Shown piece after piece: positions 1 through 64,000 of a DNA stretch of 64,000 bases; position 1 is the stretch's first letter; each line of letters starts with the position of its first letter. The notes under the pieces were generated by a model. The model worked only from the letters and a program-made list of their open reading frames with translations, was not told where the DNA came from and made no database searches. Both the position numbers and the translations under genes were made by a program. The stretch comes from Bradyrhizobium sp. 170 (GTDB lineage: Bacteria > Pseudomonadota > Alphaproteobacteria > Rhizobiales > Xanthobacteraceae): contig NZ_CP064703.1 in NCBI RefSeq assembly GCF_023101085.1, forward strand, positions 3,782,001 through 3,846,000, read 5' to 3'.

Positions 1-94
1 GTTGCCGGCGAGCGATATCGGGCGGCGAAATTTCAACGATTGATGGAGGGGAGGGACGAGAATAACCCGCAATGCTGCTGCCGAGGTCACTCAT
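1..94 (-). CDS. N-terminus of a leftward gene cut by the window edge
   Basis: An open frame runs leftward off the window from an ATG at 94, and only about 31 residues are visible. The start is chosen because a perfect GGAGG (complement of 99-103) lies four bases upstream of it. The visible peptide ends IVEISPPDIARRQ. That proline/aspartate segment resembles the beginning of some succinylglutamate desuccinylase/aspartoacylase-family proteins, but this is only a resemblance and the family is not established. A tandem AT-rich element at 275-311 lies upstream and points at this gene. Confidence 0.5.
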   Translation of the reverse strand, partial: MSDLGSSIAGYSRPSPPSIVEISPPDIARRQ

Positions 95-512
95 ACTGCC
101 TCCAGACAGGCGCACTGGCTCTTCTCCTCGGCCAGCATTCTTCTGTCGAGACATGGAAGCGGCGGTGGGATCATTTTTCATCAAGCCAACATTGCTGTTC
201 GCGGCCAAAGAGTGCTGTCCGCCTTTGTGGGAACTGTAGTCGAGGGCCAAACTAAAGCGGATGGGTTTTCCGCGCCATTAAATTGCCGTTCAGACACTAA
301 ATTCGATTTTACTCGAGGCGGAATGCGCGAGCCCAGGCGCGCGTGCGTCATGCGAGTGCCAAGCTGGGCGACGGAGATCGGGAAATCCAGGCAAGACAAC
401 GCAACGCGCGGCAAGCTGAGACAAGCACGGGATCCGTTCATCCCCAGATCCCGGATGTGCCCGTCGCAAGGTGCGCATCAATCGGTGCGGCTGCGCTGGG
501 TCAGGAGTTCCT
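95..512. other. intergenic region with one regulatory element
   Basis: No convincing gene was found here. The stretch contains the tandem AT-rich element at 275-311 and the ribosome binding site of the next gene (AGGAG near 503). Overlapping open frames are in composition-driven shadow positions. Confidence 0.5.
275..311 (-). promoter_or_regulatory. tandem AT-rich promoter-proximal element, copy 1
   Basis: On the minus strand the proximal unit is CTGAACGGCAATTTAATGG (293-275) and a second unit TAAAATCGAATTTAG lies at 311-297, about 19 bp away. It reads toward the truncated gene starting at 94. It is nearly identical to the copy at 40738-40775. Binding function is inferred from recurrence only. 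Confidence 0.6.
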
Positions 513-1538
513 ATGTCCGAGCACGAACCCGGCTCTCCTCTCACTTCCGGAGGTGCGTCCGTAGTTCCGTCCCGCGAGCGCGGAGGCGTTTCGAAATTGG
601 CCGCTGCCCGCCCGCCGGCGCTGGGCGAAATTGGGTTTGTCGGCCTCGGCCGCATGGGGGCGGCGATGGCCGCCAACCTCGCGGCCAAGGGACGACAGGT
701 GATCGCCTATGTCCGCCGCCCGGATCGGGTCGGCGAGCTTGAGGCACTCGGTCTGAGGCCCACCACGGACATTGGCGATCTGCTCCACTGCGACGTCGTC
801 ATCAGCATGTTGCCGGACGACGACGTCGTGCGCGAAGTCGTGTTCGGTCGCACGGAGGTTGGCCTCGACGGTCTGGCCGCGGGTCTGATGCCCGGCGCAA
901 TCCATCTGTCGATGAGTACGATCAGCACGGCGGCTGCATCGTTGCTGGCGCGCGAGCATGCGCGGAACGGACAAGGTTATGTCGCTGCGCCGGTCTTCGG
1001 GAATCCGGATGCCGCCAAGGCGCGCCAGCTGTTCATCGTTGCCGCCGGCGTCGCGGCCGATGTCGAGCGCTGCCAGCCGATCCTCGACAGCCTCGGACAA
1101 AGGACGTTCGTGATCGGTGACGAGCCGGGAAACGCAAATCTCGTCAAACTGCTCGGCAATATGATGAGCGCCACGGCACTAGAGATGCTCGGAGAAGTCG
1201 TTGCCGTACTCCGGAAGCATGGGCTGGATCCCCAGCCCTTCATCGACATCATGACGAGCACAATGTTCGGCGGGCGTGCGCACAAAATTTACGGCGACAA
1301 GATTGCTCGACAGAGCTACGCCCCGGGATTTGTCTTACCCCTCGTGCTCAAGGATGTGCGGCTTGCCCTTGCAGAAGCAGAGAACGCGGGCGCTCCGATG
1401 CCATCGGTGGGCGTGGTTCGAGACCGGTTAATCACGGGAATCGCGCGGGGTTACGGCGAACTCGACTGGACCGCCCTGGGGCGCATCGCCGAGGAGGAAG
1501 CCGGTCTCTACGCCGCGCCACCGGTCGCTGCCGATTGA
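513..1538 (+). CDS. NAD(P)-binding beta-hydroxyacid dehydrogenase family protein
   Basis: This is a 341-residue member of the 3-hydroxyisobutyrate / 6-phosphogluconate dehydrogenase-like family, which oxidises or reduces short beta-hydroxyacids with NAD(P). The sequence shows a Rossmann GFVGLGRMG motif near residues 40-50, followed by AAMAANL. A second domain carries the family lysine in NLVKLLGNMM (K212). The start at 513 follows AGGAG; an upstream in-frame ATG at 471 has no such signal. Proteins of this type act in the cytoplasm, and the substrate cannot be read from the sequence. It is followed after 60 bp by an aldo/keto reductase on the same strand, so the two may be co-transcribed. Confidence 0.85.
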   Translation: MSEHEPGSPLTSGGASVVPSRERGGVSKLAAARPPALGEIGFVGLGRMGAAMAANLAAKGRQVIAYVRRPDRVGELEALGLRPTTDIGDLLHCDVVISMLPDDDVVREVVFGRTEVGLDGLAAGLMPGAIHLSMSTISTAAASLLAREHARNGQGYVAAPVFGNPDAAKARQLFIVAAGVAADVERCQPILDSLGQRTFVIGDEPGNANLVKLLGNMMSATALEMLGEVVAVLRKHGLDPQPFIDIMTSTMFGGRAHKIYGDKIARQSYAPGFVLPLVLKDVRLALAEAENAGAPMPSVGVVRDRLITGIARGYGELDWTALGRIAEEEAGLYAAPPVAAD

Positions 1539-1598
1539 AGTTGGACTTGTCCGCCATCCACAGCCTGAAGGCGCATCCACGGAAGAAAGAACAGGATT

Positions 1599-2627
1599 AT
1601 GACTCATCAATCAGAAGCTCTCGCAATGAAACTGCCGCTTACCGAGATTCCCGGCACGTCGCTCAAGGTGTCGCCCGTCGCCATTGGCACCTGGGCCATC
1701 GGCGGGTGGATGTGGGGCGGAACCGACGAAGCTGAATCTGTCGCCACTATCCAGGCCGCTTTCGAGCACGGCATCAACCTTGTCGACACCGCCCCCGTCT
1801 ACGGATTCGGCCGCTCTGAAGAGATCGTTGGCAGGGCGATCGCTGAAAGCGGGTCACGCTCGCACGTGCTAATTGCCACCAAGGCTGGACTTCAATGGGA
1901 GAACGGAAGGGTATCTCGCAACGCCAGCCGCGCCCGCATCATGCGCGAGGTCGAAGATTCCTTGCGCAGGCTTCGAACCGATTACATCGATATCTATCAG
2001 GTCCATTGGCCTGATCCGCTGATTACGATCGAAGAAACCGCGGACGCAATGCACATGCTGCTTGAGCAGGGGAAAATCCGCGCCATCGGGGTGAGTAATT
2101 TTTCGGTCGGCCAGATGGAGCGGTTTCGCTGCGTCGCGCCGCTGCATGTGCTGCAGCCGCCGTACAACTTGTTCGAACGCGGCATCGAGACCGACCTTCT
2201 ACCCTACTGCCGAAAGAACAACATTGCGATGCTGGGATATGGGGCGCTGTGCCGGGGCCTCCTGTCCGGACGGATGCAGGCAAATACGGCTTTCGGTGGC
2301 GACGATTTGAGGCGCGCCGACCCGAAGTTCCTCGAGCCTCGCTTCGCGCAATATCAGACCGCTGTACACAGGCTCGATCGACTCGCTCAGCAACGCTTCG
2401 GCAAGCGGGTTATTCATCTGGCGGTCCGGTGGATGCTCGATCAGGGCATCACCACGGCATTGTGGGGCGCCCGGCATCCCGATCAGTTGCAGCCGGTAGA
2501 CGAAGTGGTGGGTTGGTCGCTCGATGCCTCCGCCAAGCTCGAGATCGATCGGATCCTGCGCGAAACCATCACCGATCCGGTTGGCCCGGAATTCATGGCC
2601 CCGCCGTCGCGGAGCGTTGCAGCGTGA
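1599..2627 (+). CDS. aldo/keto reductase
   Basis: This 342-residue cytoplasmic NADPH-dependent aldo/keto reductase has the complete catalytic tetrad: D63 and Y68 in VDTAPVYGFG, K95 in IATKAGL and H136 in QVHWPD. The C-terminal half carries the usual ALWGAR segment. An AGGA lies just before the ATG, and a second ATG at 1626 is possible. It sits 60 bp behind the dehydrogenase gene and 137 bp before cydA. The family reduces aldehydes and ketones; the natural substrate is unknown. Confidence 0.88.
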   Translation: MTHQSEALAMKLPLTEIPGTSLKVSPVAIGTWAIGGWMWGGTDEAESVATIQAAFEHGINLVDTAPVYGFGRSEEIVGRAIAESGSRSHVLIATKAGLQWENGRVSRNASRARIMREVEDSLRRLRTDYIDIYQVHWPDPLITIEETADAMHMLLEQGKIRAIGVSNFSVGQMERFRCVAPLHVLQPPYNLFERGIETDLLPYCRKNNIAMLGYGALCRGLLSGRMQANTAFGGDDLRRADPKFLEPRFAQYQTAVHRLDRLAQQRFGKRVIHLAVRWMLDQGITTALWGARHPDQLQPVDEVVGWSLDASAKLEIDRILRETITDPVGPEFMAPPSRSVAA

Positions 2628-2764
2628 CGCGCTGGTGGTCGACATCACATAGGGAAGGCGTTGCTGCTGGACCTCAGTTTGGCCTCGGCTCGTCGGGAAT
2701 TGCGCAAAAAGATCCGGTCGATTGATCTAACCAATTCGCGACAAGATATCTTAGGAGGTTTCCA

Positions 2765-4168
2765 ATGGACTCCGCGGCTCTATTCTTGTCGCGAATTCAA
2801 TTCGCATTCACCATTTCATTCCACATCATATTTCCGGCCTTCACCATCGGGCTGGCAGCCTGGCTCACCGTCCTTGAGGCGTTGCATTTGCGCACCGGTC
2901 GCTCGGCTTATCGCGTGCTGTTCGACTTCTGGCTCAAGATATTCGGCCTAGCGTTCGGGATGGGGGTCGTATCCGGCATCGTGATGGCGTTTCAGCTCGG
3001 CATGAACTGGAGCGTGCTGTCCAGGATGTCGGGGCCCATTCAGGGGCCGCTGCTTTCGTACGAGACGTTCACGGCTTTCATGCTGGAGGCGACGTTTTTC
3101 GGGGTTCTCATTTTTGGCCGACCTCGCGTCCCCCCGTGGTTCTATCTCTTTTCAACCGCTATGGTTGCCCTGGGAACGACGTTCTCCGCCTTCTGGATCA
3201 TGGTCAACAATAGCTGGATGCAAGCACCAGTCGGCTACGCCGTGGAAAAGGGAATATTCGTTCCGCACGACTGGACTGCAATCAACTTCAGCCCGGTGGT
3301 GTGGGTGCGGTTCCCGCACATGTTGCTTGCGGCATACTTGACCGGAGCGTTCTGCGTCGCCGCGACTGGCGCATGGTATCTGCTGCGCGGGAGGTTTATG
3401 GCCGAAGCCAAGATCATGCTCCGTATGGGGCTTTGTCTGGCAGCTGTGCTGATGCCGATTCAGCTCTTTATCGGACACCTGGCCGGCGACTATGTTCATG
3501 ACCGCCAGCCCGAAAAATTTGCGGCCATCGAGGGCCGCTGGCATGACGAGCAGCCCGCCAGCGAAGTCTTGGTTGGCATTCCCGATGAAGCGTCGGCGAG
3601 CAACAAATACGCGATCTCGATACCCGTTCTTGGAAGCCTGATCGGAAGCATGAGCTTTGATTCCAAGGAGGTCGGGTTGACCAGTTTTCCGCGGCAGGAC
3701 TGGCCTCCGGTACTTATCCCGTTTTTCACCTTTCGTATCATGGTCGGGTGCGGGTTGATCATGCTGGCGCTCGCCTTCATCGGCTCGTACCTCAGTCTCA
3801 CGCGACGGATCGGTCGATACCGCCTGTTCCTGTGGGCGACATTTCTGAGCTTCCCGTTGCCCTTTATCGCGACGTGGACCGGCTGGTTCACCGCCGAGGT
3901 TGGTCGGCAGCCTTGGGCGGTCTACGGGTTGCTTCGAACCGCTGACGCGATGACCCCGTTCCTGACCGCCCAAGCGGCGGCGATCTCGCTCGTGATCTTT
4001 GCAATTGTCTACACGTTCATTTTTTCGTTCGGCGTCTTCTACATCTATCGGCTGATGCGGACCGGCTTGGTGCGGCCAATGGTGACGCCGGCATTTGCGG
4101 CGGTGCCCAACCGGCCGCTTTCGCTTGCCGGCGAGGATGCACGCGTGCTGGCGGAAGCTGGAGAATAG
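2765..4168 (+). CDS. cydA: cytochrome bd ubiquinol oxidase subunit I
   Basis: This is the 467-residue haem-carrying subunit of cytochrome bd oxidase, an inner-membrane quinol oxidase that reduces oxygen to water. H20 in the first membrane segment is the expected haem ligand position, and the conserved GRQPW motif lies near residue 380. The protein has about nine membrane spans. Its Q-loop is short, which suits the cyanide-insensitive (CioA-like) branch. A strong TAGGAGG lies 6 bp before the ATG. The gene is followed after 2 bp by cydB. The 137 bp upstream contain no clean FNR/FixK box. Confidence 0.95.
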   Translation: MDSAALFLSRIQFAFTISFHIIFPAFTIGLAAWLTVLEALHLRTGRSAYRVLFDFWLKIFGLAFGMGVVSGIVMAFQLGMNWSVLSRMSGPIQGPLLSYETFTAFMLEATFFGVLIFGRPRVPPWFYLFSTAMVALGTTFSAFWIMVNNSWMQAPVGYAVEKGIFVPHDWTAINFSPVVWVRFPHMLLAAYLTGAFCVAATGAWYLLRGRFMAEAKIMLRMGLCLAAVLMPIQLFIGHLAGDYVHDRQPEKFAAIEGRWHDEQPASEVLVGIPDEASASNKYAISIPVLGSLIGSMSFDSKEVGLTSFPRQDWPPVLIPFFTFRIMVGCGLIMLALAFIGSYLSLTRRIGRYRLFLWATFLSFPLPFIATWTGWFTAEVGRQPWAVYGLLRTADAMTPFLTAQAAAISLVIFAIVYTFIFSFGVFYIYRLMRTGLVRPMVTPAFAAVPNRPLSLAGEDARVLAEAGE

Positions 4169-4170
4169 CC

Positions 4171-5154
4171 ATGGTGACCTACTGGGTATCGCTGCTCGCC
4201 ATCAGTATTCTGCTGTATGTCCTGCTGGACGGCTTCGACCTCGGCATCGGGATCCTGTTTGGGCTGACACGTGATGAAGCGAGGCGGCACGCCATGTGGG
4301 GGGCTGTCGCGCCGATCTGGGACGGTAACGAGACATGGCTGGTCGTCACCGCGGTTATCCTGTGGGGAGCATTTCCGGCCGTATATGCGATGCTGATGTC
4401 CGCGTTCTACCTTCCGCTCGTCGTCATGCTGTCAGCTCTCATCCTGCGCGGTGTGGCGTTCGAGTTTCGCTACAAGGCAGAGCGGATGCGCGGGATCTGG
4501 GACTTCTGCTTTTTCGGCGGCTCGCTGGTGGCGACCTTCGTCCAGGGCATGACCGTCGGCGCGCTGGTAGAGGGGTTGCCGATCGCGAACGGTCAGTACA
4601 CTGGCGGCGATTTTGGCTGGTTCAGCCCGTTCGCCGTACTTTGCGGTATCGGGCTGTGTTTCGGCTACGCGCTTCTTGGCGCCTGTTGGCTGATCAGAAA
4701 GTGCGATGGGGACGTCAAGGCGGCCGCCTATCACCAGGTTCCTTATTTATCGATCGGACTACTGGTCTTCCTCGTTGCCGTGTTCTCCTTTGCGTTGGCT
4801 GAAAATCTCCAGATCATGCATCGATGGGTCGAGCGTCCCTATCTCTTCTTCTTTCCCGCTATCGCTGCCTTGGCGGCAATCGTGCTTGCGATCAGCGTTG
4901 AGCGCCATCGCGACGGATTGCCGTTCTACATGGTCGCGCTGATCTTTCTGTCGGCCTTCGGAACATTGGCCAACTCGTTCTGGCCGTACATGATCCCCTA
5001 CGTCATGACAGTCGAGGAGGCCGCGGCGCCTCATTCCAGTCTGGCATTCATGTTCTGGGGGGAGGGGCTCTTCGTTTACCCGCTGATGCTGATCTACACG
5101 GTGATCAGCTATCGGGTATTTAGGGGGAAGGTACGCGCGACACCGATGCACTGA
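4171..5154 (+). CDS. cydB: cytochrome bd ubiquinol oxidase subunit II
   Basis: This is the 327-residue partner of CydA in the cytochrome bd oxidase. It has the typical N-terminus with YVLLDGFDLGIGIL and the IWDGNETWLV motif near residues 50-60, and roughly eight to nine membrane segments. Only two bases separate it from cydA, so the pair is one transcription unit. Length matches the short CioB/CydB form. No small CydX-type open frame was recognised directly behind it. Confidence 0.95.
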   Translation: MVTYWVSLLAISILLYVLLDGFDLGIGILFGLTRDEARRHAMWGAVAPIWDGNETWLVVTAVILWGAFPAVYAMLMSAFYLPLVVMLSALILRGVAFEFRYKAERMRGIWDFCFFGGSLVATFVQGMTVGALVEGLPIANGQYTGGDFGWFSPFAVLCGIGLCFGYALLGACWLIRKCDGDVKAAAYHQVPYLSIGLLVFLVAVFSFALAENLQIMHRWVERPYLFFFPAIAALAAIVLAISVERHRDGLPFYMVALIFLSAFGTLANSFWPYMIPYVMTVEEAAAPHSSLAFMFWGEGLFVYPLMLIYTVISYRVFRGKVRATPMH

Positions 5155-5174
5155 GGGGTCCGCCGGCGGCCCGG

Positions 5175-5213
5175 CTAAAATCGAATTTAAGTTGCTGAAT
5201 CCCAATTTAATGG
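5175..5213 (+). promoter_or_regulatory. tandem AT-rich promoter-proximal element, copy 2 (cydD)
   Basis: Two units, TAAAATCGAATTTAA (5176-5190) and CTGAATCCCAATTTAATGG (5195-5213), lie 20 bp apart and read toward cydD, whose start is about 107 bp downstream. Its presence separates cydDC regulation from cydAB. The function is inferred. Confidence 0.65.
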
Positions 5214-5319
5214 GCGAACCTTCATTTTGCGGTCACTGTACCACAGCGACCGTCCTGTTACTTGCGTCGCCACTATTCGTCGCAATCGACTTTATTCGGC
5301 TTCCGAAAGCGGAGTTCTC

Positions 5320-7017
5320 ATGACCGATCGCTTTGGGATACTCTCCTGTCGGATCCCATCCACTGCGGTGGCGCTCTCGCTTGCAGCAAGCCTGATCTGG
5401 ATTCCCCAGGCCCTGATTCTCGCCGACACCGTTGCGGCTGTTTGCATCGGCACCGATGCCGAACTGACCGGACTGTCGCCGATCGTGCTCGCATCGATGT
5501 TCGCGCTGTTGCTGGTGGCCCGATCCGTCGCCGACACTGGAGCGTTTTCGATAAGCGCTCGCACTTCCACGGCGAAAAAATTGGATCTGCGGCGCAAGCT
5601 CATTCAAGCTGTTCTACCGTGGTCCCCGTTCGATGCCACCCGGCCGCCGGCCGGCGAAATCGCGTCGCTTGTTGTTGATCAGGTAGAGACGATCGACCCG
5701 TTTCTCGTCAGGTATCAGATCGCCCGATTCAGAATGGTGGTGGTTCCCGTCGCAATTCTCGTCGCGATTCTGCCGGTCAGCTGGGCTGTCGCATTGATGC
5801 TGGCGATCGCTGGACCGGTAATTCCGATTTTCATGGCGTTGATCGGCGCAACGGCGCGGGAGCGCAGCCGCCGGCAACTCGACGAAGCGGGCAACTTGAC
5901 CGGGCTACTGCTCGATCGCCTGCGCGGTCTGGCGACCATCCGTCTATTGGGCGCTGAAGAGCGTGTCGCCGCGGCAATCGGGGCTTCCGGTGAGCGCATG
6001 AGACGCTCCGCCATGGATGTGCTGTCGGTCGCCTTTCTGTCTTCTGCGGTGCTCGAATTTTTTGCCACCGTCGGTGTCGCGATGGTGGCGCTTTATGTCG
6101 GCTTCTATCTTTTGGGATGGGTTACCTTTGGCGCCACACTGACCGGTTTCGGACTATCCGGAGGTCTGTTCATGCTGTTGCTGGCGCCGGATTTCTTTCA
6201 GCCGTTGCGAGAGTTCGCGGCCGGCTATCACGACCGCGCCGGCGTGGCGGGGTTCGCCGAACGCACAGATGATATCTTCAACGTCGAGCGGCCGAGCATC
6301 GTCGGTCACCTTGATGCCACCGCGCATCGCCATCTCGATCGTCCTCCAGCGTCCTCAGTGGACGTCAGACGGTTGACTGTCCGGCTTGCAGGCTGTGAGC
6401 GTCCGTTGCTGAAGCGTGCGAACCTTGCGGTCGCCGCCGGCGAGCACGTCGCGATCATGGGACTGAGCGGCGCCGGGAAGAGCGCCTTGCTTCACGCTAT
6501 CGCAGGTCTCATCGAAGGAGTTCAGGGCCGAATTGCGATCGATGGCATGCTCCTTACAAGCGACACGGCGAAAACTTTACGTCGTCGAATGGCCTGGATC
6601 GGACAGGAGCCGTTTGTGCGGCAAGCCTCGCTCGAGCGAAATCTTCAACTGGGGGACCAGTCGATCGACCGCGAGCGCGCCGCCGCCGTGCTTGAGACCG
6701 CGCGCCTGACGGAACAGGTAGCGCGGATGCAGCGCCAGATGCTGACGCCGATCAGCGAGAATGGTGCAGGTCTCTCGGGCGGGGAGCTTCGCCGTCTCGC
6801 GATCGCGCGCGCGGTGCTAGCCGATGCACCGGTGATTCTTGCGGACGAGCCGACGGCGGATCTCGACGGCGCGACTGCAGATGAAGTTCGCTCGGCACTT
6901 CTGGATGCGGCGCGGGGGAAGACACTGATTGTTGCGACACACGACGAAGATCTGGCTCGCCGGATGGATCGGATCATTACCCTGTGCTTCGGCAGCATCG
7001 AGGAAATCGCTTCGTGA
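5320..7017 (+). CDS. cydD: thiol reductant ABC exporter subunit CydD
   Basis: CydDC is a heterodimeric ABC exporter that moves cysteine and glutathione to the periplasm and is needed to assemble cytochrome bd. This 565-residue half-transporter has an N-terminal six-span membrane domain. Its ATPase domain shows Walker A GLSGAGKS near residue 380, signature LSGGELRR near 484 and Walker B VILADEP near 503. The ATG at 5320 is chosen because GGAG lies six bases upstream; a longer frame from 5227 lacks support. The cydC GTG overlaps its stop codon, and cydAB just upstream supports the assignment. Confidence 0.9.
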   Translation: MTDRFGILSCRIPSTAVALSLAASLIWIPQALILADTVAAVCIGTDAELTGLSPIVLASMFALLLVARSVADTGAFSISARTSTAKKLDLRRKLIQAVLPWSPFDATRPPAGEIASLVVDQVETIDPFLVRYQIARFRMVVVPVAILVAILPVSWAVALMLAIAGPVIPIFMALIGATARERSRRQLDEAGNLTGLLLDRLRGLATIRLLGAEERVAAAIGASGERMRRSAMDVLSVAFLSSAVLEFFATVGVAMVALYVGFYLLGWVTFGATLTGFGLSGGLFMLLLAPDFFQPLREFAAGYHDRAGVAGFAERTDDIFNVERPSIVGHLDATAHRHLDRPPASSVDVRRLTVRLAGCERPLLKRANLAVAAGEHVAIMGLSGAGKSALLHAIAGLIEGVQGRIAIDGMLLTSDTAKTLRRRMAWIGQEPFVRQASLERNLQLGDQSIDRERAAAVLETARLTEQVARMQRQMLTPISENGAGLSGGELRRLAIARAVLADAPVILADEPTADLDGATADEVRSALLDAARGKTLIVATHDEDLARRMDRIITLCFGSIEEIAS

Positions 7018-8831
7018 CCGGGACGGCCGCATTGCTCGAGGTGCTTTGGTCGATGATCCGCTTCGCGCCATGGCGCTTCATAAGTGGCGTGGCACTGGCC
7101 GCACTGACACTTGCAGCTGGGGCAGGGCTACTCGCCCTTTCCGGCTATCTAATCGCGGGCTCGGCGATCGCGGCAATAGGTTTGGTAGCGTTTGACATGG
7201 TCATTCCCAGCGCCACGATACGCTTGTTTGCCATTGTGCGCACGGTTGCCCGTTACGCCGAACGGCTTGCAACCCACGACACTACCTTCCGCTTCATTGC
7301 GGGATTACGCGCGAACGTTTTCCGGTCCATCGCAGATGGACGTGGCGAGTTGGCCAGAACGCAGGCTGGCGTGCTTCTCGCGCGACTCTCGAGTGACCTC
7401 GACGCGCTCGATGGTCTGAGCATCCATTTCGCAACTCCGCTGTTCGCCGCAGCGGTCATCCTCACAGGCTTTGCAGTTATCCTGTGGGGCATCAGTCCGC
7501 TCTTGGCTGCCGCCACGATCACGCCTGTTTTGCTCGGCGGCGTCCTGGCGCCTTGTTTGATCGGAGTTTTCGCGACCCGCGACGCGCGAAGGCGAATGCT
7601 GGCGCTTGACGCTGCCCGGACACGTCTGGCCGACCTGGACCGCGGACGCACCGAGCTCTGCATTGCGGGGGCGCTCGCTGCTCACGCAGAAGGCGTTGCT
7701 GCGGCCTCTAAACTCGCGGCCGAGACTGAACTTCGTCTCATACAGCTCGCTGCCGGCCTGCGGTTGGCGGGATCGTTGGGGAGTCAGGGCGCGATCCTCG
7801 GCGCGCTACTCAGTGGGGCGGCTCTAGTCGGCTCACACAATGCAACGCCGCTGATGTTTGCGGCCATTGTCGTTTTCTCCTTCTCACTCGGCGAAGTGGT
7901 GGCTCCGCTCCGTTTGGCAGCGTTGGATTTGGGGCGTTGGACCCTTGCTGCGCGCCGGGTACGACTATTACTAGGCGATCAAATTGCGACGACGGACAAG
8001 CCGGTCGAACATGAGCTCGCGAATTCTCTCGGCGACCTCAAACTTGTCGATGTTAGCTTCACGTTTCCAGGTGAAAACGAACCCGTCGCAAAAGACATTT
8101 CGCTGCGCGTGGCACCGGGGGAGACGGTCGCACTCGTGGGGCCTAGCGGCGGCGGCAAGTCGACCATTCTGTCCCTCGCCGCCGGCCTGCTCACACCGGA
8201 TTGTGGGGCCGTAGCGCTTGGTGGCGAAGGTCTTAGCCGGCCAGGCCGGGCGGCGTCTGGTGGTCGTATCGGCTATCTTCTGCAGCGAACCGAATTGTTC
8301 CGCGGTTCGATCGCCGACAATCTGCTGATGGGCCGGCTCGACGCAAGCGATGACGAGCTGCAGATCGCTGTGGCGGCGGTCGGTCTTGATCAGGCAATCG
8401 CAAATCTGCCGAAGGGATTACACCATCAGCTTGGAGATGGTGGAACAGGTCTCTCGGGCGGGGAGCGGCGACGATTGGGGATTGCTCGTTTGCTTATCGC
8501 ATCGCCGGATGTCTACGTCTTCGACGAAGCGACGGAAGGGCTTGATGCCGCAACCGCCGCCCTCGTGATCGAGAATATTCGGTTCGAAACGCGCGGGCGA
8601 GCCGTCCTGCTGGCCACACATCATCGGGACGAAGCCGACAACGCCGACACGTTGCTATGGATAGAAAAGGGCAAACTGACCCAAATGGCGCGCAGGGGCG
8701 AAACCGCTTTCGATGCGATCCTCGATCAGCTTAATCCGCGCAGTTGTCGAGGTCTGGACCCTGGTCGAGGAGGTAGGCTTGCTGAGCACGGCGGGAGAAT
8801 CCCTGCGGCCGGGCTCGTAGGTGCAGGCTGA
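7014..8831 (+). CDS. cydC: thiol reductant ABC exporter subunit CydC
   Basis: This is the second half of the CydDC exporter, 605 residues from a GTG at 7014 that overlaps the cydD stop (GTGA), implying translational coupling. The membrane domain includes the TVARYAERLATHD segment seen in CydC proteins. The ATPase has Walker A GPSGGGKS near residue 375, LSGGERRR near 480 and a degenerate D-loop side, DEATEGLD. The last 30 or so residues are an unconserved-looking tail running into the next gene, whose ATG overlaps the cydC stop (TGATG). Confidence 0.88.
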   Translation: MTGTAALLEVLWSMIRFAPWRFISGVALAALTLAAGAGLLALSGYLIAGSAIAAIGLVAFDMVIPSATIRLFAIVRTVARYAERLATHDTTFRFIAGLRANVFRSIADGRGELARTQAGVLLARLSSDLDALDGLSIHFATPLFAAAVILTGFAVILWGISPLLAAATITPVLLGGVLAPCLIGVFATRDARRRMLALDAARTRLADLDRGRTELCIAGALAAHAEGVAAASKLAAETELRLIQLAAGLRLAGSLGSQGAILGALLSGAALVGSHNATPLMFAAIVVFSFSLGEVVAPLRLAALDLGRWTLAARRVRLLLGDQIATTDKPVEHELANSLGDLKLVDVSFTFPGENEPVAKDISLRVAPGETVALVGPSGGGKSTILSLAAGLLTPDCGAVALGGEGLSRPGRAASGGRIGYLLQRTELFRGSIADNLLMGRLDASDDELQIAVAAVGLDQAIANLPKGLHHQLGDGGTGLSGGERRRLGIARLLIASPDVYVFDEATEGLDAATAALVIENIRFETRGRAVLLATHHRDEADNADTLLWIEKGKLTQMARRGETAFDAILDQLNPRSCRGLDPGRGGRLAEHGGRIPAAGLVGAG

Positions 8832-10084
8832 TGGCGTTCAATTCGGCCATCTGGGCAATTGCGGCTGTAGCAACGTTTGGCGTGATCGCCCGGCCATGGA
8901 ATTCGCCGGAGTTCGTTTGGGCGACGGTGGGTGCCGCGATGCTGGTGCTGTTCAACCTACTGTCCTGGCAGGAGGCGGTCGCAGCCGTCGGCAAGGGCAC
9001 TGACGTCTACCTCTTTCTAATCGGCATGATGCTGCTATCCGAAGTCGCCAGGAAGGAGGGGCTGTTCGACTGGCTCGCGACTCTAGCGGTGAGCCATGCG
9101 CGCGGCTCGGCCAAACGGCTATTCCTGATTATCTACGTCGTCGGCACTCTCGTGACGGTGTTTTTGTCGAACGATGCCACCGCGGTGGTGATGACGCCGG
9201 CGGTGTACGCGACGACGCGGGCCGCGCAGGTCGAGCCTCTTCCTTATCTCTTCATTTGCGCCTTCGTCGCCAATGCCGCGAGTTTTGTTCTTCCGATCGC
9301 CAATCCTGCCAACCTCGTCGTGTTCGGCGGGCAGATGCCGACTCTTTCGGAATGGCTGCGTTATTTTACTGGGCCGTCGCTTGTTGCGATCGTCGCGACA
9401 TACGTCGTATTAGGGTTGACGCAACGGTCTGCGCTTGATGCAAAGGTCGCGGCTATCAAAGCGGCGCCCCCGCTGACGCTGGGTGGCAAGCTTGCGGCGA
9501 TCGGAATCGCACTGACAGTCGTCGTGCTCCTGTCGGCATCTGCGTTCGATCGGCCACTCGGGCTTCCCACTTTTTGCGCCGGGGCATCCTTGACCGCCCT
9601 TGTGCTGGTCATTGCGCGGCAATCGCCGCTGCCGATACTCAAGGACGTTTCTTGGGGCGTGCTGCCGCTCGTCGCAGGTCTATTCGTTGTTGTTGAGGGA
9701 TTGAACCAAACCGGTGTATTTTCAGCGCTGGCGCGCAACCTGCACGACGCTGTCACGGCGTCGCCGCAAGCGACGTCGTGGGTCGCAGGCGTCGCCGTTG
9801 CAGTTGCCTCCAACCTCGTCAACAATCTGCCGTTGGGTCTGATCGCGGCGGCCACAAGTCATGCTGCGCAGGTGTCTCCGCACGTGGCTGGCGCAATCCT
9901 GATTGGCGTCGATCTCGGGCCCAATCTTTCCGTGACGGGATCGCTCGCCACCATCCTGTGGCTGATTGCACTGCGCCGAGAGGGCGAGAACGTTACGCCA
10001 CTTCGGTTTCTCAAGCTTGGCCTCATCGTCATGCCGCCTGCGCTGATGCTGTCGCTGCTAGCCTTGTCGGCGCTACCCCCATGA
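8831..10084 (+). CDS. SLC13/ArsB-type inner membrane permease
   Basis: This 417-residue protein has about eleven hydrophobic segments and the ion-transporter superfamily hallmarks: FLSNDATAVVMTPAV near residues 115-130, and a second hairpin with SNLVNNLPLGLI near 330. These match the ArsB/NhaD/CitM permease group (arsenite, Na+/H+ or dicarboxylate carriers). The ATG overlaps the cydC stop in TGATG, so it is translationally coupled to the thiol exporter genes. No arsR, arsC or arsA lies nearby, so arsenite export is not shown. The substrate is unknown. Confidence 0.8.
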   Translation: MAFNSAIWAIAAVATFGVIARPWNSPEFVWATVGAAMLVLFNLLSWQEAVAAVGKGTDVYLFLIGMMLLSEVARKEGLFDWLATLAVSHARGSAKRLFLIIYVVGTLVTVFLSNDATAVVMTPAVYATTRAAQVEPLPYLFICAFVANAASFVLPIANPANLVVFGGQMPTLSEWLRYFTGPSLVAIVATYVVLGLTQRSALDAKVAAIKAAPPLTLGGKLAAIGIALTVVVLLSASAFDRPLGLPTFCAGASLTALVLVIARQSPLPILKDVSWGVLPLVAGLFVVVEGLNQTGVFSALARNLHDAVTASPQATSWVAGVAVAVASNLVNNLPLGLIAAATSHAAQVSPHVAGAILIGVDLGPNLSVTGSLATILWLIALRREGENVTPLRFLKLGLIVMPPALMLSLLALSALPP

Positions 10085-10182
10085 ACAGGGAATCGTCCAT
10101 GGACCGAGAAAGACTGCGTTAAGGGCAAAGGTAAGGGGGAGAGTAGTGCCAAGGACGGCACAACGGGCGATTTCGGATCGCT

Positions 10183-10599
10183 TTAATCCAGGCTCGCGGC
10201 GAGCTGCCTTACTCCGAACCGTTGCTCGAACTCCGTCACATTGACGATGCCGCGGCGATGGGTGCCATCGCCGATCTTGCGAGCGCCGTCCCAGGCCTCA
10301 ACCTCGAATACCACGCTCTTGGGGTCGATCTTGACGACGCGAGAAATAGCGCGAACGGTGCGGCCGACCGGCGTTGCTGCGAGGTGACGAACTTTCACGT
10401 CCATGCCGACGCTGACGAAGCCCTTTGGCAGGTGCGAGGCGATCGCGGAGCCTGACGCCATTTCCATATGCAGAATCATCATCGGTGTGGCGTAGACCTG
10501 CGGCATCTGCGCCACGAAATGGCCGACTGTCATATCGGAGGTCACGGTGACGGTGTTCTCGGCCGTCATGCCGATCATGACGTTGTCAAGCGCATCCAT
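10183..10599 (-). CDS. FlK-like hotdog thioesterase
   Basis: This 138-residue hotdog-fold protein belongs to the fluoroacetyl-CoA-thioesterase-like family. The catalytic residues of FlK (T42, E50, H76) are matched with identical spacing by T38, E46 and H72 (YATPMMILHMEMAS and VRHLAATPVG). The family hydrolyses acyl-CoA esters in the cytoplasm; most members are not proven to use fluoroacetyl-CoA. The ATG at 10599 follows GAGGAAG; the longer frame from 10668 is less likely. It stands alone, convergent with the permease gene. Confidence 0.8.
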   Translation of the reverse strand: MDALDNVMIGMTAENTVTVTSDMTVGHFVAQMPQVYATPMMILHMEMASGSAIASHLPKGFVSVGMDVKVRHLAATPVGRTVRAISRVVKIDPKSVVFEVEAWDGARKIGDGTHRRGIVNVTEFEQRFGVRQLAASLD

Positions 10600-10696
10600 A
10601 TCTTCCTCGTTCTCGGTCTTGTGGCGAACTGGCGGCGGTTTCTGACGCCGCCAGGAACTTTGTCGCATGGGAGGGCCTGACTTCGTCCGTCGCGAT

Positions 10697-11938
10697 CTAC
10701 GATCTGGGCATGACGCCTGGCCCGTTGTCCGGCCATTTCGCGATGGTCGCCTCGTCGATATTCAGATGCTGGGCTACCAACGCCGGCGGCGTGTGCGTCA
10801 GCCAGTTGGACAGTGAAATCTCTTCGTAGCGCGAAGCCCTAAAGACGCCGACGAACTGCAGGTCGGTGTCGCCGACATTCTCGACATAATGTCCAAGGTT
10901 ACGCTTGACGTAGCCGATGTCGCCAGGATTGAAATCCATCGTCATCGCATTCGGGCCGGTATTGAAGACCGTCATGCGTCCCTTTCCCTTGATGTAATAC
11001 TGCCATTCGTCGGCGTTCGGGTGCCAGTGCATCTCGCGCACACCGCCGGGACGAACGGTTACCAGCGCGGCTGCAATCCTGGTTGCGACGGGGAAGTTGC
11101 TACTGTCGGCGATCCGCTCGTCGCCGCCCCTGGATTCCCTCGCCGGTGCCGACGATGCAAGGCGGAAGATAAACGGATGAGGTGGAACGCGGCCGGTTTT
11201 GCTGATCGCAGCACGGTCAGATGCCAGATCGCCGGGCAAGGTGCCCTGGAAGATCCAGAGGTTCTGCAGCGGGATCTTGGCGAATGTCTGGGCCGGGACG
11301 CCAAAATTCTTGGCAAGGATCTCGGGAGGCGTATGAGCGAACCAGTCCGTCACCAATAGCGTATTGAATTCGCTGGCATCGCCGTCGTCAAAGCAGATTA
11401 CGAATTCGCAGCCGTCCGGGCCGAGACCCTGTAGCGAATGCGGCTGGCCTGCCGGAAAATACCAAAGGTCGCCCTCGTTGACGTCCGCCACGTATGGCCG
11501 GCCTACAGCGTCGAGAACGGTCACGCGGCAGCTGCCGTAGGTCATGATCGCCCACTCGGCGGCCTGGTGCCAGTGCAATTCCCTGATGCCGCCGGCGGTC
11601 AAACGCATGTTGACGCCCGTGATCGTGTTTGAGATGGCGAAATCAGCCTGCGTCACCTGCCGTGCCCAGCCGCCGTTCTGGATGCGCTTTGGCGCGTTGT
11701 TGAAGGACGCCCAGTCAATCGGCATGCCGCCGACGTCGGTGGCGGGCGGAGTTTGCGCTGAAGGAAACTGGTTGCCGATGGCCTCATTTTGCGGGCCAGG
11801 ATCTCTGAGACTTCCTGGAGCTTTGGCGTTGACAGCGCCTTGCGCCGGCTGGTCCGGATTACCGAAGGAAGCGGCGTGCGCCGCGGTTGCAACTGCACCT
11901 GCAGCACTGACTGCCAATACGTTCCGTCTCGAAAACAT
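10697..11938 (-). CDS. Tat-exported bicupin, oxalate decarboxylase family
   Basis: This is a 413-residue two-cupin protein of the oxalate decarboxylase/oxidase family, which splits oxalate to formate and CO2 using manganese. The N-terminus has a twin-arginine signal (SRRNVLAVSAAGA), so the enzyme should be periplasmic. Each cupin has a metal site: ELHWHQAAEW in the first and REMHWHPNADEW in the second. A DSSNFP segment sits where OxdC carries its lid loop. The start at 11938 follows GAGGAG. An AT-rich element lies 66 bp upstream. A frameshifted paralogue is at 17146-18401. Confidence 0.88.
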   Translation of the reverse strand: MFSRRNVLAVSAAGAVATAAHAASFGNPDQPAQGAVNAKAPGSLRDPGPQNEAIGNQFPSAQTPPATDVGGMPIDWASFNNAPKRIQNGGWARQVTQADFAISNTITGVNMRLTAGGIRELHWHQAAEWAIMTYGSCRVTVLDAVGRPYVADVNEGDLWYFPAGQPHSLQGLGPDGCEFVICFDDGDASEFNTLLVTDWFAHTPPEILAKNFGVPAQTFAKIPLQNLWIFQGTLPGDLASDRAAISKTGRVPPHPFIFRLASSAPARESRGGDERIADSSNFPVATRIAAALVTVRPGGVREMHWHPNADEWQYYIKGKGRMTVFNTGPNAMTMDFNPGDIGYVKRNLGHYVENVGDTDLQFVGVFRASRYEEISLSNWLTHTPPALVAQHLNIDEATIAKWPDNGPGVMPRS

Positions 11939-12003
11939 CGTCGTCGCTCCTCTTAGAAAATCGACTGCGGGTCCATCAGAGATAGGTCCACGATTATCCT
12001 GAG

Positions 12004-12022
12004 CCACTAAATTAATATTCAG
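12004..12022 (-). promoter_or_regulatory. AT-rich promoter-proximal element, copy 3 (bicupin)
   Basis: The minus strand reads CTGAATATTAATTTAGTGG, ending 66 bp before the bicupin start codon. It is a single unit in the same orientation relative to its gene as the other copies. Confidence 0.6.
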
Positions 12023-12067
12023 AGTGTCTTACGGATCTGGCGGTGGGAGTCGCCGGCATGCCCAGCG

Positions 12068-12604
12068 TCAATTCCGGGTGTCGGTGTTTAGGTCCGACGT
12101 AGAAGTTCGGTTCGGTACGCGGACTTCGACCACGCTGTGGTTGAGAGCCTGATGACATGAATTGCATGCGGCGGTTAGACCGGCATAGGCCTTGGCGAAT
12201 GCGGTGCCGTCTTTGGATTGGATTGCGCTTTTGAGTTCCTTGAACGATTGCTCCGTAACGGAGGTGATCATGTCCGGAAGGGAGATGTCGTGTTCGCTGG
12301 GATGGGCGCGCCCGAGTCGATCGAATGCGCCGCGAAGGTTTCCAAGCTCGTAGGCCGCAAGCTGCCAGTTTCCATCCTGCTCTGCCTGCCAGAGCCGCTC
12401 ATGCCGTGGTTGAATTGTCGCAATCATCAGGTCGCTGATGCTCGGCAGATATTCGGTAGCATGAGGTGAGGGCGTCGCTTCTGGCCCTGCGGCAACGCTG
12501 CGCGAGGCCGCAAGACAGATCGCCAGGATGGCGGCTGCGGTAATTGCGATCGCCACAACCATGAACGGGCGGCGCCGGATGCCTTTTTCTTCTGGCCCGA
12601 TCAT
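12068..12604 (-). CDS. membrane-anchored or exported cytochrome c-like protein
   Basis: This 179-residue protein has an N-terminal hydrophobic segment (residues 13-35) and a single haem c motif, CNSCH, near residue 150. The arrangement resembles a periplasmic c-type cytochrome of the four-helix type rather than cytochrome c551. Its ATG overlaps the stop codon of the molybdenum subunit gene (ATGA at 12601-12604), so the two are translationally coupled. The context suggests it takes electrons from the PaoABC-type enzyme. That role is inferred; E. coli paoABC has no such partner gene. Confidence 0.75.
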   Translation of the reverse strand: MIGPEEKGIRRRPFMVVAIAITAAAILAICLAASRSVAAGPEATPSPHATEYLPSISDLMIATIQPRHERLWQAEQDGNWQLAAYELGNLRGAFDRLGRAHPSEHDISLPDMITSVTEQSFKELKSAIQSKDGTAFAKAYAGLTAACNSCHQALNHSVVEVRVPNRTSTSDLNTDTRN

Positions 12605-14802
12605 GCGCGCACTGGCAGCCTGGAAAGCAGCTTGTCGAGTGTGATCGGGTAATCCCGAATCCGTGCGCCACACGCGTTGTAGATCGCATTGGCAATCGAT
12701 GCGCCGGCGCCGCAGATTCCGAGTTCACCGATGCCCTTACTCTTGAGCGGGTTGGATTGGTCGTCCAGTTCGGCAAGAAAGACGGCGTCGATGTCCGGAA
12801 TGTCGGCATGCACCGGAACATGATATTCGGCGAGATCGTGGTTGACGAAATACCCGAAGCGCGGATCGAGCGTCATCTCTTCATGCAGCGCTGCACCGAC
12901 GCCAAAAACCATTCCTCCGATCGCTTGGGAGCGCGCCGTCTTTGCGTTCAGGACACGGCCGGCAGTGAATACGCCCAGCATGCGCCGCACGCGCACCTCA
13001 CCGGTATCCTTGTCGACGCCGACTTCGGCGAAATGCGTGCCGTAGGATTGCTGAGAAAAATCCTTGTTGTTGCGGCCGGGCCGGATTTCACCATCGGCGT
13101 CCATCCCGAGGCCCACAAGGTCCGTCAGCTTTCTGGACTGGTCGCCCGATGCGATATCACCGTTGGCGAACCTTGCGGTTGCCGGATCCATGCCGGCGGT
13201 CCGTGCCAGCTTTTCGCGCAGCGCATTGCATGCCTCGAACAGGGCCGAGCCCGAGCTGCCTGCGCCCCATGAGCCGCCCGAACCCGCCGCCTGCGGAAAG
13301 ATGGTATCGCCGAGTTCGACCTTAACGCGTTCCGTCGGCAGGCCGAGCATCTCCGCTGCGATCTGCGCCAGGATGGTATAAGTGCCGGTTCCTATGTCGG
13401 TCATCGCCATTCGCACGGTGCAGGTTCCGCCAGGATCCAGCCGGACATTAGCCTTGGAAAGCAGCAGCGGGTTGCCGCGTGTCGCCGCAGCCATGCCAAT
13501 TCCCACTAGCCAGCGTCCGTCACGTACCTGACCCGGTTTCGGATTGCGCTTATCCCATCCAAAGCGGCGCGCACCTTCCTGCATGCAGGGGATCAAATGA
13601 CGGCTGGAATAGGGAATATGCTTTTCCGGATCCTCGCTCGGCTCGTTGCGCACTCGCAGCTCGATCGGATCGAGATTCAATTTCTCGGCCAGTTCATCCA
13701 TCGCGCATTCAAGCGCCATTAGCCCGACAGACTCGCCGGGAGCTCGCATCGACGACGCCACCGGAATATCCAGGGGCACCTGGCGATGCCGCGTCAGCCG
13801 ATTAGGCCCGGCGTAGAGGGTGCGGGTCTGCAGTGCTGCGCCCTCGTAAGTTTGCTCGCTGGGCAGATTGCCGGAGAATACGTCGTGGCCGATCGCGAGG
13901 ATCCGGCCCTCGCTATCGGTGCCCAGGCGCAGCCGCTGGATCGTGTCGGAGCGGTGCGTCGTGACATGAAAAATCTGCTGCCGCGTCAGCGCGATTTTCA
14001 CAGGCCGCTGGAGCTGTCGCGCAGCGATCGCCGCTAGGATCGCATCGGCATTGACCCAGAGTTTGCCGCCGAAACCGCCGCCGATGAACGGGCTGATCAG
14101 GCGTATATTCTCGACGGGAATTTTCAGGGTTGTCGCGATGACTTGTTGACCCTGGTTGAGCATCTGGTTCGCAGTATGCAGGATCAACTTGTCGCCGTCC
14201 CACATCGCGAGCGTGGCGTGCGGTTCCATCATCGCGTGGCTTTGCAACGGGGTGGTATAGGTCACGTCGAGTTGCACCGGGGCGCCGGCGAATGCGCTTG
14301 CGAAATCGCCCACCGCGCTGTCGGCTGCCGGCGCGTCGCCTGGCTTTGGAACGCGGGCCTCGTTGAGGTTGGCACGGAGCGCGTATTTTCCGTTCGACCG
14401 ATCATACTTCACGTTTACGAGGTAAGCCGCCGCCCGGGCCTCCTCGAAGCTGTTGGCAACCACGAAGGCGACCGGTTGGCCGTAACCTGTCACTTCCGGC
14501 CCGGTGAGTACGGGATGCGCTTCGCGGTGATTACCGGTGCCCTGCGCGGGCGCGTTGCGATGGGTGAGAACTAGCGCGACGCCCGGCGCCTTTTCCGCCG
14601 CGCGCGTCTCAATCGATTTGATCCTTCCTTTTCCGATCGAGGCTTCGACCACAAAACCATACAGCACGTTGTTCTGTTGTACCTCATAGGCGTAGCGCGC
14701 GCCGCCGGTAACCTTCAATAGGCCGTCCACGCGGTCGATTGGCTTGCCGACGACGCCTGGTGTATCGAGGACATTGGGACCAACGGGTGAGTTCATTTCC
14801 AT
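12601..14802 (-). CDS. paoC: molybdopterin-binding subunit of a PaoABC-type aldehyde oxidoreductase
   Basis: This 733-residue protein is the large subunit of the xanthine oxidase family, carrying molybdopterin cytosine dinucleotide. It has the SPFIGGGFGGK segment near residue 235 that contacts the cofactor, a GSSG segment, and KGIGELG near the C-terminus with the catalytic glutamate position. It forms a trimer with the FAD and iron-sulphur subunits encoded just upstream. The gene order A-B-C, with short or overlapping junctions, matches E. coli paoABC, which oxidises aldehydes in the periplasm. The substrate here is not known. It overlaps the cytochrome c gene. Confidence 0.85.
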   Translation of the reverse strand: MEMNSPVGPNVLDTPGVVGKPIDRVDGLLKVTGGARYAYEVQQNNVLYGFVVEASIGKGRIKSIETRAAEKAPGVALVLTHRNAPAQGTGNHREAHPVLTGPEVTGYGQPVAFVVANSFEEARAAAYLVNVKYDRSNGKYALRANLNEARVPKPGDAPAADSAVGDFASAFAGAPVQLDVTYTTPLQSHAMMEPHATLAMWDGDKLILHTANQMLNQGQQVIATTLKIPVENIRLISPFIGGGFGGKLWVNADAILAAIAARQLQRPVKIALTRQQIFHVTTHRSDTIQRLRLGTDSEGRILAIGHDVFSGNLPSEQTYEGAALQTRTLYAGPNRLTRHRQVPLDIPVASSMRAPGESVGLMALECAMDELAEKLNLDPIELRVRNEPSEDPEKHIPYSSRHLIPCMQEGARRFGWDKRNPKPGQVRDGRWLVGIGMAAATRGNPLLLSKANVRLDPGGTCTVRMAMTDIGTGTYTILAQIAAEMLGLPTERVKVELGDTIFPQAAGSGGSWGAGSSGSALFEACNALREKLARTAGMDPATARFANGDIASGDQSRKLTDLVGLGMDADGEIRPGRNNKDFSQQSYGTHFAEVGVDKDTGEVRVRRMLGVFTAGRVLNAKTARSQAIGGMVFGVGAALHEEMTLDPRFGYFVNHDLAEYHVPVHADIPDIDAVFLAELDDQSNPLKSKGIGELGICGAGASIANAIYNACGARIRDYPITLDKLLSRLPVRA

Positions 14803-14814
14803 GCGTTCGCTCCG

Positions 14815-15795
14815 TCAAGTCCGGGTCATTTCTGCAAGCACGCTGTGCAGCGTGCGCCGCGTCAGTGGCATCTTGAAATCGTTACCGCCAAATCCGCGCG
14901 CGCCTTCTAGAACCGCAGCTGCGGTTGAATTGAAGGTGGTGGTAGTCGAAGGCGCGTTAGCCAGGCATTGTTCGGCCCGCGCTGAACGCCAGGGCTTGGG
15001 CGCCAACCCGCCGAAAGCCAGCCGGGCCGAGCGGATCCGGCCGCGGTTGCTATCGACGATTGCGGCGACGGAAACCAGTGCAAACGCGTAGGAAGCGCGA
15101 TCGCGGACCTTGCGGTAAAGCTGCACACCCGGAGGCGCTGGAGGCAGCGTCACAGCGGTGATGATTTCACCCGGTTTGAGCGACGTCTCGATCTCGGGGG
15201 TGTTGCCGGGAAGACGATAAAATTCCGCGATCGGAATCACTTTGGTTTCACCCTGGCGATTTACCGTCTCCACCTTGGCGTCGAGCGCCTGCATCGCCAC
15301 CGCCATATCCGACGGATGCGTCGCGATGCAGTGCTCGCTTGTGCCCAGGACGGCATGAATGCGGTTAAAGCCAGCGATCGCCGCACAGCCGGAGCCGGGG
15401 CTGCGCTTGTTGCAGGGCTTTGTGACGTCATAGAAGTAATAGCAGCGGGTTCGCTGCAGCAGATTACCGCCAGTCGTGGCCTTGTTGCGCAACTGCGCAC
15501 TGGCGCCAGCCAGCAGCGCACGGCTAAGCACGCCGTAACGCTGCCGCACATGTGGGTCGGCGGCGAGATCGCTGTTGCGAACCAGCGTGCCGATACGCAA
15601 GCCGCCATCGGGAGTTCCTTCGATCTTGTCGAGCGGCAGGCGGTTGATATCGACCAGAGTCGAAGGTGCCTCGACCTGCAATTTCATCAGGTCGAGCAAA
15701 TTGGTGCCGCCAGCGATGATTTTCGCACCAGGCTTGACAGCAGCGGCGGCCGCTTGCGCCGTCGAGTCGGCGCGTTGGTAAGTAAAGGCTTTCAT
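14815..15795 (-). CDS. paoB: FAD-binding subunit of the PaoABC-type oxidoreductase
   Basis: This 326-residue subunit has the FAD motif [10 protein letters not shown] near residues 32-41 and a [11 protein letters not shown] segment near 110. It also contains a cysteine cluster, [21 protein letters not shown], which in PaoB-like proteins binds an extra [4Fe-4S] cluster absent from ordinary xanthine dehydrogenases. The start codon overlaps the stop of the iron-sulphur subunit (ATGA, 15792-15795). It passes electrons from the molybdenum centre to the acceptor. Confidence 0.85.
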
Positions 15796-16466
15796 GTTGG
15801 CATTCCCGCGGCTTGTTTGATGGCCTCCACGATGTTGGGGTAGGCTGCGCAGCGACAGATGTTGCCGCTCATTCTCTCGCGGATTTCCGCATCGGTGAGT
15901 TCGGGGGCCGACTTCGTCAGGTCCTCGGTCACGTAGCTCGGCATGCCCTGCTGGCTTTCAGCCAGCATTCCGATGGCCGAGCAGATCTGGCCGGAGGTGC
16001 AGTAGCCGCACTGGAAGCCGTCATGCTCGACGAAGGCCGTTTGCATTGGATGCAAATTCGCGCCTTGGGCGAACCCCTCGATCGTGGTGACCGATTGGCC
16101 GTCGTGCATCACCGCCAGCGTCAGGCAGGAGTTGATGCGGCGTCCTTCGATCAGCACAGTGCACGCGCCGCATTGGCCGTGATCGCAGCCCTTTTTCGAG
16201 CCCGTCAGCGCGAGGTGCTCCCGCAAAGCATCGAGCAATGTCGTCCGGGGATCGAGGGCCAGCGAATGCGAACGGCCGTTGATCTGGAGTTCGACCTTCA
16301 CGGGCGATGAAGGGGGCTCGTTGCCATCGATCTGATCGTCCGCAAGTACAGCATTCGGCAGCGTCGTCAACAGCAATGCGGTGGCTCCCGTCTCAATTAC
16401 CGTGCGGCGCGTAACTTCAAATGCATTTGGAGTACCGGGTTCTGTATTGGAATCATGCTCGTCCAT
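15792..16466 (-). CDS. paoA: Tat-exported 2Fe-2S subunit of the PaoABC-type oxidoreductase
   Basis: This 224-residue iron-sulphur subunit has a twin-arginine leader ([14 protein letters not shown], residues 20-33), so the assembled enzyme is expected in the periplasm. A plant-type ferredoxin domain contains [10 protein letters not shown], and a second domain has [10 protein letters not shown] and NICRCAAY, giving two [2Fe-2S] clusters. It is the first gene of the operon paoA-paoB-paoC-cytochrome c. The small cupin gene lies about 50 bp upstream and may belong to the same transcript. Confidence 0.87.
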
Positions 16467-16517
16467 GACTGCTCCATGTTCGCCAAGTCGATGATGGCTG
16501 TCTGGAAGACATCCGGC

Positions 16518-16922
16518 TTACGGCCAAGTGTCGTCCGGTAGGTTGATCACGATGGGCGTCGCCGTGCTGCGCACGACAACCCATCGAAACGGCGCCTGTT
16601 TCGAGGGATTGATTTCCATATGGGGCAGGAAGGCGGGGACATGAATGAAGTCTCCGGCCTTCGCACGCGCGACCGATTTTCCTCGCGCACCCCATCGTAT
16701 TTCGCAGATGCCAGAGAGCACGTAGGCGATCGTCTCCTGGTCTCCGTGATGATGTATTCCCGTCCGCGATCCCGGCTCCACCTCGAACAGGCCGCCCCAG
16801 ATTCCGGACGCGATGCCAAGCGCTGGCGCGATAGCGGCGCGACGTTCGGAGCCTGGCGTCTGCGCTGTTCCCGGATCGAATTGGGCGGGGCTGACGATGT
16901 GAATTTCAGAAGGAGAACTCAT
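16518..16922 (-). CDS. single-domain cupin protein
   Basis: This 134-residue single cupin has the metal-binding signature HHHGDQETIAYVLSG and a second motif, GDFIHVPAFLPH, so it should bind one divalent metal in the cytoplasm. No signal peptide is seen. Start codons at 16955, 16937 and 16922 are all possible; 16922 is chosen because the protein reads MSSPSEIH and lies at a distance from the upstream AT-rich element like that of the other genes. It precedes paoA by about 50 bp. Its function is unknown. Confidence 0.75.
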   Translation of the reverse strand: MSSPSEIHIVSPAQFDPGTAQTPGSERRAAIAPALGIASGIWGGLFEVEPGSRTGIHHHGDQETIAYVLSGICEIRWGARGKSVARAKAGDFIHVPAFLPHMEINPSKQAPFRWVVVRSTATPIVINLPDDTWP

Positions 16923-16983
16923 GGCGTCCCGGATCATGTTTGAATGGGTAACCATGAAAAGTTAAGCAGCGGCCGATCAGAAA

Positions 16984-17002
16984 ACCACTAAATTGGAATT
17001 TA
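16984..17002 (-). promoter_or_regulatory. AT-rich promoter-proximal element, copy 4 (cupin-pao)
   Basis: The minus strand reads CTAAATTCCAATTTAGTGG, the most symmetric copy, whose first 16 bases form a perfect CTAAATT/AATTTAG dyad. It lies 28-62 bp before the candidate cupin start codons and may drive the cupin and pao genes. Confidence 0.65.
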
Positions 17003-17145
17003 GATATCCGCGTCGAACTGAGGACACGGTCGCGGCTGCTCGGTGGTGACACCGATCGTGACACGATCGACTGCGCGCATCTTCCCATTTCTCGTCCGGG
17101 TGTGCTCGCGGTGAGCTTCTTGCGCCGATCGAAGAAAGCGCGCCA

Positions 17146-18401
17146 TTATCGAGAACCGCCGGCCGGATGCTCCGGCATGCCTTCCGGCTTGTTCTTAGGG
17201 AATTTTGCGATGGTAGCCTCGGTCTCGTTGAGGTGCTGGGCAACCATCGATGGCGGCGTGCGGGAAATCCAGTCGGAGAGGGAGACATCTCGAAATAGGG
17301 AGACTCTGAACACTTCGAGAAACTGCAAATCGCTATCGCCAGTGTTCTTTATATAATGTCCCAGGTTCTTCTTGACGTAGCCGACGTCGCCCGCGTTGAA
17401 ATCCATGGTGACGGCGTTCGGGCCAGTGCTGAGGATCGTCATTTGGCCTTTGCCCTTGATCCAGTATTGCCATTCGTCGGCGTTAGAGTGCCAGTGCCTC
17501 TCCCGTAGGCCACCGGGACGCACGGTGACCAGTGCGGCGGCGACCGTTGTAGAAACGGTGAAGTTGCGGCTGTCGGCGATCCGCACCGAACCGCCCTTGG
17601 TCGCGCGCGGGGGCTCCCGATCCGAGCGAGAAAGTGAAGGGGTGCGGCGGCGCGCCGCTTCCGCTCACCGCCGCGCGGTCCGCGGCGAGGTCGCCGGGTA
17701 ACTCGCCTTGGAAGATGTAGAGGTCGCGCAACGGGATATCCTTGAACGTCTCGGCGGGGACACCGAAATGTTGACCGAGGATATCCGGCGGCGTATGCGT
17801 GAACCATTCCGACATCTGGAGGGTAGTGAACTCGGAAGCCTTGCCTTCATCGAAACAGAGAAGGAACTCGCAGCCGTCCGGGCCGAGCCCCTGAAGGGAA
17901 TGCGGCAGGCCGGGAAATACCAAAGGTCACCTTCTTTCACGTCGGCGATATATCGGCCTAATTCGTCGAGAATGGTGATGCGGCACGCGCCGCACGTCAT
18001 GTAGGCCCACTCTGCAAACTGGTGCCAGTGCATCTGGCGGATGCCGCCGGCCGTCAGCCGCATGTTGACGCCGGAGATGGTGTCCGCAACCGCAAAGGAG
18101 TCCTGCGTTACGGCCCAGCCGCCATTTTGAATGCGCCGCGGCGCGTTGGTGAACGATGCCCAACTCAGCGGCATGCTGCCGACGTCCGTCTCTGAGAAAA
18201 TGCCGCCGGAAACTGATCCCTTATGGCCGGATTCTGCGGACCGGAATCGGTGATGCTCCGTGGAGTCTTCGCGTTGATTGCACCCTGCGGAGGATCGTTT
18301 GGATTGCCGAAGGTGATGTCACTCTTCACCGGCGCGGCATTCGCCGTGGTCATTGTAGCTGCCGTCATCGCCCCACCGACGGCTGTCGCCGCCAACATGT
18401 C
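17146..18401 (-). pseudogene. frameshifted second bicupin (oxalate decarboxylase family)
   Basis: The reading frame aligns throughout with the intact bicupin at 10697-11938 but is broken by about three frameshifts, near 18170, 17915 and 17600. The pieces still show the twin-arginine start region (FSRRDML), cupin 1 (QMHWHQFAEW), the HSLQGLGPDGCEF segment, and cupin 2 (RERHWHSNADEW). No in-frame start codon is visible upstream of the arginine pair. Sequencing error could explain one frameshift but hardly three in one gene beside clean neighbours. It is probably a decayed duplicate. Confidence 0.8.
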
Positions 18402-18570
18402 ACGCCTCGAAAACTGTTCACCCCTGTGCCAGAACGAAGAGAATGGTGGAGGTAGTCGCGGGCTTTTCCTGAGCCGTTATATAAAGGTTTAGAACGGCTC
18501 ATCCGCGCGTATTTTGAATCAGGCGCTGCCCAGCCAATACTGGCGGCATTGGCACGGCTGTGATCTTCGA

Positions 18571-21500
18571 TCATTCGGCGGGCGCAGGTGCTGTTTCGCC
18601 GGAAGCAACTTGTTTCCTCTTTTCCCCGAACAGCCGGGTTTGCAGCCGATCGAGATAGATATAGACGACCGGCGTCGTATAGAGCGTGAGAATCTGTGAC
18701 AGGGCCAGACCGCCGACAATGGCGTAGCCGAGCGGTTGGCGGATCTCCGAGCCGACTCCGGTGCCGATCATCATCGGCACGGCGCCGAGCAGCGCCGCCA
18801 TCGTGGTCATCAGAATGGGGCGGAAGCGCTTGATGCAGGCCTGATAGATTGCCTCCTCGGTTGACAGGCCTTCGTTCTGTTCCGCCTGCAAGGCGAAATC
18901 CACCAGCATGATGCCGTTTTTCTTGACGATGCCGATCAGCAGAATGATCCCGACGATCGCAATCACGCTGAGGTCGTAGTGAGCCGCCATCAGCAACAGC
19001 AGCGCACCAACGCCGGCCGAGGGCAGGGTGGAGATAATGGTGATCGGGTGGATCACGCTTTCGTAGAGCACGCTGAGAATGATATAGATGACGAAGAGCG
19101 CGGCGAGGATGAGAATCGGCGTGCTCGACAACGATGCTCCAAATGCCTGCGCATTGCCCTGGAAACTGGTCTGCACCGAGAGCGGCGGATGCAGGTCCTT
19201 TTCAGCCGCGTTAATGGCGCTGACGGCTTGTCCGATCGCGGTGCCCGGCGCAAGATTGAACGAGATCGTCACCGACGGGAATTGTCCGGTGTGGTTGACC
19301 ACGAGCGGGGCGACCTTCACTACCGAGTCGATCAACGTCGACAACGGCACCTGTTGCCCGCTTGACGATTTGACGTAAATGCCGTTGAGCGCCTCTGGGC
19401 CGTACTGGAATTTGGGGTTCACCTCCAGAATGACGTGGTATTGCTGAAGCGTAGTATACATGGTCGAAACGATGCGCTGCCCAAAGGCGTCGTCGAGCGT
19501 GTTGTCGATCGTGTACGGCAGGATGCCGTAGCTCGAGGCGACCTCGCGCTTGATCGTGATGTCGAGCAACGGCCCGGAACTGAGCTGATCGGTAGCCACG
19601 TCAGTGATGCCCGGAATTGCCTTGAACTTGTCAAGGAACAGAGCAGACCAGTGGCTGAGCTCGCCGGGGTCGGCATCGTTCAGCGTGTACTGGAACTGGG
19701 TCTTGTTGAGCCGTGCCCCGACCGTGATGTCCTGGGCTGCCTGCATGTAGAGCGAGATGCCCTGGATCTTGGCCAGATTGGTCCGCAGCCTGGCCATCAC
19801 CTTCTCGATCGGCTCGCGCTCGTTGGCGGGCTTGAGCTGAATGAAGACACGGCCATCGTTGAGCGTGTAGCTACCCCCACCGGCGCCGACGGCCGAACCG
19901 ACGGTGGCGACAGCCGGATCCTTCATGATGCCGTCGAGCAAAGCTTGCTGACGCTCCTTCATCGCCTGGAAGGAAATATCCTGCGCCGCCTCGGACTGGC
20001 CGATGATCAATCCGGTATCCTGCTGGGGAAAGAAGCCCTTGGGAATGATGACGTAGAGATAACCGGTCAGCGCGACCGTGCCGAACATCACCATCAGCGT
20101 GATGAAGCGGTGCCGTAGCACGACCTTCAGGCCCGCCTCATACGCGTAGAGCAGGCCATCGAAGCCGCGCTCGGACATCCGGTAGAGCCACCCGTGCTGC
20201 TCGCTCTCCGGCTTGAGCAGGTAGGCGCACATCATCGGCGTGAGCGTTCGCGAGATGACTAGCGAAAGAAGGAGCGCCACGCTCACGGTCACTGCGAATT
20301 CGCGGAACAGCAATCCGACATAGCCGCTCATCAGGAACAGCGGAATGAACACGGCGATCAGCGAAAACGTGATCGCCATAACGGTGAAGCCGATCTCGCC
20401 GGAGCCCTTGAGTGCCGCGTCATACGGCGACATGCCATCTTCGATGTGCCGCGTGATGTTCTCGATCTCGACGACGGCATCATCGACCACGAATCCGACC
20501 GCAATCGACAAGGCCATCAGCGAGAGATTGTCCAGGCTGTAGCCCATCTCGTAGAGGATCGCGAACGTGCCGACCAGCGACAGCGGCACGGTGACGGCAG
20601 GGATGATGGTTGCCCACAGATTGCGCAGGAATATGAAGATAACCATGACGACGAGCGCAACTGTCAGCAGCAACGTGAACTGCACGTCGGCGACTGATGC
20701 GCGGATGGTCTGGGTGCGATCGGATATGACATTTATCTTGACGGCGGCCGGGATCGAGGCCTGAAGCACCGGCATCATCGCCTTGATTCGCCCCACGGTT
20801 TCGATGACGTTGGCGCCGGGTTGCCGCTGAATCGCCAAAATGATCGCCCGCTGACTGTTGTACCAGCCGGCGATCAACTCATTCTCACCCGCGCTGATGG
20901 CGCGGCCGATATCCCGGACGCGAACCGGCGACCCGTTGCGATAGGCGATGACGAGGTCGGCATACTGGTCGGGCTTGAACAACTGATCGTTGGTATTGAG
21001 CGTAAAGGTCTGCCGCGGGCTGTTGAGCGTGCCCTTGGGAAGGTCGACATTCGCCTGCCCAAGCACCGTCCGGACGTCCTCGAGGTTGATGCCGCGGGCC
21101 GCCAGCGCTTCCGGATCGACCTGGATGCGGACCGTCGGCTGCTGAGTGCCTCCGATGCCGACGAGGCCGACGCCGGATACCTGCGAGATCTTCTGCAGCA
21201 GGATATTTTGCGCGTAGGCGTCGACGACCGTCAGCGGCAGGCTGTCGGAGGTGATGCCAAGAACCAGAATCGGCGTCTCTGCCGGGTTGACCTTTCGGAT
21301 CTGCGGCGGATAAGGCAAACCGGCCGGCAAATAGGCGTTCGCGGCGTTGATGGCTGAGAGCGTGTCGCTGACCGCGCCGTCGATCTGCCGATTCAGGTCG
21401 AACTGCAGAGTGATCTGGGTGTAACCGAGCGCGCTGGCGGATGTCATCTGGGTGAGACCCGGGATCTCCCCGAATTGTAGCTCGAGCGGGGAGGCCACCG

Positions 21501-21684
21501 TGGACGCCATGGTCTGCGGATCGGCGCCAGGGAGCTGTGCGGTCACGGTAAGCGTCGGATAATTGACGTTGGGCAGTGACGCGACCGACAACAGCGGATA
21601 GGCGACCAAGCCGCCCACCAACAAGGCGACCATCAGCATCGCGGTCGCGATCGGCCGATAGATAAACGGCGCGGAAATGTTCAT
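18571..21684 (-). CDS. RND multidrug efflux permease, MdtB/MdtC-like
   Basis: This 1037-residue inner-membrane proton/drug antiporter of the HAE1-RND family has twelve membrane spans and two large periplasmic loops. The N-terminus reads FIYRPIATAMLM, and the central segment VGFVVDDAVVEIENI carries the paired aspartates of the proton relay. The sequence is closest in style to MdtB/MdtC and related pumps. Its start overlaps the stop of the adaptor gene (ATGA, 21681-21684). No outer-membrane TolC-type gene lies beside it. Confidence 0.92.
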   Translation of the reverse strand: MNISAPFIYRPIATAMLMVALLVGGLVAYPLLSVASLPNVNYPTLTVTAQLPGADPQTMASTVASPLELQFGEIPGLTQMTSASALGYTQITLQFDLNRQIDGAVSDTLSAINAANAYLPAGLPYPPQIRKVNPAETPILVLGITSDSLPLTVVDAYAQNILLQKISQVSGVGLVGIGGTQQPTVRIQVDPEALAARGINLEDVRTVLGQANVDLPKGTLNSPRQTFTLNTNDQLFKPDQYADLVIAYRNGSPVRVRDIGRAISAGENELIAGWYNSQRAIILAIQRQPGANVIETVGRIKAMMPVLQASIPAAVKINVISDRTQTIRASVADVQFTLLLTVALVVMVIFIFLRNLWATIIPAVTVPLSLVGTFAILYEMGYSLDNLSLMALSIAVGFVVDDAVVEIENITRHIEDGMSPYDAALKGSGEIGFTVMAITFSLIAVFIPLFLMSGYVGLLFREFAVTVSVALLLSLVISRTLTPMMCAYLLKPESEQHGWLYRMSERGFDGLLYAYEAGLKVVLRHRFITLMVMFGTVALTGYLYVIIPKGFFPQQDTGLIIGQSEAAQDISFQAMKERQQALLDGIMKDPAVATVGSAVGAGGGSYTLNDGRVFIQLKPANEREPIEKVMARLRTNLAKIQGISLYMQAAQDITVGARLNKTQFQYTLNDADPGELSHWSALFLDKFKAIPGITDVATDQLSSGPLLDITIKREVASSYGILPYTIDNTLDDAFGQRIVSTMYTTLQQYHVILEVNPKFQYGPEALNGIYVKSSSGQQVPLSTLIDSVVKVAPLVVNHTGQFPSVTISFNLAPGTAIGQAVSAINAAEKDLHPPLSVQTSFQGNAQAFGASLSSTPILILAALFVIYIILSVLYESVIHPITIISTLPSAGVGALLLLMAAHYDLSVIAIVGIILLIGIVKKNGIMLVDFALQAEQNEGLSTEEAIYQACIKRFRPILMTTMAALLGAVPMMIGTGVGSEIRQPLGYAIVGGLALSQILTLYTTPVVYIYLDRLQTRLFGEKRKQVASGETAPAPAE

Positions 21685-22871
21685 GGGATCGGCGCCTGTA
21701 GCGCGTCCTGCGCGGCTTCTTCCTGCGCTGCCTTGCCGTGCAGCGTCACCACATGCACGCCGGGCTGCAGCTTGTATTGCCCGTCGGCCACGACCTGCTC
21801 GTTGGCCTCCAGGCCGGCATCGATCAGTGCCTGGCCGTCGCTGATTTGCGCGACCTTGAGCTGGCGGATTGCGACGGTGTTGTCCGGATTGACCACATAG
21901 GCGTAGGGACCGGTCGAACCTTCCTGCACGACGCCCGCGGGAACGGTCAGGCCGTTGTGCCGGGTGTCGACGAGCAGCCGCGCATTGATGAGCTGGCCTG
22001 GCCAGAGCTTGCCCGACTTGTTAGCAAAATTGGCCTTGAGCTGGATCGAGCCGGTAGTCTGCAGGATCTCGTTGTTGACGAGGCCGAGCACTCCCTGATC
22101 GAGGAGCGCCGTATCATCCTGGCTGTAGGCGAGGACCGCAAGCGGCTTCTTGGTCGCTTGCTGTTGCTGCTGGATTTGCGGCAGCGCCTTCTCTGGAAGC
22201 GTGAAGATCAGCGAAATCGGGTCTAGCTGCGTGACGACGACGAGGCCGTTCGCAGTTGACGGACTGATGATGTTGCCGACGTCGATCTGACGAATCCCGA
22301 CCACGCCATCGATCGGCGAGGTCAGGCGCGTGTAGCTGAGTTCGACCTTCGCCGAATCGATCAGTGCCTGATCGGCCTTGACGGCCGCCACCAGTTGCCC
22401 CACTTGCGCCTTCTGGGTTTCGAGCAATTGCGGAGTTGCCCAGCCCTTCTGACTCAATGTGGTGTAGCGGGTGAGATTGGCCTGAGCGTTGATGAGCTGA
22501 GCCTGATCGCGCTCAAGATTAGCCGTGTATTGATCGATCAGGGCCTGGTAGGGTCGCGGATCGATCTGCGCCAGCAGGTCGCCCGCATGCACGGCCTGGC
22601 CTTCGGTGAAGTTGATGCTGACGATCTGCCCCTGGATTTGGGCCCGCACGACGTCGGTGTTATACGCGATCACGGTGCCGACGCCGGTCAGATAGATAGG
22701 CACGTCATGCTGGGCGACCGTCGCAGCGACAATCGGCACCGCGGGCGGAGCGGGTGCTGCAGCGACCTTCGCGAAGGGGTGGGCGTACATCAAGTACAAA
22801 CCACCGGCAGCAAGCACGGCGGTAAGTAGGGCCGCAGGCACAACGACTCTCTTATTCATGGCCGTTCTCAC
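21681..22871 (-). CDS. RND efflux periplasmic adaptor (MdtA-like)
   Basis: This is a 396-residue membrane fusion protein with an N-terminal anchor (residues 9-28) and a lipoyl-like half motif, VRAQIQGQIVSINFTEGQ, near residue 75. A coiled-coil hairpin and a beta-barrel domain with the SPIDGVVGIRQIDVGN segment follow. It links the RND permease to an outer-membrane channel. The ATG at 22871 or one at 22859 could be used. It is the first gene of the two-gene operon. Confidence 0.9.
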   Translation of the reverse strand: MRTAMNKRVVVPAALLTAVLAAGGLYLMYAHPFAKVAAAPAPPAVPIVAATVAQHDVPIYLTGVGTVIAYNTDVVRAQIQGQIVSINFTEGQAVHAGDLLAQIDPRPYQALIDQYTANLERDQAQLINAQANLTRYTTLSQKGWATPQLLETQKAQVGQLVAAVKADQALIDSAKVELSYTRLTSPIDGVVGIRQIDVGNIISPSTANGLVVVTQLDPISLIFTLPEKALPQIQQQQQATKKPLAVLAYSQDDTALLDQGVLGLVNNEILQTTGSIQLKANFANKSGKLWPGQLINARLLVDTRHNGLTVPAGVVQEGSTGPYAYVVNPDNTVAIRQLKVAQISDGQALIDAGLEANEQVVADGQYKLQPGVHVVTLHGKAAQEEAAQDALQAPIP

Positions 22872-22892
22872 TTCTGAAATGACGGATTTTGT

Positions 22893-23726
22893 CTAGCAGC
22901 CAGTGGCTGATGTTCCTGAGGTCAGGCACGGGAACAGGTTTGTTGCCGTGGATGAAGCCGCGGGCGGAGGGGCAACCGTGGGGATTGTCGGCAGCACTGC
23001 ACTCGGACCCACGGTGGGCGCCACGGTTAGTGTCGGCACCGCTGGTGTGGCACTGACCCCAAGATTGCTAATCTCCGTCGAGCCCAACGGAATTCCGGTT
23101 CGAGCGACACCGCCGGGCGCAGTGGGCGCCGTCGAGGTTGGAGTAGATGATGAAACCACGCTGCTTGAGCCCGAGCCGCACATTCCCGACATTCCCGCCG
23201 TTTCCATCGTTCCTGAAGTTGCCGAAACTCCCGACGTGCCCAGGATGCTTGACGAACTCGATATGCCCGACGAAGTTGACGCTCCCGACATTGTCGTGCT
23301 GCCCGTGATCGCTGCGCTGCCGGCCGTTGTTGCGGTGGCGGGTGATCCTGTTCCCATCCCCATTCCGCCGCCATCGAAGCTCGCGGTGGACCCGAACATT
23401 GAGGATGGCGACGTCCCCACGGTCGAACATGCCGTACCACTAGCTGTACTCGGAATCGTGATTGTGCCCGTTACGCCGGTGGGTGCGGGACTGAGTCCTG
23501 GAGAAGTGATCTCAGTGGAGCCGAGCGGGATTCCGGTCGGTCCGACTGACGTACCTGGGCTCACCCCAAGCGGCGACGTCGCATCAAGGGTCTGCGTCGT
23601 CACCATTGCACCAACTTGCGCGATGGCCCCGGTGGAAGCCAGGAGCGCCGGAAGCATCGCAAGACTCAACGAGAATCTTAACCGTATTCTCCGTGTGAAT
23701 CCGGCGGCGCCGAGGCCAGAGCGCAT
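22893..23726 (-). CDS. exported Ser/Thr/Gly-rich low-complexity protein
   Basis: From an ATG at 23726 with GAGG upstream, the protein has 277 residues. A signal peptide (LSLAMLPALLASTGAIAQ) is followed by a long region rich in S, T, G, P and A. Two copies of a GIPLGSTEI unit are visible near residues 65 and 215, and it ends in TSATGC. I do not recognise a function. The opposite strand is also open across this gene, which is a composition artefact. Longer starts (23780, 23924) are possible. A weak AT-rich element lies 210 bp upstream. Confidence 0.65.
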   Translation of the reverse strand: MRSGLGAAGFTRRIRLRFSLSLAMLPALLASTGAIAQVGAMVTTQTLDATSPLGVSPGTSVGPTGIPLGSTEITSPGLSPAPTGVTGTITIPSTASGTACSTVGTSPSSMFGSTASFDGGGMGMGTGSPATATTAGSAAITGSTTMSGASTSSGISSSSSILGTSGVSATSGTMETAGMSGMCGSGSSSVVSSSTPTSTAPTAPGGVARTGIPLGSTEISNLGVSATPAVPTLTVAPTVGPSAVLPTIPTVAPPPAASSTATNLFPCLTSGTSATGC

Positions 23727-23935
23727 CGACGCCTCGGAGCGAGTTTTTGCGATTTCGATCACGACAGCCTCGCGGACCATTCGAGCAACCGCGATTGGCG
23801 GAATCGACAGCGGCAGAGTTGAAAGAAGAAGGGCAGCATGGAGTCGCTCCAAGGAATGATTGAATGATCGCAGGATCGTCGTTTTGGTCGGCTCTAAACG
23901 CTTCAATCGTAATTGGCCGGACAATCAAACCTGTT

Positions 23936-23954
23936 CAACTAAATTTGCGTTTAT
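23936..23954 (-). promoter_or_regulatory. weak AT-rich element upstream of the low-complexity gene
   Basis: The minus strand reads ATAAACGCAAATTTAGTTG, which departs from the other copies in its first base and in GTTG for RTGG. It reads toward the exported protein gene. It is a weak match. Confidence 0.35.
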
Positions 23955-24182
23955 TCTTTCTGATACGATCGCCGCCCAAGACGGCTCCTCGACCGTGAGC
24001 CGAATCTGCTCCCCACCGAATGATGAAGGGGCTGACCCCGGCCATTTCGGTTCTCAGAAAACTAAAAGTAATTTTACTTGAACCGTTGGCGCTTCCTGCC
24101 GATGTCCATGGACTTTGCCTGATGAAGATAATCGGGTCGGGAAACACCTCAGCGAAACATTGCCGCAACTATGGAGAGCACA

Positions 24183-24465
24183 ATGAGCGAAGACGATGTC
24201 GCGGGCGTGGGCGGCTACGATGGAGCTGCAGCCGGGTGGGGGATCGGAAGCGGACGGGCGTGTTATGCCGAACCTGACAGCGGTCGCGTCCAATATCGCG
24301 CAGGGCTCAATCGCGGCCTATTATCCGGAGGCGAATGTGCTGGTTGCGCTCGATCATTACGACGCGAAATCCGGAACACCTTCCTACAAGTCGACGCCAG
24401 TTCTGCTTCAGGTTCGCGAAAACCACGAAGTGCTGCGCCGATTGGTTGAGACCGCCAACGATTAA
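24183..24465 (+). pseudogene. gutted FdhF/YdeP-family molybdopterin oxidoreductase
   Basis: The 5' part encodes MSEDDVAGVGGYDGAAAGWG, which resembles the start of YdeP-like oxidoreductases of about 750 residues. After a frame change, the 3' part encodes GSIAAYYPEANVLVALDHYD and SGTPSYKSTPVLL, which matches the C-terminus of the same family. The roughly 650 residues between, including cofactor and substrate domains, are missing. The likely history is an internal deletion plus a frameshift. The residual frames are unlikely to be functional. Confidence 0.65.
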
Positions 24466-24504
24466 ATCCGCTTATGCAATAAATAGTTTGGTGGGAGCTA
24501 GCAA

Positions 24505-24665
24505 AGACCGCCTCGTCGTCCAGGCGAAGCGAAGCTCGCGAGCCGGAATCCATAACCCCCGATTATAGTTTTCGCGAAGGACCCAAGAGCTTCGGTAGCC
24601 ACGAAGGCCCGTGGTTATGATCCTTGGGTTCGCAGGGAAGACGATGATCGTGAGCATTATGATAC
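24505..24665. repeat. dispersed intergenic imperfect inverted repeat
   Basis: Imperfect inverted arms are visible: GGAATCCATAACCCCC near 24545 against GTGGTTATGATCC near 24610, flanked by the outer arms CGTCGTCCAGGCGA and AGGGAAGACGATG. This form resembles the palindromic intergenic repeats scattered in Bradyrhizobium genomes. It fills most of the gap between the pseudogene and rpoH. Confidence 0.55.
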
Positions 24666-24826
24666 GCCTGCTGCTAAGAAGGCGCCGCCCAACGCATGAG
24701 TACAGCTGGATGTAACGCGGTTCACGTCACCTGAAACGCTGTGCGTGAATAAGGCTTTCTGTTCTGTGGCTCAACAACCCGAACGTGAACGCTATCTGCA
24801 AGATCCGAGCTCCGTTCGGGCGCGCC

Positions 24827-25750
24827 TCAAGGCTCCTGCATCGCCGCCGGCGCTAGTGCAGCGTGGTTCTTCGCCGCCTTTCGCACCTTCTCGAACGCAC
24901 GCGCCTCGATTTGCCTGACGCGTTCACGCGACACGTTGAATTTGACCGCGAGGTCCTCCAGCGTCTGCGCTTCGTCCGCCAAATGGCGCGCCTCGAAGAT
25001 ACGACGCTCGCGGTCGTTCAGTAGAGCGATTGCAGCGACCAGCGCCCTGCGCCGGTGGTCTTTCTCGTCCTGTTCGACGACGATAGCTTCCGGCGAGGGG
25101 GACTGGTCAACCAGATGTTCCTGCCATTCGGTGGGTTCGCCCTGTTCATGAATTGGTGCATTGAGTGATGCATCACCGCCGAGGCGTCGATTCATGTCGA
25201 CAACGTCCTGGCCCGTAACATTGAGGCATTTCGCGATCGAGGTTACCTGATCGGGACGTAGGTCGCCGCTTTCGTATGCCGCGATCTTGCTTTTTGCCGT
25301 GCGCAGCTTGAAAAAGAGCTTCTTCTGATTGGTGGTGGTTCCGATTTTCACAAGTGACCACGAGCGCAGAATATAATCCTGTATTGAAGCCCTGATCCAC
25401 CACATCGCATATGTGGCAAAGCGAAAACCTTTTTCGGGCTCAAAACGGTTCAATGCCTGCATCAGGCCGACGTTGCCCTCGGAGATGATCTCCGAGATGG
25501 GCAGGCCATAGCCGCGGTAGCCCATGGCGATTTTGGCGGCGAGACGAAGATGACTTGTCACAAGCTGGTTCGCGGCATTGCGGTCGCCGTTCTGGCGCCA
25601 ACGTTTGGCGAGGTTGTATTCCTGGTTCCTTTCGAGCATCTCGAAGCGCCGGATGGTGTAGAGATAGTTCTTGCCGCTTCCATCTCTGGCGAATGCTGGT
25701 TCACGCTTGGCTGGAACCGTGAGGCCTGCGAATTGTCCTTCAACGCTCAT
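24827..25750 (-). CDS. rpoH: RNA polymerase sigma-32 family factor (RpoH type)
   Basis: This 307-residue sigma-70-family protein has region 2 (ISEIISEGNVGLMQALNRFE, then FATYAMWWIRASIQDYI), an RpoH-box-like TNQKKLFFKLR near residue 130, and region 4 with VSRERVRQIEARAFEKVR near 280. Alphaproteobacteria usually carry several RpoH paralogues for heat and oxidative stress. The ATG at 25750 is chosen because GGAG lies about ten bases upstream; the longer frame would run into the regulatory element. A tandem AT-rich element lies 90 bp upstream, divergent from a small exported protein gene. Confidence 0.9.
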   Translation of the reverse strand: MSVEGQFAGLTVPAKREPAFARDGSGKNYLYTIRRFEMLERNQEYNLAKRWRQNGDRNAANQLVTSHLRLAAKIAMGYRGYGLPISEIISEGNVGLMQALNRFEPEKGFRFATYAMWWIRASIQDYILRSWSLVKIGTTTNQKKLFFKLRTAKSKIAAYESGDLRPDQVTSIAKCLNVTGQDVVDMNRRLGGDASLNAPIHEQGEPTEWQEHLVDQSPSPEAIVVEQDEKDHRRRALVAAIALLNDRERRIFEARHLADEAQTLEDLAVKFNVSRERVRQIEARAFEKVRKAAKNHAALAPAAMQEP

Positions 25751-25839
25751 ATCGATCGCTCCGTCGTGAAAAGCTGGATCCCGTCTGCCGTTCGAAGCTC
25801 GAGCGGACCACCAAATGATATGCACAGGCCCTGGCGGAG

Positions 25840-25878
25840 CCATTAAATTGGCGTTTAGGGGCGCTAAATTCGAATTCA
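25840..25878 (-). promoter_or_regulatory. tandem AT-rich promoter-proximal element, copy 5 (rpoH)
   Basis: On the minus strand TGAATTCGAATTTAG (25878-25864) is followed by CTAAACGCCAATTTAATGG (25858-25840), 21 bp apart. It reads toward rpoH and forms a divergent regulatory region with the element at 25922-25940. Confidence 0.68.
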
Positions 25879-25921
25879 ATCGGGAAACGTCGCCGAACGA
25901 GCGTGCACGTTTTCGCCACGC

Positions 25922-25940
25922 CTAAAAAAAGTTTTAGTGG
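25922..25940 (+). promoter_or_regulatory. AT-rich promoter-proximal element, copy 6
   Basis: The plus strand reads CTAAAAAAAGTTTTAGTGG and then AGACGATTTG, an extension shared in part with the copy at 32343 (TGACGGTTTG). It points to the frameshifted exported protein at 26139. Confidence 0.6.
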
Positions 25941-26138
25941 AGACGATTTGCTCGTCCCTTCGAATCCGCCTGGCGAGGCATGAGTTCGGGTGCTGGCTTG
26001 CTGAAGACAAAGCGCCCTGCCTTTGCAATCGGGTAGTTTTGACTCTGATGCGAGGGGTAGGCCCGTGCGGTCAATAACGACGACAGCCCAAACGTTCCGC
26101 TGCAAAAACCTCGGTTCATATCAATTGGCGAAATTAGA

Positions 26139-26540
26139 TGGCTAAGCCTGAACTTCTGTCGGCTGCACTGTCCGCTGCAGTCCTGCTCGCAACTCCCGCT
26201 ATGGCTCGCGAGAGCCATCAGCCGCGCGGCGGAAGCCAATGCGAGTATCACGCCTGGCGCGCGCTATATTGGCAAGGGTGATGGTGTTCGCGGCAATCGC
26301 ATTAGCGAGGGCTTCGGTGGCGGCGGCTACGGTTTGCATGGACCCGGCGGGTACAGGAACTGCGATGTGTGGGGTCACTGGGGTACCTACTATGGACCCA
26401 TGGTTCCCGTAATCGAACGCTCACGGACGATTACGTGTTGCTGCGGCTACCGCCCGTTTGACCCGGAGGATGTGTTGGCAACGTTGTCGTGTCGGTGGGC
26501 GGCATCTTCGCAAGCTGCTGCGGTTACCGCTAAGCTTTAG
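26139..26540 (+). pseudogene. small exported Gly/Tyr-rich protein, apparently frameshifted
   Basis: An ATG at 26139 starts a clear signal peptide, MAKPELLSAALSAAVLLATP, ending AMA, but the frame stops after 47 codons. Shifting by one base near 26240 gives NASITPGARYIGKG, then GFGGGGYGLHGPGGYR and WGHWGTYYGP. That is the composition seen in the many tiny exported proteins of Bradyrhizobium. Either the gene is broken or there is a sequence error. The last 30 codons (26450-26540) look unrelated and may be a further frame change. Confidence 0.5.
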
Positions 26541-26841
26541 CGTGGCGCGGCGATATAGGCTGGTACTTCTCCCGGTACAGGAGTCGATCAACGTGGAGAA
26601 GGCGGACATCAGGCGGACGAGCCGCGATGTCTGCTAATGACCAAAGCATACGTGAACAGCACCGGCGGCCCCACGTGGCACCCGTGGAGCCTGTCGCCGA
26701 CGCTTAAGTGTCGGCTGCGTACAAGCATTGCAATGGTCTTGCAGAAAGGCAGGAAAAGTCTCAAAATTCACGTTCAGGGGTTCTTTGGATCCCGGCTCAG
26801 TGCGACCCGTTGGATCTCATCCGGCCGATTTGGAGCACAAC
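26541..26841. other. intergenic stretch before the TPR gene
   Basis: No recognisable gene was found. The open frame beginning at 26637 has no ribosome binding site or family resemblance and overlaps the start of the TPR gene in another frame. Confidence 0.4.
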
Positions 26842-28671
26842 ATGGCGACATTCACGCGATCGAAAAGGCTACTGGTTTCCGCGGGAGCTGCGGCACTCGG
26901 CGGCTCTGCACTGGTGACGTTGCTGTCCGGAAACATCATCACCCTCGCGGGTGGCGCAGTCGCCATGGACATACTGCCGCCATTCGTCGGCGCGGATTTT
27001 TCGGTTTGCAGCACGCCGGCTGCAACTGGCTCGCCGAACATGATGCTTCGCCTGGTCCAGACAGAAGTGCCACGCGCCGAGATGAGCGTAGCCAGCTCCG
27101 CGACAGCATTCGCGGAGACCGAGCCGCCGTTGTTTGCCGGCCTCGGTTCCATCACTTACGAGATCACGACCGCAAATGAGCGCGCGCAGGCTTACTTCGA
27201 TCAGGGCCTGCGTCTCGCCTATGCGTTCAATCACGGCGAGGCGCAGCGCGCGTTCCGCATGGCGCAGAAGCTCGATCCCGACTGCGCCATGTGCTTCTGG
27301 GGCGAAGCGCTGGTGCTCGGTCCCAACATCAATCTTCCGATGCCGGAGGACGCGGTCGCGCCCGCGTACGCTGCCGCGCAGAAGGCGAAGGCGCTTGCCG
27401 GTAAATCCAGCCCACGCGAGCAGGCGCTGATCGGCGCGCTCGCGGCGCGCTACAGCAGCGATCCGAAGGCCGCCCGCGCCACGTTTGATGCAGCCTACGC
27501 GGCAGAAATGGCGAAGGTGGCGAAGCAGTTTCCCGATGACGACGAAATCGCTACGCTCTATGCCGAGGCGGTCATGGATCTCAGCCCCTGGGACTACTGG
27601 AAGCCGGGCGGCCGCGAAGCCAAGCCGCAAAGCATGCCGATCGTGCCGACATTGGAGCGCGTGCTGGCTCGCAATCCGAATCATCCCGGTGCCATTCACC
27701 TTTACATTCATGCTGTCGAGGCATCGGACCGGCCCAAGCGCGCCGAGCCCTATGCCGACCGATTGCGCGGTGCGATCCCCGGTGCCGGCCATCTCGTGCA
27801 CATGCCGAGCCACATCTACTATCGGGTCGGCCGCTATCTCGACGCGCTGCAAGACAACAAGGCTGCGGTCAAGGTCGATGAAAAATACCTGGCCGACACC
27901 AACGCGCCGATGGGCGTCTATCGGCTCGGCTATTATCCGCACAACGTGCACTTCGTAATGGCGTCGGCACAGATGGCTGGCGACGGCCGGACCGTGATCG
28001 CCGCCGCCGAGAAGCTGCGCGATCTCATTCCCGACGAGGTTGCCCGTGGTAGACAGCCAGTCAAGGCGGCGCCTTATTTCGCGCACGCGCAGTTCAGCAC
28101 GCCCGAGACCATCCTGGCACTGCCCGATCCCGGCGACGCCATCCCTTATGTCAAGGCGATGTGGCTCTACATGCGCGGCGTAGCACTGGCGGCGCGCCGT
28201 GACTTCGCGAGCGCGGCGGCGGCCGCCAATGCAATCGAGACCCTTGAGCGTATCGCGGACTTCAAATTGCTGAAGGATTCAAGCGTCCCGGCACAGGAGG
28301 TGCTTCGCATCGCGCGTACACTGATCCTAGCGCGCGTGGCCCAGGCCAAAGGCGACAACCGCACCGCAGTCGTGCGGTTCGAGCGGGCGGCTGCGTTACA
28401 GGACGCGCTGCCCTACACCGAGCCACCATACTGGTACTATCCGATTAGGCAGTCTCTTGCCGCTGCCCTGCTGCAGGCTGGCCGCTACGATGAGGCCGAG
28501 CGAGAGTTCCAGCGTGCGCTCAGCCGAGCGCCATCCAACGGCTGGTCGTACTACGGGCTGGCGGAACTGCATAAGTCACGCGGCAACACCGCTGCGGCGC
28601 GCAAGGCCGAGGCTGACCTTGCCAGAACCTGGATCGGCGACCGCAGGCTTTTGCAGATTTCCAAGCTCTAG
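26842..28671 (+). CDS. TPR-repeat protein with N-terminal signal anchor
   Basis: This 609-residue protein starts at 26842 behind GGAG. A hydrophobic N-terminus (residues 8-40) suggests export or a membrane anchor. The remainder is helical and repeat-rich, with TPR units such as YFDQGLRLAYAFNHGEAQRA near 115 and AALLQAGRYDEAEREFQRAL near 545. A DCAMCFWGEAL segment and the phrase HLVHMPSHIYYRVGRY are typical of one uncharacterised family of bacterial TPR proteins. TPR domains bind protein partners; the partner and process are unknown. Confidence 0.8.
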   Translation: MATFTRSKRLLVSAGAAALGGSALVTLLSGNIITLAGGAVAMDILPPFVGADFSVCSTPAATGSPNMMLRLVQTEVPRAEMSVASSATAFAETEPPLFAGLGSITYEITTANERAQAYFDQGLRLAYAFNHGEAQRAFRMAQKLDPDCAMCFWGEALVLGPNINLPMPEDAVAPAYAAAQKAKALAGKSSPREQALIGALAARYSSDPKAARATFDAAYAAEMAKVAKQFPDDDEIATLYAEAVMDLSPWDYWKPGGREAKPQSMPIVPTLERVLARNPNHPGAIHLYIHAVEASDRPKRAEPYADRLRGAIPGAGHLVHMPSHIYYRVGRYLDALQDNKAAVKVDEKYLADTNAPMGVYRLGYYPHNVHFVMASAQMAGDGRTVIAAAEKLRDLIPDEVARGRQPVKAAPYFAHAQFSTPETILALPDPGDAIPYVKAMWLYMRGVALAARRDFASAAAAANAIETLERIADFKLLKDSSVPAQEVLRIARTLILARVAQAKGDNRTAVVRFERAAALQDALPYTEPPYWYYPIRQSLAAALLQAGRYDEAEREFQRALSRAPSNGWSYYGLAELHKSRGNTAAARKAEADLARTWIGDRRLLQISKL

Positions 28672-29106
28672 AACCTGCGCGTAAATCAGACGAATATCCC
28701 TATGATCGCAGTTACGAACGCTTCTCGTCTGTAAGCTGAAATGCTGCTCTCCGGACTCGGTATCACGCATCGGCTTAAGACCGTGTAATCGGCGACGAAC
28801 TTTCCCATGGCAAGCCGCATCCAATGCGAAACTTGGAGGGGCGGGTTATGGAGCCGGGAACTGACGAGCGTATCAAGTGCCTGCTCGCGCCAATTGACGC
28901 CCATGTCGTTCCCCGGCGTGACAATGCCGGCGCGGATCTGAAGGATCCGGTCGTCGACCAAGCACATGGCCACATGAAGTCGTGGAAGCACGATGATCCA
29001 AGCGCGCCGAACGTTTTGCGCTTAGCGCGGGCCCATACGTTTGCCTTCCGCCAGTGACCTGGCCGGCGTCGTTTCGAACGGCGCCTGACCAATTGCCTCA
29101 AGACCG
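28672..29106. other. intergenic region, no supported gene
   Basis: Open frames occur on both strands (for example 28686-28991 minus and 28824-29057 plus) but neither has a convincing ribosome binding site or recognisable domain. I see no repeat or RNA signature. Confidence 0.35.
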
Positions 29107-29361
29107 TTACCAACGGAGGACACGGGTTCGATCATTTTCGTCATCGCGAGCGGTCTTGCCGTAGCACTGCGCTTCATACGCCAACGCAGTTTCCAGACAC
29201 TGTTTGTAGCTCGTAAAGCTGCAATCAGTGCCGCCCAGGTTATATGACAAACAGTAGTGCCCGCGGGGAACGATAGGCCCGGCAGTTGCTGCGGATCCTG
29301 AAAAGGCAAGCGCAGACAGCGCAGCTGCCGAAACAAGTAGGATTGCCTGAGCGATTTTCAT
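29107..29361 (-). CDS. DUF3551 family small exported protein
   Basis: This 84-residue protein starts at 29361 with GGAGG five bases upstream. A signal peptide (AQAILLVSAAALSALAFSG) precedes a short cysteine-bearing domain, HYCLSYNLGGTDCSFTSYKQ then CLETALAYEAQCYG. The pattern of four cysteines is the DUF3551 pattern found widely in Bradyrhizobium. It should be exported to the periplasm, and paired disulphides are likely. Its function is unknown. Confidence 0.8.
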   Translation of the reverse strand: MKIAQAILLVSAAALSALAFSGSAATAGPIVPRGHYCLSYNLGGTDCSFTSYKQCLETALAYEAQCYGKTARDDENDRTRVLRW

Positions 29362-29907
29362 CATGTCCTCCAACACCAGTGTCATCAAACAGATGAGAGC
29401 TGACGTTGGGAAATCGATTAAAAAAAATCTTTATGTTCACTGAGTGTTTCATCATCTCTGAGCCGCAGGTGGGAATAGATCAAGCCGGGCCAGGAATTGC
29501 CTCCCAAGCCCTGACATGCTCGTGGGCGTCTCGTCGGCCAATCCAGAGCGATATCGGTCTGGATGTTCATGGAGCCGGCGATTGCGATGGGACAACCGTC
29601 CGGCGGTGCGATCTTTGGTATCGAGCAAGCATGTGAGACGATCGTGCGACACGCGAATTTTGGCAAATCAGACGGCAGAATAAATTCGTATTTACTCGTC
29701 AAACGCGCCCGAGCCTCTATCTCTTCCCTATCTCTCGGGTGTTGCGCTTGTCTGCCTTGTGCAACCCCCGAATTCATTCCGGTAAGTGCCAGAGCTCCCC
29801 AAACAGGAGCGCTCAGTGCTCGCTGGAGCTGAAAGCCTCAGCTGTAGGGACGTGCTTACGGCGATCGGGCGTCGAACAATTGCGGGAGTGGCGCAGGAGT
29901 CCTGGTA
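29362..29907. other. intergenic region, no supported gene
   Basis: Only short overlapping frames on both strands are present, none with a domain or good start signal. An A/T-rich patch lies near 29417-29432. Confidence 0.35.
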
Positions 29908-30195
29908 ATGACCTTGTTCTATCAGTTCAGCGTTTTTGCAGCCTCGCGTGGCGAGGGCCTACATCCGAAGCTTCGGGCCTTACTTGAGCGTGCGGCCGCC
30001 TCTCCGTTTTCGGAGGTCTCGATGCGCCGTGATGGCATGATCCAGGCTGGACCGAGTCCGGATTCGGAAGTCGTATCATCACGGGTCAACGTGACGCGGT
30101 TTTCGCGAGAGCTGGCCCGTTCCGTTGTTGCTGCGCCTAAGCCCGAAATACAAAAGCTATCGACGGCAAATCCGAATCGAGACCGTACCGTTTAG
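29908..30195 (+). CDS. hypothetical protein, low confidence
   Basis: This 95-codon frame has AGGAG about ten bases before its ATG. The product is hydrophilic with no signal peptide, membrane segment or motif that I recognise. It precedes the Na+/H+ antiporter gene by about 190 bp. It may be spurious. Confidence 0.25.
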   Translation: MTLFYQFSVFAASRGEGLHPKLRALLERAAASPFSEVSMRRDGMIQAGPSPDSEVVSSRVNVTRFSRELARSVVAAPKPEIQKLSTANPNRDRTV

Positions 30196-30382
30196 TTATG
30201 TAGGCTGTCTCGATGAGGACGGCACACGGTGCTTCGTCCCGCCAAAATGAGCCGGGCAGGGGCCAAGCGCCGGCCGATCGAGCCCGGCCCGTTTCGTCCG
30301 ACCTGCTTGGTTCTCGGCGCAAGGGGCAAGAGAGAAATCGACGCGCCAAACTTCTGACCACATCGATCATCGCGAGTAGACC

Positions 30383-32023
30383 GTGGAGACGATTGCCGTT
30401 GCCTTGTTTCTCCTGCTCGCCGTCGTGGTCAGCGGCACGCTCGCACGAATGTCTCCAATGGCTTTGCCGCCGCCGCTCGTGCAGATAGCGCTCGGCGCAT
30501 TCATTGCCTCGGTCGCGAATTTCGGCGTCAAATTGAGGCCGGATATTTTCTTCCTTCTGTTCCTGCCGCCTCTGCTCTTCTTGGATGGCTGGCGCATTCC
30601 GAAGGAGGGATTGTTGCGCGACAAAGCGACAATCCTGGAGCTGGCGCTCGGCCTCGTCGTGTTCACGGTCGTTGGTGTCGGGTCTTTCATCAACTGGATG
30701 ATCCCGGCGATGCCGCTGGCCGTCGCCTTCGCACTTGCCGCGATTGTCTCACCCACCGATTCTACCGCAGTTTCCGCGATCGCTACCCGCGTGCCAATTC
30801 CCAAGCGATTGATGCACATTCTTGACGGCGAGTCGCTGCTCAATGATGCCTCGGGCCTCGTGTGCATGCGCTTCGCCATTGCCGCAGCACTAATGGGGAC
30901 GTTCTCGCTCCTCGCCGCGGTCGGCACGTTCCTTTGGCTTGCGATCGGCGGCGTTGCCATAGGTGTAGGCGTCACCTGGATTGCGTCCGCCGCGAAGAAC
31001 TGGGTATCGCGGCATTTCGGCGAGGAGACCGGCTCGCAGATCCTGATCAGCCTGTTGATCCCGTTTGGTGCCTACCTTTTGTCCGAGCATCTGCATTGCT
31101 CCGGCATTCTCGCCGCCGTCGCGGCTGGCATCACCATGAGCTACGTCGAACAGAGCGGCCAGGCGCTTCCCATCACCCGAGTTCGGCGCAGCGCGGTTTG
31201 GGATCTTGTTCAGTTTACCGCCAGCGGCATCATCTTCGTATTGCTTGGAGAACAGCTTCCGCGGCTCGTCATCGGTGCAGCGCAGGTGGTGCGTGAGGCC
31301 GGACACCACGAACCGATCTGGCTCGTTGTGTATGTGGTTGCCATCAATCTCGCCCTTGCGGTGTTGAGATTCACATGGGTCTGGACGTCATTGCGCTTCA
31401 CGTTGTTTCGGGCAGCGCTGAAGGGTCAAAACTCATACGTACCAAGCTGGCGTCTCATCGCGGCGACATCGCTCGCCGGCGTTCGAGGGACCATAACGCT
31501 CGCCGGCGTGCTGACGCTGCCTCTGACCATGAACGATGGGTCTGCGTTTCCGGCGCGCGACCTTGCAATCTTTCTCGCTGCTGGCGTGATCATTGTGTCG
31601 CTGGTCGCGGCAAGTTTCAGCCTCCCGTTTCTCCTCAAGGGGCTCAAATTGCCACCTGAGCCGTCGCCACAGGAAGAAGAGGACCTGGCACGCATCGCCG
31701 CGGCGAAAGCGGCGATTCGGGCGATCGAGAAGGCGCAGCATCACATGGGGGAAGGCCACAGCGACGTCGATCTATATACCGATGCCGGGGTACGTATCAT
31801 GGAGCTTTATCGCCAGCGGATCAATGGTCGCTCAACGACCGGCAAAGAAGCATCCCTAGCGCGAAAGATCGATGAGATCGAGCGGAGGCTGCGCCTGACC
31901 GGGCTTCGTGCCGAACGGACCGAAATCTACCGTATTGCTCGTGCTCGCAGGCTCTCCGACGAGACATCCCGCAAGTTGGTTAGAGAGCTTGATCTGCTGG
32001 AGTCGCGCTTCGCAACGCGGTGA
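30383..32023 (+). CDS. CPA1-family Na+/H+ antiporter
   Basis: This 546-residue inner-membrane antiporter has about twelve hydrophobic segments, the SPTDSTAVSAI motif near residue 120 and HILDGESLLNDASGLV near 143, whose acidic residues bind the cation in NhaP/NHE-type proteins. A hydrophilic C-terminal tail of about 120 residues, rich in charged residues, follows the membrane domain. The frame begins with GTG at 30383, with a weak ribosome site. It exchanges sodium or potassium for protons and would help in pH and salt homeostasis. Confidence 0.88.
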   Translation: METIAVALFLLLAVVVSGTLARMSPMALPPPLVQIALGAFIASVANFGVKLRPDIFFLLFLPPLLFLDGWRIPKEGLLRDKATILELALGLVVFTVVGVGSFINWMIPAMPLAVAFALAAIVSPTDSTAVSAIATRVPIPKRLMHILDGESLLNDASGLVCMRFAIAAALMGTFSLLAAVGTFLWLAIGGVAIGVGVTWIASAAKNWVSRHFGEETGSQILISLLIPFGAYLLSEHLHCSGILAAVAAGITMSYVEQSGQALPITRVRRSAVWDLVQFTASGIIFVLLGEQLPRLVIGAAQVVREAGHHEPIWLVVYVVAINLALAVLRFTWVWTSLRFTLFRAALKGQNSYVPSWRLIAATSLAGVRGTITLAGVLTLPLTMNDGSAFPARDLAIFLAAGVIIVSLVAASFSLPFLLKGLKLPPEPSPQEEEDLARIAAAKAAIRAIEKAQHHMGEGHSDVDLYTDAGVRIMELYRQRINGRSTTGKEASLARKIDEIERRLRLTGLRAERTEIYRIARARRLSDETSRKLVRELDLLESRFATR

Positions 32024-32416
32024 CGCGCGAAATTCGCATCGCTATAGCCTCCGCGGTTCCAACGCCTAACCTTCTTGTGGGGTCGCGATTAATTCGTTCC
32101 AGGCGCATCCTCTTGGAATTGGTGCGAGGCCGACGGCACAAGCAGTGTGAAGGCGTTCCATTGATGTCGACGCGTGGCAAATTGCGCGGCACGGCAATTT
32201 GCGGAAGGACCGCGCGGGTTTGTTTGTTGGGTACAGCAGACACCGTTCAGAGCTGCATAGGCTTCCGCTAGTGACCAACACGGACATTAGCCCGTTTCGT
32301 ACGACGCGGCTGCTGAACGTGCTTGCACCGTTCCCGCCGCGCCTAAACAAGATTTTAATGGTGACGGTTTGGGCGTTTCCTATCTGAAAAATATTCGCAC
32401 AATAAAGGAGACAACC
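32024..32416. other. intergenic region with one regulatory element
   Basis: No gene is supported here. It contains the AT-rich element at 32343-32361 and the AAGGAG at 32405-32410 of the following small frame. Confidence 0.45.
32343..32361 (+). promoter_or_regulatory. AT-rich promoter-proximal element, copy 7
   Basis: The plus strand reads CTAAACAAGATTTTAATGG followed by TGACGGTTTG. It lies 56 bp before the ATG at 32417. It closely resembles the copy at 41836-41854. Confidence 0.62.
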
Positions 32417-32542
32417 ATGAAGTTGACAGTAACAGCATCACGATCTGCGATCGCGATCGATCACGACGAATGGATCAGCTGTTCTCACTGGGGGATGTTT
32501 CCGGTGCCGCGAAAGACCTCGAACTCGCGTGGCCGGGCATGA
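32417..32542 (+). CDS. short hypothetical protein, possibly a frameshifted remnant
   Basis: The ATG at 32417 has an ideal AAGGAG six bases upstream, giving 41 residues beginning MKLTVTASRSAIAIDHDEW. After about residue 18 the neighbouring frame, LFSLGDVSGAAKDLELAWPG, looks more protein-like, which suggests a lost frame. There is no recognised family. An AT-rich element lies 56 bp upstream. Confidence 0.4.
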   Translation: MKLTVTASRSAIAIDHDEWISCSHWGMFPVPRKTSNSRGRA

Positions 32543-32734
32543 GCTAAGGTTGGTTTCCCGAGGTGAAGCGCGCTTTGCGGTCAGGCGCTTTCGAAGCTAA
32601 CCTGGAGCGGACGTTCGGCTTGATAAGCCTTCCAGTACGAGCTAGCCGGTTTCCGGTCGCTGCTCGAAGGCCAAGTGAAGGAGGTCTGATTTTCACGGCC
32701 AGACAGGCTGGAGCATGTTTTGGGAATCGCCTGA

Positions 32735-33766
32735 ATGAATCAGATCACTAGCATGTCCCGCCCCAAGTTTCTGCCTGACAACTTCACCCTATCGCTAATC
32801 GGGACGCTCGTCGTAGCGAGCGTCCTGCCGTGCCGCGGCGCGGCGGCGGCGACCGTAGATGATCTCACCAACGTCGCCATCGCCCTGCTGTTTTTCCTGC
32901 ATGGAGCAAAGTTGTCGCGTGAAGCCGTGATCGCGGCGGCAAGCCACTGGCGGCTACACGTCCTGGTGCTATTGATTACATTTGTCGTGTTTCCGCTGTT
33001 CGGCCTGGCGTTCAAACCGCTCCTGTCTCCACTCGTGACGCCCACGCTTTACGCCGGTATCCTATTTCTCTGCACCCTGCCGTCCACGGTCCAATCCTCA
33101 ATTGCCTTCACGGCCATGGCGAAGGGCAACGTCCCGGCGGCGGTCTGCAGCGCCTCGGCCTCGAGCATCATCGGCATCTTCGTCACGCCGCTGGTAGGGA
33201 GCCTCGTGCTCTCGAGCCATGTCGGATTGGGTTCGGGCTGGCGAACCGTCGGCGAAATCGTGCTGCAGCTGTTCGTGCCCTTCGTCTGCGGGCAGCTTCT
33301 AAGGCCGTTGATTGGCGGATGGATCCAGCGCAACGAGAGCATCGTTAGCGGGATTGACCAAGGCTCGATCCTGCTCATCGTCTACTCAGCCTTTAGCGAG
33401 GCAGTAGGCGAAGGCCTGTGGCGCCAGGTTCCGCCTTCGGCGCTGGCCGGGCTGCTAGTCGCCGACGGCGTGCTTCTGGCGGCCGCGCTAATCACCACCG
33501 CGCTGGTCAGCAAATGGCTGGGCTTCGAGCGTGCCGACCGGGTAACCATCGTCTTCTGCGGCTCGAAGAAGAGCTTGTCTCAGGGCATCACCATAGCCAA
33601 GGTGATCTTCGCTTCGCACGCCGTGGGCGCGGCCATCCTTCCCCTCATGATCTTCCATCAGATCCAGTTGATGGTCTGCGCGGCACTGGCCCAGCGGTGG
33701 GGCCGTTGCGCGGAGACTTTTCCATCCCTGGCTTCAGCGGATGCGAAATCCCTTTTGCCGCACTGA
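32735..33766 (+). CDS. bile acid:sodium symporter family (SLC10-like) transporter
   Basis: This 343-residue membrane protein has ten predicted spans of the SBF/BASS fold. It shows FLHGAKLSREAV near residue 53, the TLPSTVQSSIAFTAMAKGN crossover near 115 and CGSKKSLSQGI near 275. These features match the YfeH/SLC10A7 branch, which is thought to move organic anions with sodium. The start could also be 32753 (MSRPKFLPDN), which reads like other family members. Its substrate is unknown. Confidence 0.87.
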   Translation: MNQITSMSRPKFLPDNFTLSLIGTLVVASVLPCRGAAAATVDDLTNVAIALLFFLHGAKLSREAVIAAASHWRLHVLVLLITFVVFPLFGLAFKPLLSPLVTPTLYAGILFLCTLPSTVQSSIAFTAMAKGNVPAAVCSASASSIIGIFVTPLVGSLVLSSHVGLGSGWRTVGEIVLQLFVPFVCGQLLRPLIGGWIQRNESIVSGIDQGSILLIVYSAFSEAVGEGLWRQVPPSALAGLLVADGVLLAAALITTALVSKWLGFERADRVTIVFCGSKKSLSQGITIAKVIFASHAVGAAILPLMIFHQIQLMVCAALAQRWGRCAETFPSLASADAKSLLPH

Positions 33767-34300
33767 AAAAGCTCCCGCCTTTGCTGCGGGTTCGCCGCGG
33801 CTTCAATTTCAACGGGTAGTGCTTGTCCCTTATTCCGGACTGATTGCGCGGATGACCTGGGTCATGAAGGCTGATGGCGAGCGATACAAGCAACCCGTCG
33901 CGCTTGCGGCGTAACGAGATCGTGTCGGAACCGGCGTGATGTGAAGGTCGGGAGGCGAACTGTGCGTAATGCAGAGCCGGTCGATCCGGCGATCGGGACA
34001 ACCCACTTGTGCCATCGCATCGTCGAGCGGGCGCTTTTGACCGGAACCTGGTCCACGGAGAGCATCATGGCCAGTGGTCATGTGAACCGCACCTGCAAGC
34101 CGAACACATGACTGCACCGACAAAGCCTGCGACGTGACGAAGGTCCTTGCCAACCCGGAGCCGTCCACACACGGCACTTTGAGACTTGCCGACTGATCCC
34201 TGGAATGTCCGCTACCCGAAAGACCGAAAATAATCGACGGGCGATCAGTGACGCGAAATTATGACGGGGATTGCAGCGATCGCGGAACCGTCCCCGTCGC
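33767..34300. other. intergenic region, possible dispersed repeat
   Basis: No gene is supported. The stretch near 34066-34170 encodes, in one frame, fragments like those from dispersed intergenic sequence in Bradyrhizobium, but I cannot define its ends. Confidence 0.3.
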
Positions 34301-34579
34301 CTACCTTGCCTGGCTCTCGCGTAATTTCCGGGCCAACGCGCGCGTCTTTGCGCGTGAGGCCGCCTCCTGGCTGTGCGAGCAGCTGGCACAGCACGCCTCG
34401 ACGCAGGGACCGAGTGCCTCTTCGATGATGGTGTTGATGGTGCGCGCGCAACGACCGCAATCGGCGCTGCAACCAAGGCAGCCATAGAACTGCTTGGCAT
34501 TTCGCGGCAAGGACCCGCTGCCGTTCACGGCATTGCGGACGTCGTGGTCGCTGAGGACGTTACAGGAACAAACGATCAT
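34301..34579 (-). CDS. bfd: BFD-like [2Fe-2S] protein (bacterioferritin-associated ferredoxin type)
   Basis: This 92-residue protein starts MIVCSCNVLSDHDVR and has YGCLGCSADCGRC. That gives the C-x-C and C-x2-C spacing of BFD domains, with an additional cysteine (GCSADCGRC). E. coli Bfd reduces bacterioferritin to release iron. A second cysteine patch, CVEACCASCS, follows, and the tail is basic; both make it longer than the usual 60-70 residues. No bacterioferritin gene lies nearby. Cytoplasmic. Confidence 0.8.
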   Translation of the reverse strand: MIVCSCNVLSDHDVRNAVNGSGSLPRNAKQFYGCLGCSADCGRCARTINTIIEEALGPCVEACCASCSHSQEAASRAKTRALARKLRESQAR

Positions 34580-34793
34580 TTGGAGGCGGGTCCGGTCTGC
34601 GATGCTTCCCGGACGTCGCCTGCGTCATTGAGAAGTTTCGCCCGTTGATCGAAATCTGCGAAAGGCGGCGTTACTATCGCACGGGCGGCAGCGAGACAAA
34701 AGGAACTGCACGAAAGTGGTACATTCACGGGGATGCACAATCGAGTCCGTCGGCAATCGGTTGCGAGAGGCGAGAACGTCCGAAATTGTCAGC

Positions 34794-34892
34794 TCAGCTG
34801 AACGCGAAAGCCAGCAAGCTCGAGCCAAGCAGCACAAGGCTGGCCGCTGTCAGCGTGAGGAATCCATCGGAAACCAAATCGTGATTGTGCAT
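34794..34892 (-). CDS. 32-residue single-span membrane peptide
   Basis: The minus-strand frame encodes a peptide of 32 residues, MHNHDLVSDG, then a continuous hydrophobic helix (FLTLTAASLVLLGSSLLAFAF), ending in serine. An AGG lies about eight bases upstream. The clean topology, a polar start followed by one membrane helix, argues for a real micro-gene, though chance cannot be excluded. No function is known. Confidence 0.45.
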   Translation of the reverse strand: MHNHDLVSDGFLTLTAASLVLLGSSLLAFAFS

Positions 34893-35650
34893 GATAAACC
34901 TGCCGTGTGAGATGCTCGTCCGAATTACTTACGCCTTCCAAAACAGGCCTCTGAGGCGCTGACGGAAATCGACTCCGTCCGCACGATTCAAAACTTTGCG
35001 CCTCGCGGATATCGGAGGCCTAGCTCAGCGCAGCGCCTCCTGCGTGAACATGCTCGATTTGGGTGGGTTCTTCCATCACACTTGCGTTCTGTGGCATAAC
35101 ATCTTCTGGTCGTCTGCGATAAACCTTGGTTTGACCGTCATGACGAAACGGCAGCGAAGTCGGGGAGGGGGCGTACGAGGATGGACGCCAGATGGAGCCG
35201 CGCTAAGGCCGCCTCGATTGGCGGCCTTGTCGTTAATTCCGATCAAGCCGCCTCATTGCCCCAAACGTCGGGGCCGTATGATGCAAACCTAGGATCGAAC
35301 GTAACCCTGGAGGTCACTTGGTGCGGGTCCTCGACAGTCCGCGATGTGAGTATGTCCGAAAATTTCTGATCGAACACCCGCAGAACGTGGGGCCGGCGGC
35401 CAGCAGGATTTAGGCCCCCGCCAGCGCTCACAGCGGCGGTTCTTGCCTGCCTATGGCAAGCCACTCCGGGAATCTAACAGAGAATTTAATGGGACCGACG
35501 GATTGCGAACCTACATCAGGATCGTGCCGCTCTCCCTCAGGCAGGCACTGCTAGCACGGCCCCAGCGGCTCCCCCCGGTCGCTGGGGCCGGACGACCGAT
35601 CGCCCGCGCACAGCCGATCGGGGACGCGATCGACCTATGGAGAAATCAAA
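34893..35650. other. intergenic region with one regulatory element
   Basis: No gene is supported. It carries the AT-rich element at 35474-35492 and a 20-base sequence shared with the region upstream of 38826. Confidence 0.4.
35474..35492 (+). promoter_or_regulatory. AT-rich promoter-proximal element, copy 8
   Basis: The plus strand reads CTAACAGAGAATTTAATGG. It is followed at once by CGGATTGCGAACCTACATCA, which recurs after the copy at 38891-38909. It lies about 160 bp before the small exported protein gene at 35651. Confidence 0.6.
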
Positions 35651-35881
35651 ATGCGGAGAGTGAGGAAGGCTGTAGCTACGCCGTACGCCGTCCTGATCGG
35701 CACGGGCCTATTGATCACCTTGTGCGCTTCCACCAACGCCGCGACGGTGCATCGCTCTAAACCGCGACATGTCCAAGGTTTGTCCTTTCACGACGCCGTT
35801 CCGCCACGGCCGCCGGTCCACTACGACGACACCCCGAGCTACAACGATCCGTCCAAGTTTGGCGGCGGCACGGCGTTATGA
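35651..35881 (+). CDS. small exported protein, paralogue of the gene at 39047
   Basis: This 76-residue protein has a signal peptide (YAVLIGTGLLITLCASTNAA) and a mature part of about 45 residues rich in proline, histidine and aspartate. GGAG lies nine bases before the ATG. The signal region and first mature residues (LCAST/ANAATVH) match the protein at 39047, so the two are paralogues. No domain is recognised, and it is probably periplasmic. Confidence 0.65.
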   Translation: MRRVRKAVATPYAVLIGTGLLITLCASTNAATVHRSKPRHVQGLSFHDAVPPRPPVHYDDTPSYNDPSKFGGGTAL

Positions 35882-36404
35882 GAACGAGACCACCCGCTGA
35901 TGCTCTGAATCTTCTTCCGCCTTCGGCGGCATGGCGGACATGGCCGACTTGCTACTGGCTCGACCCGGTCGCGAATGCAGACCCAAGCAGTCTCGTAAAG
36001 TCTGCTTCTGTCGATCGGACCGACGGAGCCGCCTACGCCAACATGGAGCGCCATAAGCGGCCGCTTCAATCGTTGGCCAATCAGGCTTGAGAACATGTTC
36101 GGAGCTTCAGGCGTCTTTACCCGCCGATCCGCAGGTGCTCTCCGAATGTCGGCAACCGGCCGCGTTTCGCAAACCGTTGAAAAACTCTCTTCGGATCGTG
36201 AATGAAATTCTAGCCGCCGATGGCGTGTTCACGCGCAACGGCGCGTGACGAGCGTGGGCAGGAATTTGTGATCGTTTTCTCCGCCGACCTCGCGCAGCGG
36301 TGAACGACCATAAACAAATATTTCATTTAAATCGCCGGTCGCTCCACGCATTTTCAAAGCAGACGCCAAAATGTTTTGGCCTCTGTATCCAATGGAGAAC
36401 TGAA
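35882..36404. other. intergenic region, no supported gene
   Basis: Only short, mutually overlapping frames are present, without start signals or domains. The ribosome site of the next gene (GGAG near 36394) lies at its right end. Confidence 0.35.
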
Positions 36405-36623
36405 ATGACCAGATTCAAAGTTCTGTCGGCAGGGCTGATCGCCGCAGCCATGCTGACCACGCCCGTGGTGGCTCGGGAGTATCCGCAGGTCGCCAAGGGG
36501 GCCGATGTCAGCGCCCCGCGTGGCGCCCTTGCCGGGCGTGACTGCGTCCGCGCTCCGGACGTCGGCGCATATGCATCGGACCCCTACACCAGACCGCCGT
36601 GCGAACCCGCATGGTCTAATTGA
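36405..36623 (+). CDS. small exported protein with two cysteines
   Basis: This 72-residue protein starts at 36405 after GGAGAAC. A signal peptide (FKVLSAGLIAAAMLTTPVVA) is followed by a mature part of about 48 residues with GRDCVRAPDVGAYASDPYTR and PPCEPAW. The segment VGAYASDPYTRPPCEP is characteristic of a tiny-protein family common in Bradyrhizobium. The two cysteines could form a disulphide in the periplasm. Unknown function. Confidence 0.7.
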   Translation: MTRFKVLSAGLIAAAMLTTPVVAREYPQVAKGADVSAPRGALAGRDCVRAPDVGAYASDPYTRPPCEPAWSN

Positions 36624-36950
36624 TCAGTCGGCGCCGCATCGGGCTGAACGGCCAGGCAACGAACCCGGATCGATGACGGCGTGCCCCTGGCACTGTAATG
36701 TGGGAAGCCTGCGAATAGTTCGGGCTGGGAGCGATTTGCCACCAGCCCGAATTCTTTGAACGGCCCCCACGCTACTGAGCATTCAAATTTGCTGCGAGTC
36801 CGGTTGTGGCCCATCGCGTCATCTCGCGTTGGTCGCGATCGATCTCAGGCAGATTGCCAACCGGCTCAATGATCGGGGTATTCGACCAGCCAGCGGACGT
36901 GCCGTTAGTCCGCAGCCATACACAAGCGACAGCATATGCAGGAGCATCCA
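36624..36950. other. intergenic region, no supported gene
   Basis: I see no gene, repeat or RNA signature here. The AGGAG before the next gene is at 36939-36943. Confidence 0.35.
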
Positions 36951-37574
36951 ATGGTGGCGGTTCGCGAACCGGTTCTTAAGCCGATAGGTATCACCGACCT
37001 GCGCCCAACCCAGATTACCGTAGGCATGCGCGAGGTCGAGGGAAAGCGGAAAGGCTGGCGCGAGAAGAAGGACAAGAAAGCTGCGGAGTTTCTCGGCAAA
37101 CACATGATTCCAGTTATTCTGGGACCCAGTGATCGCCTCTATATTATTGATCATCATCATTTGACGCGCGCACTTCACGAGGAGGGCGTCAAACATGTGT
37201 TGGTTGCGGTTGTCGCCAACCTTAGCATGGTCGACCCGGATACTTTTTGGAGGGTTCTCGACAATCGCAGGTGGATGCATCCGTTTGACGACAAGGGTCG
37301 TCGTCGCGACTACAAGGATATTCCGAAATCGGTGCGAGACCTCGTGGATGATCCTTTCCGCTCTCTGGCCGGCGAATTGAGGCGCGCGGGGGGATTCGCC
37401 AAAGATACGACACCGTTCAGCGAGTTTCTGTGGGCGGACTTTCTGCGACGGCGAATCAAACGCAGGCTCGTTGAGCGTGATTTTGATCGCGCACTCATAA
37501 CGGCAATGAAGTTTGCCAAGAGTCAGGAAGCCATTTATCTTCCTGGATGGGGCGGGCCAGCATCCCTGGACTGA
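36951..37574 (+). CDS. ParB-like nuclease-domain protein (ParBc_2 type)
   Basis: This 207-residue protein starts at 36951 after AGGAG. It has DLRPTQITVGMREV near residues 14-27, an IIDHHHLTRALHEEG motif near 65-80 and a C-terminal basic helix. These are the hallmarks of the solitary ParB-like nuclease family PF08857, which differs from chromosomal ParB and lacks its DNA-binding helix-turn-helix. No parA lies nearby. The biochemical activity of the family is not established, so the partition role implied by the name should not be assumed. Confidence 0.78.
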   Translation: MVAVREPVLKPIGITDLRPTQITVGMREVEGKRKGWREKKDKKAAEFLGKHMIPVILGPSDRLYIIDHHHLTRALHEEGVKHVLVAVVANLSMVDPDTFWRVLDNRRWMHPFDDKGRRRDYKDIPKSVRDLVDDPFRSLAGELRRAGGFAKDTTPFSEFLWADFLRRRIKRRLVERDFDRALITAMKFAKSQEAIYLPGWGGPASLD

Positions 37575-38137
37575 GCGGAGGTACACAATTCTGTTCGTTC
37601 CGGGCTCCGGAGTGTGGGGCCGGAATTCGAACGGTCCAGACCTAATCAAGTGTACAGGCCTTCCAAGCGTACGCTGACACGAAGCGTGGGGCGAGCTCGA
37701 TCGAACGATCGAAGTGAGTCCGCTTCGCGGAAGCGCTGCGTAGGAAGGGCTGCCTCGGGAAGCCATTCCCTGGCGACAAGCTCGCGATCGCTGGATGGAA
37801 TCGATATCGGCTCCGAACTCTCCCCTTCTGAGAAGCTCATCGGCCTGATTATCGCCTTGCAGTTCATCAACCGAGACCCGGCCCGCCGCGCTTCAATTGG
37901 GCTTTGGCTGGTCAGAAGCTCCTCGCGCGCACAACCGGATTGTCGCGGCGAACCGTCTGCTTCGCCGTGAAACGTCTTGAAGAATTCGAGGTGCTTGTCA
38001 TCGATCACAGAGGGGGACGCCGGCCAGGTTCGTCGCTCTGCTAACAGGCTGCCGCGACCTGCCGCGGCCTAACATGAGTAAGATTTTCACACCTGCCATG
38101 AAGGAGAACCGCCGGCGGGTTGTGCAAACGACGACAC
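37575..38137. other. intergenic region, no supported gene
   Basis: A minus-strand frame (37646-38008, GTG start) is open for 120 codons but has no ribosome site, domain or compositional support. Nothing else was seen. Confidence 0.3.
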
Positions 38138-38272
38138 TTAACTGCGCTGGTGATCTTCTCGATTGCGCACCGCTTCATTGACCTTCGCCACGTGGGCGTA
38201 AGCGTCGACCGCGTGAGTCACAAAGATACCGGCGCTAAGCAGGGCTAGAAATGTCGCGACTGCTTCAATCAT
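38138..38272 (-). CDS. 44-residue single-span membrane protein
   Basis: The minus frame from the ATG at 38272 encodes MIEAVATFLALLSAGIFVTH followed by a polar tail ending NREDHQRS, with a TAA stop at 38138. GGAACG lies about five bases upstream. The N-terminal hydrophobic helix with a charged cytoplasmic tail and clean ends looks like a genuine small membrane protein. It is 36 bp downstream of the small exported protein gene at 38309, so it may be the third cistron of that operon. Confidence 0.55.
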   Translation of the reverse strand: MIEAVATFLALLSAGIFVTHAVDAYAHVAKVNEAVRNREDHQRS

Positions 38273-38308
38273 TTTGACGTTCCTTAACTCAGTGGCAACC
38301 CAGAAGCA

Positions 38309-38602
38309 TCAACATCCCCGGCAGATCGAATTTATCATTTTGTCGACCTTCGCGTCTTCAGGGTCGATAGCGGGCTTGGTGTCAAGCATGGGGTGGCCCA
38401 CGCCATCTGACGAAAGCGCCGTGCCCGACGAGTTGGTGCCGGGCGCGGCAGCGGTGGTGCCGAACGCGCCGCCGCCCATCATGGACATACCCATATGAGG
38501 CGATCCCATGCCATGCGCTCCTCCCATGCCGCCGCGGGCAAACGCCGCCGTGGTTGAAAGGCCAACGCAAAGGGCGATGCAAAGAACGGAGAGCTTTTTC
38601 AT
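38309..38602 (-). CDS. small exported Gly/Met-rich protein
   Basis: This 97-residue protein has a good ribosome site (GGAG, seven bases upstream) and a signal peptide (LSVLCIALCVGLSTTAAFA). The mature part starts RGGMGGAHGMGSPHMGMSMM and ends CRGC. The run of methionine, glycine and histidine could bind metal such as copper, but that is only a composition argument. It follows the gene at 38617 by 14 bp and is likely co-transcribed from the AT-rich element at 38891. Confidence 0.68.
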   Translation of the reverse strand: MKKLSVLCIALCVGLSTTAAFARGGMGGAHGMGSPHMGMSMMGGGAFGTTAAAPGTNSSGTALSSDGVGHPMLDTKPAIDPEDAKVDKMINSICRGC

Positions 38603-38616
38603 GCCGAGACTCCTCG

Positions 38617-38826
38617 TTAGCGCCGGCCGGCGGGCGGCTCTGAAGGGATTTCGATTGCGCCGACCCTCGACACCGCCGCGGCTGTGATCATTCCCGCATT
38701 GCTACCACCCTGCGAGGCGTTGCCTGGGCCGAAGTCGTTAAGGAGGATACCAGCCGTACCTACGACTGCGACGATTAGCGTTGCTATCGGGGGTATCACC
38801 GCCGGTCCTTTCTCTTGATCGTGCAT
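38617..38826 (-). CDS. small single-span membrane protein
   Basis: This 69-residue protein begins MHDQEKGPAVIPP followed by a hydrophobic helix (IATLIVAVVGTAGILL) and a small-residue-rich tail. The ATG at 38826 lies 65 bp downstream of the AT-rich element at 38891-38909. The ribosome site is weak. It heads a probable three-gene operon with the exported protein at 38309 and the membrane peptide at 38138. No function is recognised. Confidence 0.55.
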   Translation of the reverse strand: MHDQEKGPAVIPPIATLIVAVVGTAGILLNDFGPGNASQGGSNAGMITAAAVSRVGAIEIPSEPPAGRR

Positions 38827-38890
38827 TTTGTTCTGCCCAATTCGTTGGTCGATGTGCGTCAAGTTGATGTAGGTTCGCAATCCGCCGACA

Positions 38891-38909
38891 CCATTAAATT
38901 GAATTTTAT
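38891..38909 (-). promoter_or_regulatory. AT-rich promoter-proximal element, copy 9
   Basis: The minus strand reads ATAAAATTCAATTTAATGG, and CGGATTGCGAACCTACATCA follows, shared with copy 8. It lies 65 bp before the ATG at 38826. Confidence 0.62.
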
Positions 38910-39046
38910 TCCGTGCGTTTTGACGGGCACACGAGCCAAGCGGCATCAAAGGCATTTGACCCAATCGTGAAGCCGCTACGACTTGGCGCGGTGGCCACCA
39001 GTGCGCACATAGTCGACGTGACATCCATGATAACTGAGCAAATGCG

Positions 39047-39256
39047 ATGCGAGCCGTTCTGGCCTTGGGCCTACTGACCACTTTGTGCGCTTCTGCCAAC
39101 GCCGCGACGGTGCATCACTTCAAACAGCCTGTGGGTCACTTACGCCCGGTCCAACATGTTACCGCTCCCTCGCCGCGATTCGCGGTTCCCGGATGGACCG
39201 ACGAAGAGACCCGGCAGTGGCTGTATAACGGAAGCGCCGCCTCTGGCTTAGGCTGA
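39047..39256 (+). CDS. small exported protein, paralogue of the gene at 35651
   Basis: This 69-residue protein has a signal peptide (VLALGLLTTLCASANAA) and a mature part starting TVHHFKQPVGHLRPV and ending near WTDEETRQWLYNGSAA. The signal region repeats the gene at 35651 (LLITLCASTNAATVH), and the mature parts diverge. No ribosome site as strong as in the neighbours is seen. Probably periplasmic; function unknown. Confidence 0.55.
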   Translation: MRAVLALGLLTTLCASANAATVHHFKQPVGHLRPVQHVTAPSPRFAVPGWTDEETRQWLYNGSAASGLG

Positions 39257-39371
39257 TAGCCTCCAATCGCCGCCTAACACAGGCCGATCAGTGTTTAGTA
39301 AGCCCAAGGTGCTTGACTACTCGGTCCGATACCAGATGCGTCCGGCGAGAAAATGTGCGGTAGGGCAGATG

Positions 39372-40580
39372 TCATCGCGCGCCTTCCGGCGCGCCGGCGA
39401 CGGACGCCTTTACGTCGAGCCGATGGGACAGAAAGCTGAGCGTGAAGGCGACAGCGGCCAGAGCCGCGCCGATCCACGGCAACTCGCGATAGGCCAGACC
39501 GTCGGTCAGGGCGAGACCGCCGACCCAGGCGCCTGCCGCGTTGCCAAGATTGAATGCACCCTGATTGAGGGTAGAGGCGAGATTGGGCGCCTGCGCTGCC
39601 TCGTTGACGACGCGCATCTGCAATGGGGAGACCAGGGCGAACGCCAGCAAGCCCCAGCAGAAGACCGTCGCGGCCGCCGGCACCAGCGATCCGGTCGTAA
39701 GCGTGAACAGGCCCAAGACCGGAATCAGTAACGCCAGGATGCCGATCACTGACGGCATCAGCTTCCGGTCGCCGAGCCACCCTCCAATGAAATTACCCGC
39801 CGTGAGTCCAGTGCCGAACAGCAGCAGCATGAACGTGACCTCGTGCGGCGAGATCACTGTCACGTTCTCCAGAATCGGGGTGATGTAAGTGAAGACACTG
39901 AAGAGGCTTGCAGACACCGCCATGCTGATCAGCATTGCTAAAATCACTTGCGTGCTGCCAAGCGACCTTGCCTCGTGGATGAACTGCATGCGGGGAGCGG
40001 GTATGTCGCGCGGCAGCCAGGCGTAAAGGGCAAATGCCGCGGCGAAGCCGATGACAACCACGGCCCAAAATGTATTCCGCCAGCCGACGGCTTCGCCGAG
40101 TGCGGTGCCAAACGGAACGCCCAGCACATTGGCGAGGGTGAGACCGGCGAACATCATTGCGATCGCTTGGGCCTTTTTCTGCTCCGGCACCAGGGTGGCG
40201 GCGACGACAGCGCCGAGTCCGAAGAATGCGCCGTGACAAAGTGCCGTTGCGATTCGCGCGGCCATCAACAGGGCATAATTCGGAGCCAGCGCGCAAAGCA
40301 GGTTGCCGAGAATGAAGATGCCGATCAGCAAAAGCAACGCCCTCCGCCGGTCCATCCTTGCCGTTGCAATGGCAAGGAAAGGAGACCCGAATGCCACGCT
40401 CAACGCATATCCGGTCACAAGGAGACCGGCGTGCGGGATCGTGACGCCAAGATCGCCGGCAACATCGGGCAACAGTCCCATGATCACGAATTCGGTTGTG
40501 CCGATCCCAAACGAAGCCAACGCGAGGGCGAGCAAAGGAAGTCGGCTCGTGGAGGCCGGAATTTTAGTTGCGAGAGGCAT
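39372..40580 (-). CDS. MFS efflux transporter, DHA1 family
   Basis: This 402-residue twelve-span major facilitator protein has the N-terminal FGIGTTEFVIMGLLP signature of the sugar/drug efflux (AraJ/YdhP-type) branch of the DHA1 family. The loop after the second span reads ATARMDRRRALLLL, the family A motif in altered form. It exports small molecules by proton antiport from the inner membrane; the substrate is unknown. A tandem AT-rich element lies 158 bp upstream and reads toward it. Confidence 0.87.
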   Translation of the reverse strand: MPLATKIPASTSRLPLLALALASFGIGTTEFVIMGLLPDVAGDLGVTIPHAGLLVTGYALSVAFGSPFLAIATARMDRRRALLLLIGIFILGNLLCALAPNYALLMAARIATALCHGAFFGLGAVVAATLVPEQKKAQAIAMMFAGLTLANVLGVPFGTALGEAVGWRNTFWAVVVIGFAAAFALYAWLPRDIPAPRMQFIHEARSLGSTQVILAMLISMAVSASLFSVFTYITPILENVTVISPHEVTFMLLLFGTGLTAGNFIGGWLGDRKLMPSVIGILALLIPVLGLFTLTTGSLVPAAATVFCWGLLAFALVSPLQMRVVNEAAQAPNLASTLNQGAFNLGNAAGAWVGGLALTDGLAYRELPWIGAALAAVAFTLSFLSHRLDVKASVAGAPEGAR

Positions 40581-40737
40581 GAGCGTTTACCGTTTCAACG
40601 GCGCTAATGCGGGCGCCGGAACCTTGCACTTCAGCAAGACGACGGTTCGATGGACTGATGAAGCGTCACACCTCTAGGCTATCTGCGTCCACAAGCATTA
40701 CCGTCAGAGTTGAAGATAGACGGCCGGCCTGCCGGCA

Positions 40738-40775
40738 CCATTAAATTGCCGTTCAGAAAACTCAATTCGATTTTA
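40738..40775 (-). promoter_or_regulatory. tandem AT-rich promoter-proximal element, copy 10 (MFS pump)
   Basis: On the minus strand TAAAATCGAATTGAG (40775-40761) is followed by CTGAACGGCAATTTAATGG (40756-40738), 20 bp apart. The proximal unit is identical to copy 1. Confidence 0.65.
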
Positions 40776-40884
40776 TGCGAGCAGGTTGGGCGTTGGTACG
40801 CGGCGGTCAGCTCAAGCTGATCGGGGTGGCGGCTGGCGCTGACTTCTGCCGGCTTCGAGGTGGCGGTTTAAGGCATTCGTCACA

Positions 40885-41252
40885 CCGACAATCAAAGCCG
40901 CGAATTGAGCGCGGTTGCGGAACGGTCGGGCTGGGAGATTTAGAAAGTCTACGAGGACACTGGCATCAGCGGTGCCAAGGGCAGGGACAAACATCCCGGA
41001 CTAGAAGGGACGATGAAGGCGGTGAATGCCAAGGAGTTCGATATGGTCGCCGATTGGTCGGTGGATCGGCTCGGTCGATCGCTGACCGATCTGCTCGGCA
41101 TCCTGCAAGAGCTTCAGGAAAAAGGGTCGACCTGTTCCTTCATCAGCAAGGTATCGATACGTCAACCACCGCCGGCAAGGCGATGTTTCAGATGTTAGGT
41201 GTATTGCTGAGTTCGAGCGGGAGATTATTCGCATCGGCACGAGCGTAGTGCA
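40885..41252 (+). pseudogene. serine recombinase (resolvase/invertase) relic
   Basis: Conceptual translation in shifting frames gives VYEDTGISGAKGRDKHPGL, VADWSVDRLGRSLTDLL, LFLHQQGIDTSTTAGKAMFQ and EFEREII. These are consecutive conserved segments of the resolvase/invertase catalytic domain. At least three frame changes and an internal stop break the gene, and the C-terminal DNA-binding part is not recognisable. The N-terminal catalytic serine region is missing. It is a dead mobile-element gene next to the MFS promoter region. Confidence 0.75.
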
Positions 41253-41515
41253 GCGTGTTTTCAAGCAGGAGCCGCGGCCATCTTGACAGGATACAGCGGC
41301 ATCTCGGCGCGCCGAACGGACGGATAGGCGAGGGCGGCCCTTGTTCGCTTTTGCCAAGATAGCAGACTAAACGAAGACATCGGGCCAGGTCCGAAAAGTG
41401 CCCAATGCGGAAGTCGTACCCGTGCCGAATTAGCGTCGGAAAGCGGGCGCGCCGCGCTACTTCGATTGAAGAATGCCCAAAAAGCCTTGCAGAAACGCGG
41501 CGCCTGCGCTTAGGG

Positions 41516-41791
41516 CTAGGTACCGGAGTCGTCGCCGCCAACCAACCCGGGTCTGTTGTTCGGACCGAACCCATACCTGCCACCGTCCGAACACCAACCG
41601 TCCAGATACCCACCGTTGTCCCTACACCCACCGTAGTTCATCCACCCCCTATACGTCGGGGCGTAACTCATGCCAACCGCACCGTGGTGGGTCCTGACAC
41701 CTGACCTATGATGATTTGGATTTGTGTATGCAAGTGCGAACGTACTTGAGAGCGCGAACGCAGAGGCTAGTGCCAGGGTCACAAGTTTCAT
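41516..41791 (-). CDS. small exported Gly/Tyr-rich protein
   Basis: This 91-residue protein starts after AAGGAGATAACC, an ideal ribosome site. A signal peptide (LVTLALASAFALSSTFALA) precedes a mature part rich in glycine, tyrosine and asparagine with two cysteines (GGCRDNGGYLDGWCSDGG). This glycine-rich, histidine-bearing composition is common among tiny exported rhizobial proteins. An AT-rich element lies 45 bp upstream. The function is unknown. Confidence 0.7.
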   Translation of the reverse strand: MKLVTLALASAFALSSTFALAYTNPNHHRSGVRTHHGAVGMSYAPTYRGWMNYGGCRDNGGYLDGWCSDGGRYGFGPNNRPGLVGGDDSGT

Positions 41792-41835
41792 GGTTATCTC
41801 CTTTGTTTTCTAGATAAGAGACAACCGCCCCGTCG

Positions 41836-41854
41836 CCATTAAAACCTTGTTTAA
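41836..41854 (-). promoter_or_regulatory. AT-rich promoter-proximal element, copy 11
   Basis: The minus strand reads TTAAACAAGGTTTTAATGG followed by CGACGG. It lies 45 bp before the ATG of the small exported protein and is close to copy 7. Confidence 0.6.
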
Positions 41855-42049
41855 GCACGGTGGAAAACGCAAAGCTGTTCACATCTCACAGAGCAAGTTT
41901 TTGTTTTTGGAATGAAGTCTGCTCCTTCCGTGGTCTTCTTGAAAGTTGCTGCAGTTTTTCGAGCTTAGCATCGGCTCTGGCGACTTCAGTGGTAGGGTGC
42001 CGAGCCGCGAGCGAGAAATGGGCATGCGCAGCACGGTGCTTCGCGCGAT

Positions 42050-42175
42050 GACCGCTTTGGGTCAAAAGCGCGTTTGGGAAATGGACCGGTCACTTCCGGT
42101 TTACTCCGATAATCGGACGTCCTTGGTGTCGGCCGCCACCTCGCAAAAGTGCCAATAGGCGAACTGTGACGCCCG
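42050..42175 (+). repeat. dispersed intergenic repeat, copy A
   Basis: This stretch contains blocks shared with 43195-43325: GGGTCAA, ACTTCCGGT, CCGATA, CGGAC and CAAAAGTGCCAA, in the same order and orientation. The pattern is typical of the Bradyrhizobium dispersed repeat that gives rise to many spurious small frames. The two copies flank the fluoride-responsive operon. Confidence 0.6.
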
Positions 42176-42234
42176 TCATTTGAGGTGGGGACTTGTCGAT
42201 GCTGACTATTTCGCTTATCTCGTTCCCAAGTGAT

Positions 42235-42306
42235 GGGGATGGAGTTCCCCCGGTAACCGCCGTGTCGGCTGATGACTCCTGCTGGGCGCGAGAGCGCAGG
42301 TAGGAG
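42235..42306 (+). promoter_or_regulatory. fluoride riboswitch (crcB motif) with a ribosome-site-masking platform
   Basis: The RNA has the crcB-motif core: GGGGATGGAGTTCCCCCGG (42235 on), TAACCGCC, then GGCTGATGACTCCT (42267-42280). GGAG at 42241-42244 can pair with CTCC at 42276-42279 to form the ligand-bound fold. The same CTCCTGC (42276-42282) is complementary to GCAGG and GGAG at 42296-42306, which includes the crcB ribosome site. Without fluoride that pairing would hide the site; with fluoride it would be released. The mechanism is inferred from base pairing. The gene downstream is crcB. Confidence 0.88.
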
Positions 42307-42315
42307 TATGTGCAA

Positions 42316-42699
42316 ATGACCCCTCAACTCATTCTTGCTGTAGCGGCCGGCGGCGCGTTCGGATCAGTCGCGCGATATCTGGTGGGCATCGGATCGGGAA
42401 AGCTGTTCGAAACTGACTTTCCTTGGGGCACGCTCATGGTCAACGTGACCGGCTCATTTTTGATTGGTGCGTTCGTCGGCCTTTTCGCAGCCAAATGGGA
42501 TTTGTCGCAGGCAATGCGGATATTCCTGACAGTTGGCATTTGTGGCGGCTACACGACTTTCTCCACATTCTCTCTGGACACCTACTACTTGATTGAACGT
42601 GGACACACGTTGGCATCATTTGCTTACATGGTGGCTTCGGTGATGCTGTCTGTTGGTGCCCTGATCGCGGCGCTGCGGTTTGTTCGGGCACTTTCATGA
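42316..42699 (+). CDS. crcB: fluoride channel CrcB/Fluc
   Basis: CrcB forms a dual-topology dimer that lets fluoride out through the inner membrane. This 127-residue protein has four spans with GGAFGSVARYLVG near residue 13, VNVTGSFLIGAF near 45 and GICGGYTTFSTFS near 78, which carry the asparagine and phenylalanines of the fluoride path. The ATG at 42316 fits AGGAG at 42302-42306; a GTG at 42310 is in frame. A fluoride riboswitch precedes it, and its stop overlaps the next ATG (ATGA). Confidence 0.93.
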   Translation: MTPQLILAVAAGGAFGSVARYLVGIGSGKLFETDFPWGTLMVNVTGSFLIGAFVGLFAAKWDLSQAMRIFLTVGICGGYTTFSTFSLDTYYLIERGHTLASFAYMVASVMLSVGALIAALRFVRALS

Positions 42700-43133
42700 A
42701 GAATCTTCTGCTCTCCTGGGTATTTTGGGCGCTGCTTTCCGCAGGTTTCGCGGCCTTAACAGCCATCTTCGCAAAGATCGGTATCGAGAACGTCAATTCG
42801 GACTTTGCGACTTTCATTCGCACAGTAGTCATCCTGTTGGTGGCCGCACTGATCGTCCACGCCTCCGGGAACTGGCAGCAGCCGTCCAGCGTGTCCGCGA
42901 AAACGTGGTTGTTCCTCATCCTATCTGGTGCCGCGACAGGCGCTTCTTGGATTTGCTACTTCCGCGCCTTGAAGCTCGGGGATGCCGCGCGCGTTGCTCC
43001 CGTGGACAAGCTCAGCGTTGTCTTCGTGTCGGTTTTCGCAGTGCTCTTCTTGGGTGAACGGCTTGCGCTGCCAAATTGGCTCGGCGTCATTCTGATCGCG
43101 TGCGGTGCCGTTCTCGTTGCCTACCGAGCATAG
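42696..43133 (+). CDS. half-size EamA-family transporter, coupled to crcB
   Basis: This 145-residue inner-membrane protein is a single EamA domain with about five spans, of the COG2510 type. It contains WICYFRALKLGDAARVAPVD near residue 88, the family consensus. Its ATG overlaps the crcB stop (ATGA at 42696-42699), so it is translationally coupled and under the same fluoride riboswitch. EamA proteins export metabolites; such half-size forms act as dimers. A role in fluoride tolerance is suggested only by the operon. Confidence 0.82.
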   Translation: MKNLLLSWVFWALLSAGFAALTAIFAKIGIENVNSDFATFIRTVVILLVAALIVHASGNWQQPSSVSAKTWLFLILSGAATGASWICYFRALKLGDAARVAPVDKLSVVFVSVFAVLFLGERLALPNWLGVILIACGAVLVAYRA

Positions 43134-43194
43134 GAGGAAACGGCATCGTATCGGTCAAAGCGAGTATTCAAAGGGTTGAGACCAGCTTCGCTAC

Positions 43195-43325
43195 TGCAAC
43201 GTCTCAGATGGGTCAATCGCGTCGTTTTGACTCTCCGACGATGACTTCCGGTCCTCGCCGATAGGCGGACATCGTCCGTCCGTATGTCCCAAAAGTGCCA
43301 AAGGCTGACGTCGCGACCTTCATGT
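43195..43325 (+). repeat. dispersed intergenic repeat, copy B
   Basis: This is the second copy of the repeat at 42050-42175 in the same orientation, sharing ACTTCCGGT, CCGATAGGCGGACATC and CAAAAGTGCCAA. It fills most of the gap between the eamA-type gene and the uronate dehydrogenase gene. Confidence 0.6.
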
Positions 43326-43445
43326 GTGGTATCAACCATCCGAGGTGCGTTGCAAGGCGCGCGCTCCTCGTATCGATTCCCCGCTGCGAAGGACCCCGCG
43401 GTTCGACCCGCCCGCCGGCCGGCATCAATTTTGAGAGGAGGTCGC

Positions 43446-44249
43446 ATGAATCGCATTCTCATCACCGGCGCGGCCGGGAAAATCGGAAGCACCTTGCGCG
43501 AAGGCTTGCGTGAACGCTACGCGGTGCTGCGCCTTTCCGATATCGCGCCGCTCGATCCGGCACGCGCCGGCGAAGAGATCGTGCGCGCCGATCTCGCCGA
43601 TCTCGCCGAGGTGGAAGTCGCCATGCGGGGCGTTGATTGCGTTGTCCACCTCGGCGCGATCGCAGGCGAGGACACGTGGGACAAGATCCTGCCCAACAAC
43701 GTGGTCGGAACCTGGAATGTGTTCGAGGCAGCGCGGCGCCAAGGTGTGCGTCGCGTCATCTATGCGAGCTCGCATCACGCGGTCGGGTTCTATCGGCGCC
43801 CCCGCTTCATCGACCAGATGGTCGTTCCGCGGCCGGACGGCGTCTACGGGGTGAGCAAGGTGTTCGGCGAGGCGGTCGGACGCCTGTTCGCCGACAAGCA
43901 CGGCCTGTCGGTAGCCTGCCTCCGCATCGGCGCCTTTCGCGACAAGCCGGCGGATCGCCGTCTGCTCCATGTCTGGCTCAGCCCGCGCGACGCCGTGCAA
44001 CTGGTCGGATGTTGCATCGATGCGCCCGACTATCATTTCATCGTCGTCTACGGCGTCTCCAACAACACGCGCAACCGCTACCGCAATGCAGGCATCGAGT
44101 TCCTCGGCTATCGTCCGCAGGACAAATCGGAGGATTATGCGGCCGACATCCTGCGCACCCCGGACACCGAGGATGCGATCTCGCGGGAATTCCACGGCGG
44201 CCCCTATACGCAAATGGGGTTCGACGGCGACCTTGCACGGATCGAGTAG
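43446..44249 (+). CDS. udh: uronate dehydrogenase-like NAD-dependent epimerase/dehydratase
   Basis: This 267-residue extended short-chain dehydrogenase has GAAGKIGSTLREGL near residue 8, the YASSHHAVGFY segment near 110 and the catalytic YGVSK near 135. The SSHHAVGF signature and length fit uronate dehydrogenase, which oxidises glucuronate or galacturonate to the aldarolactone with NAD in the oxidative uronate pathway. GAGAGGAGG lies just upstream. No other uronate genes are in the window. A related sugar-nucleotide enzyme is the main alternative. Confidence 0.78.
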   Translation: MNRILITGAAGKIGSTLREGLRERYAVLRLSDIAPLDPARAGEEIVRADLADLAEVEVAMRGVDCVVHLGAIAGEDTWDKILPNNVVGTWNVFEAARRQGVRRVIYASSHHAVGFYRRPRFIDQMVVPRPDGVYGVSKVFGEAVGRLFADKHGLSVACLRIGAFRDKPADRRLLHVWLSPRDAVQLVGCCIDAPDYHFIVVYGVSNNTRNRYRNAGIEFLGYRPQDKSEDYAADILRTPDTEDAISREFHGGPYTQMGFDGDLARIE

Positions 44250-44549
44250 CGGGTCACCCGGTCGCCGTGGCGGGAAGAGCGACTGAGCCATTCCACCGGC
44301 ACTTCCGGCAGTCGCCGCAATGAGTCCACTGGAAGGCCGGGGGGACCGCTCCTGGAACAAGTCGACGAGACGCCAGCGCAAAGTGCCCCGGCCTTTAAAT
44401 TCAACTGCATCACCGGTCCCACCGGTAGCGGTTTAGTGCAAATATGTTTTGCGACACGGGATATTCTTGCGAGGCGACAGGCAGCTGTGCGGCACAAGGT
44501 GCGACTTCCGCAATGGGTCTTGTGTCACGAGCATCGCCGGTCCACACGG
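44250..44549. other. intergenic region left of the intron relic
   Basis: No gene is supported; short frames only. It may include the last part of the insertion target of the intron relic. Confidence 0.3.
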
Positions 44550-45168
44550 CGGTGCGCAACTGTGCGAGAGATGAAGGAGGGCTCTTCGAGGTCGACAATC
44601 AGGGGGTGATCTCAAGCCACCCCAAGCTGCTGTCGTCAAGAGCGATGGTGGTGAACGCTGCGGAAACGCTCGGGACAAGATTCCGGCAGGCAAGGTTGAG
44701 AGAGGCGAGCGCAAGCAAACCGTCGATGAAGTGTCGAAAGCGGATTAGACGATGTCAAAACCGGGGGGTGACCCTTCCTCCGGGATCAACTTGGGAGGTG
44801 TCCTGAGACGGCCCAAGCGGCATCCGGCATGTAGGCGGCGCGAAGCTCAACCAGGCTCTTGTACGGAACGTGAGAACCTGATCGGCGATGCTATGGGATA
44901 AGGCGCAAGCGGCTCCAACCGCGAGGCCGAAAGTACCGATGCGCCGGGCAGGGGCGGACTGCTTCGTAGTAGCGATGAAGCGGGTGTAATGCCCGTGGAG
45001 CGAAGGGAGCGGGCCATCGCCATTTGGCTTGGGTCAACCAGCAACGGGAGGAACCCGATGTTCAATGGAAGGCGGCAGCCTTCGCGCGGTGGCACGAGCC
45101 GGATGACGCAAGAGTGTCAAGTCCGGTTCTGTGAGGGGCTCGGGGTGAAATTCCCCGGGCCTACTCGG
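44550..45168 (+). mobile_element. ORF-less group II intron relic
   Basis: A domain V helix of 34 bases lies at 45096-45129 (GAGCCGGATGAC ... GTCCGGTTC), followed by a domain VI-like hairpin at 45130-45168. Upstream, GTAGTAGCGATGAAGCGGG and TAATGCCCGTGGAGCGAAGG match the end of domain I of bacterial group II introns. The region between holds only about 80 bases, so the reverse transcriptase/maturase gene is gone. The 5' end near 44550 is approximate. It probably cannot move by itself. Confidence 0.7.
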
Positions 45169-45682
45169 CAATCGCGTCCTTGTCGGGACGACCGCTATTG
45201 GCCGCCGAATCATTGAGGCGACATTTTCGCTAGACCTTTTTGCACCCGCTACCTCCGTCTTCAATCTGACAACTCGACCTGGAAGAAATCGGACGGGCGA
45301 GTGAGGCTCCCGGATGAGAGAGCGGCGTAAGCGTGTAGCCGCCCGCTCCAACTGTCGTTTGCCTAATCAGCCAGGGCGATCCTTGTCGGTTGCCACGCTA
45401 AGACCGAACCGTCCATGCAGACCGATCAGCAGCACGCGCAGTCCGCTTCGCAACCATTTCATTTTGACATCCGCTCAGCGCTCTCATGGCAATTGTCCGC
45501 GCGGACACAATGATGCCCCACGCCCCAAAAGAAAAAAAGCTCAATTGATTGCCCATTTACTGAGCAGCTGCCCGATGGGAATGCGGACACCTCAAATGGA
45601 CGTGCTGTGCCATTGCAAAAAACCATTGCGATTCAATAGAAGGAAACTGGCACATCTCGTGCTTCTCTCTCGCCGAGTTGGT
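45169..45682. other. intergenic region before the guanidine riboswitch
   Basis: No gene is supported here. It should include the promoter of the riboswitch-controlled operon, which I cannot place with confidence. Confidence 0.35.
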
Positions 45683-45786
45683 TGCTAGGGTTCCGGCTTT
45701 GCGCCTGCAAAGCGCTGGTCCGAGAGCAGCCGCTTGCGGGGGAGAAATCCCCGCAAGTGCACGGCGGGATAAAAGCCCGGGAGACC
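45683..45786 (+). promoter_or_regulatory. guanidine-I riboswitch (ykkC class 1)
   Basis: The aptamer shows the ykkC hallmarks in order: GCTAGGGTTCCGGC (from 45684), CTGGTCCGAGAGCAG (45715-45729) and ACGGCGGGATAAAAGCCCGG (45761-45780) followed by GAGACC. This class binds guanidinium and turns on guanidine transport and degradation genes. An intrinsic terminator at 45798-45836 forms the likely expression platform. It leads the ABC importer and carboxylase operon. Confidence 0.92.
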
Positions 45787-45797
45787 TCGTTAGCCAA

Positions 45798-45836
45798 GGG
45801 ATTGGCAAAGCGATGGTCTGTCGCCGGTCCCTTTTT
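45798..45836 (+). terminator. riboswitch-controlled intrinsic terminator
   Basis: GGGATTGGC at 45798-45806 pairs with GCCGGTCCC at 45823-45831 (nine pairs, two of them G-T), followed by TTTTT at 45832-45836. It lies between the guanidine aptamer and the first gene, so guanidine binding should prevent it from forming. The competing fold is not modelled. Confidence 0.75.
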
Positions 45837-45861
45837 GTAAGTTTTGCAAGAGGGATCTGCT

Positions 45862-46935
45862 ATGAACAGACTCATATCACTGCTCCGATCCATCATTTTT
45901 GTAACGACGCTGGCGGCCGTTGTTGCTGCGCCGGCGCATGCGGCGCCGAAAAAGGACTTCAAGGTCGCATGGTCGATCTATGTTGGCTGGATGCCGTGGG
46001 GCTATGCCGCCGACACCGGCATCGTCAAGAAATGGGCCGACAAATACGGCCTTACCATCGAAGTGAAGCAGTTCAACGACTACGTCGAATCCGTCAATCA
46101 ATACACCGCCGGTGCGTTCGATGCGGTGACCATCACCAACATGGACGCGCTGTCGATTCCCGCCGCCGGCGGTGTCGACACCACGGCGATCGTGATGGGC
46201 GACTTCTCCAACGGCAACGATGCCGTCATCCTGAAGAACAAGGGCGATCTCGCCGCCATCAAGGGCCAGAAGATCAATCTGGTCGAGTTCTCGGTCTCGC
46301 ACTATTTGCTTGCGCGGGCGCTGGAGAGCAAACATCTCGCCGAGAAGGACATCAAGGTCGTCAACACTTCCGATGCCGATATGGCGGCGGCCTACAAGAC
46401 GCCTGAAGTGACCGCGGTGGTGACGTGGAATCCGATCGTCTCGGAAATTCTGGGTTCGCCCGACGCCAAGAAGGTGTTCGATTCTTCGCAGATTCCCGGC
46501 GAGATCATGGATCTGATGGTGGTCAATACGGCGGTGCTGAAAGACAATCCCAATTTCGGCAAGGCGCTGGTCGGCATCTGGTACGAGACCATCGCAAAAA
46601 TGCAAGCCGCTGGAGCGGAAGGCAAAGCCGCGAAGGAAGCCATGGCCAAGGCCTCGGGCACCGATCTCGCCGGCTTCGACAGCCAACTCGCCTCGACCAA
46701 GCTATTCGACAAGGCGGCGGACGCGGAAGCCTTTACCAAGAGTGCGGCGGTCGGCACCACCATGGATCGGGTGCGCAAGTTCCTGTTCGATAAGGCGTTG
46801 CTCGGCAAGGACGCCAAATCGGCTGACGTCATCGGCATCGAGCTGGGCGACAAGAGCGTGATTGGCGACAAGAAGAACGTCAAGCTGCGCTTTGACGCCA
46901 GCTTTATGGATGCCGCAGCCAAGGGAAAACTCTGA
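45862..46935 (+). CDS. ABC transporter substrate-binding protein, guanidine operon
   Basis: This 357-residue periplasmic binding protein of the nitrate/sulphonate/taurine group has a signal peptide (FVTTLAAVVAAPAHA near residue 13). The mature start, KKDFKVAWSIYVGWMPWGYA, is characteristic of members next to urea or guanidine carboxylase genes. The ATG at 45862 follows GAGGGAT; an earlier one at 45844 is also in frame. It is the first gene after the guanidine-I riboswitch, so guanidine is the expected ligand, although members of this family have often been annotated as urea binding. Confidence 0.85.
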   Translation: MNRLISLLRSIIFVTTLAAVVAAPAHAAPKKDFKVAWSIYVGWMPWGYAADTGIVKKWADKYGLTIEVKQFNDYVESVNQYTAGAFDAVTITNMDALSIPAAGGVDTTAIVMGDFSNGNDAVILKNKGDLAAIKGQKINLVEFSVSHYLLARALESKHLAEKDIKVVNTSDADMAAAYKTPEVTAVVTWNPIVSEILGSPDAKKVFDSSQIPGEIMDLMVVNTAVLKDNPNFGKALVGIWYETIAKMQAAGAEGKAAKEAMAKASGTDLAGFDSQLASTKLFDKAADAEAFTKSAAVGTTMDRVRKFLFDKALLGKDAKSADVIGIELGDKSVIGDKKNVKLRFDASFMDAAAKGKL

Positions 46936-46966
46936 TCGCTGACCCGATTCGGGGTTTGAAGCGGGG

Positions 46967-47791
46967 ATGACGATGCGGCTCATGAACATCAAGCCGAACA
47001 GGCAGGCGCGGTTCTATCTCGCCGCACTGCCGTTCGTATTGCTGGCGATCGCCTATTTCGCCGGTTCGAGCATGCGGCTTGCGGAAAATCCCAATGACAA
47101 GTTGCTGCCTGCGCTACCAACCATGGCGCAGGCAGTCAAACACATGGCTTTCGAGATTGATGTCCGTACCGGCACCAATTTCATGCTGGCGGACACGATC
47201 TCGAGTCTCGGCAGGCTGGTCTCGGCGCTGGCGATTTCGACCTCGGCGGCCCTTGTATTAAGCATCGTGATTGGCCTGCTGCCTGGCGCTAACGCCATGC
47301 TGGCGTCCTTTGTCGGGGTGATGTCGATGGTGCCGCCACTGGCGTTGCTGCCGATCCTGTTTATCGTGATGGGGCTTGGCGAAAACTCCAAGATCGCCCT
47401 GATCGTGATAGGCACCTTGCCCTGCATCATTCGCGATCTCACCATGAAGGTGCTGGAGTTGCCGCGTGAGCAACTCATCAAGGCGCAGACGCTTGGCGCT
47501 TCGACCTGGCAGGTGGCGCTGCGCGTGGTGCTGCCGCAGATCCTGCCGCGGCTGGTCGACTCGCTGCGCTTGCAACTCGGACCGGCCTGGCTGTTCCTGA
47601 TAGCCGCGGAGGCGATCGCATCCGATTCGGGGCTCGGCTATCGCATCTTCCTGGTGCGGCGCTATCTCGCGATGGACGTGATTATTCCCTACGTCATCTG
47701 GATTACGCTGCTCGCCTTTCTGATGGATGCCGGGCTGAGCCTGCTGCAGCGCAAGCTGTTCCCCTGGTTTGCATCGGTGAGGGCGGAATGA
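46967..47791 (+). CDS. ABC transporter permease, guanidine operon
   Basis: This 274-residue inner-membrane permease of the NitT/TauT type has about six spans. The EAA loop region reads ELPREQLIKAQTLGASTWQV near residue 165, where the ATPase docks. Several ATG codons are possible near the start (46967, 46973, 46982). Its stop overlaps the ATG of the ATPase gene (ATGA at 47788-47791). It works with the binding protein upstream and the ATPase downstream. Confidence 0.88.
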   Translation: MTMRLMNIKPNRQARFYLAALPFVLLAIAYFAGSSMRLAENPNDKLLPALPTMAQAVKHMAFEIDVRTGTNFMLADTISSLGRLVSALAISTSAALVLSIVIGLLPGANAMLASFVGVMSMVPPLALLPILFIVMGLGENSKIALIVIGTLPCIIRDLTMKVLELPREQLIKAQTLGASTWQVALRVVLPQILPRLVDSLRLQLGPAWLFLIAAEAIASDSGLGYRIFLVRRYLAMDVIIPYVIWITLLAFLMDAGLSLLQRKLFPWFASVRAE

Positions 47792-48579
47792 GCGCGATCC
47801 GTTTCGACAATGTCTGGAAGGAATATGGCGACCATATCGTGCTGGAGCGGATCACGCTCGATGTCGCGCCGCGCGCCTTCATCGCGCTGGTCGGCCCGTC
47901 CGGCTGCGGCAAGACCACCTTCCTGCGCATGCTGCTGGGTGAGGAAGCCCCGACGCGTGGGCAGATACTGATCGACGGTGTGCCGCTGACGCACGAGCCG
48001 GATGCGGGTCGCGGTGTGGTGTTTCAGCGCTATTCGGTATTTCCGCATTTGACCGTGCTTGAGAACGTGGTGCTGGGGCGCGAGCTGCAGCATGCCAAAC
48101 TGACGGGCCGGCTGTTCGGTGCGGCCAGGCGCGAGGCGGTGGACGAGGCGATGACGCTGCTCGCCGAGGTCGGCCTTGCCGGACATGAGGGCAAATACCC
48201 GGCGTCACTGTCTGGCGGCATGCAACAACGTCTGGCTTTGGCGCAGGCGGTGATGCGCGGCCCCAAAATCCTGCTACTCGACGAGCCGTTCGGCGCGCTC
48301 GATCCCGGCATCCGGGCCGATATCCATGTGCTGATGAAACGGCTGTGGAACGAAACCGACCTCACGGTGGTGATGGTCACTCATGATTTGAGCGAGGCGT
48401 TCCGCCTGGCGACGCGCGTCGTTGCGTTCGAGCGTAGTCGCGATCGTCCCGAGGAACGCGAGCGCTATGGCGCCACTATCTCGCGAGACCTTGAAGTGTT
48501 TCCGCGCCGCGCCGCCCAGGCGCGGAATCTGTCGAAATTACGCTCCGGCCGGGACGACCTTGCCGAAAAGGGAGCATGA
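47788..48579 (+). CDS. ABC transporter ATPase, guanidine operon
   Basis: This 263-residue cytoplasmic ATPase of the NitT/TauT type has Walker A GPSGCGKTTF near residue 36, signature LSGGMQQRLALAQAV near 139 and Walker B ILLLDEPFGALD near 160. The start overlaps the permease stop, and its own stop overlaps an ATG at 48576. It powers uptake of the operon ligand. Confidence 0.92.
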   Translation: MSAIRFDNVWKEYGDHIVLERITLDVAPRAFIALVGPSGCGKTTFLRMLLGEEAPTRGQILIDGVPLTHEPDAGRGVVFQRYSVFPHLTVLENVVLGRELQHAKLTGRLFGAARREAVDEAMTLLAEVGLAGHEGKYPASLSGGMQQRLALAQAVMRGPKILLLDEPFGALDPGIRADIHVLMKRLWNETDLTVVMVTHDLSEAFRLATRVVAFERSRDRPEERERYGATISRDLEVFPRRAAQARNLSKLRSGRDDLAEKGA

Positions 48580-48620
48580 GCCGGGACGGCCCGGCGCGCT
48601 TGTCTGAGAAAGGGCAAACC

Positions 48621-49457
48621 ATGATCCTAACCGAACAGCAGCAGGCCGACATCGCGGCCCACAAGCGGCGCTATGAAGATTTGAAGGCCGCCGGTCAGGG
48701 GCAGGCGCCGCGCGCCTTGCCGCCGCCGACACCACTCGACGGCGTACCGATCGCGGACGCCGCAGTCCTTCATCGTGAAACCATTCCCGGCGGCTGGTAT
48801 TGGACGACGCGCCTTCATCGTGGCGAAGCCCTGCGGCTGATCAACACCTCAGGCGCATCCTGCGTCAGTCTGCTGGCGTGGAGCGCCGCCGATCCTAGCG
48901 AGCGGCTCAACCATGCCGACACCATCAAGGTGCAATGGGCCGCGAGCCTGCGCAAGGGCCGCGTGATTCTGTCCGATATGGGCCGTGTGCTATTCAGCAT
49001 CATCGAGGATACCAGCGGGGTTCACGATACCCTCGCGGGCGGCTCCACCGCGGCTACCAACGCGGCCCGATATGGTGTTGCCGATACCCGCAACACCCGC
49101 GACAATTTCATTCTCGCCGCCGGCAAACTCGGGCTTGGCCGCCGCGATGTCGCGCCGTGCATCAGCTTTTTCGCGCCTGTCAGTGTCGATGCAGAGGGGC
49201 GGTTTCAGTGGGGAGCGAACCGCAGACATGCCGGTGATTTCGTCGATCTTCGCGCCGAGATGGATCTGCTGGTGGCGCTGTCGAACTGTCCGCATCCGTT
49301 CGATCCGGCACCGACTTATGCGCCTGAGGCCGTGGAGGTGATCCGCCATCGGCCAATACCTGCCGGGGCAGACGACTTGTGTCGGACCGCGAGCGCGGAG
49401 GCGATGCGCGCCTTCGAGAACAACGCCTTTTTGGCTGACCTCAGCGTAGCCGGGTGA
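48621..49457 (+). CDS. cgdA: carboxyguanidine deiminase subunit A (urea carboxylase-associated family)
   Basis: This 278-residue member of the UAAP1 family begins MILTEQQQADIAAHKRRYED, contains ETIPGGWYWTTRLHRGEAL near residue 55 and the DMGRVLFSII segment near 120. In guanidine-I riboswitch operons, the pair CgdA/CgdB deiminates carboxyguanidine to allophanate. An in-frame ATG at 48576 overlapping the previous stop, with GGGAG upstream, is an alternative start. It pairs with the next gene. Confidence 0.8.
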   Translation: MILTEQQQADIAAHKRRYEDLKAAGQGQAPRALPPPTPLDGVPIADAAVLHRETIPGGWYWTTRLHRGEALRLINTSGASCVSLLAWSAADPSERLNHADTIKVQWAASLRKGRVILSDMGRVLFSIIEDTSGVHDTLAGGSTAATNAARYGVADTRNTRDNFILAAGKLGLGRRDVAPCISFFAPVSVDAEGRFQWGANRRHAGDFVDLRAEMDLLVALSNCPHPFDPAPTYAPEAVEVIRHRPIPAGADDLCRTASAEAMRAFENNAFLADLSVAG

Positions 49458-49462
49458 ACGTC

Positions 49463-50104
49463 ATGAGCATGCATTCTCTCCCGGCTTCCGCGCGCGTTGT
49501 ACTCGACACCGAGATTGTCGCCCGCGCACCCTGGTCCGCCATCATTCGCAAAGGCCAGACGCTTCGCATCATCGACAGCCACGGCCAGCAGGCGGTGGAT
49601 ACGTTGTTCTACTGCGCCTCCGATCTGCAGGAGCGTTACAGCGGTCAGGACACGCTGCGGGCGCAAGGCTCCGCCTATGTCGGCACGGGCACCCGCATCA
49701 TGTCCAATGAGGGGCGCACGATGTTGCGCGTGGTGGCCGATAGCTGCGGCCTGCATGATACCTCCGCAGGCGCCTGTTCGTGCGAAAGCAACACCGTCCG
49801 CTTCGGTCACGGCACCAAATATCTCCACGCCTGCCGCGAGAATTTTTTGATCGAGGCCGCCAAGCACGGCTTGTCGAAGCGCGACATCGTTCCCAATCTG
49901 AACTTCTTCATGAACGTGCCGATCGATCCATCCGGTAATTTCACCGTGGTCGATGGCGTGTCGAAGCCCGGCGATCACATCGATATGGTCGCGGAGATGG
50001 ACGTGCTGTGCCTGATATCCAACTGCCCGCAGATCAATAATCCCTGCAACGGCTTTTTTCCGACGCCCGTTCGCGTGGTGATCTTCGAAGCGCAAGAGGA
50101 TTGA
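49463..50104 (+). CDS. cgdB: carboxyguanidine deiminase subunit B (urea carboxylase-associated family)
   Basis: This 213-residue member of the UAAP2 family has GQQAVDTLFYCASDLQERYS near residue 36, the SNEGRTMLRVVADSCGLHD segment near 80 and GACSCESNTVRFGHGTKY near 100. It is the partner of CgdA in the deiminase. A GTG at 49454 overlapping the cgdA stop is also in frame and would couple the two genes. Five bases separate it from the carboxylase gene. Confidence 0.8.
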   Translation: MSMHSLPASARVVLDTEIVARAPWSAIIRKGQTLRIIDSHGQQAVDTLFYCASDLQERYSGQDTLRAQGSAYVGTGTRIMSNEGRTMLRVVADSCGLHDTSAGACSCESNTVRFGHGTKYLHACRENFLIEAAKHGLSKRDIVPNLNFFMNVPIDPSGNFTVVDGVSKPGDHIDMVAEMDVLCLISNCPQINNPCNGFFPTPVRVVIFEAQED

Positions 50105-50108
50105 TGGG

Positions 50109-53100
50109 ATGTTCCAGAAAGTCCTGATTGCCAACCGCGGTGAAATCGCCGGGCGGATTGGCCGCACCTTGCGCCGCATGGGGATTGCCTCCGTCGCGGT
50201 TTATTCCGATGCTGACCGTTTCACCCGCTCCGTGCGCGACGCCGATGAGGCGGTGCGCGTCGGCCCGGCGGCCGCGGCGGAGAGCTATCTCAATATCGAT
50301 GCGATCATTGAGGCATGCCTGGAGACTGGTGCCCAGGCGGTGCATCCCGGCTATGGGTTTCTCTCGGAAAACCGCCGCTTTGCCGAAGTACTGTCGCAGC
50401 ACGGCATCGCCTTCATCGGGCCGCGGCCGGAACATCTCGATGCGTTCGGGTTGAAGCACAAGGCGCGCGAGCTTGCCGAACGCAGCGGGGTGCCGCTGCT
50501 GCCGGGGTCGGGGCTGCTGGACGCGGTCGACGAGTCCATGGCGGAAGCGATGCGCATCGGCTTTCCCCTGATGCTGAAGAGCACCGCCGGTGGCGGCGGG
50601 ATCGGCATGCAACTCTGTCAGGATGCGCAGATGTTGCGCGAACGCTTCGACACGGTGCAGCGCACGGCGCGGGCGAGCTTCGGTGACGCCCGGGTCTATT
50701 TCGAGCGTTTCGTCGCCGAGGCCCGGCATATCGAGGTGCAGATTTTCGGCAACGGCAAGGGCGGCGTTGTGGCGCTCGGCGAGCGCGATTGCTCGCTCCA
50801 GCGCCGCAACCAGAAAGTTGTCGAGGAAACACCAGCGCCGGGGCTCAGCCATGAGATGCGCACGCGGCTGCATCAGGCCGCTGTGGCGCTCGGCAAGAGC
50901 GTCAGTTACGAATCCGCAGGAACCGTGGAATTCATTTACGATGTCGAGCGGCAGGATTTCTATTTCCTCGAAGTCAACACCCGGTTGCAGGTCGAGCATC
51001 CCGTGACGGAAGCCGTATTCGGCATCGACCTCGTCGAATGGATGGTGCGGCAGGCGGCCGGCGAGGACGTGCTCGAAGGCCTCGGCACGCTGACGCCGAA
51101 GGGGGCGGCCATCGAGGTCCGGATCTATGCGGAAAATCCCAGCGCCGGATTTAGGCCGAGCGCCGGACGCCTGACCTGCGTGGACTTCCCCGACGACGTG
51201 CGCGTCGATAGTTGGATCGAGACCGGCGTCGAGGTGACGCCGTTCTATGATCCGATGCTGGCCAAGGTGATCGTCGCTGCCAACACGCGTGCCGATGCGA
51301 TTGCGAAGCTGATGCGCGTGCTTGATGCGACCACGATCGCTGGGATCGAGACCAATCTTGAATATCTGCGCGCCATCGCAGCTTCAGAGGTCTTCCACAC
51401 CGGCCGCGTCGCCACCAATGTTCTCGCGGGGCTGTCATTCGCGCCGCGCACCATCGACGTGCTGGCGCCCGGCGCGCAATCAGGCTTGCAGGAATTGCCG
51501 GGCCGGCTGCATCTTTGGCACGTCGGGGTACCGCCGAGCGGCCCAATGGATGAACGCTCGTTCCGTCTTGCCAACACCATCGTCGGCAATCCCCAAGTGA
51601 CTGCCGCGCTTGAATTGACTGTCAATGGGCCGACCTTGCGGTTCAACGTCGATGCCGTGATCGGTCTGGCCGGGGCGCGTATGGCCGCCAAGCTCGATGG
51701 CGTCGACGTCGATAACAACGTGCCGGTGACGATCCGCGCCGGCCAGGTGCTGGCGATCGGCAGCATCGAAGGCGCGGGGCAGCGTTGCTATCTCGCCGTG
51801 CGCGGCGGTTTCGACGCTCCGCAAATTTTGGGCTCGCGCGCCGTGTTCACTCTGGGCTCCTTCGGCGGTCATGCCACCGGGGCGCTCAAGGTCAGTGAAG
51901 TCCTGCATATCGGCAAGGTGGCAGGTGACCTGCCGATGCCGCGACCTCTTGCCGCTGATGAGCTTCTTCGGCTGACGCGGGAGTGGACCATTGGCGTGAT
52001 TTACGGCCCGCACGGCGCGCCGGACTTCTTCCTCGATGAGGATATCGAGACTCTGTTCGCCTCCGACTACGAAGTGCACTTTAACAGCGCGCGGACCGGT
52101 GTGCGGCTGATCGGACCGAAGCCGAAATGGGCGCGCTCCGATGGTGGCGAAGCCGGGCTGCATCCCTCGAACATTCACGACAATGCCTATGCGGTGGGGT
52201 CGATCGATTTCACCGGGGACATGCCCATCATTCTCGGGCCCGATGGTCCGAGTCTCGGCGGGTTCGTGTGTCCCGCCGTAGTAGCGCGCGACGAACTTTG
52301 GAAGATCGGCCAGCTCAAGCCCGGCGACAAGGTCCGCTTCGCGCCGGTGTTTCGCGGCAATGATCCCGTGATGGGATCAAAGGTCACGCGCGCAGGCGCG
52401 CCGCTCGGATCGGCGATCGTCGGCCGCAGCGATGACGGTCCCGTGCCGGTGGTTTACCGTCGGGCCGGTGACGACAACCTTCTGGTCGAATACGGGCCGA
52501 TGGAGCTCCACATCGCGCTGCGGTTGCGCGTGCACGTGCTGGCGCAAGCGGTCGCGGATGCGCGGTTGCGGGGTCTGATCGATCTGACGCCCGGAATCCG
52601 TTCGCTACAGATTCACTATGACAGCACGGTACTGTCGCGCCGCCGCCTGCTCGAAGTGTTGCGCGAACTCGAGCGCGGTCTGCCGCCGGTCGATGCGATG
52701 AAGGTGCCAAGTCGCATCGTCCATCTGCCGTTGTCGTGGAATGACCCGCAGATCGTGCTGGCGATGCAGAAATATCAGGAACTGGTGCGGCGCAATGCGC
52801 CCTGGTGTCCGTCGAACATCGAGTTCATCCGGCGCATCAACGGGCTCGTCAGCGAGGACGAGGTCAAGCGGATCGTGTTCGATGCCGCCTATCTCGTGTT
52901 GGGACTGGGCGATGTCTATCTCGGCGCGCCGGTCGCGACCCCGATCGATCCGTGTCATCGTCTGGTGACGACCAAGTACAATCCCGCCCGCACCTGGACG
53001 CCGGAAAATGCCGTCGGCATCGGCGGCGCCTATATGTGTATCTACGGCATGGAAGGCCCCGGCGGTTATCAGCTGTTCGGCCGCACCATCCAGATGTGGA

Positions 53101-53657
53101 ACACTTGGCGCACCACGCCGGAGTTCGCGCCGGGGCATCCATGGCTATTGCGGTTCTTCGATCAGATACGGTTTTTCCCGGTCAGCGCCGAAGAACTGAT
53201 GGAAGCGCGCACGGCGTTTCCGCACGGCGGCTATCCGGTGAAGATCGAGCCTGCTGAGTTTTCCTACGCAGACTACGCCGACGGCTTGCAGCGTGATCGT
53301 GACTCGATCGTGGCCTTCAAGCGGGGGCAGCAGGCGGCCTTCGATGCCGAACGCCGGCGCTGGGCGGAGCTGCGCATCGACGAGGTACCGGACGAAGTCG
53401 CCGCAAGCGCGGCAGTAGTCGACGACATTCCCGATGGCCATTCCGGCGTATTTTCGGAAGTGCCGGGAAACGTCTGGAAAATTTTCGGCGATGTGGGCGC
53501 GGATGTGGCGGCAGGCGACGTTGTTGCGATCATCGAATCGATGAAAATGGAAATCCGCGTATTGGCTCCGGTTGCCGGCCGTCTATCGTCGGTACGTGTC
53601 AAACCAGGGCAGACTTTGCGCGCGGGCGACGTCGTCGCCTTGATCAAGGAGGGCTAG
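50109..53657 (+). CDS. guanidine carboxylase (urea carboxylase-type, biotin-dependent)
   Basis: This 1182-residue cytoplasmic enzyme has an N-terminal biotin carboxylase domain (residues 1-450) with ATP-grasp segment STAGGGGIGMQ near 160 and EVNTRLQVEHPVTEAV near 290. A KipA/AHS2 domain (about 450-750), a KipI/AHS1 domain (about 750-1020) and a C-terminal biotinyl domain with ESMKME follow, biotin being on K1146. Such proteins were named urea carboxylases, but those behind a guanidine-I riboswitch with CgdAB carboxylate guanidine. The riboswitch and neighbours support guanidine as substrate. No allophanate hydrolase gene follows. Confidence 0.9.
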   Translation: MFQKVLIANRGEIAGRIGRTLRRMGIASVAVYSDADRFTRSVRDADEAVRVGPAAAAESYLNIDAIIEACLETGAQAVHPGYGFLSENRRFAEVLSQHGIAFIGPRPEHLDAFGLKHKARELAERSGVPLLPGSGLLDAVDESMAEAMRIGFPLMLKSTAGGGGIGMQLCQDAQMLRERFDTVQRTARASFGDARVYFERFVAEARHIEVQIFGNGKGGVVALGERDCSLQRRNQKVVEETPAPGLSHEMRTRLHQAAVALGKSVSYESAGTVEFIYDVERQDFYFLEVNTRLQVEHPVTEAVFGIDLVEWMVRQAAGEDVLEGLGTLTPKGAAIEVRIYAENPSAGFRPSAGRLTCVDFPDDVRVDSWIETGVEVTPFYDPMLAKVIVAANTRADAIAKLMRVLDATTIAGIETNLEYLRAIAASEVFHTGRVATNVLAGLSFAPRTIDVLAPGAQSGLQELPGRLHLWHVGVPPSGPMDERSFRLANTIVGNPQVTAALELTVNGPTLRFNVDAVIGLAGARMAAKLDGVDVDNNVPVTIRAGQVLAIGSIEGAGQRCYLAVRGGFDAPQILGSRAVFTLGSFGGHATGALKVSEVLHIGKVAGDLPMPRPLAADELLRLTREWTIGVIYGPHGAPDFFLDEDIETLFASDYEVHFNSARTGVRLIGPKPKWARSDGGEAGLHPSNIHDNAYAVGSIDFTGDMPIILGPDGPSLGGFVCPAVVARDELWKIGQLKPGDKVRFAPVFRGNDPVMGSKVTRAGAPLGSAIVGRSDDGPVPVVYRRAGDDNLLVEYGPMELHIALRLRVHVLAQAVADARLRGLIDLTPGIRSLQIHYDSTVLSRRRLLEVLRELERGLPPVDAMKVPSRIVHLPLSWNDPQIVLAMQKYQELVRRNAPWCPSNIEFIRRINGLVSEDEVKRIVFDAAYLVLGLGDVYLGAPVATPIDPCHRLVTTKYNPARTWTPENAVGIGGAYMCIYGMEGPGGYQLFGRTIQMWNTWRTTPEFAPGHPWLLRFFDQIRFFPVSAEELMEARTAFPHGGYPVKIEPAEFSYADYADGLQRDRDSIVAFKRGQQAAFDAERRRWAELRIDEVPDEVAASAAVVDDIPDGHSGVFSEVPGNVWKIFGDVGADVAAGDVVAIIESMKMEIRVLAPVAGRLSSVRVKPGQTLRAGDVVALIKEG

Positions 53658-54127
53658 GTGGTTTTGGAGGGCGCGATATTGCAGAACTCGTTCACGTCGG
53701 TGTACCATAAGCCCGTTTTTGGGTTGTACGCTCCGGCCTTCCAATATCAAGCCGACAAGAAATCCAATCCATCCAAGCGGCCGCACACTCGTGCTCGCAG
53801 ATAGTAGTGGGCGCACTACCGCTTGAGCAGAGCGCGCGGCTCAATGCGAGCAACTGGAAATTTCCGGCCGCCCATTTGCGATGGCTGCCGACGCGATGAA
53901 CAATTCCAGACTTCGTATCTTATCTATTCTATGCGGAAGCGAGGGGGTACGATCGAGGCGCCTCCGCGCCAAAGCGACGTCTCAAGGGACGAATAGACCG
54001 GGACGTGAGTTCGCGACGAAATTCGCGTATGCACCCAGCCATTGGCGTAGGTGCCAGAAGGATGGGCTTGATCGGAAAAGCTCTCGCAATCAGGCGAAAC
54101 TGATCGCGAAACAACGGCGGGTTCAAC
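53658..54127. other. intergenic region after the guanidine operon
   Basis: No gene is supported. It lacks the allophanate hydrolase gene often found after the carboxylase. No terminator with a clear poly-T tail was found. Confidence 0.4.
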
Positions 54128-56377
54128 GTGGTCCGTTCTAGCAAAGCGCCCGCTGCCAGCGGGGCATCAAAGCGAAGGAAGTCTTCACCGCGTACCGCGA
54201 TCTCTTCTTCAGCGCCCTTGGGCTTGATGGCTCTCCATTTGCTGGCGCAACGGAGGAAGGCTTGCGGCAACGGCATCGTCTTTCTGTCTGAAAACGAAAA
54301 TAGAGCCGAGCGACTAGGTGCCGTCATTCATGCCCTCGATCCCTCATGCGATGTGCTTGTTTTCCCGAGACTAAATACTCTGCCGTTCGACCAGCTGGAG
54401 CCATCACGCGAAATCGCGGGTAGACGAAGTTCGGTCTTGAGGCGCCTCGCTAAGCCAAAGAAGCCGATACTGCTCGTGTCCACGGCAGAGGCCGTGATGG
54501 AGCGCTTGCCCATGCCGGCGAGCTGGTCTCGCGCAAGCGTTGGTCTGAAGGTGGGCTCTGCGTTTTCCGAACGGGATCTTCGTGCGCGGCTCGAAGCCCT
54601 CGGATATGACCTCGATGACGAGCCGGATTATCCAGGTGGCGTCCTGTTTCACGGAAACACGTTCGAGATCTTTCCGGCAGGTGCACTCGGTCCTTTCAGA
54701 ATAGAACATTCCGGGCAGGTGATACGCCGGATTGCCGCGTTCGACCCGATAGGACAAGAGGTTCTTTCCGAAGTGAAGGAGCTTCTTATTGATCCCATGT
54801 CGGAGCGACTTCCATTCGGGAGGATACGTGGAAAACGGTCGAATTTGTTCGACTATTGCGAGCGATCCAAGTGGATCGCGGACGCCGGGGTTCCCGAGCA
54901 CGCTGACAGCTGGCTGAGCACGATCGAGGAGGCGGCCGGTCGCACAGAAACAGAGCGCGAATACCTTGGGAGACGGGACTGGAAACGCCGAGCCAAGCGT
55001 ATGAAGGTGTTGTCCCACAAGGCTGCGTTCCGTCCCACGCCGGACTTTTCGAAGGTCGCATCGCCGAGGAAGGAGCTGCGTGCATTCGTCGATGAGACGC
55101 GAGGCGTCGCCGGCTCGCGCCTGGTATTCGTTGCGGCGCAGGAGGAGGACCTGCGCGCTATGGAACGGTTGAGCGGGGTTAAGGCGGAGCGCTTTCCTGA
55201 CTGGAGCGAGGCAACGGCCGAACGCAACCGAGAAGCGTCGCTTCTGGTCGACTTCGATGCGGGTTTTGTCGTGCCTGGTCGGAAGCCTCTTGTCGTCGTG
55301 ACTGCTTCCGACGTGCTCGGCAGCAGAGCTCATCATCCGCAGCCGATGGCCAGAGCTTGGAATGCGGCTTTCGACCACACGGATGTGCCGGAGTTAGGCT
55401 CCGTAGTCGTTCATCTGCAGCGGGGACTGGGCTTGCTCGACGGATTGCAATCGGTGGCAACCGGAGACGTGTCGTCGCGCGACATGATCCGGCTCGTATT
55501 TGCGGGAGAAGATGCCGTTCTGGTTCCACCCGCTGACCTCGCCCTGATCTGGCCGTACGCATCGGAGCTTGGCGAGCTAACCCTGGACAAGGCGGATGGA
55601 AGTACATGGTGGGCTCGACGTACGGAGGCTGAGCAAGAAATTCAAATCGCCGGCAAGCAGCTCTCCAAGTACATCAGCCAGCGACGCCGCCGGCGGGCGC
55701 CGAAACTTGCACCTCCAGGCCCCGTCTATGAGAGGTTCGTCGCACGTTTTCCGTATTTCACGACGGTCGACCAAGCGAAGGCCGTTCGGGACGTCCTAGA
55801 TGACCTTGCGTCCGGCCACCCCATGGACAGGGTCATTTGCGGCGACGTCGGGTTCGGCAAGACCGAGGTAGCATTGCGAGCGGCGGCCGCCGTCGTGCTG
55901 TCAGGGAAACAGGTCGCGATTGCCGTACCGACGACCGTCTTGGCAAGACAGCATGTCGCGACTTTCCGCAAACGTTTTGCCCCATTCAATATCGAGGTGG
56001 GTCGCTTGTCGCGAGCCGCTTCGGCCGCGGAAACAAGGGAGGCGAAGGAGGGGCTAAAGAGCGGAAAATTGAAGGTCGTGGTCGGAACGCAGGCTCTCGC
56101 CTCCAAGGATGCGAAGTTCGCCGACCTCGGTTTGATAATCATCGACGAGGAACAGCATTTTGGGGCGGCTGAGAAGGCGAAGCTTTCAGAACTAGCCAAA
56201 GGTGTCCATGCCCTTTGGATGAGCGCCACGCCGATTCCTCGGACTCTCGCGGCAGGTCTCGCGGGCTTCAGGGATCTCAGTGTCATCGCCTCGCCGCCCG
56301 TTCATCGACTTCCGGTGGTCACGAAGGTCGCTCCGCTTTCGGATGCTGCTATCCGCCGAAAACCTTTGGGTAGGTAG
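54128..56377 (+). CDS. truncated Mfd-like DEAD/DEAH-box translocase
   Basis: The frame gives 749 residues with the Mfd order: a UvrB-like start region (SENENRAERLGAVIHAL near 55, FDQLEPSRE near 90), a TRCF/CarD-like RNA polymerase-binding segment (VVVHLQRGLGLLDGL near 430), then helicase motifs. Those are Walker A GDVGFGKTEVALRAA near 575, IIIDEEQHFG near 675 and MSATPIPRTLAAG near 695. It stops at 749, whereas Mfd has about 1150 residues, so helicase domain 2 and everything after it are lost. The GTG start at 54128 is uncertain. It is likely nonfunctional in repair. Confidence 0.8.
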   Translation: MVRSSKAPAASGASKRRKSSPRTAISSSAPLGLMALHLLAQRRKACGNGIVFLSENENRAERLGAVIHALDPSCDVLVFPRLNTLPFDQLEPSREIAGRRSSVLRRLAKPKKPILLVSTAEAVMERLPMPASWSRASVGLKVGSAFSERDLRARLEALGYDLDDEPDYPGGVLFHGNTFEIFPAGALGPFRIEHSGQVIRRIAAFDPIGQEVLSEVKELLIDPMSERLPFGRIRGKRSNLFDYCERSKWIADAGVPEHADSWLSTIEEAAGRTETEREYLGRRDWKRRAKRMKVLSHKAAFRPTPDFSKVASPRKELRAFVDETRGVAGSRLVFVAAQEEDLRAMERLSGVKAERFPDWSEATAERNREASLLVDFDAGFVVPGRKPLVVVTASDVLGSRAHHPQPMARAWNAAFDHTDVPELGSVVVHLQRGLGLLDGLQSVATGDVSSRDMIRLVFAGEDAVLVPPADLALIWPYASELGELTLDKADGSTWWARRTEAEQEIQIAGKQLSKYISQRRRRRAPKLAPPGPVYERFVARFPYFTTVDQAKAVRDVLDDLASGHPMDRVICGDVGFGKTEVALRAAAAVVLSGKQVAIAVPTTVLARQHVATFRKRFAPFNIEVGRLSRAASAAETREAKEGLKSGKLKVVVGTQALASKDAKFADLGLIIIDEEQHFGAAEKAKLSELAKGVHALWMSATPIPRTLAAGLAGFRDLSVIASPPVHRLPVVTKVAPLSDAAIRRKPLGR

Positions 56378-56546
56378 ATAGTCGAGGATTGTAGAGGGGG
56401 CCGCCACGCTGGCGGGCCACACTCAAACAATCTTCCACGCTCTGTTCACTATTGTGCAGACGTTGCCAGCTTTTCCCGCTCCTGTTAGCGCGCCAGATGG
56501 GTACCCACTACCCTATCTGGCTGTTTGAAATGTGAATACTTTGGAT

Positions 56547-56584
56547 GGCCTCGGCGCGCGTTACGCGCTGGGGCCATTTTTATT
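56547..56584 (+). terminator. strong intrinsic terminator
   Basis: GGCCTCGGCGCG at 56547-56558 pairs fully with CGCGCTGGGGCC at 56564-56575 (twelve pairs, including two G-T), with a five-base loop and ATTTTTATT after it. It follows the truncated helicase gene by 170 bp. Just before it a 24-base hairpin (CCAGATGGGTA with TACCCTATCTGG, 56493-56520) is visible, so the pair may close a small transcript. Confidence 0.75.
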
Positions 56585-56690
56585 CTCGGCCGGTGCCCAT
56601 GCGGTTCGTTGCGGCGTCCCGATGACGCGCTGTCACACCCGCCGGGCTGGTTATTGGATGATGTGGTCAACCGCGCGATTCGGAGGGGCC

Positions 56691-56963
56691 ATGATCGCAC
56701 GGCAGCCGAGACTCGGCAATCTCTTGGCGATGCGCGCAGAGATCCAGGCCAAGGTCGACAAATATCCCGCTGCGCGTTTTCCTATTCAACACGAAATCGA
56801 GAAACTGCAAAAGCACCTGAACGAATTTAACGACCGAATCATAGAATTGGAAAATGAAGGTCATCGCGGCCACGCCGTGGAGGTGTTGAAGGCCAATGCG
56901 TTGGACTTCGCGCGGCGGATCGATGAACTCCGCTGTTTGTTAATCGATTCCCGACGATCATAG
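56691..56963 (+). CDS. small coiled-coil protein
   Basis: This 90-residue protein starts at 56691 after CGGAGGGG, a strong ribosome site. The sequence is almost wholly helical, with heptad-like repeats (RAEIQAKVDKY and EIEKLQKHLNEFNDRIIEL), so a coiled coil is predicted. There is no signal peptide or membrane segment. I do not recognise a family. It lies between the terminator at 56547 and an SRAP relic on the other strand. Confidence 0.6.
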   Translation: MIARQPRLGNLLAMRAEIQAKVDKYPAARFPIQHEIEKLQKHLNEFNDRIIELENEGHRGHAVEVLKANALDFARRIDELRCLLIDSRRS

Positions 56964-56974
56964 ATCGTTAGGCT

Positions 56975-57215
56975 TCACGCGGCCGCCTTGTCTTCCTTGT
57001 CCGCGCCGCGGGCGACGATCATCAGCGCGCCGTCCGCCAACAGCCGTTGCAGCGCCTTGGCCTCGTCCCAGGGCGCGCGTATCCAGACGTTCGCACTCTT
57101 CGTCGGTCGTCAAGATCACCGGCATCGCCTTCGGGTGGATCGGCTCGCCGATCCCACCGAAAGCGCGACCGGCAAAGGCTTGTCGCCGCCTGGTGACGAA
57201 CAGCTCCGCTCACAA
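56975..57215 (-). pseudogene. SRAP (YedK/HMCES-like) C-terminal relic
   Basis: Minus-strand translation in two frames gives [18 protein letters not shown] and then [20 protein letters not shown], ending with a stop at 56975. These are the C-terminal segments of SOS response-associated peptidase proteins. The two blocks are in different frames and the N-terminal two thirds, including the catalytic cysteine, are missing. A dead fragment. Confidence 0.65.
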
Positions 57216-57242
57216 AAAAGGGCCGCCGGCGTTCGGCGGCCC
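57214..57242 (-). terminator. leftward intrinsic terminator
   Basis: On the minus strand GGGCCGCC pairs with GGCGGCCC (57242-57235 and 57227-57220), followed by TTTTTT (57219-57214). It ends a leftward transcript coming from the 57243-57547 stretch, which has no recognised gene. Confidence 0.7.
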
Positions 57243-57547
57243 AAGTCTTGGGAGGAATACGCCGAGGAGCAAAAACAGCTCCCGCGCAATCGCAACCTCA
57301 ATATGGCGGGTAATTGTTTCCGGCCGTCTTCGTTCAAACAGGAAAATGGCTGCTGGATCGTTTCTTCGGAACCGAGGCCGTGAAGCGAGTTCACGGATTC
57401 GAGAGGCCGCGGCGCTGAAGTCGGAAACTTCCGACTCTCCGATAGATTTACCGGGTAGCCGGTTCACGCTGGCGGGCGAGCGGCATGCCCGGTTTCTCCG
57501 CTGCACCGCGCTGCCAACGTACTCCAAGCCTCGGGGACCGTGGACGT
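57243..57547. other. gene-poor stretch ending in a leftward terminator
   Basis: I see no supported gene, but the strong minus-strand terminator at its left end suggests that something is transcribed leftward here, possibly the downstream part of the transcript that includes the small membrane protein at 57548. Confidence 0.35.
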
Positions 57548-57685
57548 TCAGCTAGGAGGCGAGATCATGGGCTGAATGCTGGTGCCTAACCACATGGCGG
57601 CTGCGATCATGATGACCGCTCCGACCACAAGGATCATCAAGTCGTTCGTGAGCCAACGGGGGACGCGCTTCTCAGGTTTCGTCAT
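57548..57685 (-). CDS. 45-residue single-span membrane protein
   Basis: The ATG at 57685 follows GGAGGG eight bases upstream. The peptide starts MTKPEKRVPRWLTND, then has a hydrophobic helix (LMILVVGAVIMIAAAMWLG) and a short polar tail. The arrangement is that of a genuine small inner-membrane protein with a basic cytoplasmic start. A relic of an ABC binding protein lies upstream in frame. Confidence 0.6.
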   Translation of the reverse strand: MTKPEKRVPRWLTNDLMILVVGAVIMIAAAMWLGTSIQPMISPPS

Positions 57686-57831
57686 GGCCTGGGCCCTCCG
57701 TAACCTGCATTCTCCGACGGACGAGAGCGCGACGTTGTGATCCAGTTCACGCAATCGGGAAAAAATGGCAATTCGGCGGGCGATGTCCGAAAACTCTCCC
57801 AGACGGGAATACTTCGCGACTGCTGGAGACC

Positions 57832-57928
57832 CGATGACTTCATCCGCGAGTGCGAGCATCGTGGGCGGGATGTCGAGGCCAATAGCCTTGGCAGTTGCGA
57901 GCGGCGATAAGGATGTCGCATTTAGGCA
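57832..57928 (-). pseudogene. C-terminal scrap of an ABC substrate-binding protein
   Basis: The minus frame encodes ATAKAIGLDIPPTMLALADEVI. This is the C-terminal tail (usually AKALGLTVPPTLLARADEVIE) of a family of ABC substrate-binding proteins. Nothing of the preceding 280 or so residues is present, and the frame runs on without the normal stop. It is a leftover from a lost gene. Confidence 0.6.
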
Positions 57929-57985
57929 ACAGCTCCAGTAAATGTGACCCATCCCAATCTTGTCCGTCGCCTCGCTTGGGACATT

Positions 57986-58004
57986 CCACTAAAATCAGAC
58001 TCGC
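57986..58004 (-). promoter_or_regulatory. weak AT-rich element
   Basis: The minus strand reads GCGAGTCTGATTTTAGTGG: the 3' half fits the family (ATTTTAGTGG) but the 5' half does not. It points left toward the scrap and the small membrane protein. Confidence 0.35.
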
Positions 58005-58067
58005 CTTGGACTACGGGGAACATGCGTGTAGCGTTCTTTAGGGGACCGTGCCGCGGGGTTGGGGGCA

Positions 58068-59054
58068 ATGAAAGCCTTGCAGACCACCTGCATCGTGAGT
58101 GCCATAACATTCACGGGGATGATCCATCAGGTTGGCGGAAACACGCCAGGCGCGACCGTGCCGAACGCAATGCTGGAAGCGGCTGGGAGCGCCGAGACGC
58201 CAGGTGCGCCTGCGCTCTCCGCCGCCGTCCCGGAGGCATCTGCCGCGGGTTCCGGACCGTCGTTGATGGCCCAAGCCGAAATCGGCGACGATTCTTTCGA
58301 GGCAAAATGGATGGCCTTGGGCCATCATGATGCCGCCCAACCGATGCCGGCAACGCACGATGCGCCCGACGATGCTCCAAAGCCGGCACCGGTGACGCAG
58401 GATTTCCGGTATCTCATCTATTACGTCTGGTCCGAACTGCCGCCTGCCGAAAAGCCGGCGGCTATCGTTTTGAGTTCACTCAAGGACACCGCGGTCGGAA
58501 CGCCGGTCGAGGAGATCAAGCGCGCTTCCGATGCTTTCGGTCTGGATTTCAATTTCATGAAGGCGGTTGCCAAGATCGAGTCCGGTTTCGATCCCAAGCA
58601 ACGCACGGGGTCGTATATCGGCCTGTTCCAACTGAGCGAATACGAGTTCAACAAATTCGGCTCCGGGCAGATTCGTGATCCCCGCGACAATGCCGTTGCG
58701 GCGGCCTACAAGGTCATTACCGAAGGCATTCTGTTCGAGTGGGTGACGCACAAGAAGCCGACTTTGAGCGATCTTTACCTAATCCATCAACAAGGCTGGG
58801 AAGGCGCAGCCGAGCACATCAGCCAACCTGATCGCATCGCTTGGAAATCCATGTGTGCCACCAGCGAAGGCAGGGAGAAAGGCGAAAAATGGTGCAAACG
58901 CGCGATCTGGCGGAATACTCTTCCTGCCGTCAAACACGCGTGGAAATCGGTCGATAAATTGACATCGGGGGCATTCGTCGGAATGTGGCGCGACCGGGTT
59001 GCTGATTTCTATTCGAAATACATGGCCACCGCCGCCGCACGGGCGACCCAGTAA
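58068..59054 (+). CDS. lytic transglycosylase (SLT domain)
   Basis: This 328-residue protein has an N-terminal signal or anchor, a disordered Pro/Ala-rich stretch (residues 25-115) and a C-terminal SLT domain. The latter contains NFMKAVAKIESGFDPKQ near residue 170, with the catalytic glutamate, and GSYIGLFQLSEYEF near 188. It cleaves peptidoglycan between MurNAc and GlcNAc in the periplasm. The ATG at 58068 lies behind a G-rich ribosome site; a TTG at 58059 is also in frame. Confidence 0.82.
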   Translation: MKALQTTCIVSAITFTGMIHQVGGNTPGATVPNAMLEAAGSAETPGAPALSAAVPEASAAGSGPSLMAQAEIGDDSFEAKWMALGHHDAAQPMPATHDAPDDAPKPAPVTQDFRYLIYYVWSELPPAEKPAAIVLSSLKDTAVGTPVEEIKRASDAFGLDFNFMKAVAKIESGFDPKQRTGSYIGLFQLSEYEFNKFGSGQIRDPRDNAVAAAYKVITEGILFEWVTHKKPTLSDLYLIHQQGWEGAAEHISQPDRIAWKSMCATSEGREKGEKWCKRAIWRNTLPAVKHAWKSVDKLTSGAFVGMWRDRVADFYSKYMATAAARATQ

Positions 59055-59140
59055 ATTTCCGTTGAGTGGTTGGCAGGAGTTGCCGCCAATACTCATTCAA
59101 CAATGTGATAGAGTGTAGCACTCACGACCGCGGAAGTGCC

Positions 59141-59569
59141 ATGTTGATCTCCGGTCGCTGCCATTGCGGCAATATCTTTTTCGCGCTCGACTGGCGGCCG
59201 GAGCCGTCAGAAATCCCGGCTCGGGCCTGCACCTGCTCGTTCTGCGCGAAGCATGGCGGTGTTTGGACCTCGTGCCCGACCGGATCGCTCACGGTGAACG
59301 TCAAGGATCGCACGCGCGCATCAAAATACGCGTTCGGCACCAAGACTGCCGAGTTTCACGTGTGCACCGGGTGTGGCGTGGTGCCGGTGGTCACTAGCCG
59401 AATCGACGGCTGCCTCTACGCCGTCGTCAGCGTGAACGCATTTGAGAATGTGGAACCTGCGCTGCTTCGACGCGCGCCGGTAACCTTCGAGGGCGAGAGT
59501 GAACAAGCCCGCCTGAGCCGGCGCAAGCGCAATTGGATTGCCGATGTCCGGTTTGAAGCCACGAGCTAG
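59141..59569 (+). CDS. GFA family zinc-binding protein
   Basis: This 142-residue protein belongs to the GFA (glutathione-dependent formaldehyde-activating enzyme-like, DUF636) family. The zinc ligands are visible as GRCHCGN near residue 6, CTCSFCAKHG near 30 and CTGCGVVP near 75. The start at 59141 follows GGAAG. The enzyme name of the family is historical and many members have no known activity. Cytoplasmic. Confidence 0.82.
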   Translation: MLISGRCHCGNIFFALDWRPEPSEIPARACTCSFCAKHGGVWTSCPTGSLTVNVKDRTRASKYAFGTKTAEFHVCTGCGVVPVVTSRIDGCLYAVVSVNAFENVEPALLRRAPVTFEGESEQARLSRRKRNWIADVRFEATS

Positions 59570-59931
59570 GCGCTCGGGCTCACCATCTCGGAATCGGTCT
59601 TGCTGCTCGTCGACGAGTTGATCGAAAACAGAGCTATCTGTTGCGGTGCGTGAGTCCGCAGTTGGCACCTTCGAAACATGTCGGCACACGGCAACGATGT
59701 CTGTTTATGAGGGTAGAGCGAAAGTCGTCGGTATACAACTAGACAGGCTGTCTCGCTGGAGGGATCATGCAGCGCGAGGAGAACTGGGGCGCCGACCGCC
59801 CTTGGGCAGGCCCCAAACGGCCATCACCTCAATTGCGTCCAGTGGTAACTTGATGATCATCGGGCATTCGCAGGCTGGAAAATGGCGATAGCCCACTGCC
59901 TGCCAGTTCGCTCCAACTGGAGTGACGAAAC
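59570..59931. other. intergenic region, no supported gene
   Basis: Short open frames only; no start signal, repeat or RNA signature was seen. Confidence 0.35.
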
Positions 59932-61146
59932 ATGGGTCCATTGGTCACAGATTTCATCGCGAGGGAAGCGCGCTTTGGCGCCCGGAACTACGAACCGCTC
60001 GGCGTCGTCCTGACGCGCGGCGAGGGCGTCTTTGTTTGGGATACGCAGGGACATCGCTACCTCGATTGCCTCTCCGCCTATTCCGCGGTGAATCAGGGCC
60101 ACTGCCATCCGAAGATCTTGGCCGCGATGGTGGAGCAGGCGGGCCGGCTGACGCTGACATCGCGCGCCTTTCACAACGACCAGCTGGCCCTCTTCTACGA
60201 AGAGATCGCGGCGCTGACCGGCTCCCACAAGGTGCTGCCGATGAACAGCGGCGCCGAAGCGGTTGAGAGTGCGATCAAGTCGGTGCGCAAATGGGGCTAT
60301 GAGGTGAAGGGGGTGCCGGACGGACAGGCCGAGATCATCGTCTGCGCCGATAATTTTCACGGCCGCACCCTTGGCATCATCGGCTTCAGCACCGACCCGG
60401 CGGCACGTGACCATTTCGGACCGTTCGCGGCGGGCTTCAAGATCATCGCCTTCGGCGATGCGACGGCGCTGAAGGAGGCAATCACGCCCAACACGGTCGC
60501 CTTTTTGGTCGAACCGATTCAGGGAGAAGCGGGCGTCGTCATCCCACCGTCAGATTACTTTACAGCAGTGCGCCAACTCTGCACTGCGCACGACGTGATG
60601 CTGATTTTGGACGAGATCCAGACCGGGCTCGGCCGCACCGGCAAGCTGCTCGCGGAACAGCACGAGGGCATCGAGGCGGATGTCACGCTGCTCGGCAAGG
60701 CGTTGTCCGGCGGCTTTTACCCAGTGTCGGCCGTGCTTTCGAACAACGCGGTGCTCGGCACCCTGAAACCTGGCCAGCACGGGTCGACCTTCGGCGGCAA
60801 TCCGCTGGCCTGTGCGGTGGCTCGGGCCGCGCTGCGCGTGCTGGTCGAGGAAGGGATGATCGAGAACGCGGCCGCCCAGGGCACCCGTTTTCTCGATGGC
60901 CTGAGCAGCATCCGCAGCAACACGATCCGGGAAGTGCGCGGACGCGGGCTGATGCTGGCCGTCGAGCTTCACCCGGAAGCAGGCGGTGCACGTCGCTACT
61001 GTCAGGCCCTGCAGGCCCGAGGCATCCTCGCCAAGGACACACATGGGCACACGATTCGCATCGCCCCGCCGCTTGTTATCTCCAGCGATCAGGTCGACTG
61101 GGCGCTGGAACAGATCGCCGCCACTTTGTGGCAGGATTTCTCGTGA
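59932..61146 (+). CDS. rocD: ornithine aminotransferase
   Basis: This 404-residue PLP enzyme of aminotransferase class III transfers the delta-amino group of ornithine to 2-oxoglutarate, giving glutamate semialdehyde in arginine and proline metabolism. It has [20 protein letters not shown] near residue 43, the [16 protein letters not shown] segment near 100, [13 protein letters not shown] near 190 and the PLP lysine in [17 protein letters not shown] near 250. The length and motifs fit ornithine-oxo-acid transaminase. The gene stands alone. Confidence 0.92.
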
Positions 61147-61410
61147 GGCCAGCGCCGCCGATTGCCGTCGTTCTGTTGGTCTCAATACACGCCGCATGCC
61201 TCATCTTCCGGGTATACCGAAAACCCATTTTAAAACTCGCGTGCGGATGCATGCATGCTGAGCTATTTCCCTTCCCCGAGCTACTGGTGTCGGGTGCTTG
61301 CTGATGGAGGGATACAGCTCGGCCATCTCTCCCGGGCGGGATAGCTGATGACGAAACCGTCGGTCCGATGCGGAGCCGGTTCGAAGACAGTCTTTCGGCC
61401 TTTAGCCGGT

Positions 61411-61623
61411 TCAGCCGGTCTGCGCGAATTTGATCGTTGAGGCGGGCCACTTTCCATCGTGGCCCCTGATCGAAATTCGTAGGCCGTGCAGCTCGTCAAG
61501 CCAAACGTTCTCTACTGTCCCGGCCTTTCCATCAGTGAGTACTACGGCCTTGCCGACAAGCTCTGACCGGGCCTCATCGAGCTCGCCAAGGATTGTTAGT
61601 GCATGGAGTTTCGCCGTAGGCAT
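61411..61623 (-). CDS. small PRC-barrel-like hypothetical protein
   Basis: This 70-residue protein starts after GGAGG and has ELVGKAVVLTDGKAGTVENV then WLDELHGLRISIRGHDGKW. The pattern is that of a small beta-barrel (PRC-barrel-like) protein. There is no signal peptide. I do not recognise a specific family. It is convergent with rocD. Confidence 0.6.
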   Translation of the reverse strand: MPTAKLHALTILGELDEARSELVGKAVVLTDGKAGTVENVWLDELHGLRISIRGHDGKWPASTIKFAQTG

Positions 61624-61841
61624 GGTGCCTCCGAAATCAGGCCATGCGGAGGCTGCGGATCTCGTCGTCGACGCTCCGGACGCGGCGCCCTCACTCTCGC
61701 TCCGACACAGGACCGGGTCATCAAGAGTTTAAGCTATAGCTTAGGCCGATGGCTGCGGGAGCTTTATTGGCCTTAGGGGAGGGTTGTGGGGCACAACGCT
61801 ATCGATCTAGGCTGTCGCCCTTGCTCAATGGGAGATCGTCA

Positions 61842-62045
61842 GTGGCAACAGGTACTGTGAAGTGGTTTAACCCAACGAAGGGATATGGATTCATTCAACC
61901 CGACAACGGTGGCAAGGATGTCTTCGTGCACATCTCGGCAGTCGAAAAAGCAGGACTGAGTAGTCTCAATGAGGGTGCTAAGGTGAGCTACGAAGAAATG
62001 AGCAACCGTGGCAAGACGTCTGCCGAAAATCTGAGAGTCGGATAA
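61842..62045 (+). CDS. cold shock protein (CspA family)
   Basis: This 67-residue single cold shock domain has the RNA-binding motifs KGYGFIQP (RNP1) and DVFVHISA (RNP2). The start is a GTG at 61842 with GGGAG seven bases upstream; the longer frame is not supported. It binds single-stranded nucleic acid in the cytoplasm as an RNA chaperone. A terminator at 62137-62160 follows, and an ORF-less group II intron relic is set directly behind it. Confidence 0.92.
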
Positions 62046-62136
62046 AATCAATTTCCTAGGTGACAAAGCGAACAGACTCTTGTGGGTATTCTGACCTAAG
62101 GTGTTCGCTTCATCACGTTCGGAATGTTTGCGAATC

Positions 62137-62160
62137 GCCCGGCCAAAAGCCGGGCTTTTC
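62137..62160 (+). terminator. intrinsic terminator of the cold shock gene
   Basis: GCCCGGC at 62137-62143 pairs with GCCGGGC at 62149-62155 around CAAAA, followed by TTTTC. It closes the cold shock transcript. A longer-range inverted repeat (AAGCGAACA at 62066-62074, TGTTCGCTT at 62102-62110) lies before it. Confidence 0.8.
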
Positions 62161-62163
62161 GTT

Positions 62164-62808
62164 GTGTGCCGAGCATGTTCGACAGCTTGGAGGTGGAAGT
62201 CCTTTACCCAGCCTGATGGCGGCGAAGGGTTAGCGAAGCGCAAGGGCGTCGCCGCGAGGCGGGGTCTGAAGGAAGCGTGGAGCAAAACTGCGGCCCGATG
62301 GACAAAAACCGGATAACGAGGCCTACCCAGCCGGACGAGCGAGCAATGGATCGTGAAGTCCGTAGTCATCAAGGGCTGGGGTGGTAAATCCGGCGGGCGT
62401 GCAGGGAAGGCGGTCGAACTTACCTCGGGAGATCTCCGTCGTGTCCGGGACACCGGACTGAGCGGGTCGTAAGACCCGTGATCGCGGCGGAGAAGTCAGC
62501 AGACGGCGTAGTAGGCGGAACGAGTTTCGCTGAAGGCCTGAACGCTGGAAAGACGCTTGGATGTGGAAATCTCGAGCTGGCCATGCGGCAGAAAATCCAG
62601 GTCACTGGCCTTCGGAGCGGTGGGAAAGGGTGAAGCCCCGACGGCGCTGCTCGAAGGGCCGAAGCCAGCACGCGGAGACCCACGATTGAGCCTCTGGCAC
62701 GGACGCAAAACAAACCGTCTGTGCTTAATCTGGCGAACCGCCGTATACGGACCCGTATGTACGGTGGTGTGGGAGGGGAGGAGTCGCAAGACTCCCCCCT
62801 ATCCCGAT
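62164..62808 (+). mobile_element. ORF-less group II intron relic, likely class C
   Basis: The 5' end reads GTGTGCC at 62164, fitting the GUGYG consensus, and starts eight bases after the stem of the cold shock terminator. That is the known target site of class C introns. The 3' end shows a domain V-like helix (62735-62770, ACCGCCGTATACGG paired with CCCGTATGTACGGTGGT) and a domain VI-like hairpin to about 62808. Between lie about 560 bases without a reverse transcriptase gene. Probably immobile by itself. Confidence 0.7.
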
Positions 62809-63316
62809 TGGGAAAGAAACGGCCCCAGCTGGGAGATGGACTGGGGTCGTCACTCCAATGCGCCGGGCGGGACTGCCGGCGCCATGACTTGATCGCTTGC
62901 TATCAGATGTCCGGCCTGTTTGCGCGGACCGCTGGCCGAGATGGTGTTCGCTACGCGCGCTCCAAGCACATGGGCGACATTGGTGGTGCCAGTGCAATCT
63001 TCGGAAGCTCGCGCGTATTGGCCGATCGGCCCTTCCATCTACAGCGTCCTGCAAGTTCGTGGGCTAGTCGCCGATACCTCACGCTTTAAGCATCATAAGA
63101 AAAGAGCCGAAACCTGCACCGCGAAATGGATCTTCCAAAGTGGTGGAAAGAAGGTAAGCGAAATCCAGCGCTTCAGCCGCCCCATCGCCCCAGCGGTTCC
63201 GCTTCGGTTGGAGGAGCAAACGAAAACACTGGAAGTGACGCATCACTGGCGTGAGGGCCGTGCACGGGCCGACTTTTGGGGGCGCGACCCGACTGAAACC
63301 AGCGCAGGGAAACTAG
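62809..63316. other. gene-poor stretch right of the intron relic
   Basis: A frame open from about 62920 to 63366 encodes a hydrophilic peptide without a recognised family or start signal. I do not support a gene. Confidence 0.3.
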
Positions 63317-63523
63317 TCAGTCGATTGGCACGAGCCGTTCGTCCCACTGCGCCGCAAGGTTCTTGATCTGCTCGAAATTCAGGATCGCCGGTTCACCCTC
63401 GCGGACGATTGTTGTCCGCTTGCGTTCCTTGGGCAGCAACGTCATCGCGCGCACTACGGCCGCGCGCAGTTTCATCGAGCCGTGATTTGTCAGGGTGACG
63501 AACTCTTCGGGGTCAAGGGCCAT
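63317..63523 (-). CDS. hypothetical protein
   Basis: A 68-residue frame with a mildly convincing composition (MALDPEEFVTLTNHGSMKL, then a mixed helical part ending WDERLVPID). No ribosome site better than chance and no domain recognised. Confidence 0.4.
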   Translation of the reverse strand: MALDPEEFVTLTNHGSMKLRAAVVRAMTLLPKERKRTTIVREGEPAILNFEQIKNLAAQWDERLVPID

Positions 63524-63636
63524 GGGTCCACGCCTACACTACCGGCCGGCCCGCAAGCCAGCACACGCGCCCCGAATGCCCAACTCTCCAGATAATCCAA
63601 CTTGGTTAATAGCTGGTTATCGTTCGGCTCTGTCAT
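63490..63636 (-). CDS. hypothetical protein, low confidence
   Basis: A 48-residue frame from an ATG at 63636 (MTEPNDNQLLTKLDYLESWA). It overlaps the end of the next frame by 34 bases and has a weak start signal. It may be spurious. Confidence 0.25.
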   Translation of the reverse strand: MTEPNDNQLLTKLDYLESWAFGARVLACGPAGSVGVDPWPLTPKSSSP

Positions 63637-63804
63637 TTTGAATTGGCGCGCGCGGTAAACCCGTACTTGAACCTCGACCCATGCGCCGCCCGATTTCAAA
63701 TGGTTGGCCTAAAGGAGGCGGCTGCCGTCAAGCTCACAGGGGTGTATTCGCTCGTGCCGCACCTGCCAGGGTAGCACCCAGTGAGCCATGGCAGTCGCAA
63801 TGGA

Positions 63805-64000
63805 TCAGGCTACCGCTGTCAACCTGGCATCTGCATCCGGGTTTGCGCAAAGCAGGCGCTTGCGAATGGCCTCTTCAACGAGCGCGAGCGCCTCCTTGGC
63901 TTGTCGCGCTTCGGCTTCAGCAACTTCGGCACGAAACTCTACGGCCGTCAACTTATCCTTCTGAGCTTCAATACAGGACCGGGCTTGTTCCAGCGCTCGG
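63805..64000 (-). CDS. C-terminal part of a coiled-coil protein cut by the window edge
   Basis: A leftward frame enters from beyond 64000 and ends with a TGA at 63805-63807, so 64 residues are visible. The sequence (ALEQARSCIEAQKDKLTAVE then EVAEAEARQAKEALALVEEA) is strongly helical and coiled-coil-like, ending ANPDADARLTAVA. The start and family lie outside the window. Confidence 0.6.
   Translation of the reverse strand, partial: RALEQARSCIEAQKDKLTAVEFRAEVAEAEARQAKEALALVEEAIRKRLLCANPDADARLTAVA

Follow-up and report, generated by a model that had tools for sequence, protein, structure and literature searches.

In Bradyrhizobium sp. 170, a short inverted repeat that precedes about 30 transcription units in one chromosomal stretch of about 160 kb (here called the island) probably serves as operator for an OmpR/PhoB-family two-component system whose genes lie on the island itself; judging from sequence comparison, the probability of this reading can be put at roughly 0.8. 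The element was first noticed in a window of 64,000 nucleotides (positions 3,782,001 to 3,846,000 of contig NZ_CP064703.1), where the original prediction took it for the mark of one regulon. That view is supported, as the same element, with the same geometry, precedes the island's units and also, in other genomes, many of their orthologues. The argument draws on the motif, the geometry of the promoters, their conservation, and the co-occurrence and physical linkage of the motif with the regulator, all of which can be read from the genomes.

A dimer of the response regulator would bind the inverted repeat CTRAAY-N4-RTTTAR, with the inner end of the dyad overlapping a poor -35 sequence (TGG) and its centre lying about 41.5 bp upstream of the predicted start, and would recruit RNA polymerase to a -10 box of the CTAYMT type (class II activation). 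On some promoters, a second dimer may bind two helical turns upstream. The system would control its own operon, and its predicted targets on the island include two rpoH-like genes, a second kinase, an RND pump, a cytochrome bd assembly gene, cupins, a ferritin-like Dps protein, transporters and a series of small exported proteins. We infer binding by the regulator, a need for phosphorylation, and activation over repression; the signal might be redox, respiratory or envelope stress, to guess from the gene list.

Occurrence of the element in the window

With up to three mismatches, CTRAAYNNNNATTTARTGG matches the window 26 times against 2.83 expected and a maximum of 8 in 100 shuffles, a count in which the dyad causes some places to be entered twice, once per strand. 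The body of the element is the inverted repeat, which continues into TGG. The core TTTARTGG was rightly predicted to be in excess, since it occurs 12 times against 1.05 expected (the earlier estimate was about two). All 11 copies listed at the outset were recovered, one with its coordinate corrected from 16984 to 16985 (Table 1). With a matrix derived solely from exact copies found in other genomes, the 19-mers of these 11 sites score 11.3–31.2, nine of them at least 22; the best score among 20 simulated windows (one-strand, first-order Markov) is 12.9, and in 18 of the 20 the maximum stays below 10. Because the simulated maximum reaches 12.9, the site at 41836, at 11.3, does not stand out by its 19-mer alone; its -10 (TATCT) is good. 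Of the two copies that had been called weak, 23936 is borderline (14.7), whereas 57986 (2.3) was rejected. Further weak sites were found at 18474 and 29680, and a candidate at 59048 was also rejected (19-mer score of 15.4, but no -10 and a full score of 5.3).

Table 1. Boxes, second dyads and associated genes (window positions, except for the regulator and kinase genes, which are in genome coordinates)
Feature	Position	Strand	Remarks
Response regulator gene	G000:C1:3740172-3740849		OmpR/PhoB family, inside the island
Kinase gene	3740917-3742284		Paired with the response regulator, inside the island
Box CTGAACGGCAATTTAATGG	275..293	-	180 bp before AraC-family regulator gene
AraC-family regulator gene	start at 94		Runs on left of the window
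Second, upstream dyad GTAAAATCGAATTTAGTGT	294..312	-	Same promoter as box 275
Box before cydD-like gene	5195..5213	+	Poor -10; weaker second dyad at 5175-5193
cydD-like ABC transporter gene	5320..7017	+	Adjoins cydAB; ORF open from 5227
Box	12004..12022	-	65 bp before double-cupin gene; -10-like TATCT at the fixed distance
Double-cupin gene	10697..11938	-	
Box	16985..17003	-	62 bp before small cupin gene (16518-16922)
Weak box	18474..18492	-	Before a cupin paralogue, apparently interrupted
Weak box	23936..23954	-	11 bp before Ser/Thr-rich ORF; -10 unconvincing
Ser/Thr-rich ORF	22893-23924		No Pfam family
Box	25840..25858	-	89 bp before rpoH-like gene
Second, upstream dyad	25861..25879	-	rpoH-like promoter
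rpoH-like (sigma-32 family) gene	24827..25750	-	One of two on the island
Divergent box	25922..25940	+	Before short exported-protein ORF of low coding score; poor -10
Weak box	29680..29698	+	Good -10 (TATCT)
Box	32343..32361	+	TATCT -10; short ORF 55 bp downstream
SBF-like transporter gene	32735-33766		373 bp from box 32343
Box	35474..35492	+	158 bp before 76-aa exported-protein ORF (35651-35881)
Box	38891..38909	-	288 bp before Gly/Met-rich exported-protein ORF (38309-38602)
Box	40738..40756	-	TATCT -10; 157 bp before MFS transporter gene (39372-40580)
Weak second dyad	40758-40776		MFS promoter
Box	41836..41854	-	TATCT -10; 44 bp before 91-aa exported-protein ORF (41516-41791)

Confinement to one region

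The original prediction had proposed a genome scan, and the outcome favours it: with at most one mismatch to the 19-mer, there are 20 matches in the genome against none in a backward control, and 19 of them lie at 3665596-3822756. Near-exact matches, defined genome-wide as a relaxed 14-letter pattern with at most one mismatch, fall inside 157 kb (3.665–3.823 Mb) of the 9.2-Mb genome in 24 of 25 cases. At two mismatches the relaxed pattern gives 74 matches against 50 in the control, and thus weak matches elsewhere are mostly chance. Equal frequency inside genes and random orientation had been named as results that would count against the idea. In a 340-kb stretch scored with a matrix from 27 of its own sites, none of the 34 sites scoring at least 16 falls within a called gene, even though called genes cover 67% of the island, and the next called gene is co-oriented with the site in 31 of 34 cases; the gene caller was a crude one of our own, and the regulator and kinase genes were set by hand. 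Exact copies in two other genomes (G041 and G042) are scattered over the chromosome, unlike the strong copies here, which cluster in a single region. No tRNA gene was found in 17 stretches of 3.56–3.90 Mb.

Promoter geometry

Among 75 non-redundant, exact copies from other genomes, picked by the 19-mer alone, 27 have TAYHT at offset 27 (20 copies) or 28 (7 copies), and 4 have it elsewhere between offsets 8 and 44. The alignment of the island's own sites has T at +27 in 22 of 28, which points to a fixed spacing. Second dyads accompany 8 of the 75 copies, solely 19–21 bp upstream; those of the window are at 294 and 25861, with weaker ones at 5175 and 40758. A poor -10 is seen in several copies (for instance 5195, 23936 and 25922). 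By these alignments the element belongs to a promoter, in which the dyad runs into TGG and a -10-like box follows at a fixed distance. The layout expected for class II activation, with the site over the -35 region and a fixed distance to the -10, is present both in the island's own region and in the 75 independent copies.

The proposed regulator and its distribution

The island response regulator consists of a receiver and a C-terminal winged helix (PF00072 and PF00486), as does its orthologue in G057. It scores 212.1 bits with TIGR01387 (heavy-metal response regulators, CusR/CopR), below the cut-off of 279.2, and two orthologues also miss that cut-off (211.1 and 214.9). The best 120 of 7886 matches in a protein search carry generic names alone, such as OmpR-family response regulator. 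The orthology of the island response regulator is clear, at 83% against 51% for the next best. On the island, the pair and an rpoH-like gene about 0.6 kb from it run toward each other, and an RND gene lies upstream. The order in G027 is response regulator, kinase, rpoH, RND and MFP, with a box before the response regulator, and this order we take to be the published ragAB-rpoH3-ragCD operon; likewise, the pair beside rpoH in Bradyrhizobium is presumably ragA/ragB beside rpoH3. G027 has three rpoH-type genes at E <= 1e-50, and the two rpoH-like genes of the island are 52–53% identical to the rag-linked rpoH.

Motif and regulator occur together. Calling the regulator at E <= 1e-80 places it in 109 of 265 Bradyrhizobium genomes and in 51 of the 55 that have the motif, against 22.6 expected (p = 2.7e-19, a value that treats related genomes as independent, which they are not). 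Outside the genus, the regulator is present in 8 of 10 motif genomes of the family and in 1 of 46 motif-free genomes, taken one per genus (p = 2.7e-7); it is 67–91% identical in those eight, and the motif lies about 2.1 kb or less from the regulator gene in seven of them. The exceptions are four motif genomes without a regulator orthologue within Bradyrhizobium (G134, which has 3 copies and is rated 99% complete, G136, 70% complete, G208 and G237) and two outside it (G492, 77% complete, and G498, 93%). Conversely, 58 genomes have the regulator without an exact motif, and in 38 of a sample of 39 a box scoring at least 16 is found within 900 bp upstream of the regulator. At least 30 of these 38 have it correctly oriented within 310 bp; the near box is listed on the other strand alone in 7 and farther upstream alone in 1. 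No score of at least 16 occurred on either strand of 178 kb of the own genome outside the island or of a 20-kb control. G019 has a diverged orthologue (75%) with no box upstream, and G306 has a 73% orthologue and lacks the exact motif.

The targets appear conserved as well. A box precedes 30 of 32 orthologues of the boxed genes in G166, 18 of 27 in G020 and 11 of 16 in G425, from another genus, and 0 of 88 upstream regions of genes outside the island. The orthologue counts are approximate because some downstream ORFs picked by the caller are doubtful (those of sites 3705672, 3709844, 3719319, 3756185 and 3805936), and their rows are partly dependent, as the two rpoH queries, and the 3665596 and 3704976 queries, can share one target. 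The orthologue of the small cupin gene (box at 16985), for instance, has a box in all three genomes. Of 20 loci elsewhere, 15 have the box next to the OmpR-type pair or its kinase, and 13 of these 15 have a box with a score of at least 14 immediately ahead of the pair.

Alternative readings

Overlap with the -35 region would also fit a regulator of the OmpR type that binds the box and mainly represses. This is unlikely, and class II activation is favoured, because a poor -35 that reads TGG instead of TTGA, together with the fixed spacing from dyad to -10, is what we infer to suit an activator. It is less likely still that the block, rather than being an activator site, is the -35 side of alternative-sigma promoters, most simply those of the RpoH-like factors encoded beside the system. 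An rpoH-like gene adjoins the regulator pair in several genomes, two are present on this island, and ARTGG and C-Y-A-H-N-T align with positions -36 to -34 and -14 to -9 of the RpoH promoter, for which the available text of one study gives TTG and a -10 of the C-C-A-T-N-T type in alphaproteobacteria (PMC3441632). The -10 is compatible with such promoters, but RTG stands where RpoH needs TTG, and the dyad spans 16 bp around a free centre, exceeds a -35 box in length and can have a second dyad 19–21 bp upstream.

Other proteins might read the box. The FixJ-type response regulator (3766038-3766697) and the AraC-type regulator by the first site are encoded in or beside the region, and the AraC gene has its own box; either is nonetheless a poor candidate, as the box stays at the OmpR-type pair even in genomes without an exact copy, and the FixJ-type regulator was dropped given the 15 of 20 loci with the OmpR-type pair or kinase by the box. 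The original prediction had guessed at a Ros/MucR zinc-finger protein, which would suit an AT-rich site in rhizobial promoters, and the genome has one such gene. It lies off the island (3519910), however, and all 12 of the other Bradyrhizobium genomes searched have Ros/MucR; of these, 10 lack the exact motif and 7 lack both the motif and the OmpR-type regulator, with which the motif goes instead. The distribution of the element does not follow that of Ros/MucR, and the guess now seems very improbable. A dispersed repeat (named at the outset as a refuting outcome) or a mobile-element end, which many near-identical copies in a single region might suggest, has almost no probability left, since likeness ends at the box and -10 between unrelated flanks, and the sites are placed and oriented with respect to genes as described above.

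Implications and comparison with known systems

The island is a large region with one common promoter type and its probable regulator within. The matching block in another genus is a candidate for a regulon moving as a unit. A bolder idea, possible but doubtful, is that the region forms a transferable, self-contained transcription programme (two sensor kinases, an activator, two sigma-32-like factors and about 30 boxed promoters) whose box promoters are transcribed with the sigma factors that the island itself encodes; if so, a move to a new genus would bring a whole stress response and require little host regulation.

Several known systems resemble the one proposed. Many OmpR-family regulators bind direct repeats, and an inverted repeat is less usual, which tells against the proposed reading, although the operator of CusR/HprR is one. 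With CopR, these are heavy-metal and peroxide response regulators of the same family. The best NCBIfam match of the island response regulator is cztR_silR_copR and that of the G057 kinase is cztS_silS_copS, both below cut-off (212 vs. 279 and 178 vs. 293), and the systems share a small operon of response regulator and kinase and an RND pump among the predicted targets. In E. coli, CusR and HprR are single-target regulators, according to the available text of one paper (PMC8249747). For the island system, dozens of targets are predicted. DosR-type and other dormancy or hypoxia regulons are similar in that many genes of stress and respiration are switched on through short dyads by a two-component regulator; that regulator is of the NarL type, whereas the one here is of the OmpR type, and the box is different.

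A two-component system beside the third rpoH gene of soybean rhizobia has been known since the 1990s. Narberhaus in 1997 reportedly described three rpoH-type genes in Bradyrhizobium, to go by the title, and the rpoH3 locus, with a two-component pair and an RND/MFP pump, is said to have been treated there and by Krummenacher and Narberhaus in 2000. A published motif for the element was not found in the literature searched, whose scope left these founding rpoH/RND papers outside; a search by locus tags turned up one paper, on a ferritin-family gene. For the rpoH-linked system there is now a predicted operator, along with a promoter architecture and a list of targets open to testing in laboratory strains. 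The island pair is orthologous to the pair of the rpoH3 locus, but it sits among about 30 target promoters.

Occurrence of the Element

The 19-bp element originally predicted for the window is present at the positions listed for it and far above chance, with 26 matches at up to three mismatches compared with 2.8 expected, and 12 copies of the core TTTARTGG compared with 1.05 expected. When window sites are scored with a matrix made solely from copies in other genomes, 9 of the 11 main sites reach 22 to 31 bits as 19-mers, and across 20 simulated windows, each scored on one strand, the top 19-mer value is 12.9. Two copies that had been listed as weak fare differently: one is borderline, and the other is not a member (see table).

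The window covers 3782001–3846000 of the single chromosome. Across all 9,195,219 bp, a scan with the predicted pattern allowing one mismatch finds 20 places compared with 0 for the backward control. Nineteen of the 20 fall within 3665596–3822756 (chromosome positions), as do 24 of the 25 matches to a relaxed pattern at the same stringency; thus, strong copies are restricted to a ~160-kb region. With two mismatches, the relaxed pattern gives 74 matches compared with 50 in the control, so most weak matches outside the region are due to chance. In the 340 kb around this island, 34 sites score at least 16, all between 3665596 and 3823836. None of the 34 lies within a called gene and the next called gene is co-directional for 31, as judged with a crude gene caller that leaves the starts of small genes uncertain. 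Outside the island, no site scoring at least 16 was found on either strand of 178 kb of the strain's genome plus a 20-kb control stretch. The ends of the island were not found in the sequence examined, and its GC content (~0.58–0.63 per 5 kb) shows no clear contrast with the fetched neighbouring sequence.

Promoter Architecture

Alignment of 28 core copies from the 340-kb stretch reveals an inverted repeat, CTRAA..N..ATTTAR, followed directly by TGG and then by a −10-like CCTAYMT; in 22 copies, the T of the latter is 27 bases past the first T of TTTARTGG. Of 75 independent, non-redundant copies from other genomes, chosen solely by their 19-mer, 20 have TAYHT at offset 27 and 7 at offset 28; all other offsets from 8 to 44 together account for 4 occurrences. 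Given a −10 hexamer ending at −7, the centre of the dyad is near −41.5, the position of a class II activator. Eight of the 75 copies have a second dyad 19–21 bp upstream, and none was seen at any other distance; several window promoters also have one. A second class of box ends in ATTTA(A/C)TTGA and not ARTGG, with a better −35 and a −10-like stretch slightly further on; it precedes a Dps-like gene in this strain and RND-pump genes in this strain and two other genomes.

Boxes and associated genes (window, window coordinates; chr, chromosome positions; L087 and L088, fetched loci)
Feature	Frame	Position	Remark
Boxes recurring in another genus	window	275, 5195, 12004, 16985, 25840	second dyad at 275, 5195, 25840
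Box	window	40738	second dyad, weaker
Weaker box	window	25922	score 14.0
Weaker box	window	41836	score 11.3
Borderline copy	window	23936	score 14.7
Not a member	window	57986	score 2.3
Second-class boxes	chr	3723860, 3728633, 3734132
Second-class box	window	24062
Second-class boxes	other loci	L087:6472, L088:1408
Boxes before small exported proteins	chr	3665596, 3704976, 3719319, 3718826
Second double-cupin copy	window	17665-18398 (-)	weak box in front
Its 77-aa start	window	18165-18398	continues in another frame
Regulator	chr	3740172-3740849	box 273 bp upstream of start
Partner kinase	chr	3740917-3742284
Second kinase	chr	3744633-3746015 (-)	own box
rpoH-type, on island	chr	3742904, 3806821	doubled boxes
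rpoH-type, elsewhere	chr	1193679, 7238732

Genes Under the Box

Island boxes lie upstream of regulators (an AraC-type regulator, a lone kinase, and a response regulator with its kinase), two rpoH-like sigma factors, transporters (MFS, SBF-like, an AcrB-type RND pump and, under a weak box, a potassium transporter), cydD-like, double cupin, small cupin, ferritin-like Dps and DUF202 genes, and many small exported proteins. Among these small proteins, some share a recurring AIQEPGAFAFYYPNxDVLNGG and others PISGIPxGPxNVGGLNN or Gly/His-rich tails; no Pfam family was found in the seven small or low-complexity products scanned. The second double-cupin copy appears interrupted. The genome has four rpoH-type genes. 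The second kinase, 52% identical to the regulator's kinase, has no adjoining OmpR-type response regulator and may feed the same regulator.

A Candidate Regulator

Motif loci were fetched from 20 further Bradyrhizobium genomes. In 15 of them, the box adjoins an OmpR-type response regulator–kinase pair, or its kinase; in 13 of these a box scoring at least 14 lies directly before the pair, and some also have a box before an adjoining rpoH-like gene, two small exported proteins or an RND pump. The remaining five have a box before other genes. The strain's orthologue lies within the island (83% identity to the query; the genome's next best, 51%). Across the genus, the exact pattern has 238 matches, 14 in this strain, and its backward control 2; the regulator (E ≤ 1e-80) is found in 109 of 265 genomes and in 51 of the 55 with the motif (22.6 expected). 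Of 58 regulator-positive genomes without the exact motif, 39 were fetched, and 38 carry a box scoring at least 16 in the 900 bp preceding the regulator. In at least 30 of these it is correctly oriented and no more than 310 bp away; the one genome without such a box has a 75% orthologue. In other genera of the family, the regulator occurs in 8 of 10 motif genomes compared with 1 of 46 motif-free ones, with the motif within ~2.1 kb of the gene in 7 of the 8. These three distribution tests agree on the association. A close orthologue is absent from six motif-bearing genomes (G134, G136, G208, G237, G492 and G498), and G306 has a 73% orthologue without the exact motif.

These results support the claim of one regulon and not the initial guess of a Ros/MucR reader; judged from sequence, the reader is probably the OmpR-type regulator. 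On the best reading, a regulator dimer would bind the dyad overlying a poor −35 and activate transcription; binding is inferred from co-occurrence, and activation from position. The gene list suggests a redox, respiratory or envelope-stress signal. An attractive extension would have the box promoters read by sigma-32-like factors of the island itself: both the −10 and ARTGG are consistent with the positions that PMC3441632 gives for RpoH promoters, although a housekeeping −10 would look alike.

Relation to Known Systems

What makes the regulon notable is that it is concentrated in a single region with a counterpart in another genus. The first five boxes in the table recur in G425, a genome of that other genus, with order and strand kept; the first three spacings are near-equal in both (4.9, 6.8 and 5.0 kb) and the last differs (8.9 kb in the strain vs 11.7 kb), and among the 16 orthologues found there, 11 have a box in front. 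Plasmid p184_1 of Bradyrhizobium sp. 184 carries part of the set (RND, xanthine-dehydrogenase-like genes, cupin, cydAB and an OmpR-type pair), with a box before the pair and few strong boxes in the 49 kb examined. In two other Bradyrhizobium genomes, G041 with 25 exact copies and G042 with 12 (loci L133–L151), boxes are scattered over the chromosome. Judging from translations, those of G041 precede genes for cytochrome oxidases of bd-like and bo-like type, together with an RND pump and an rpoH-like gene.

A further Bradyrhizobium genome, G027, has the order RR-HK-rpoH-RND-MFP with a box before the response regulator; at the cut-off applied, it has three rpoH-type genes. The RR, HK, RND and MFP genes of this type of locus are presumably those named ragA, ragB, ragC and ragD. 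Both this order and the count of three rpoH-type genes agree with the titles of Narberhaus et al. 1997 and Krummenacher & Narberhaus 2000. The regulator family is already known; the regulon and its operator are apparently new.
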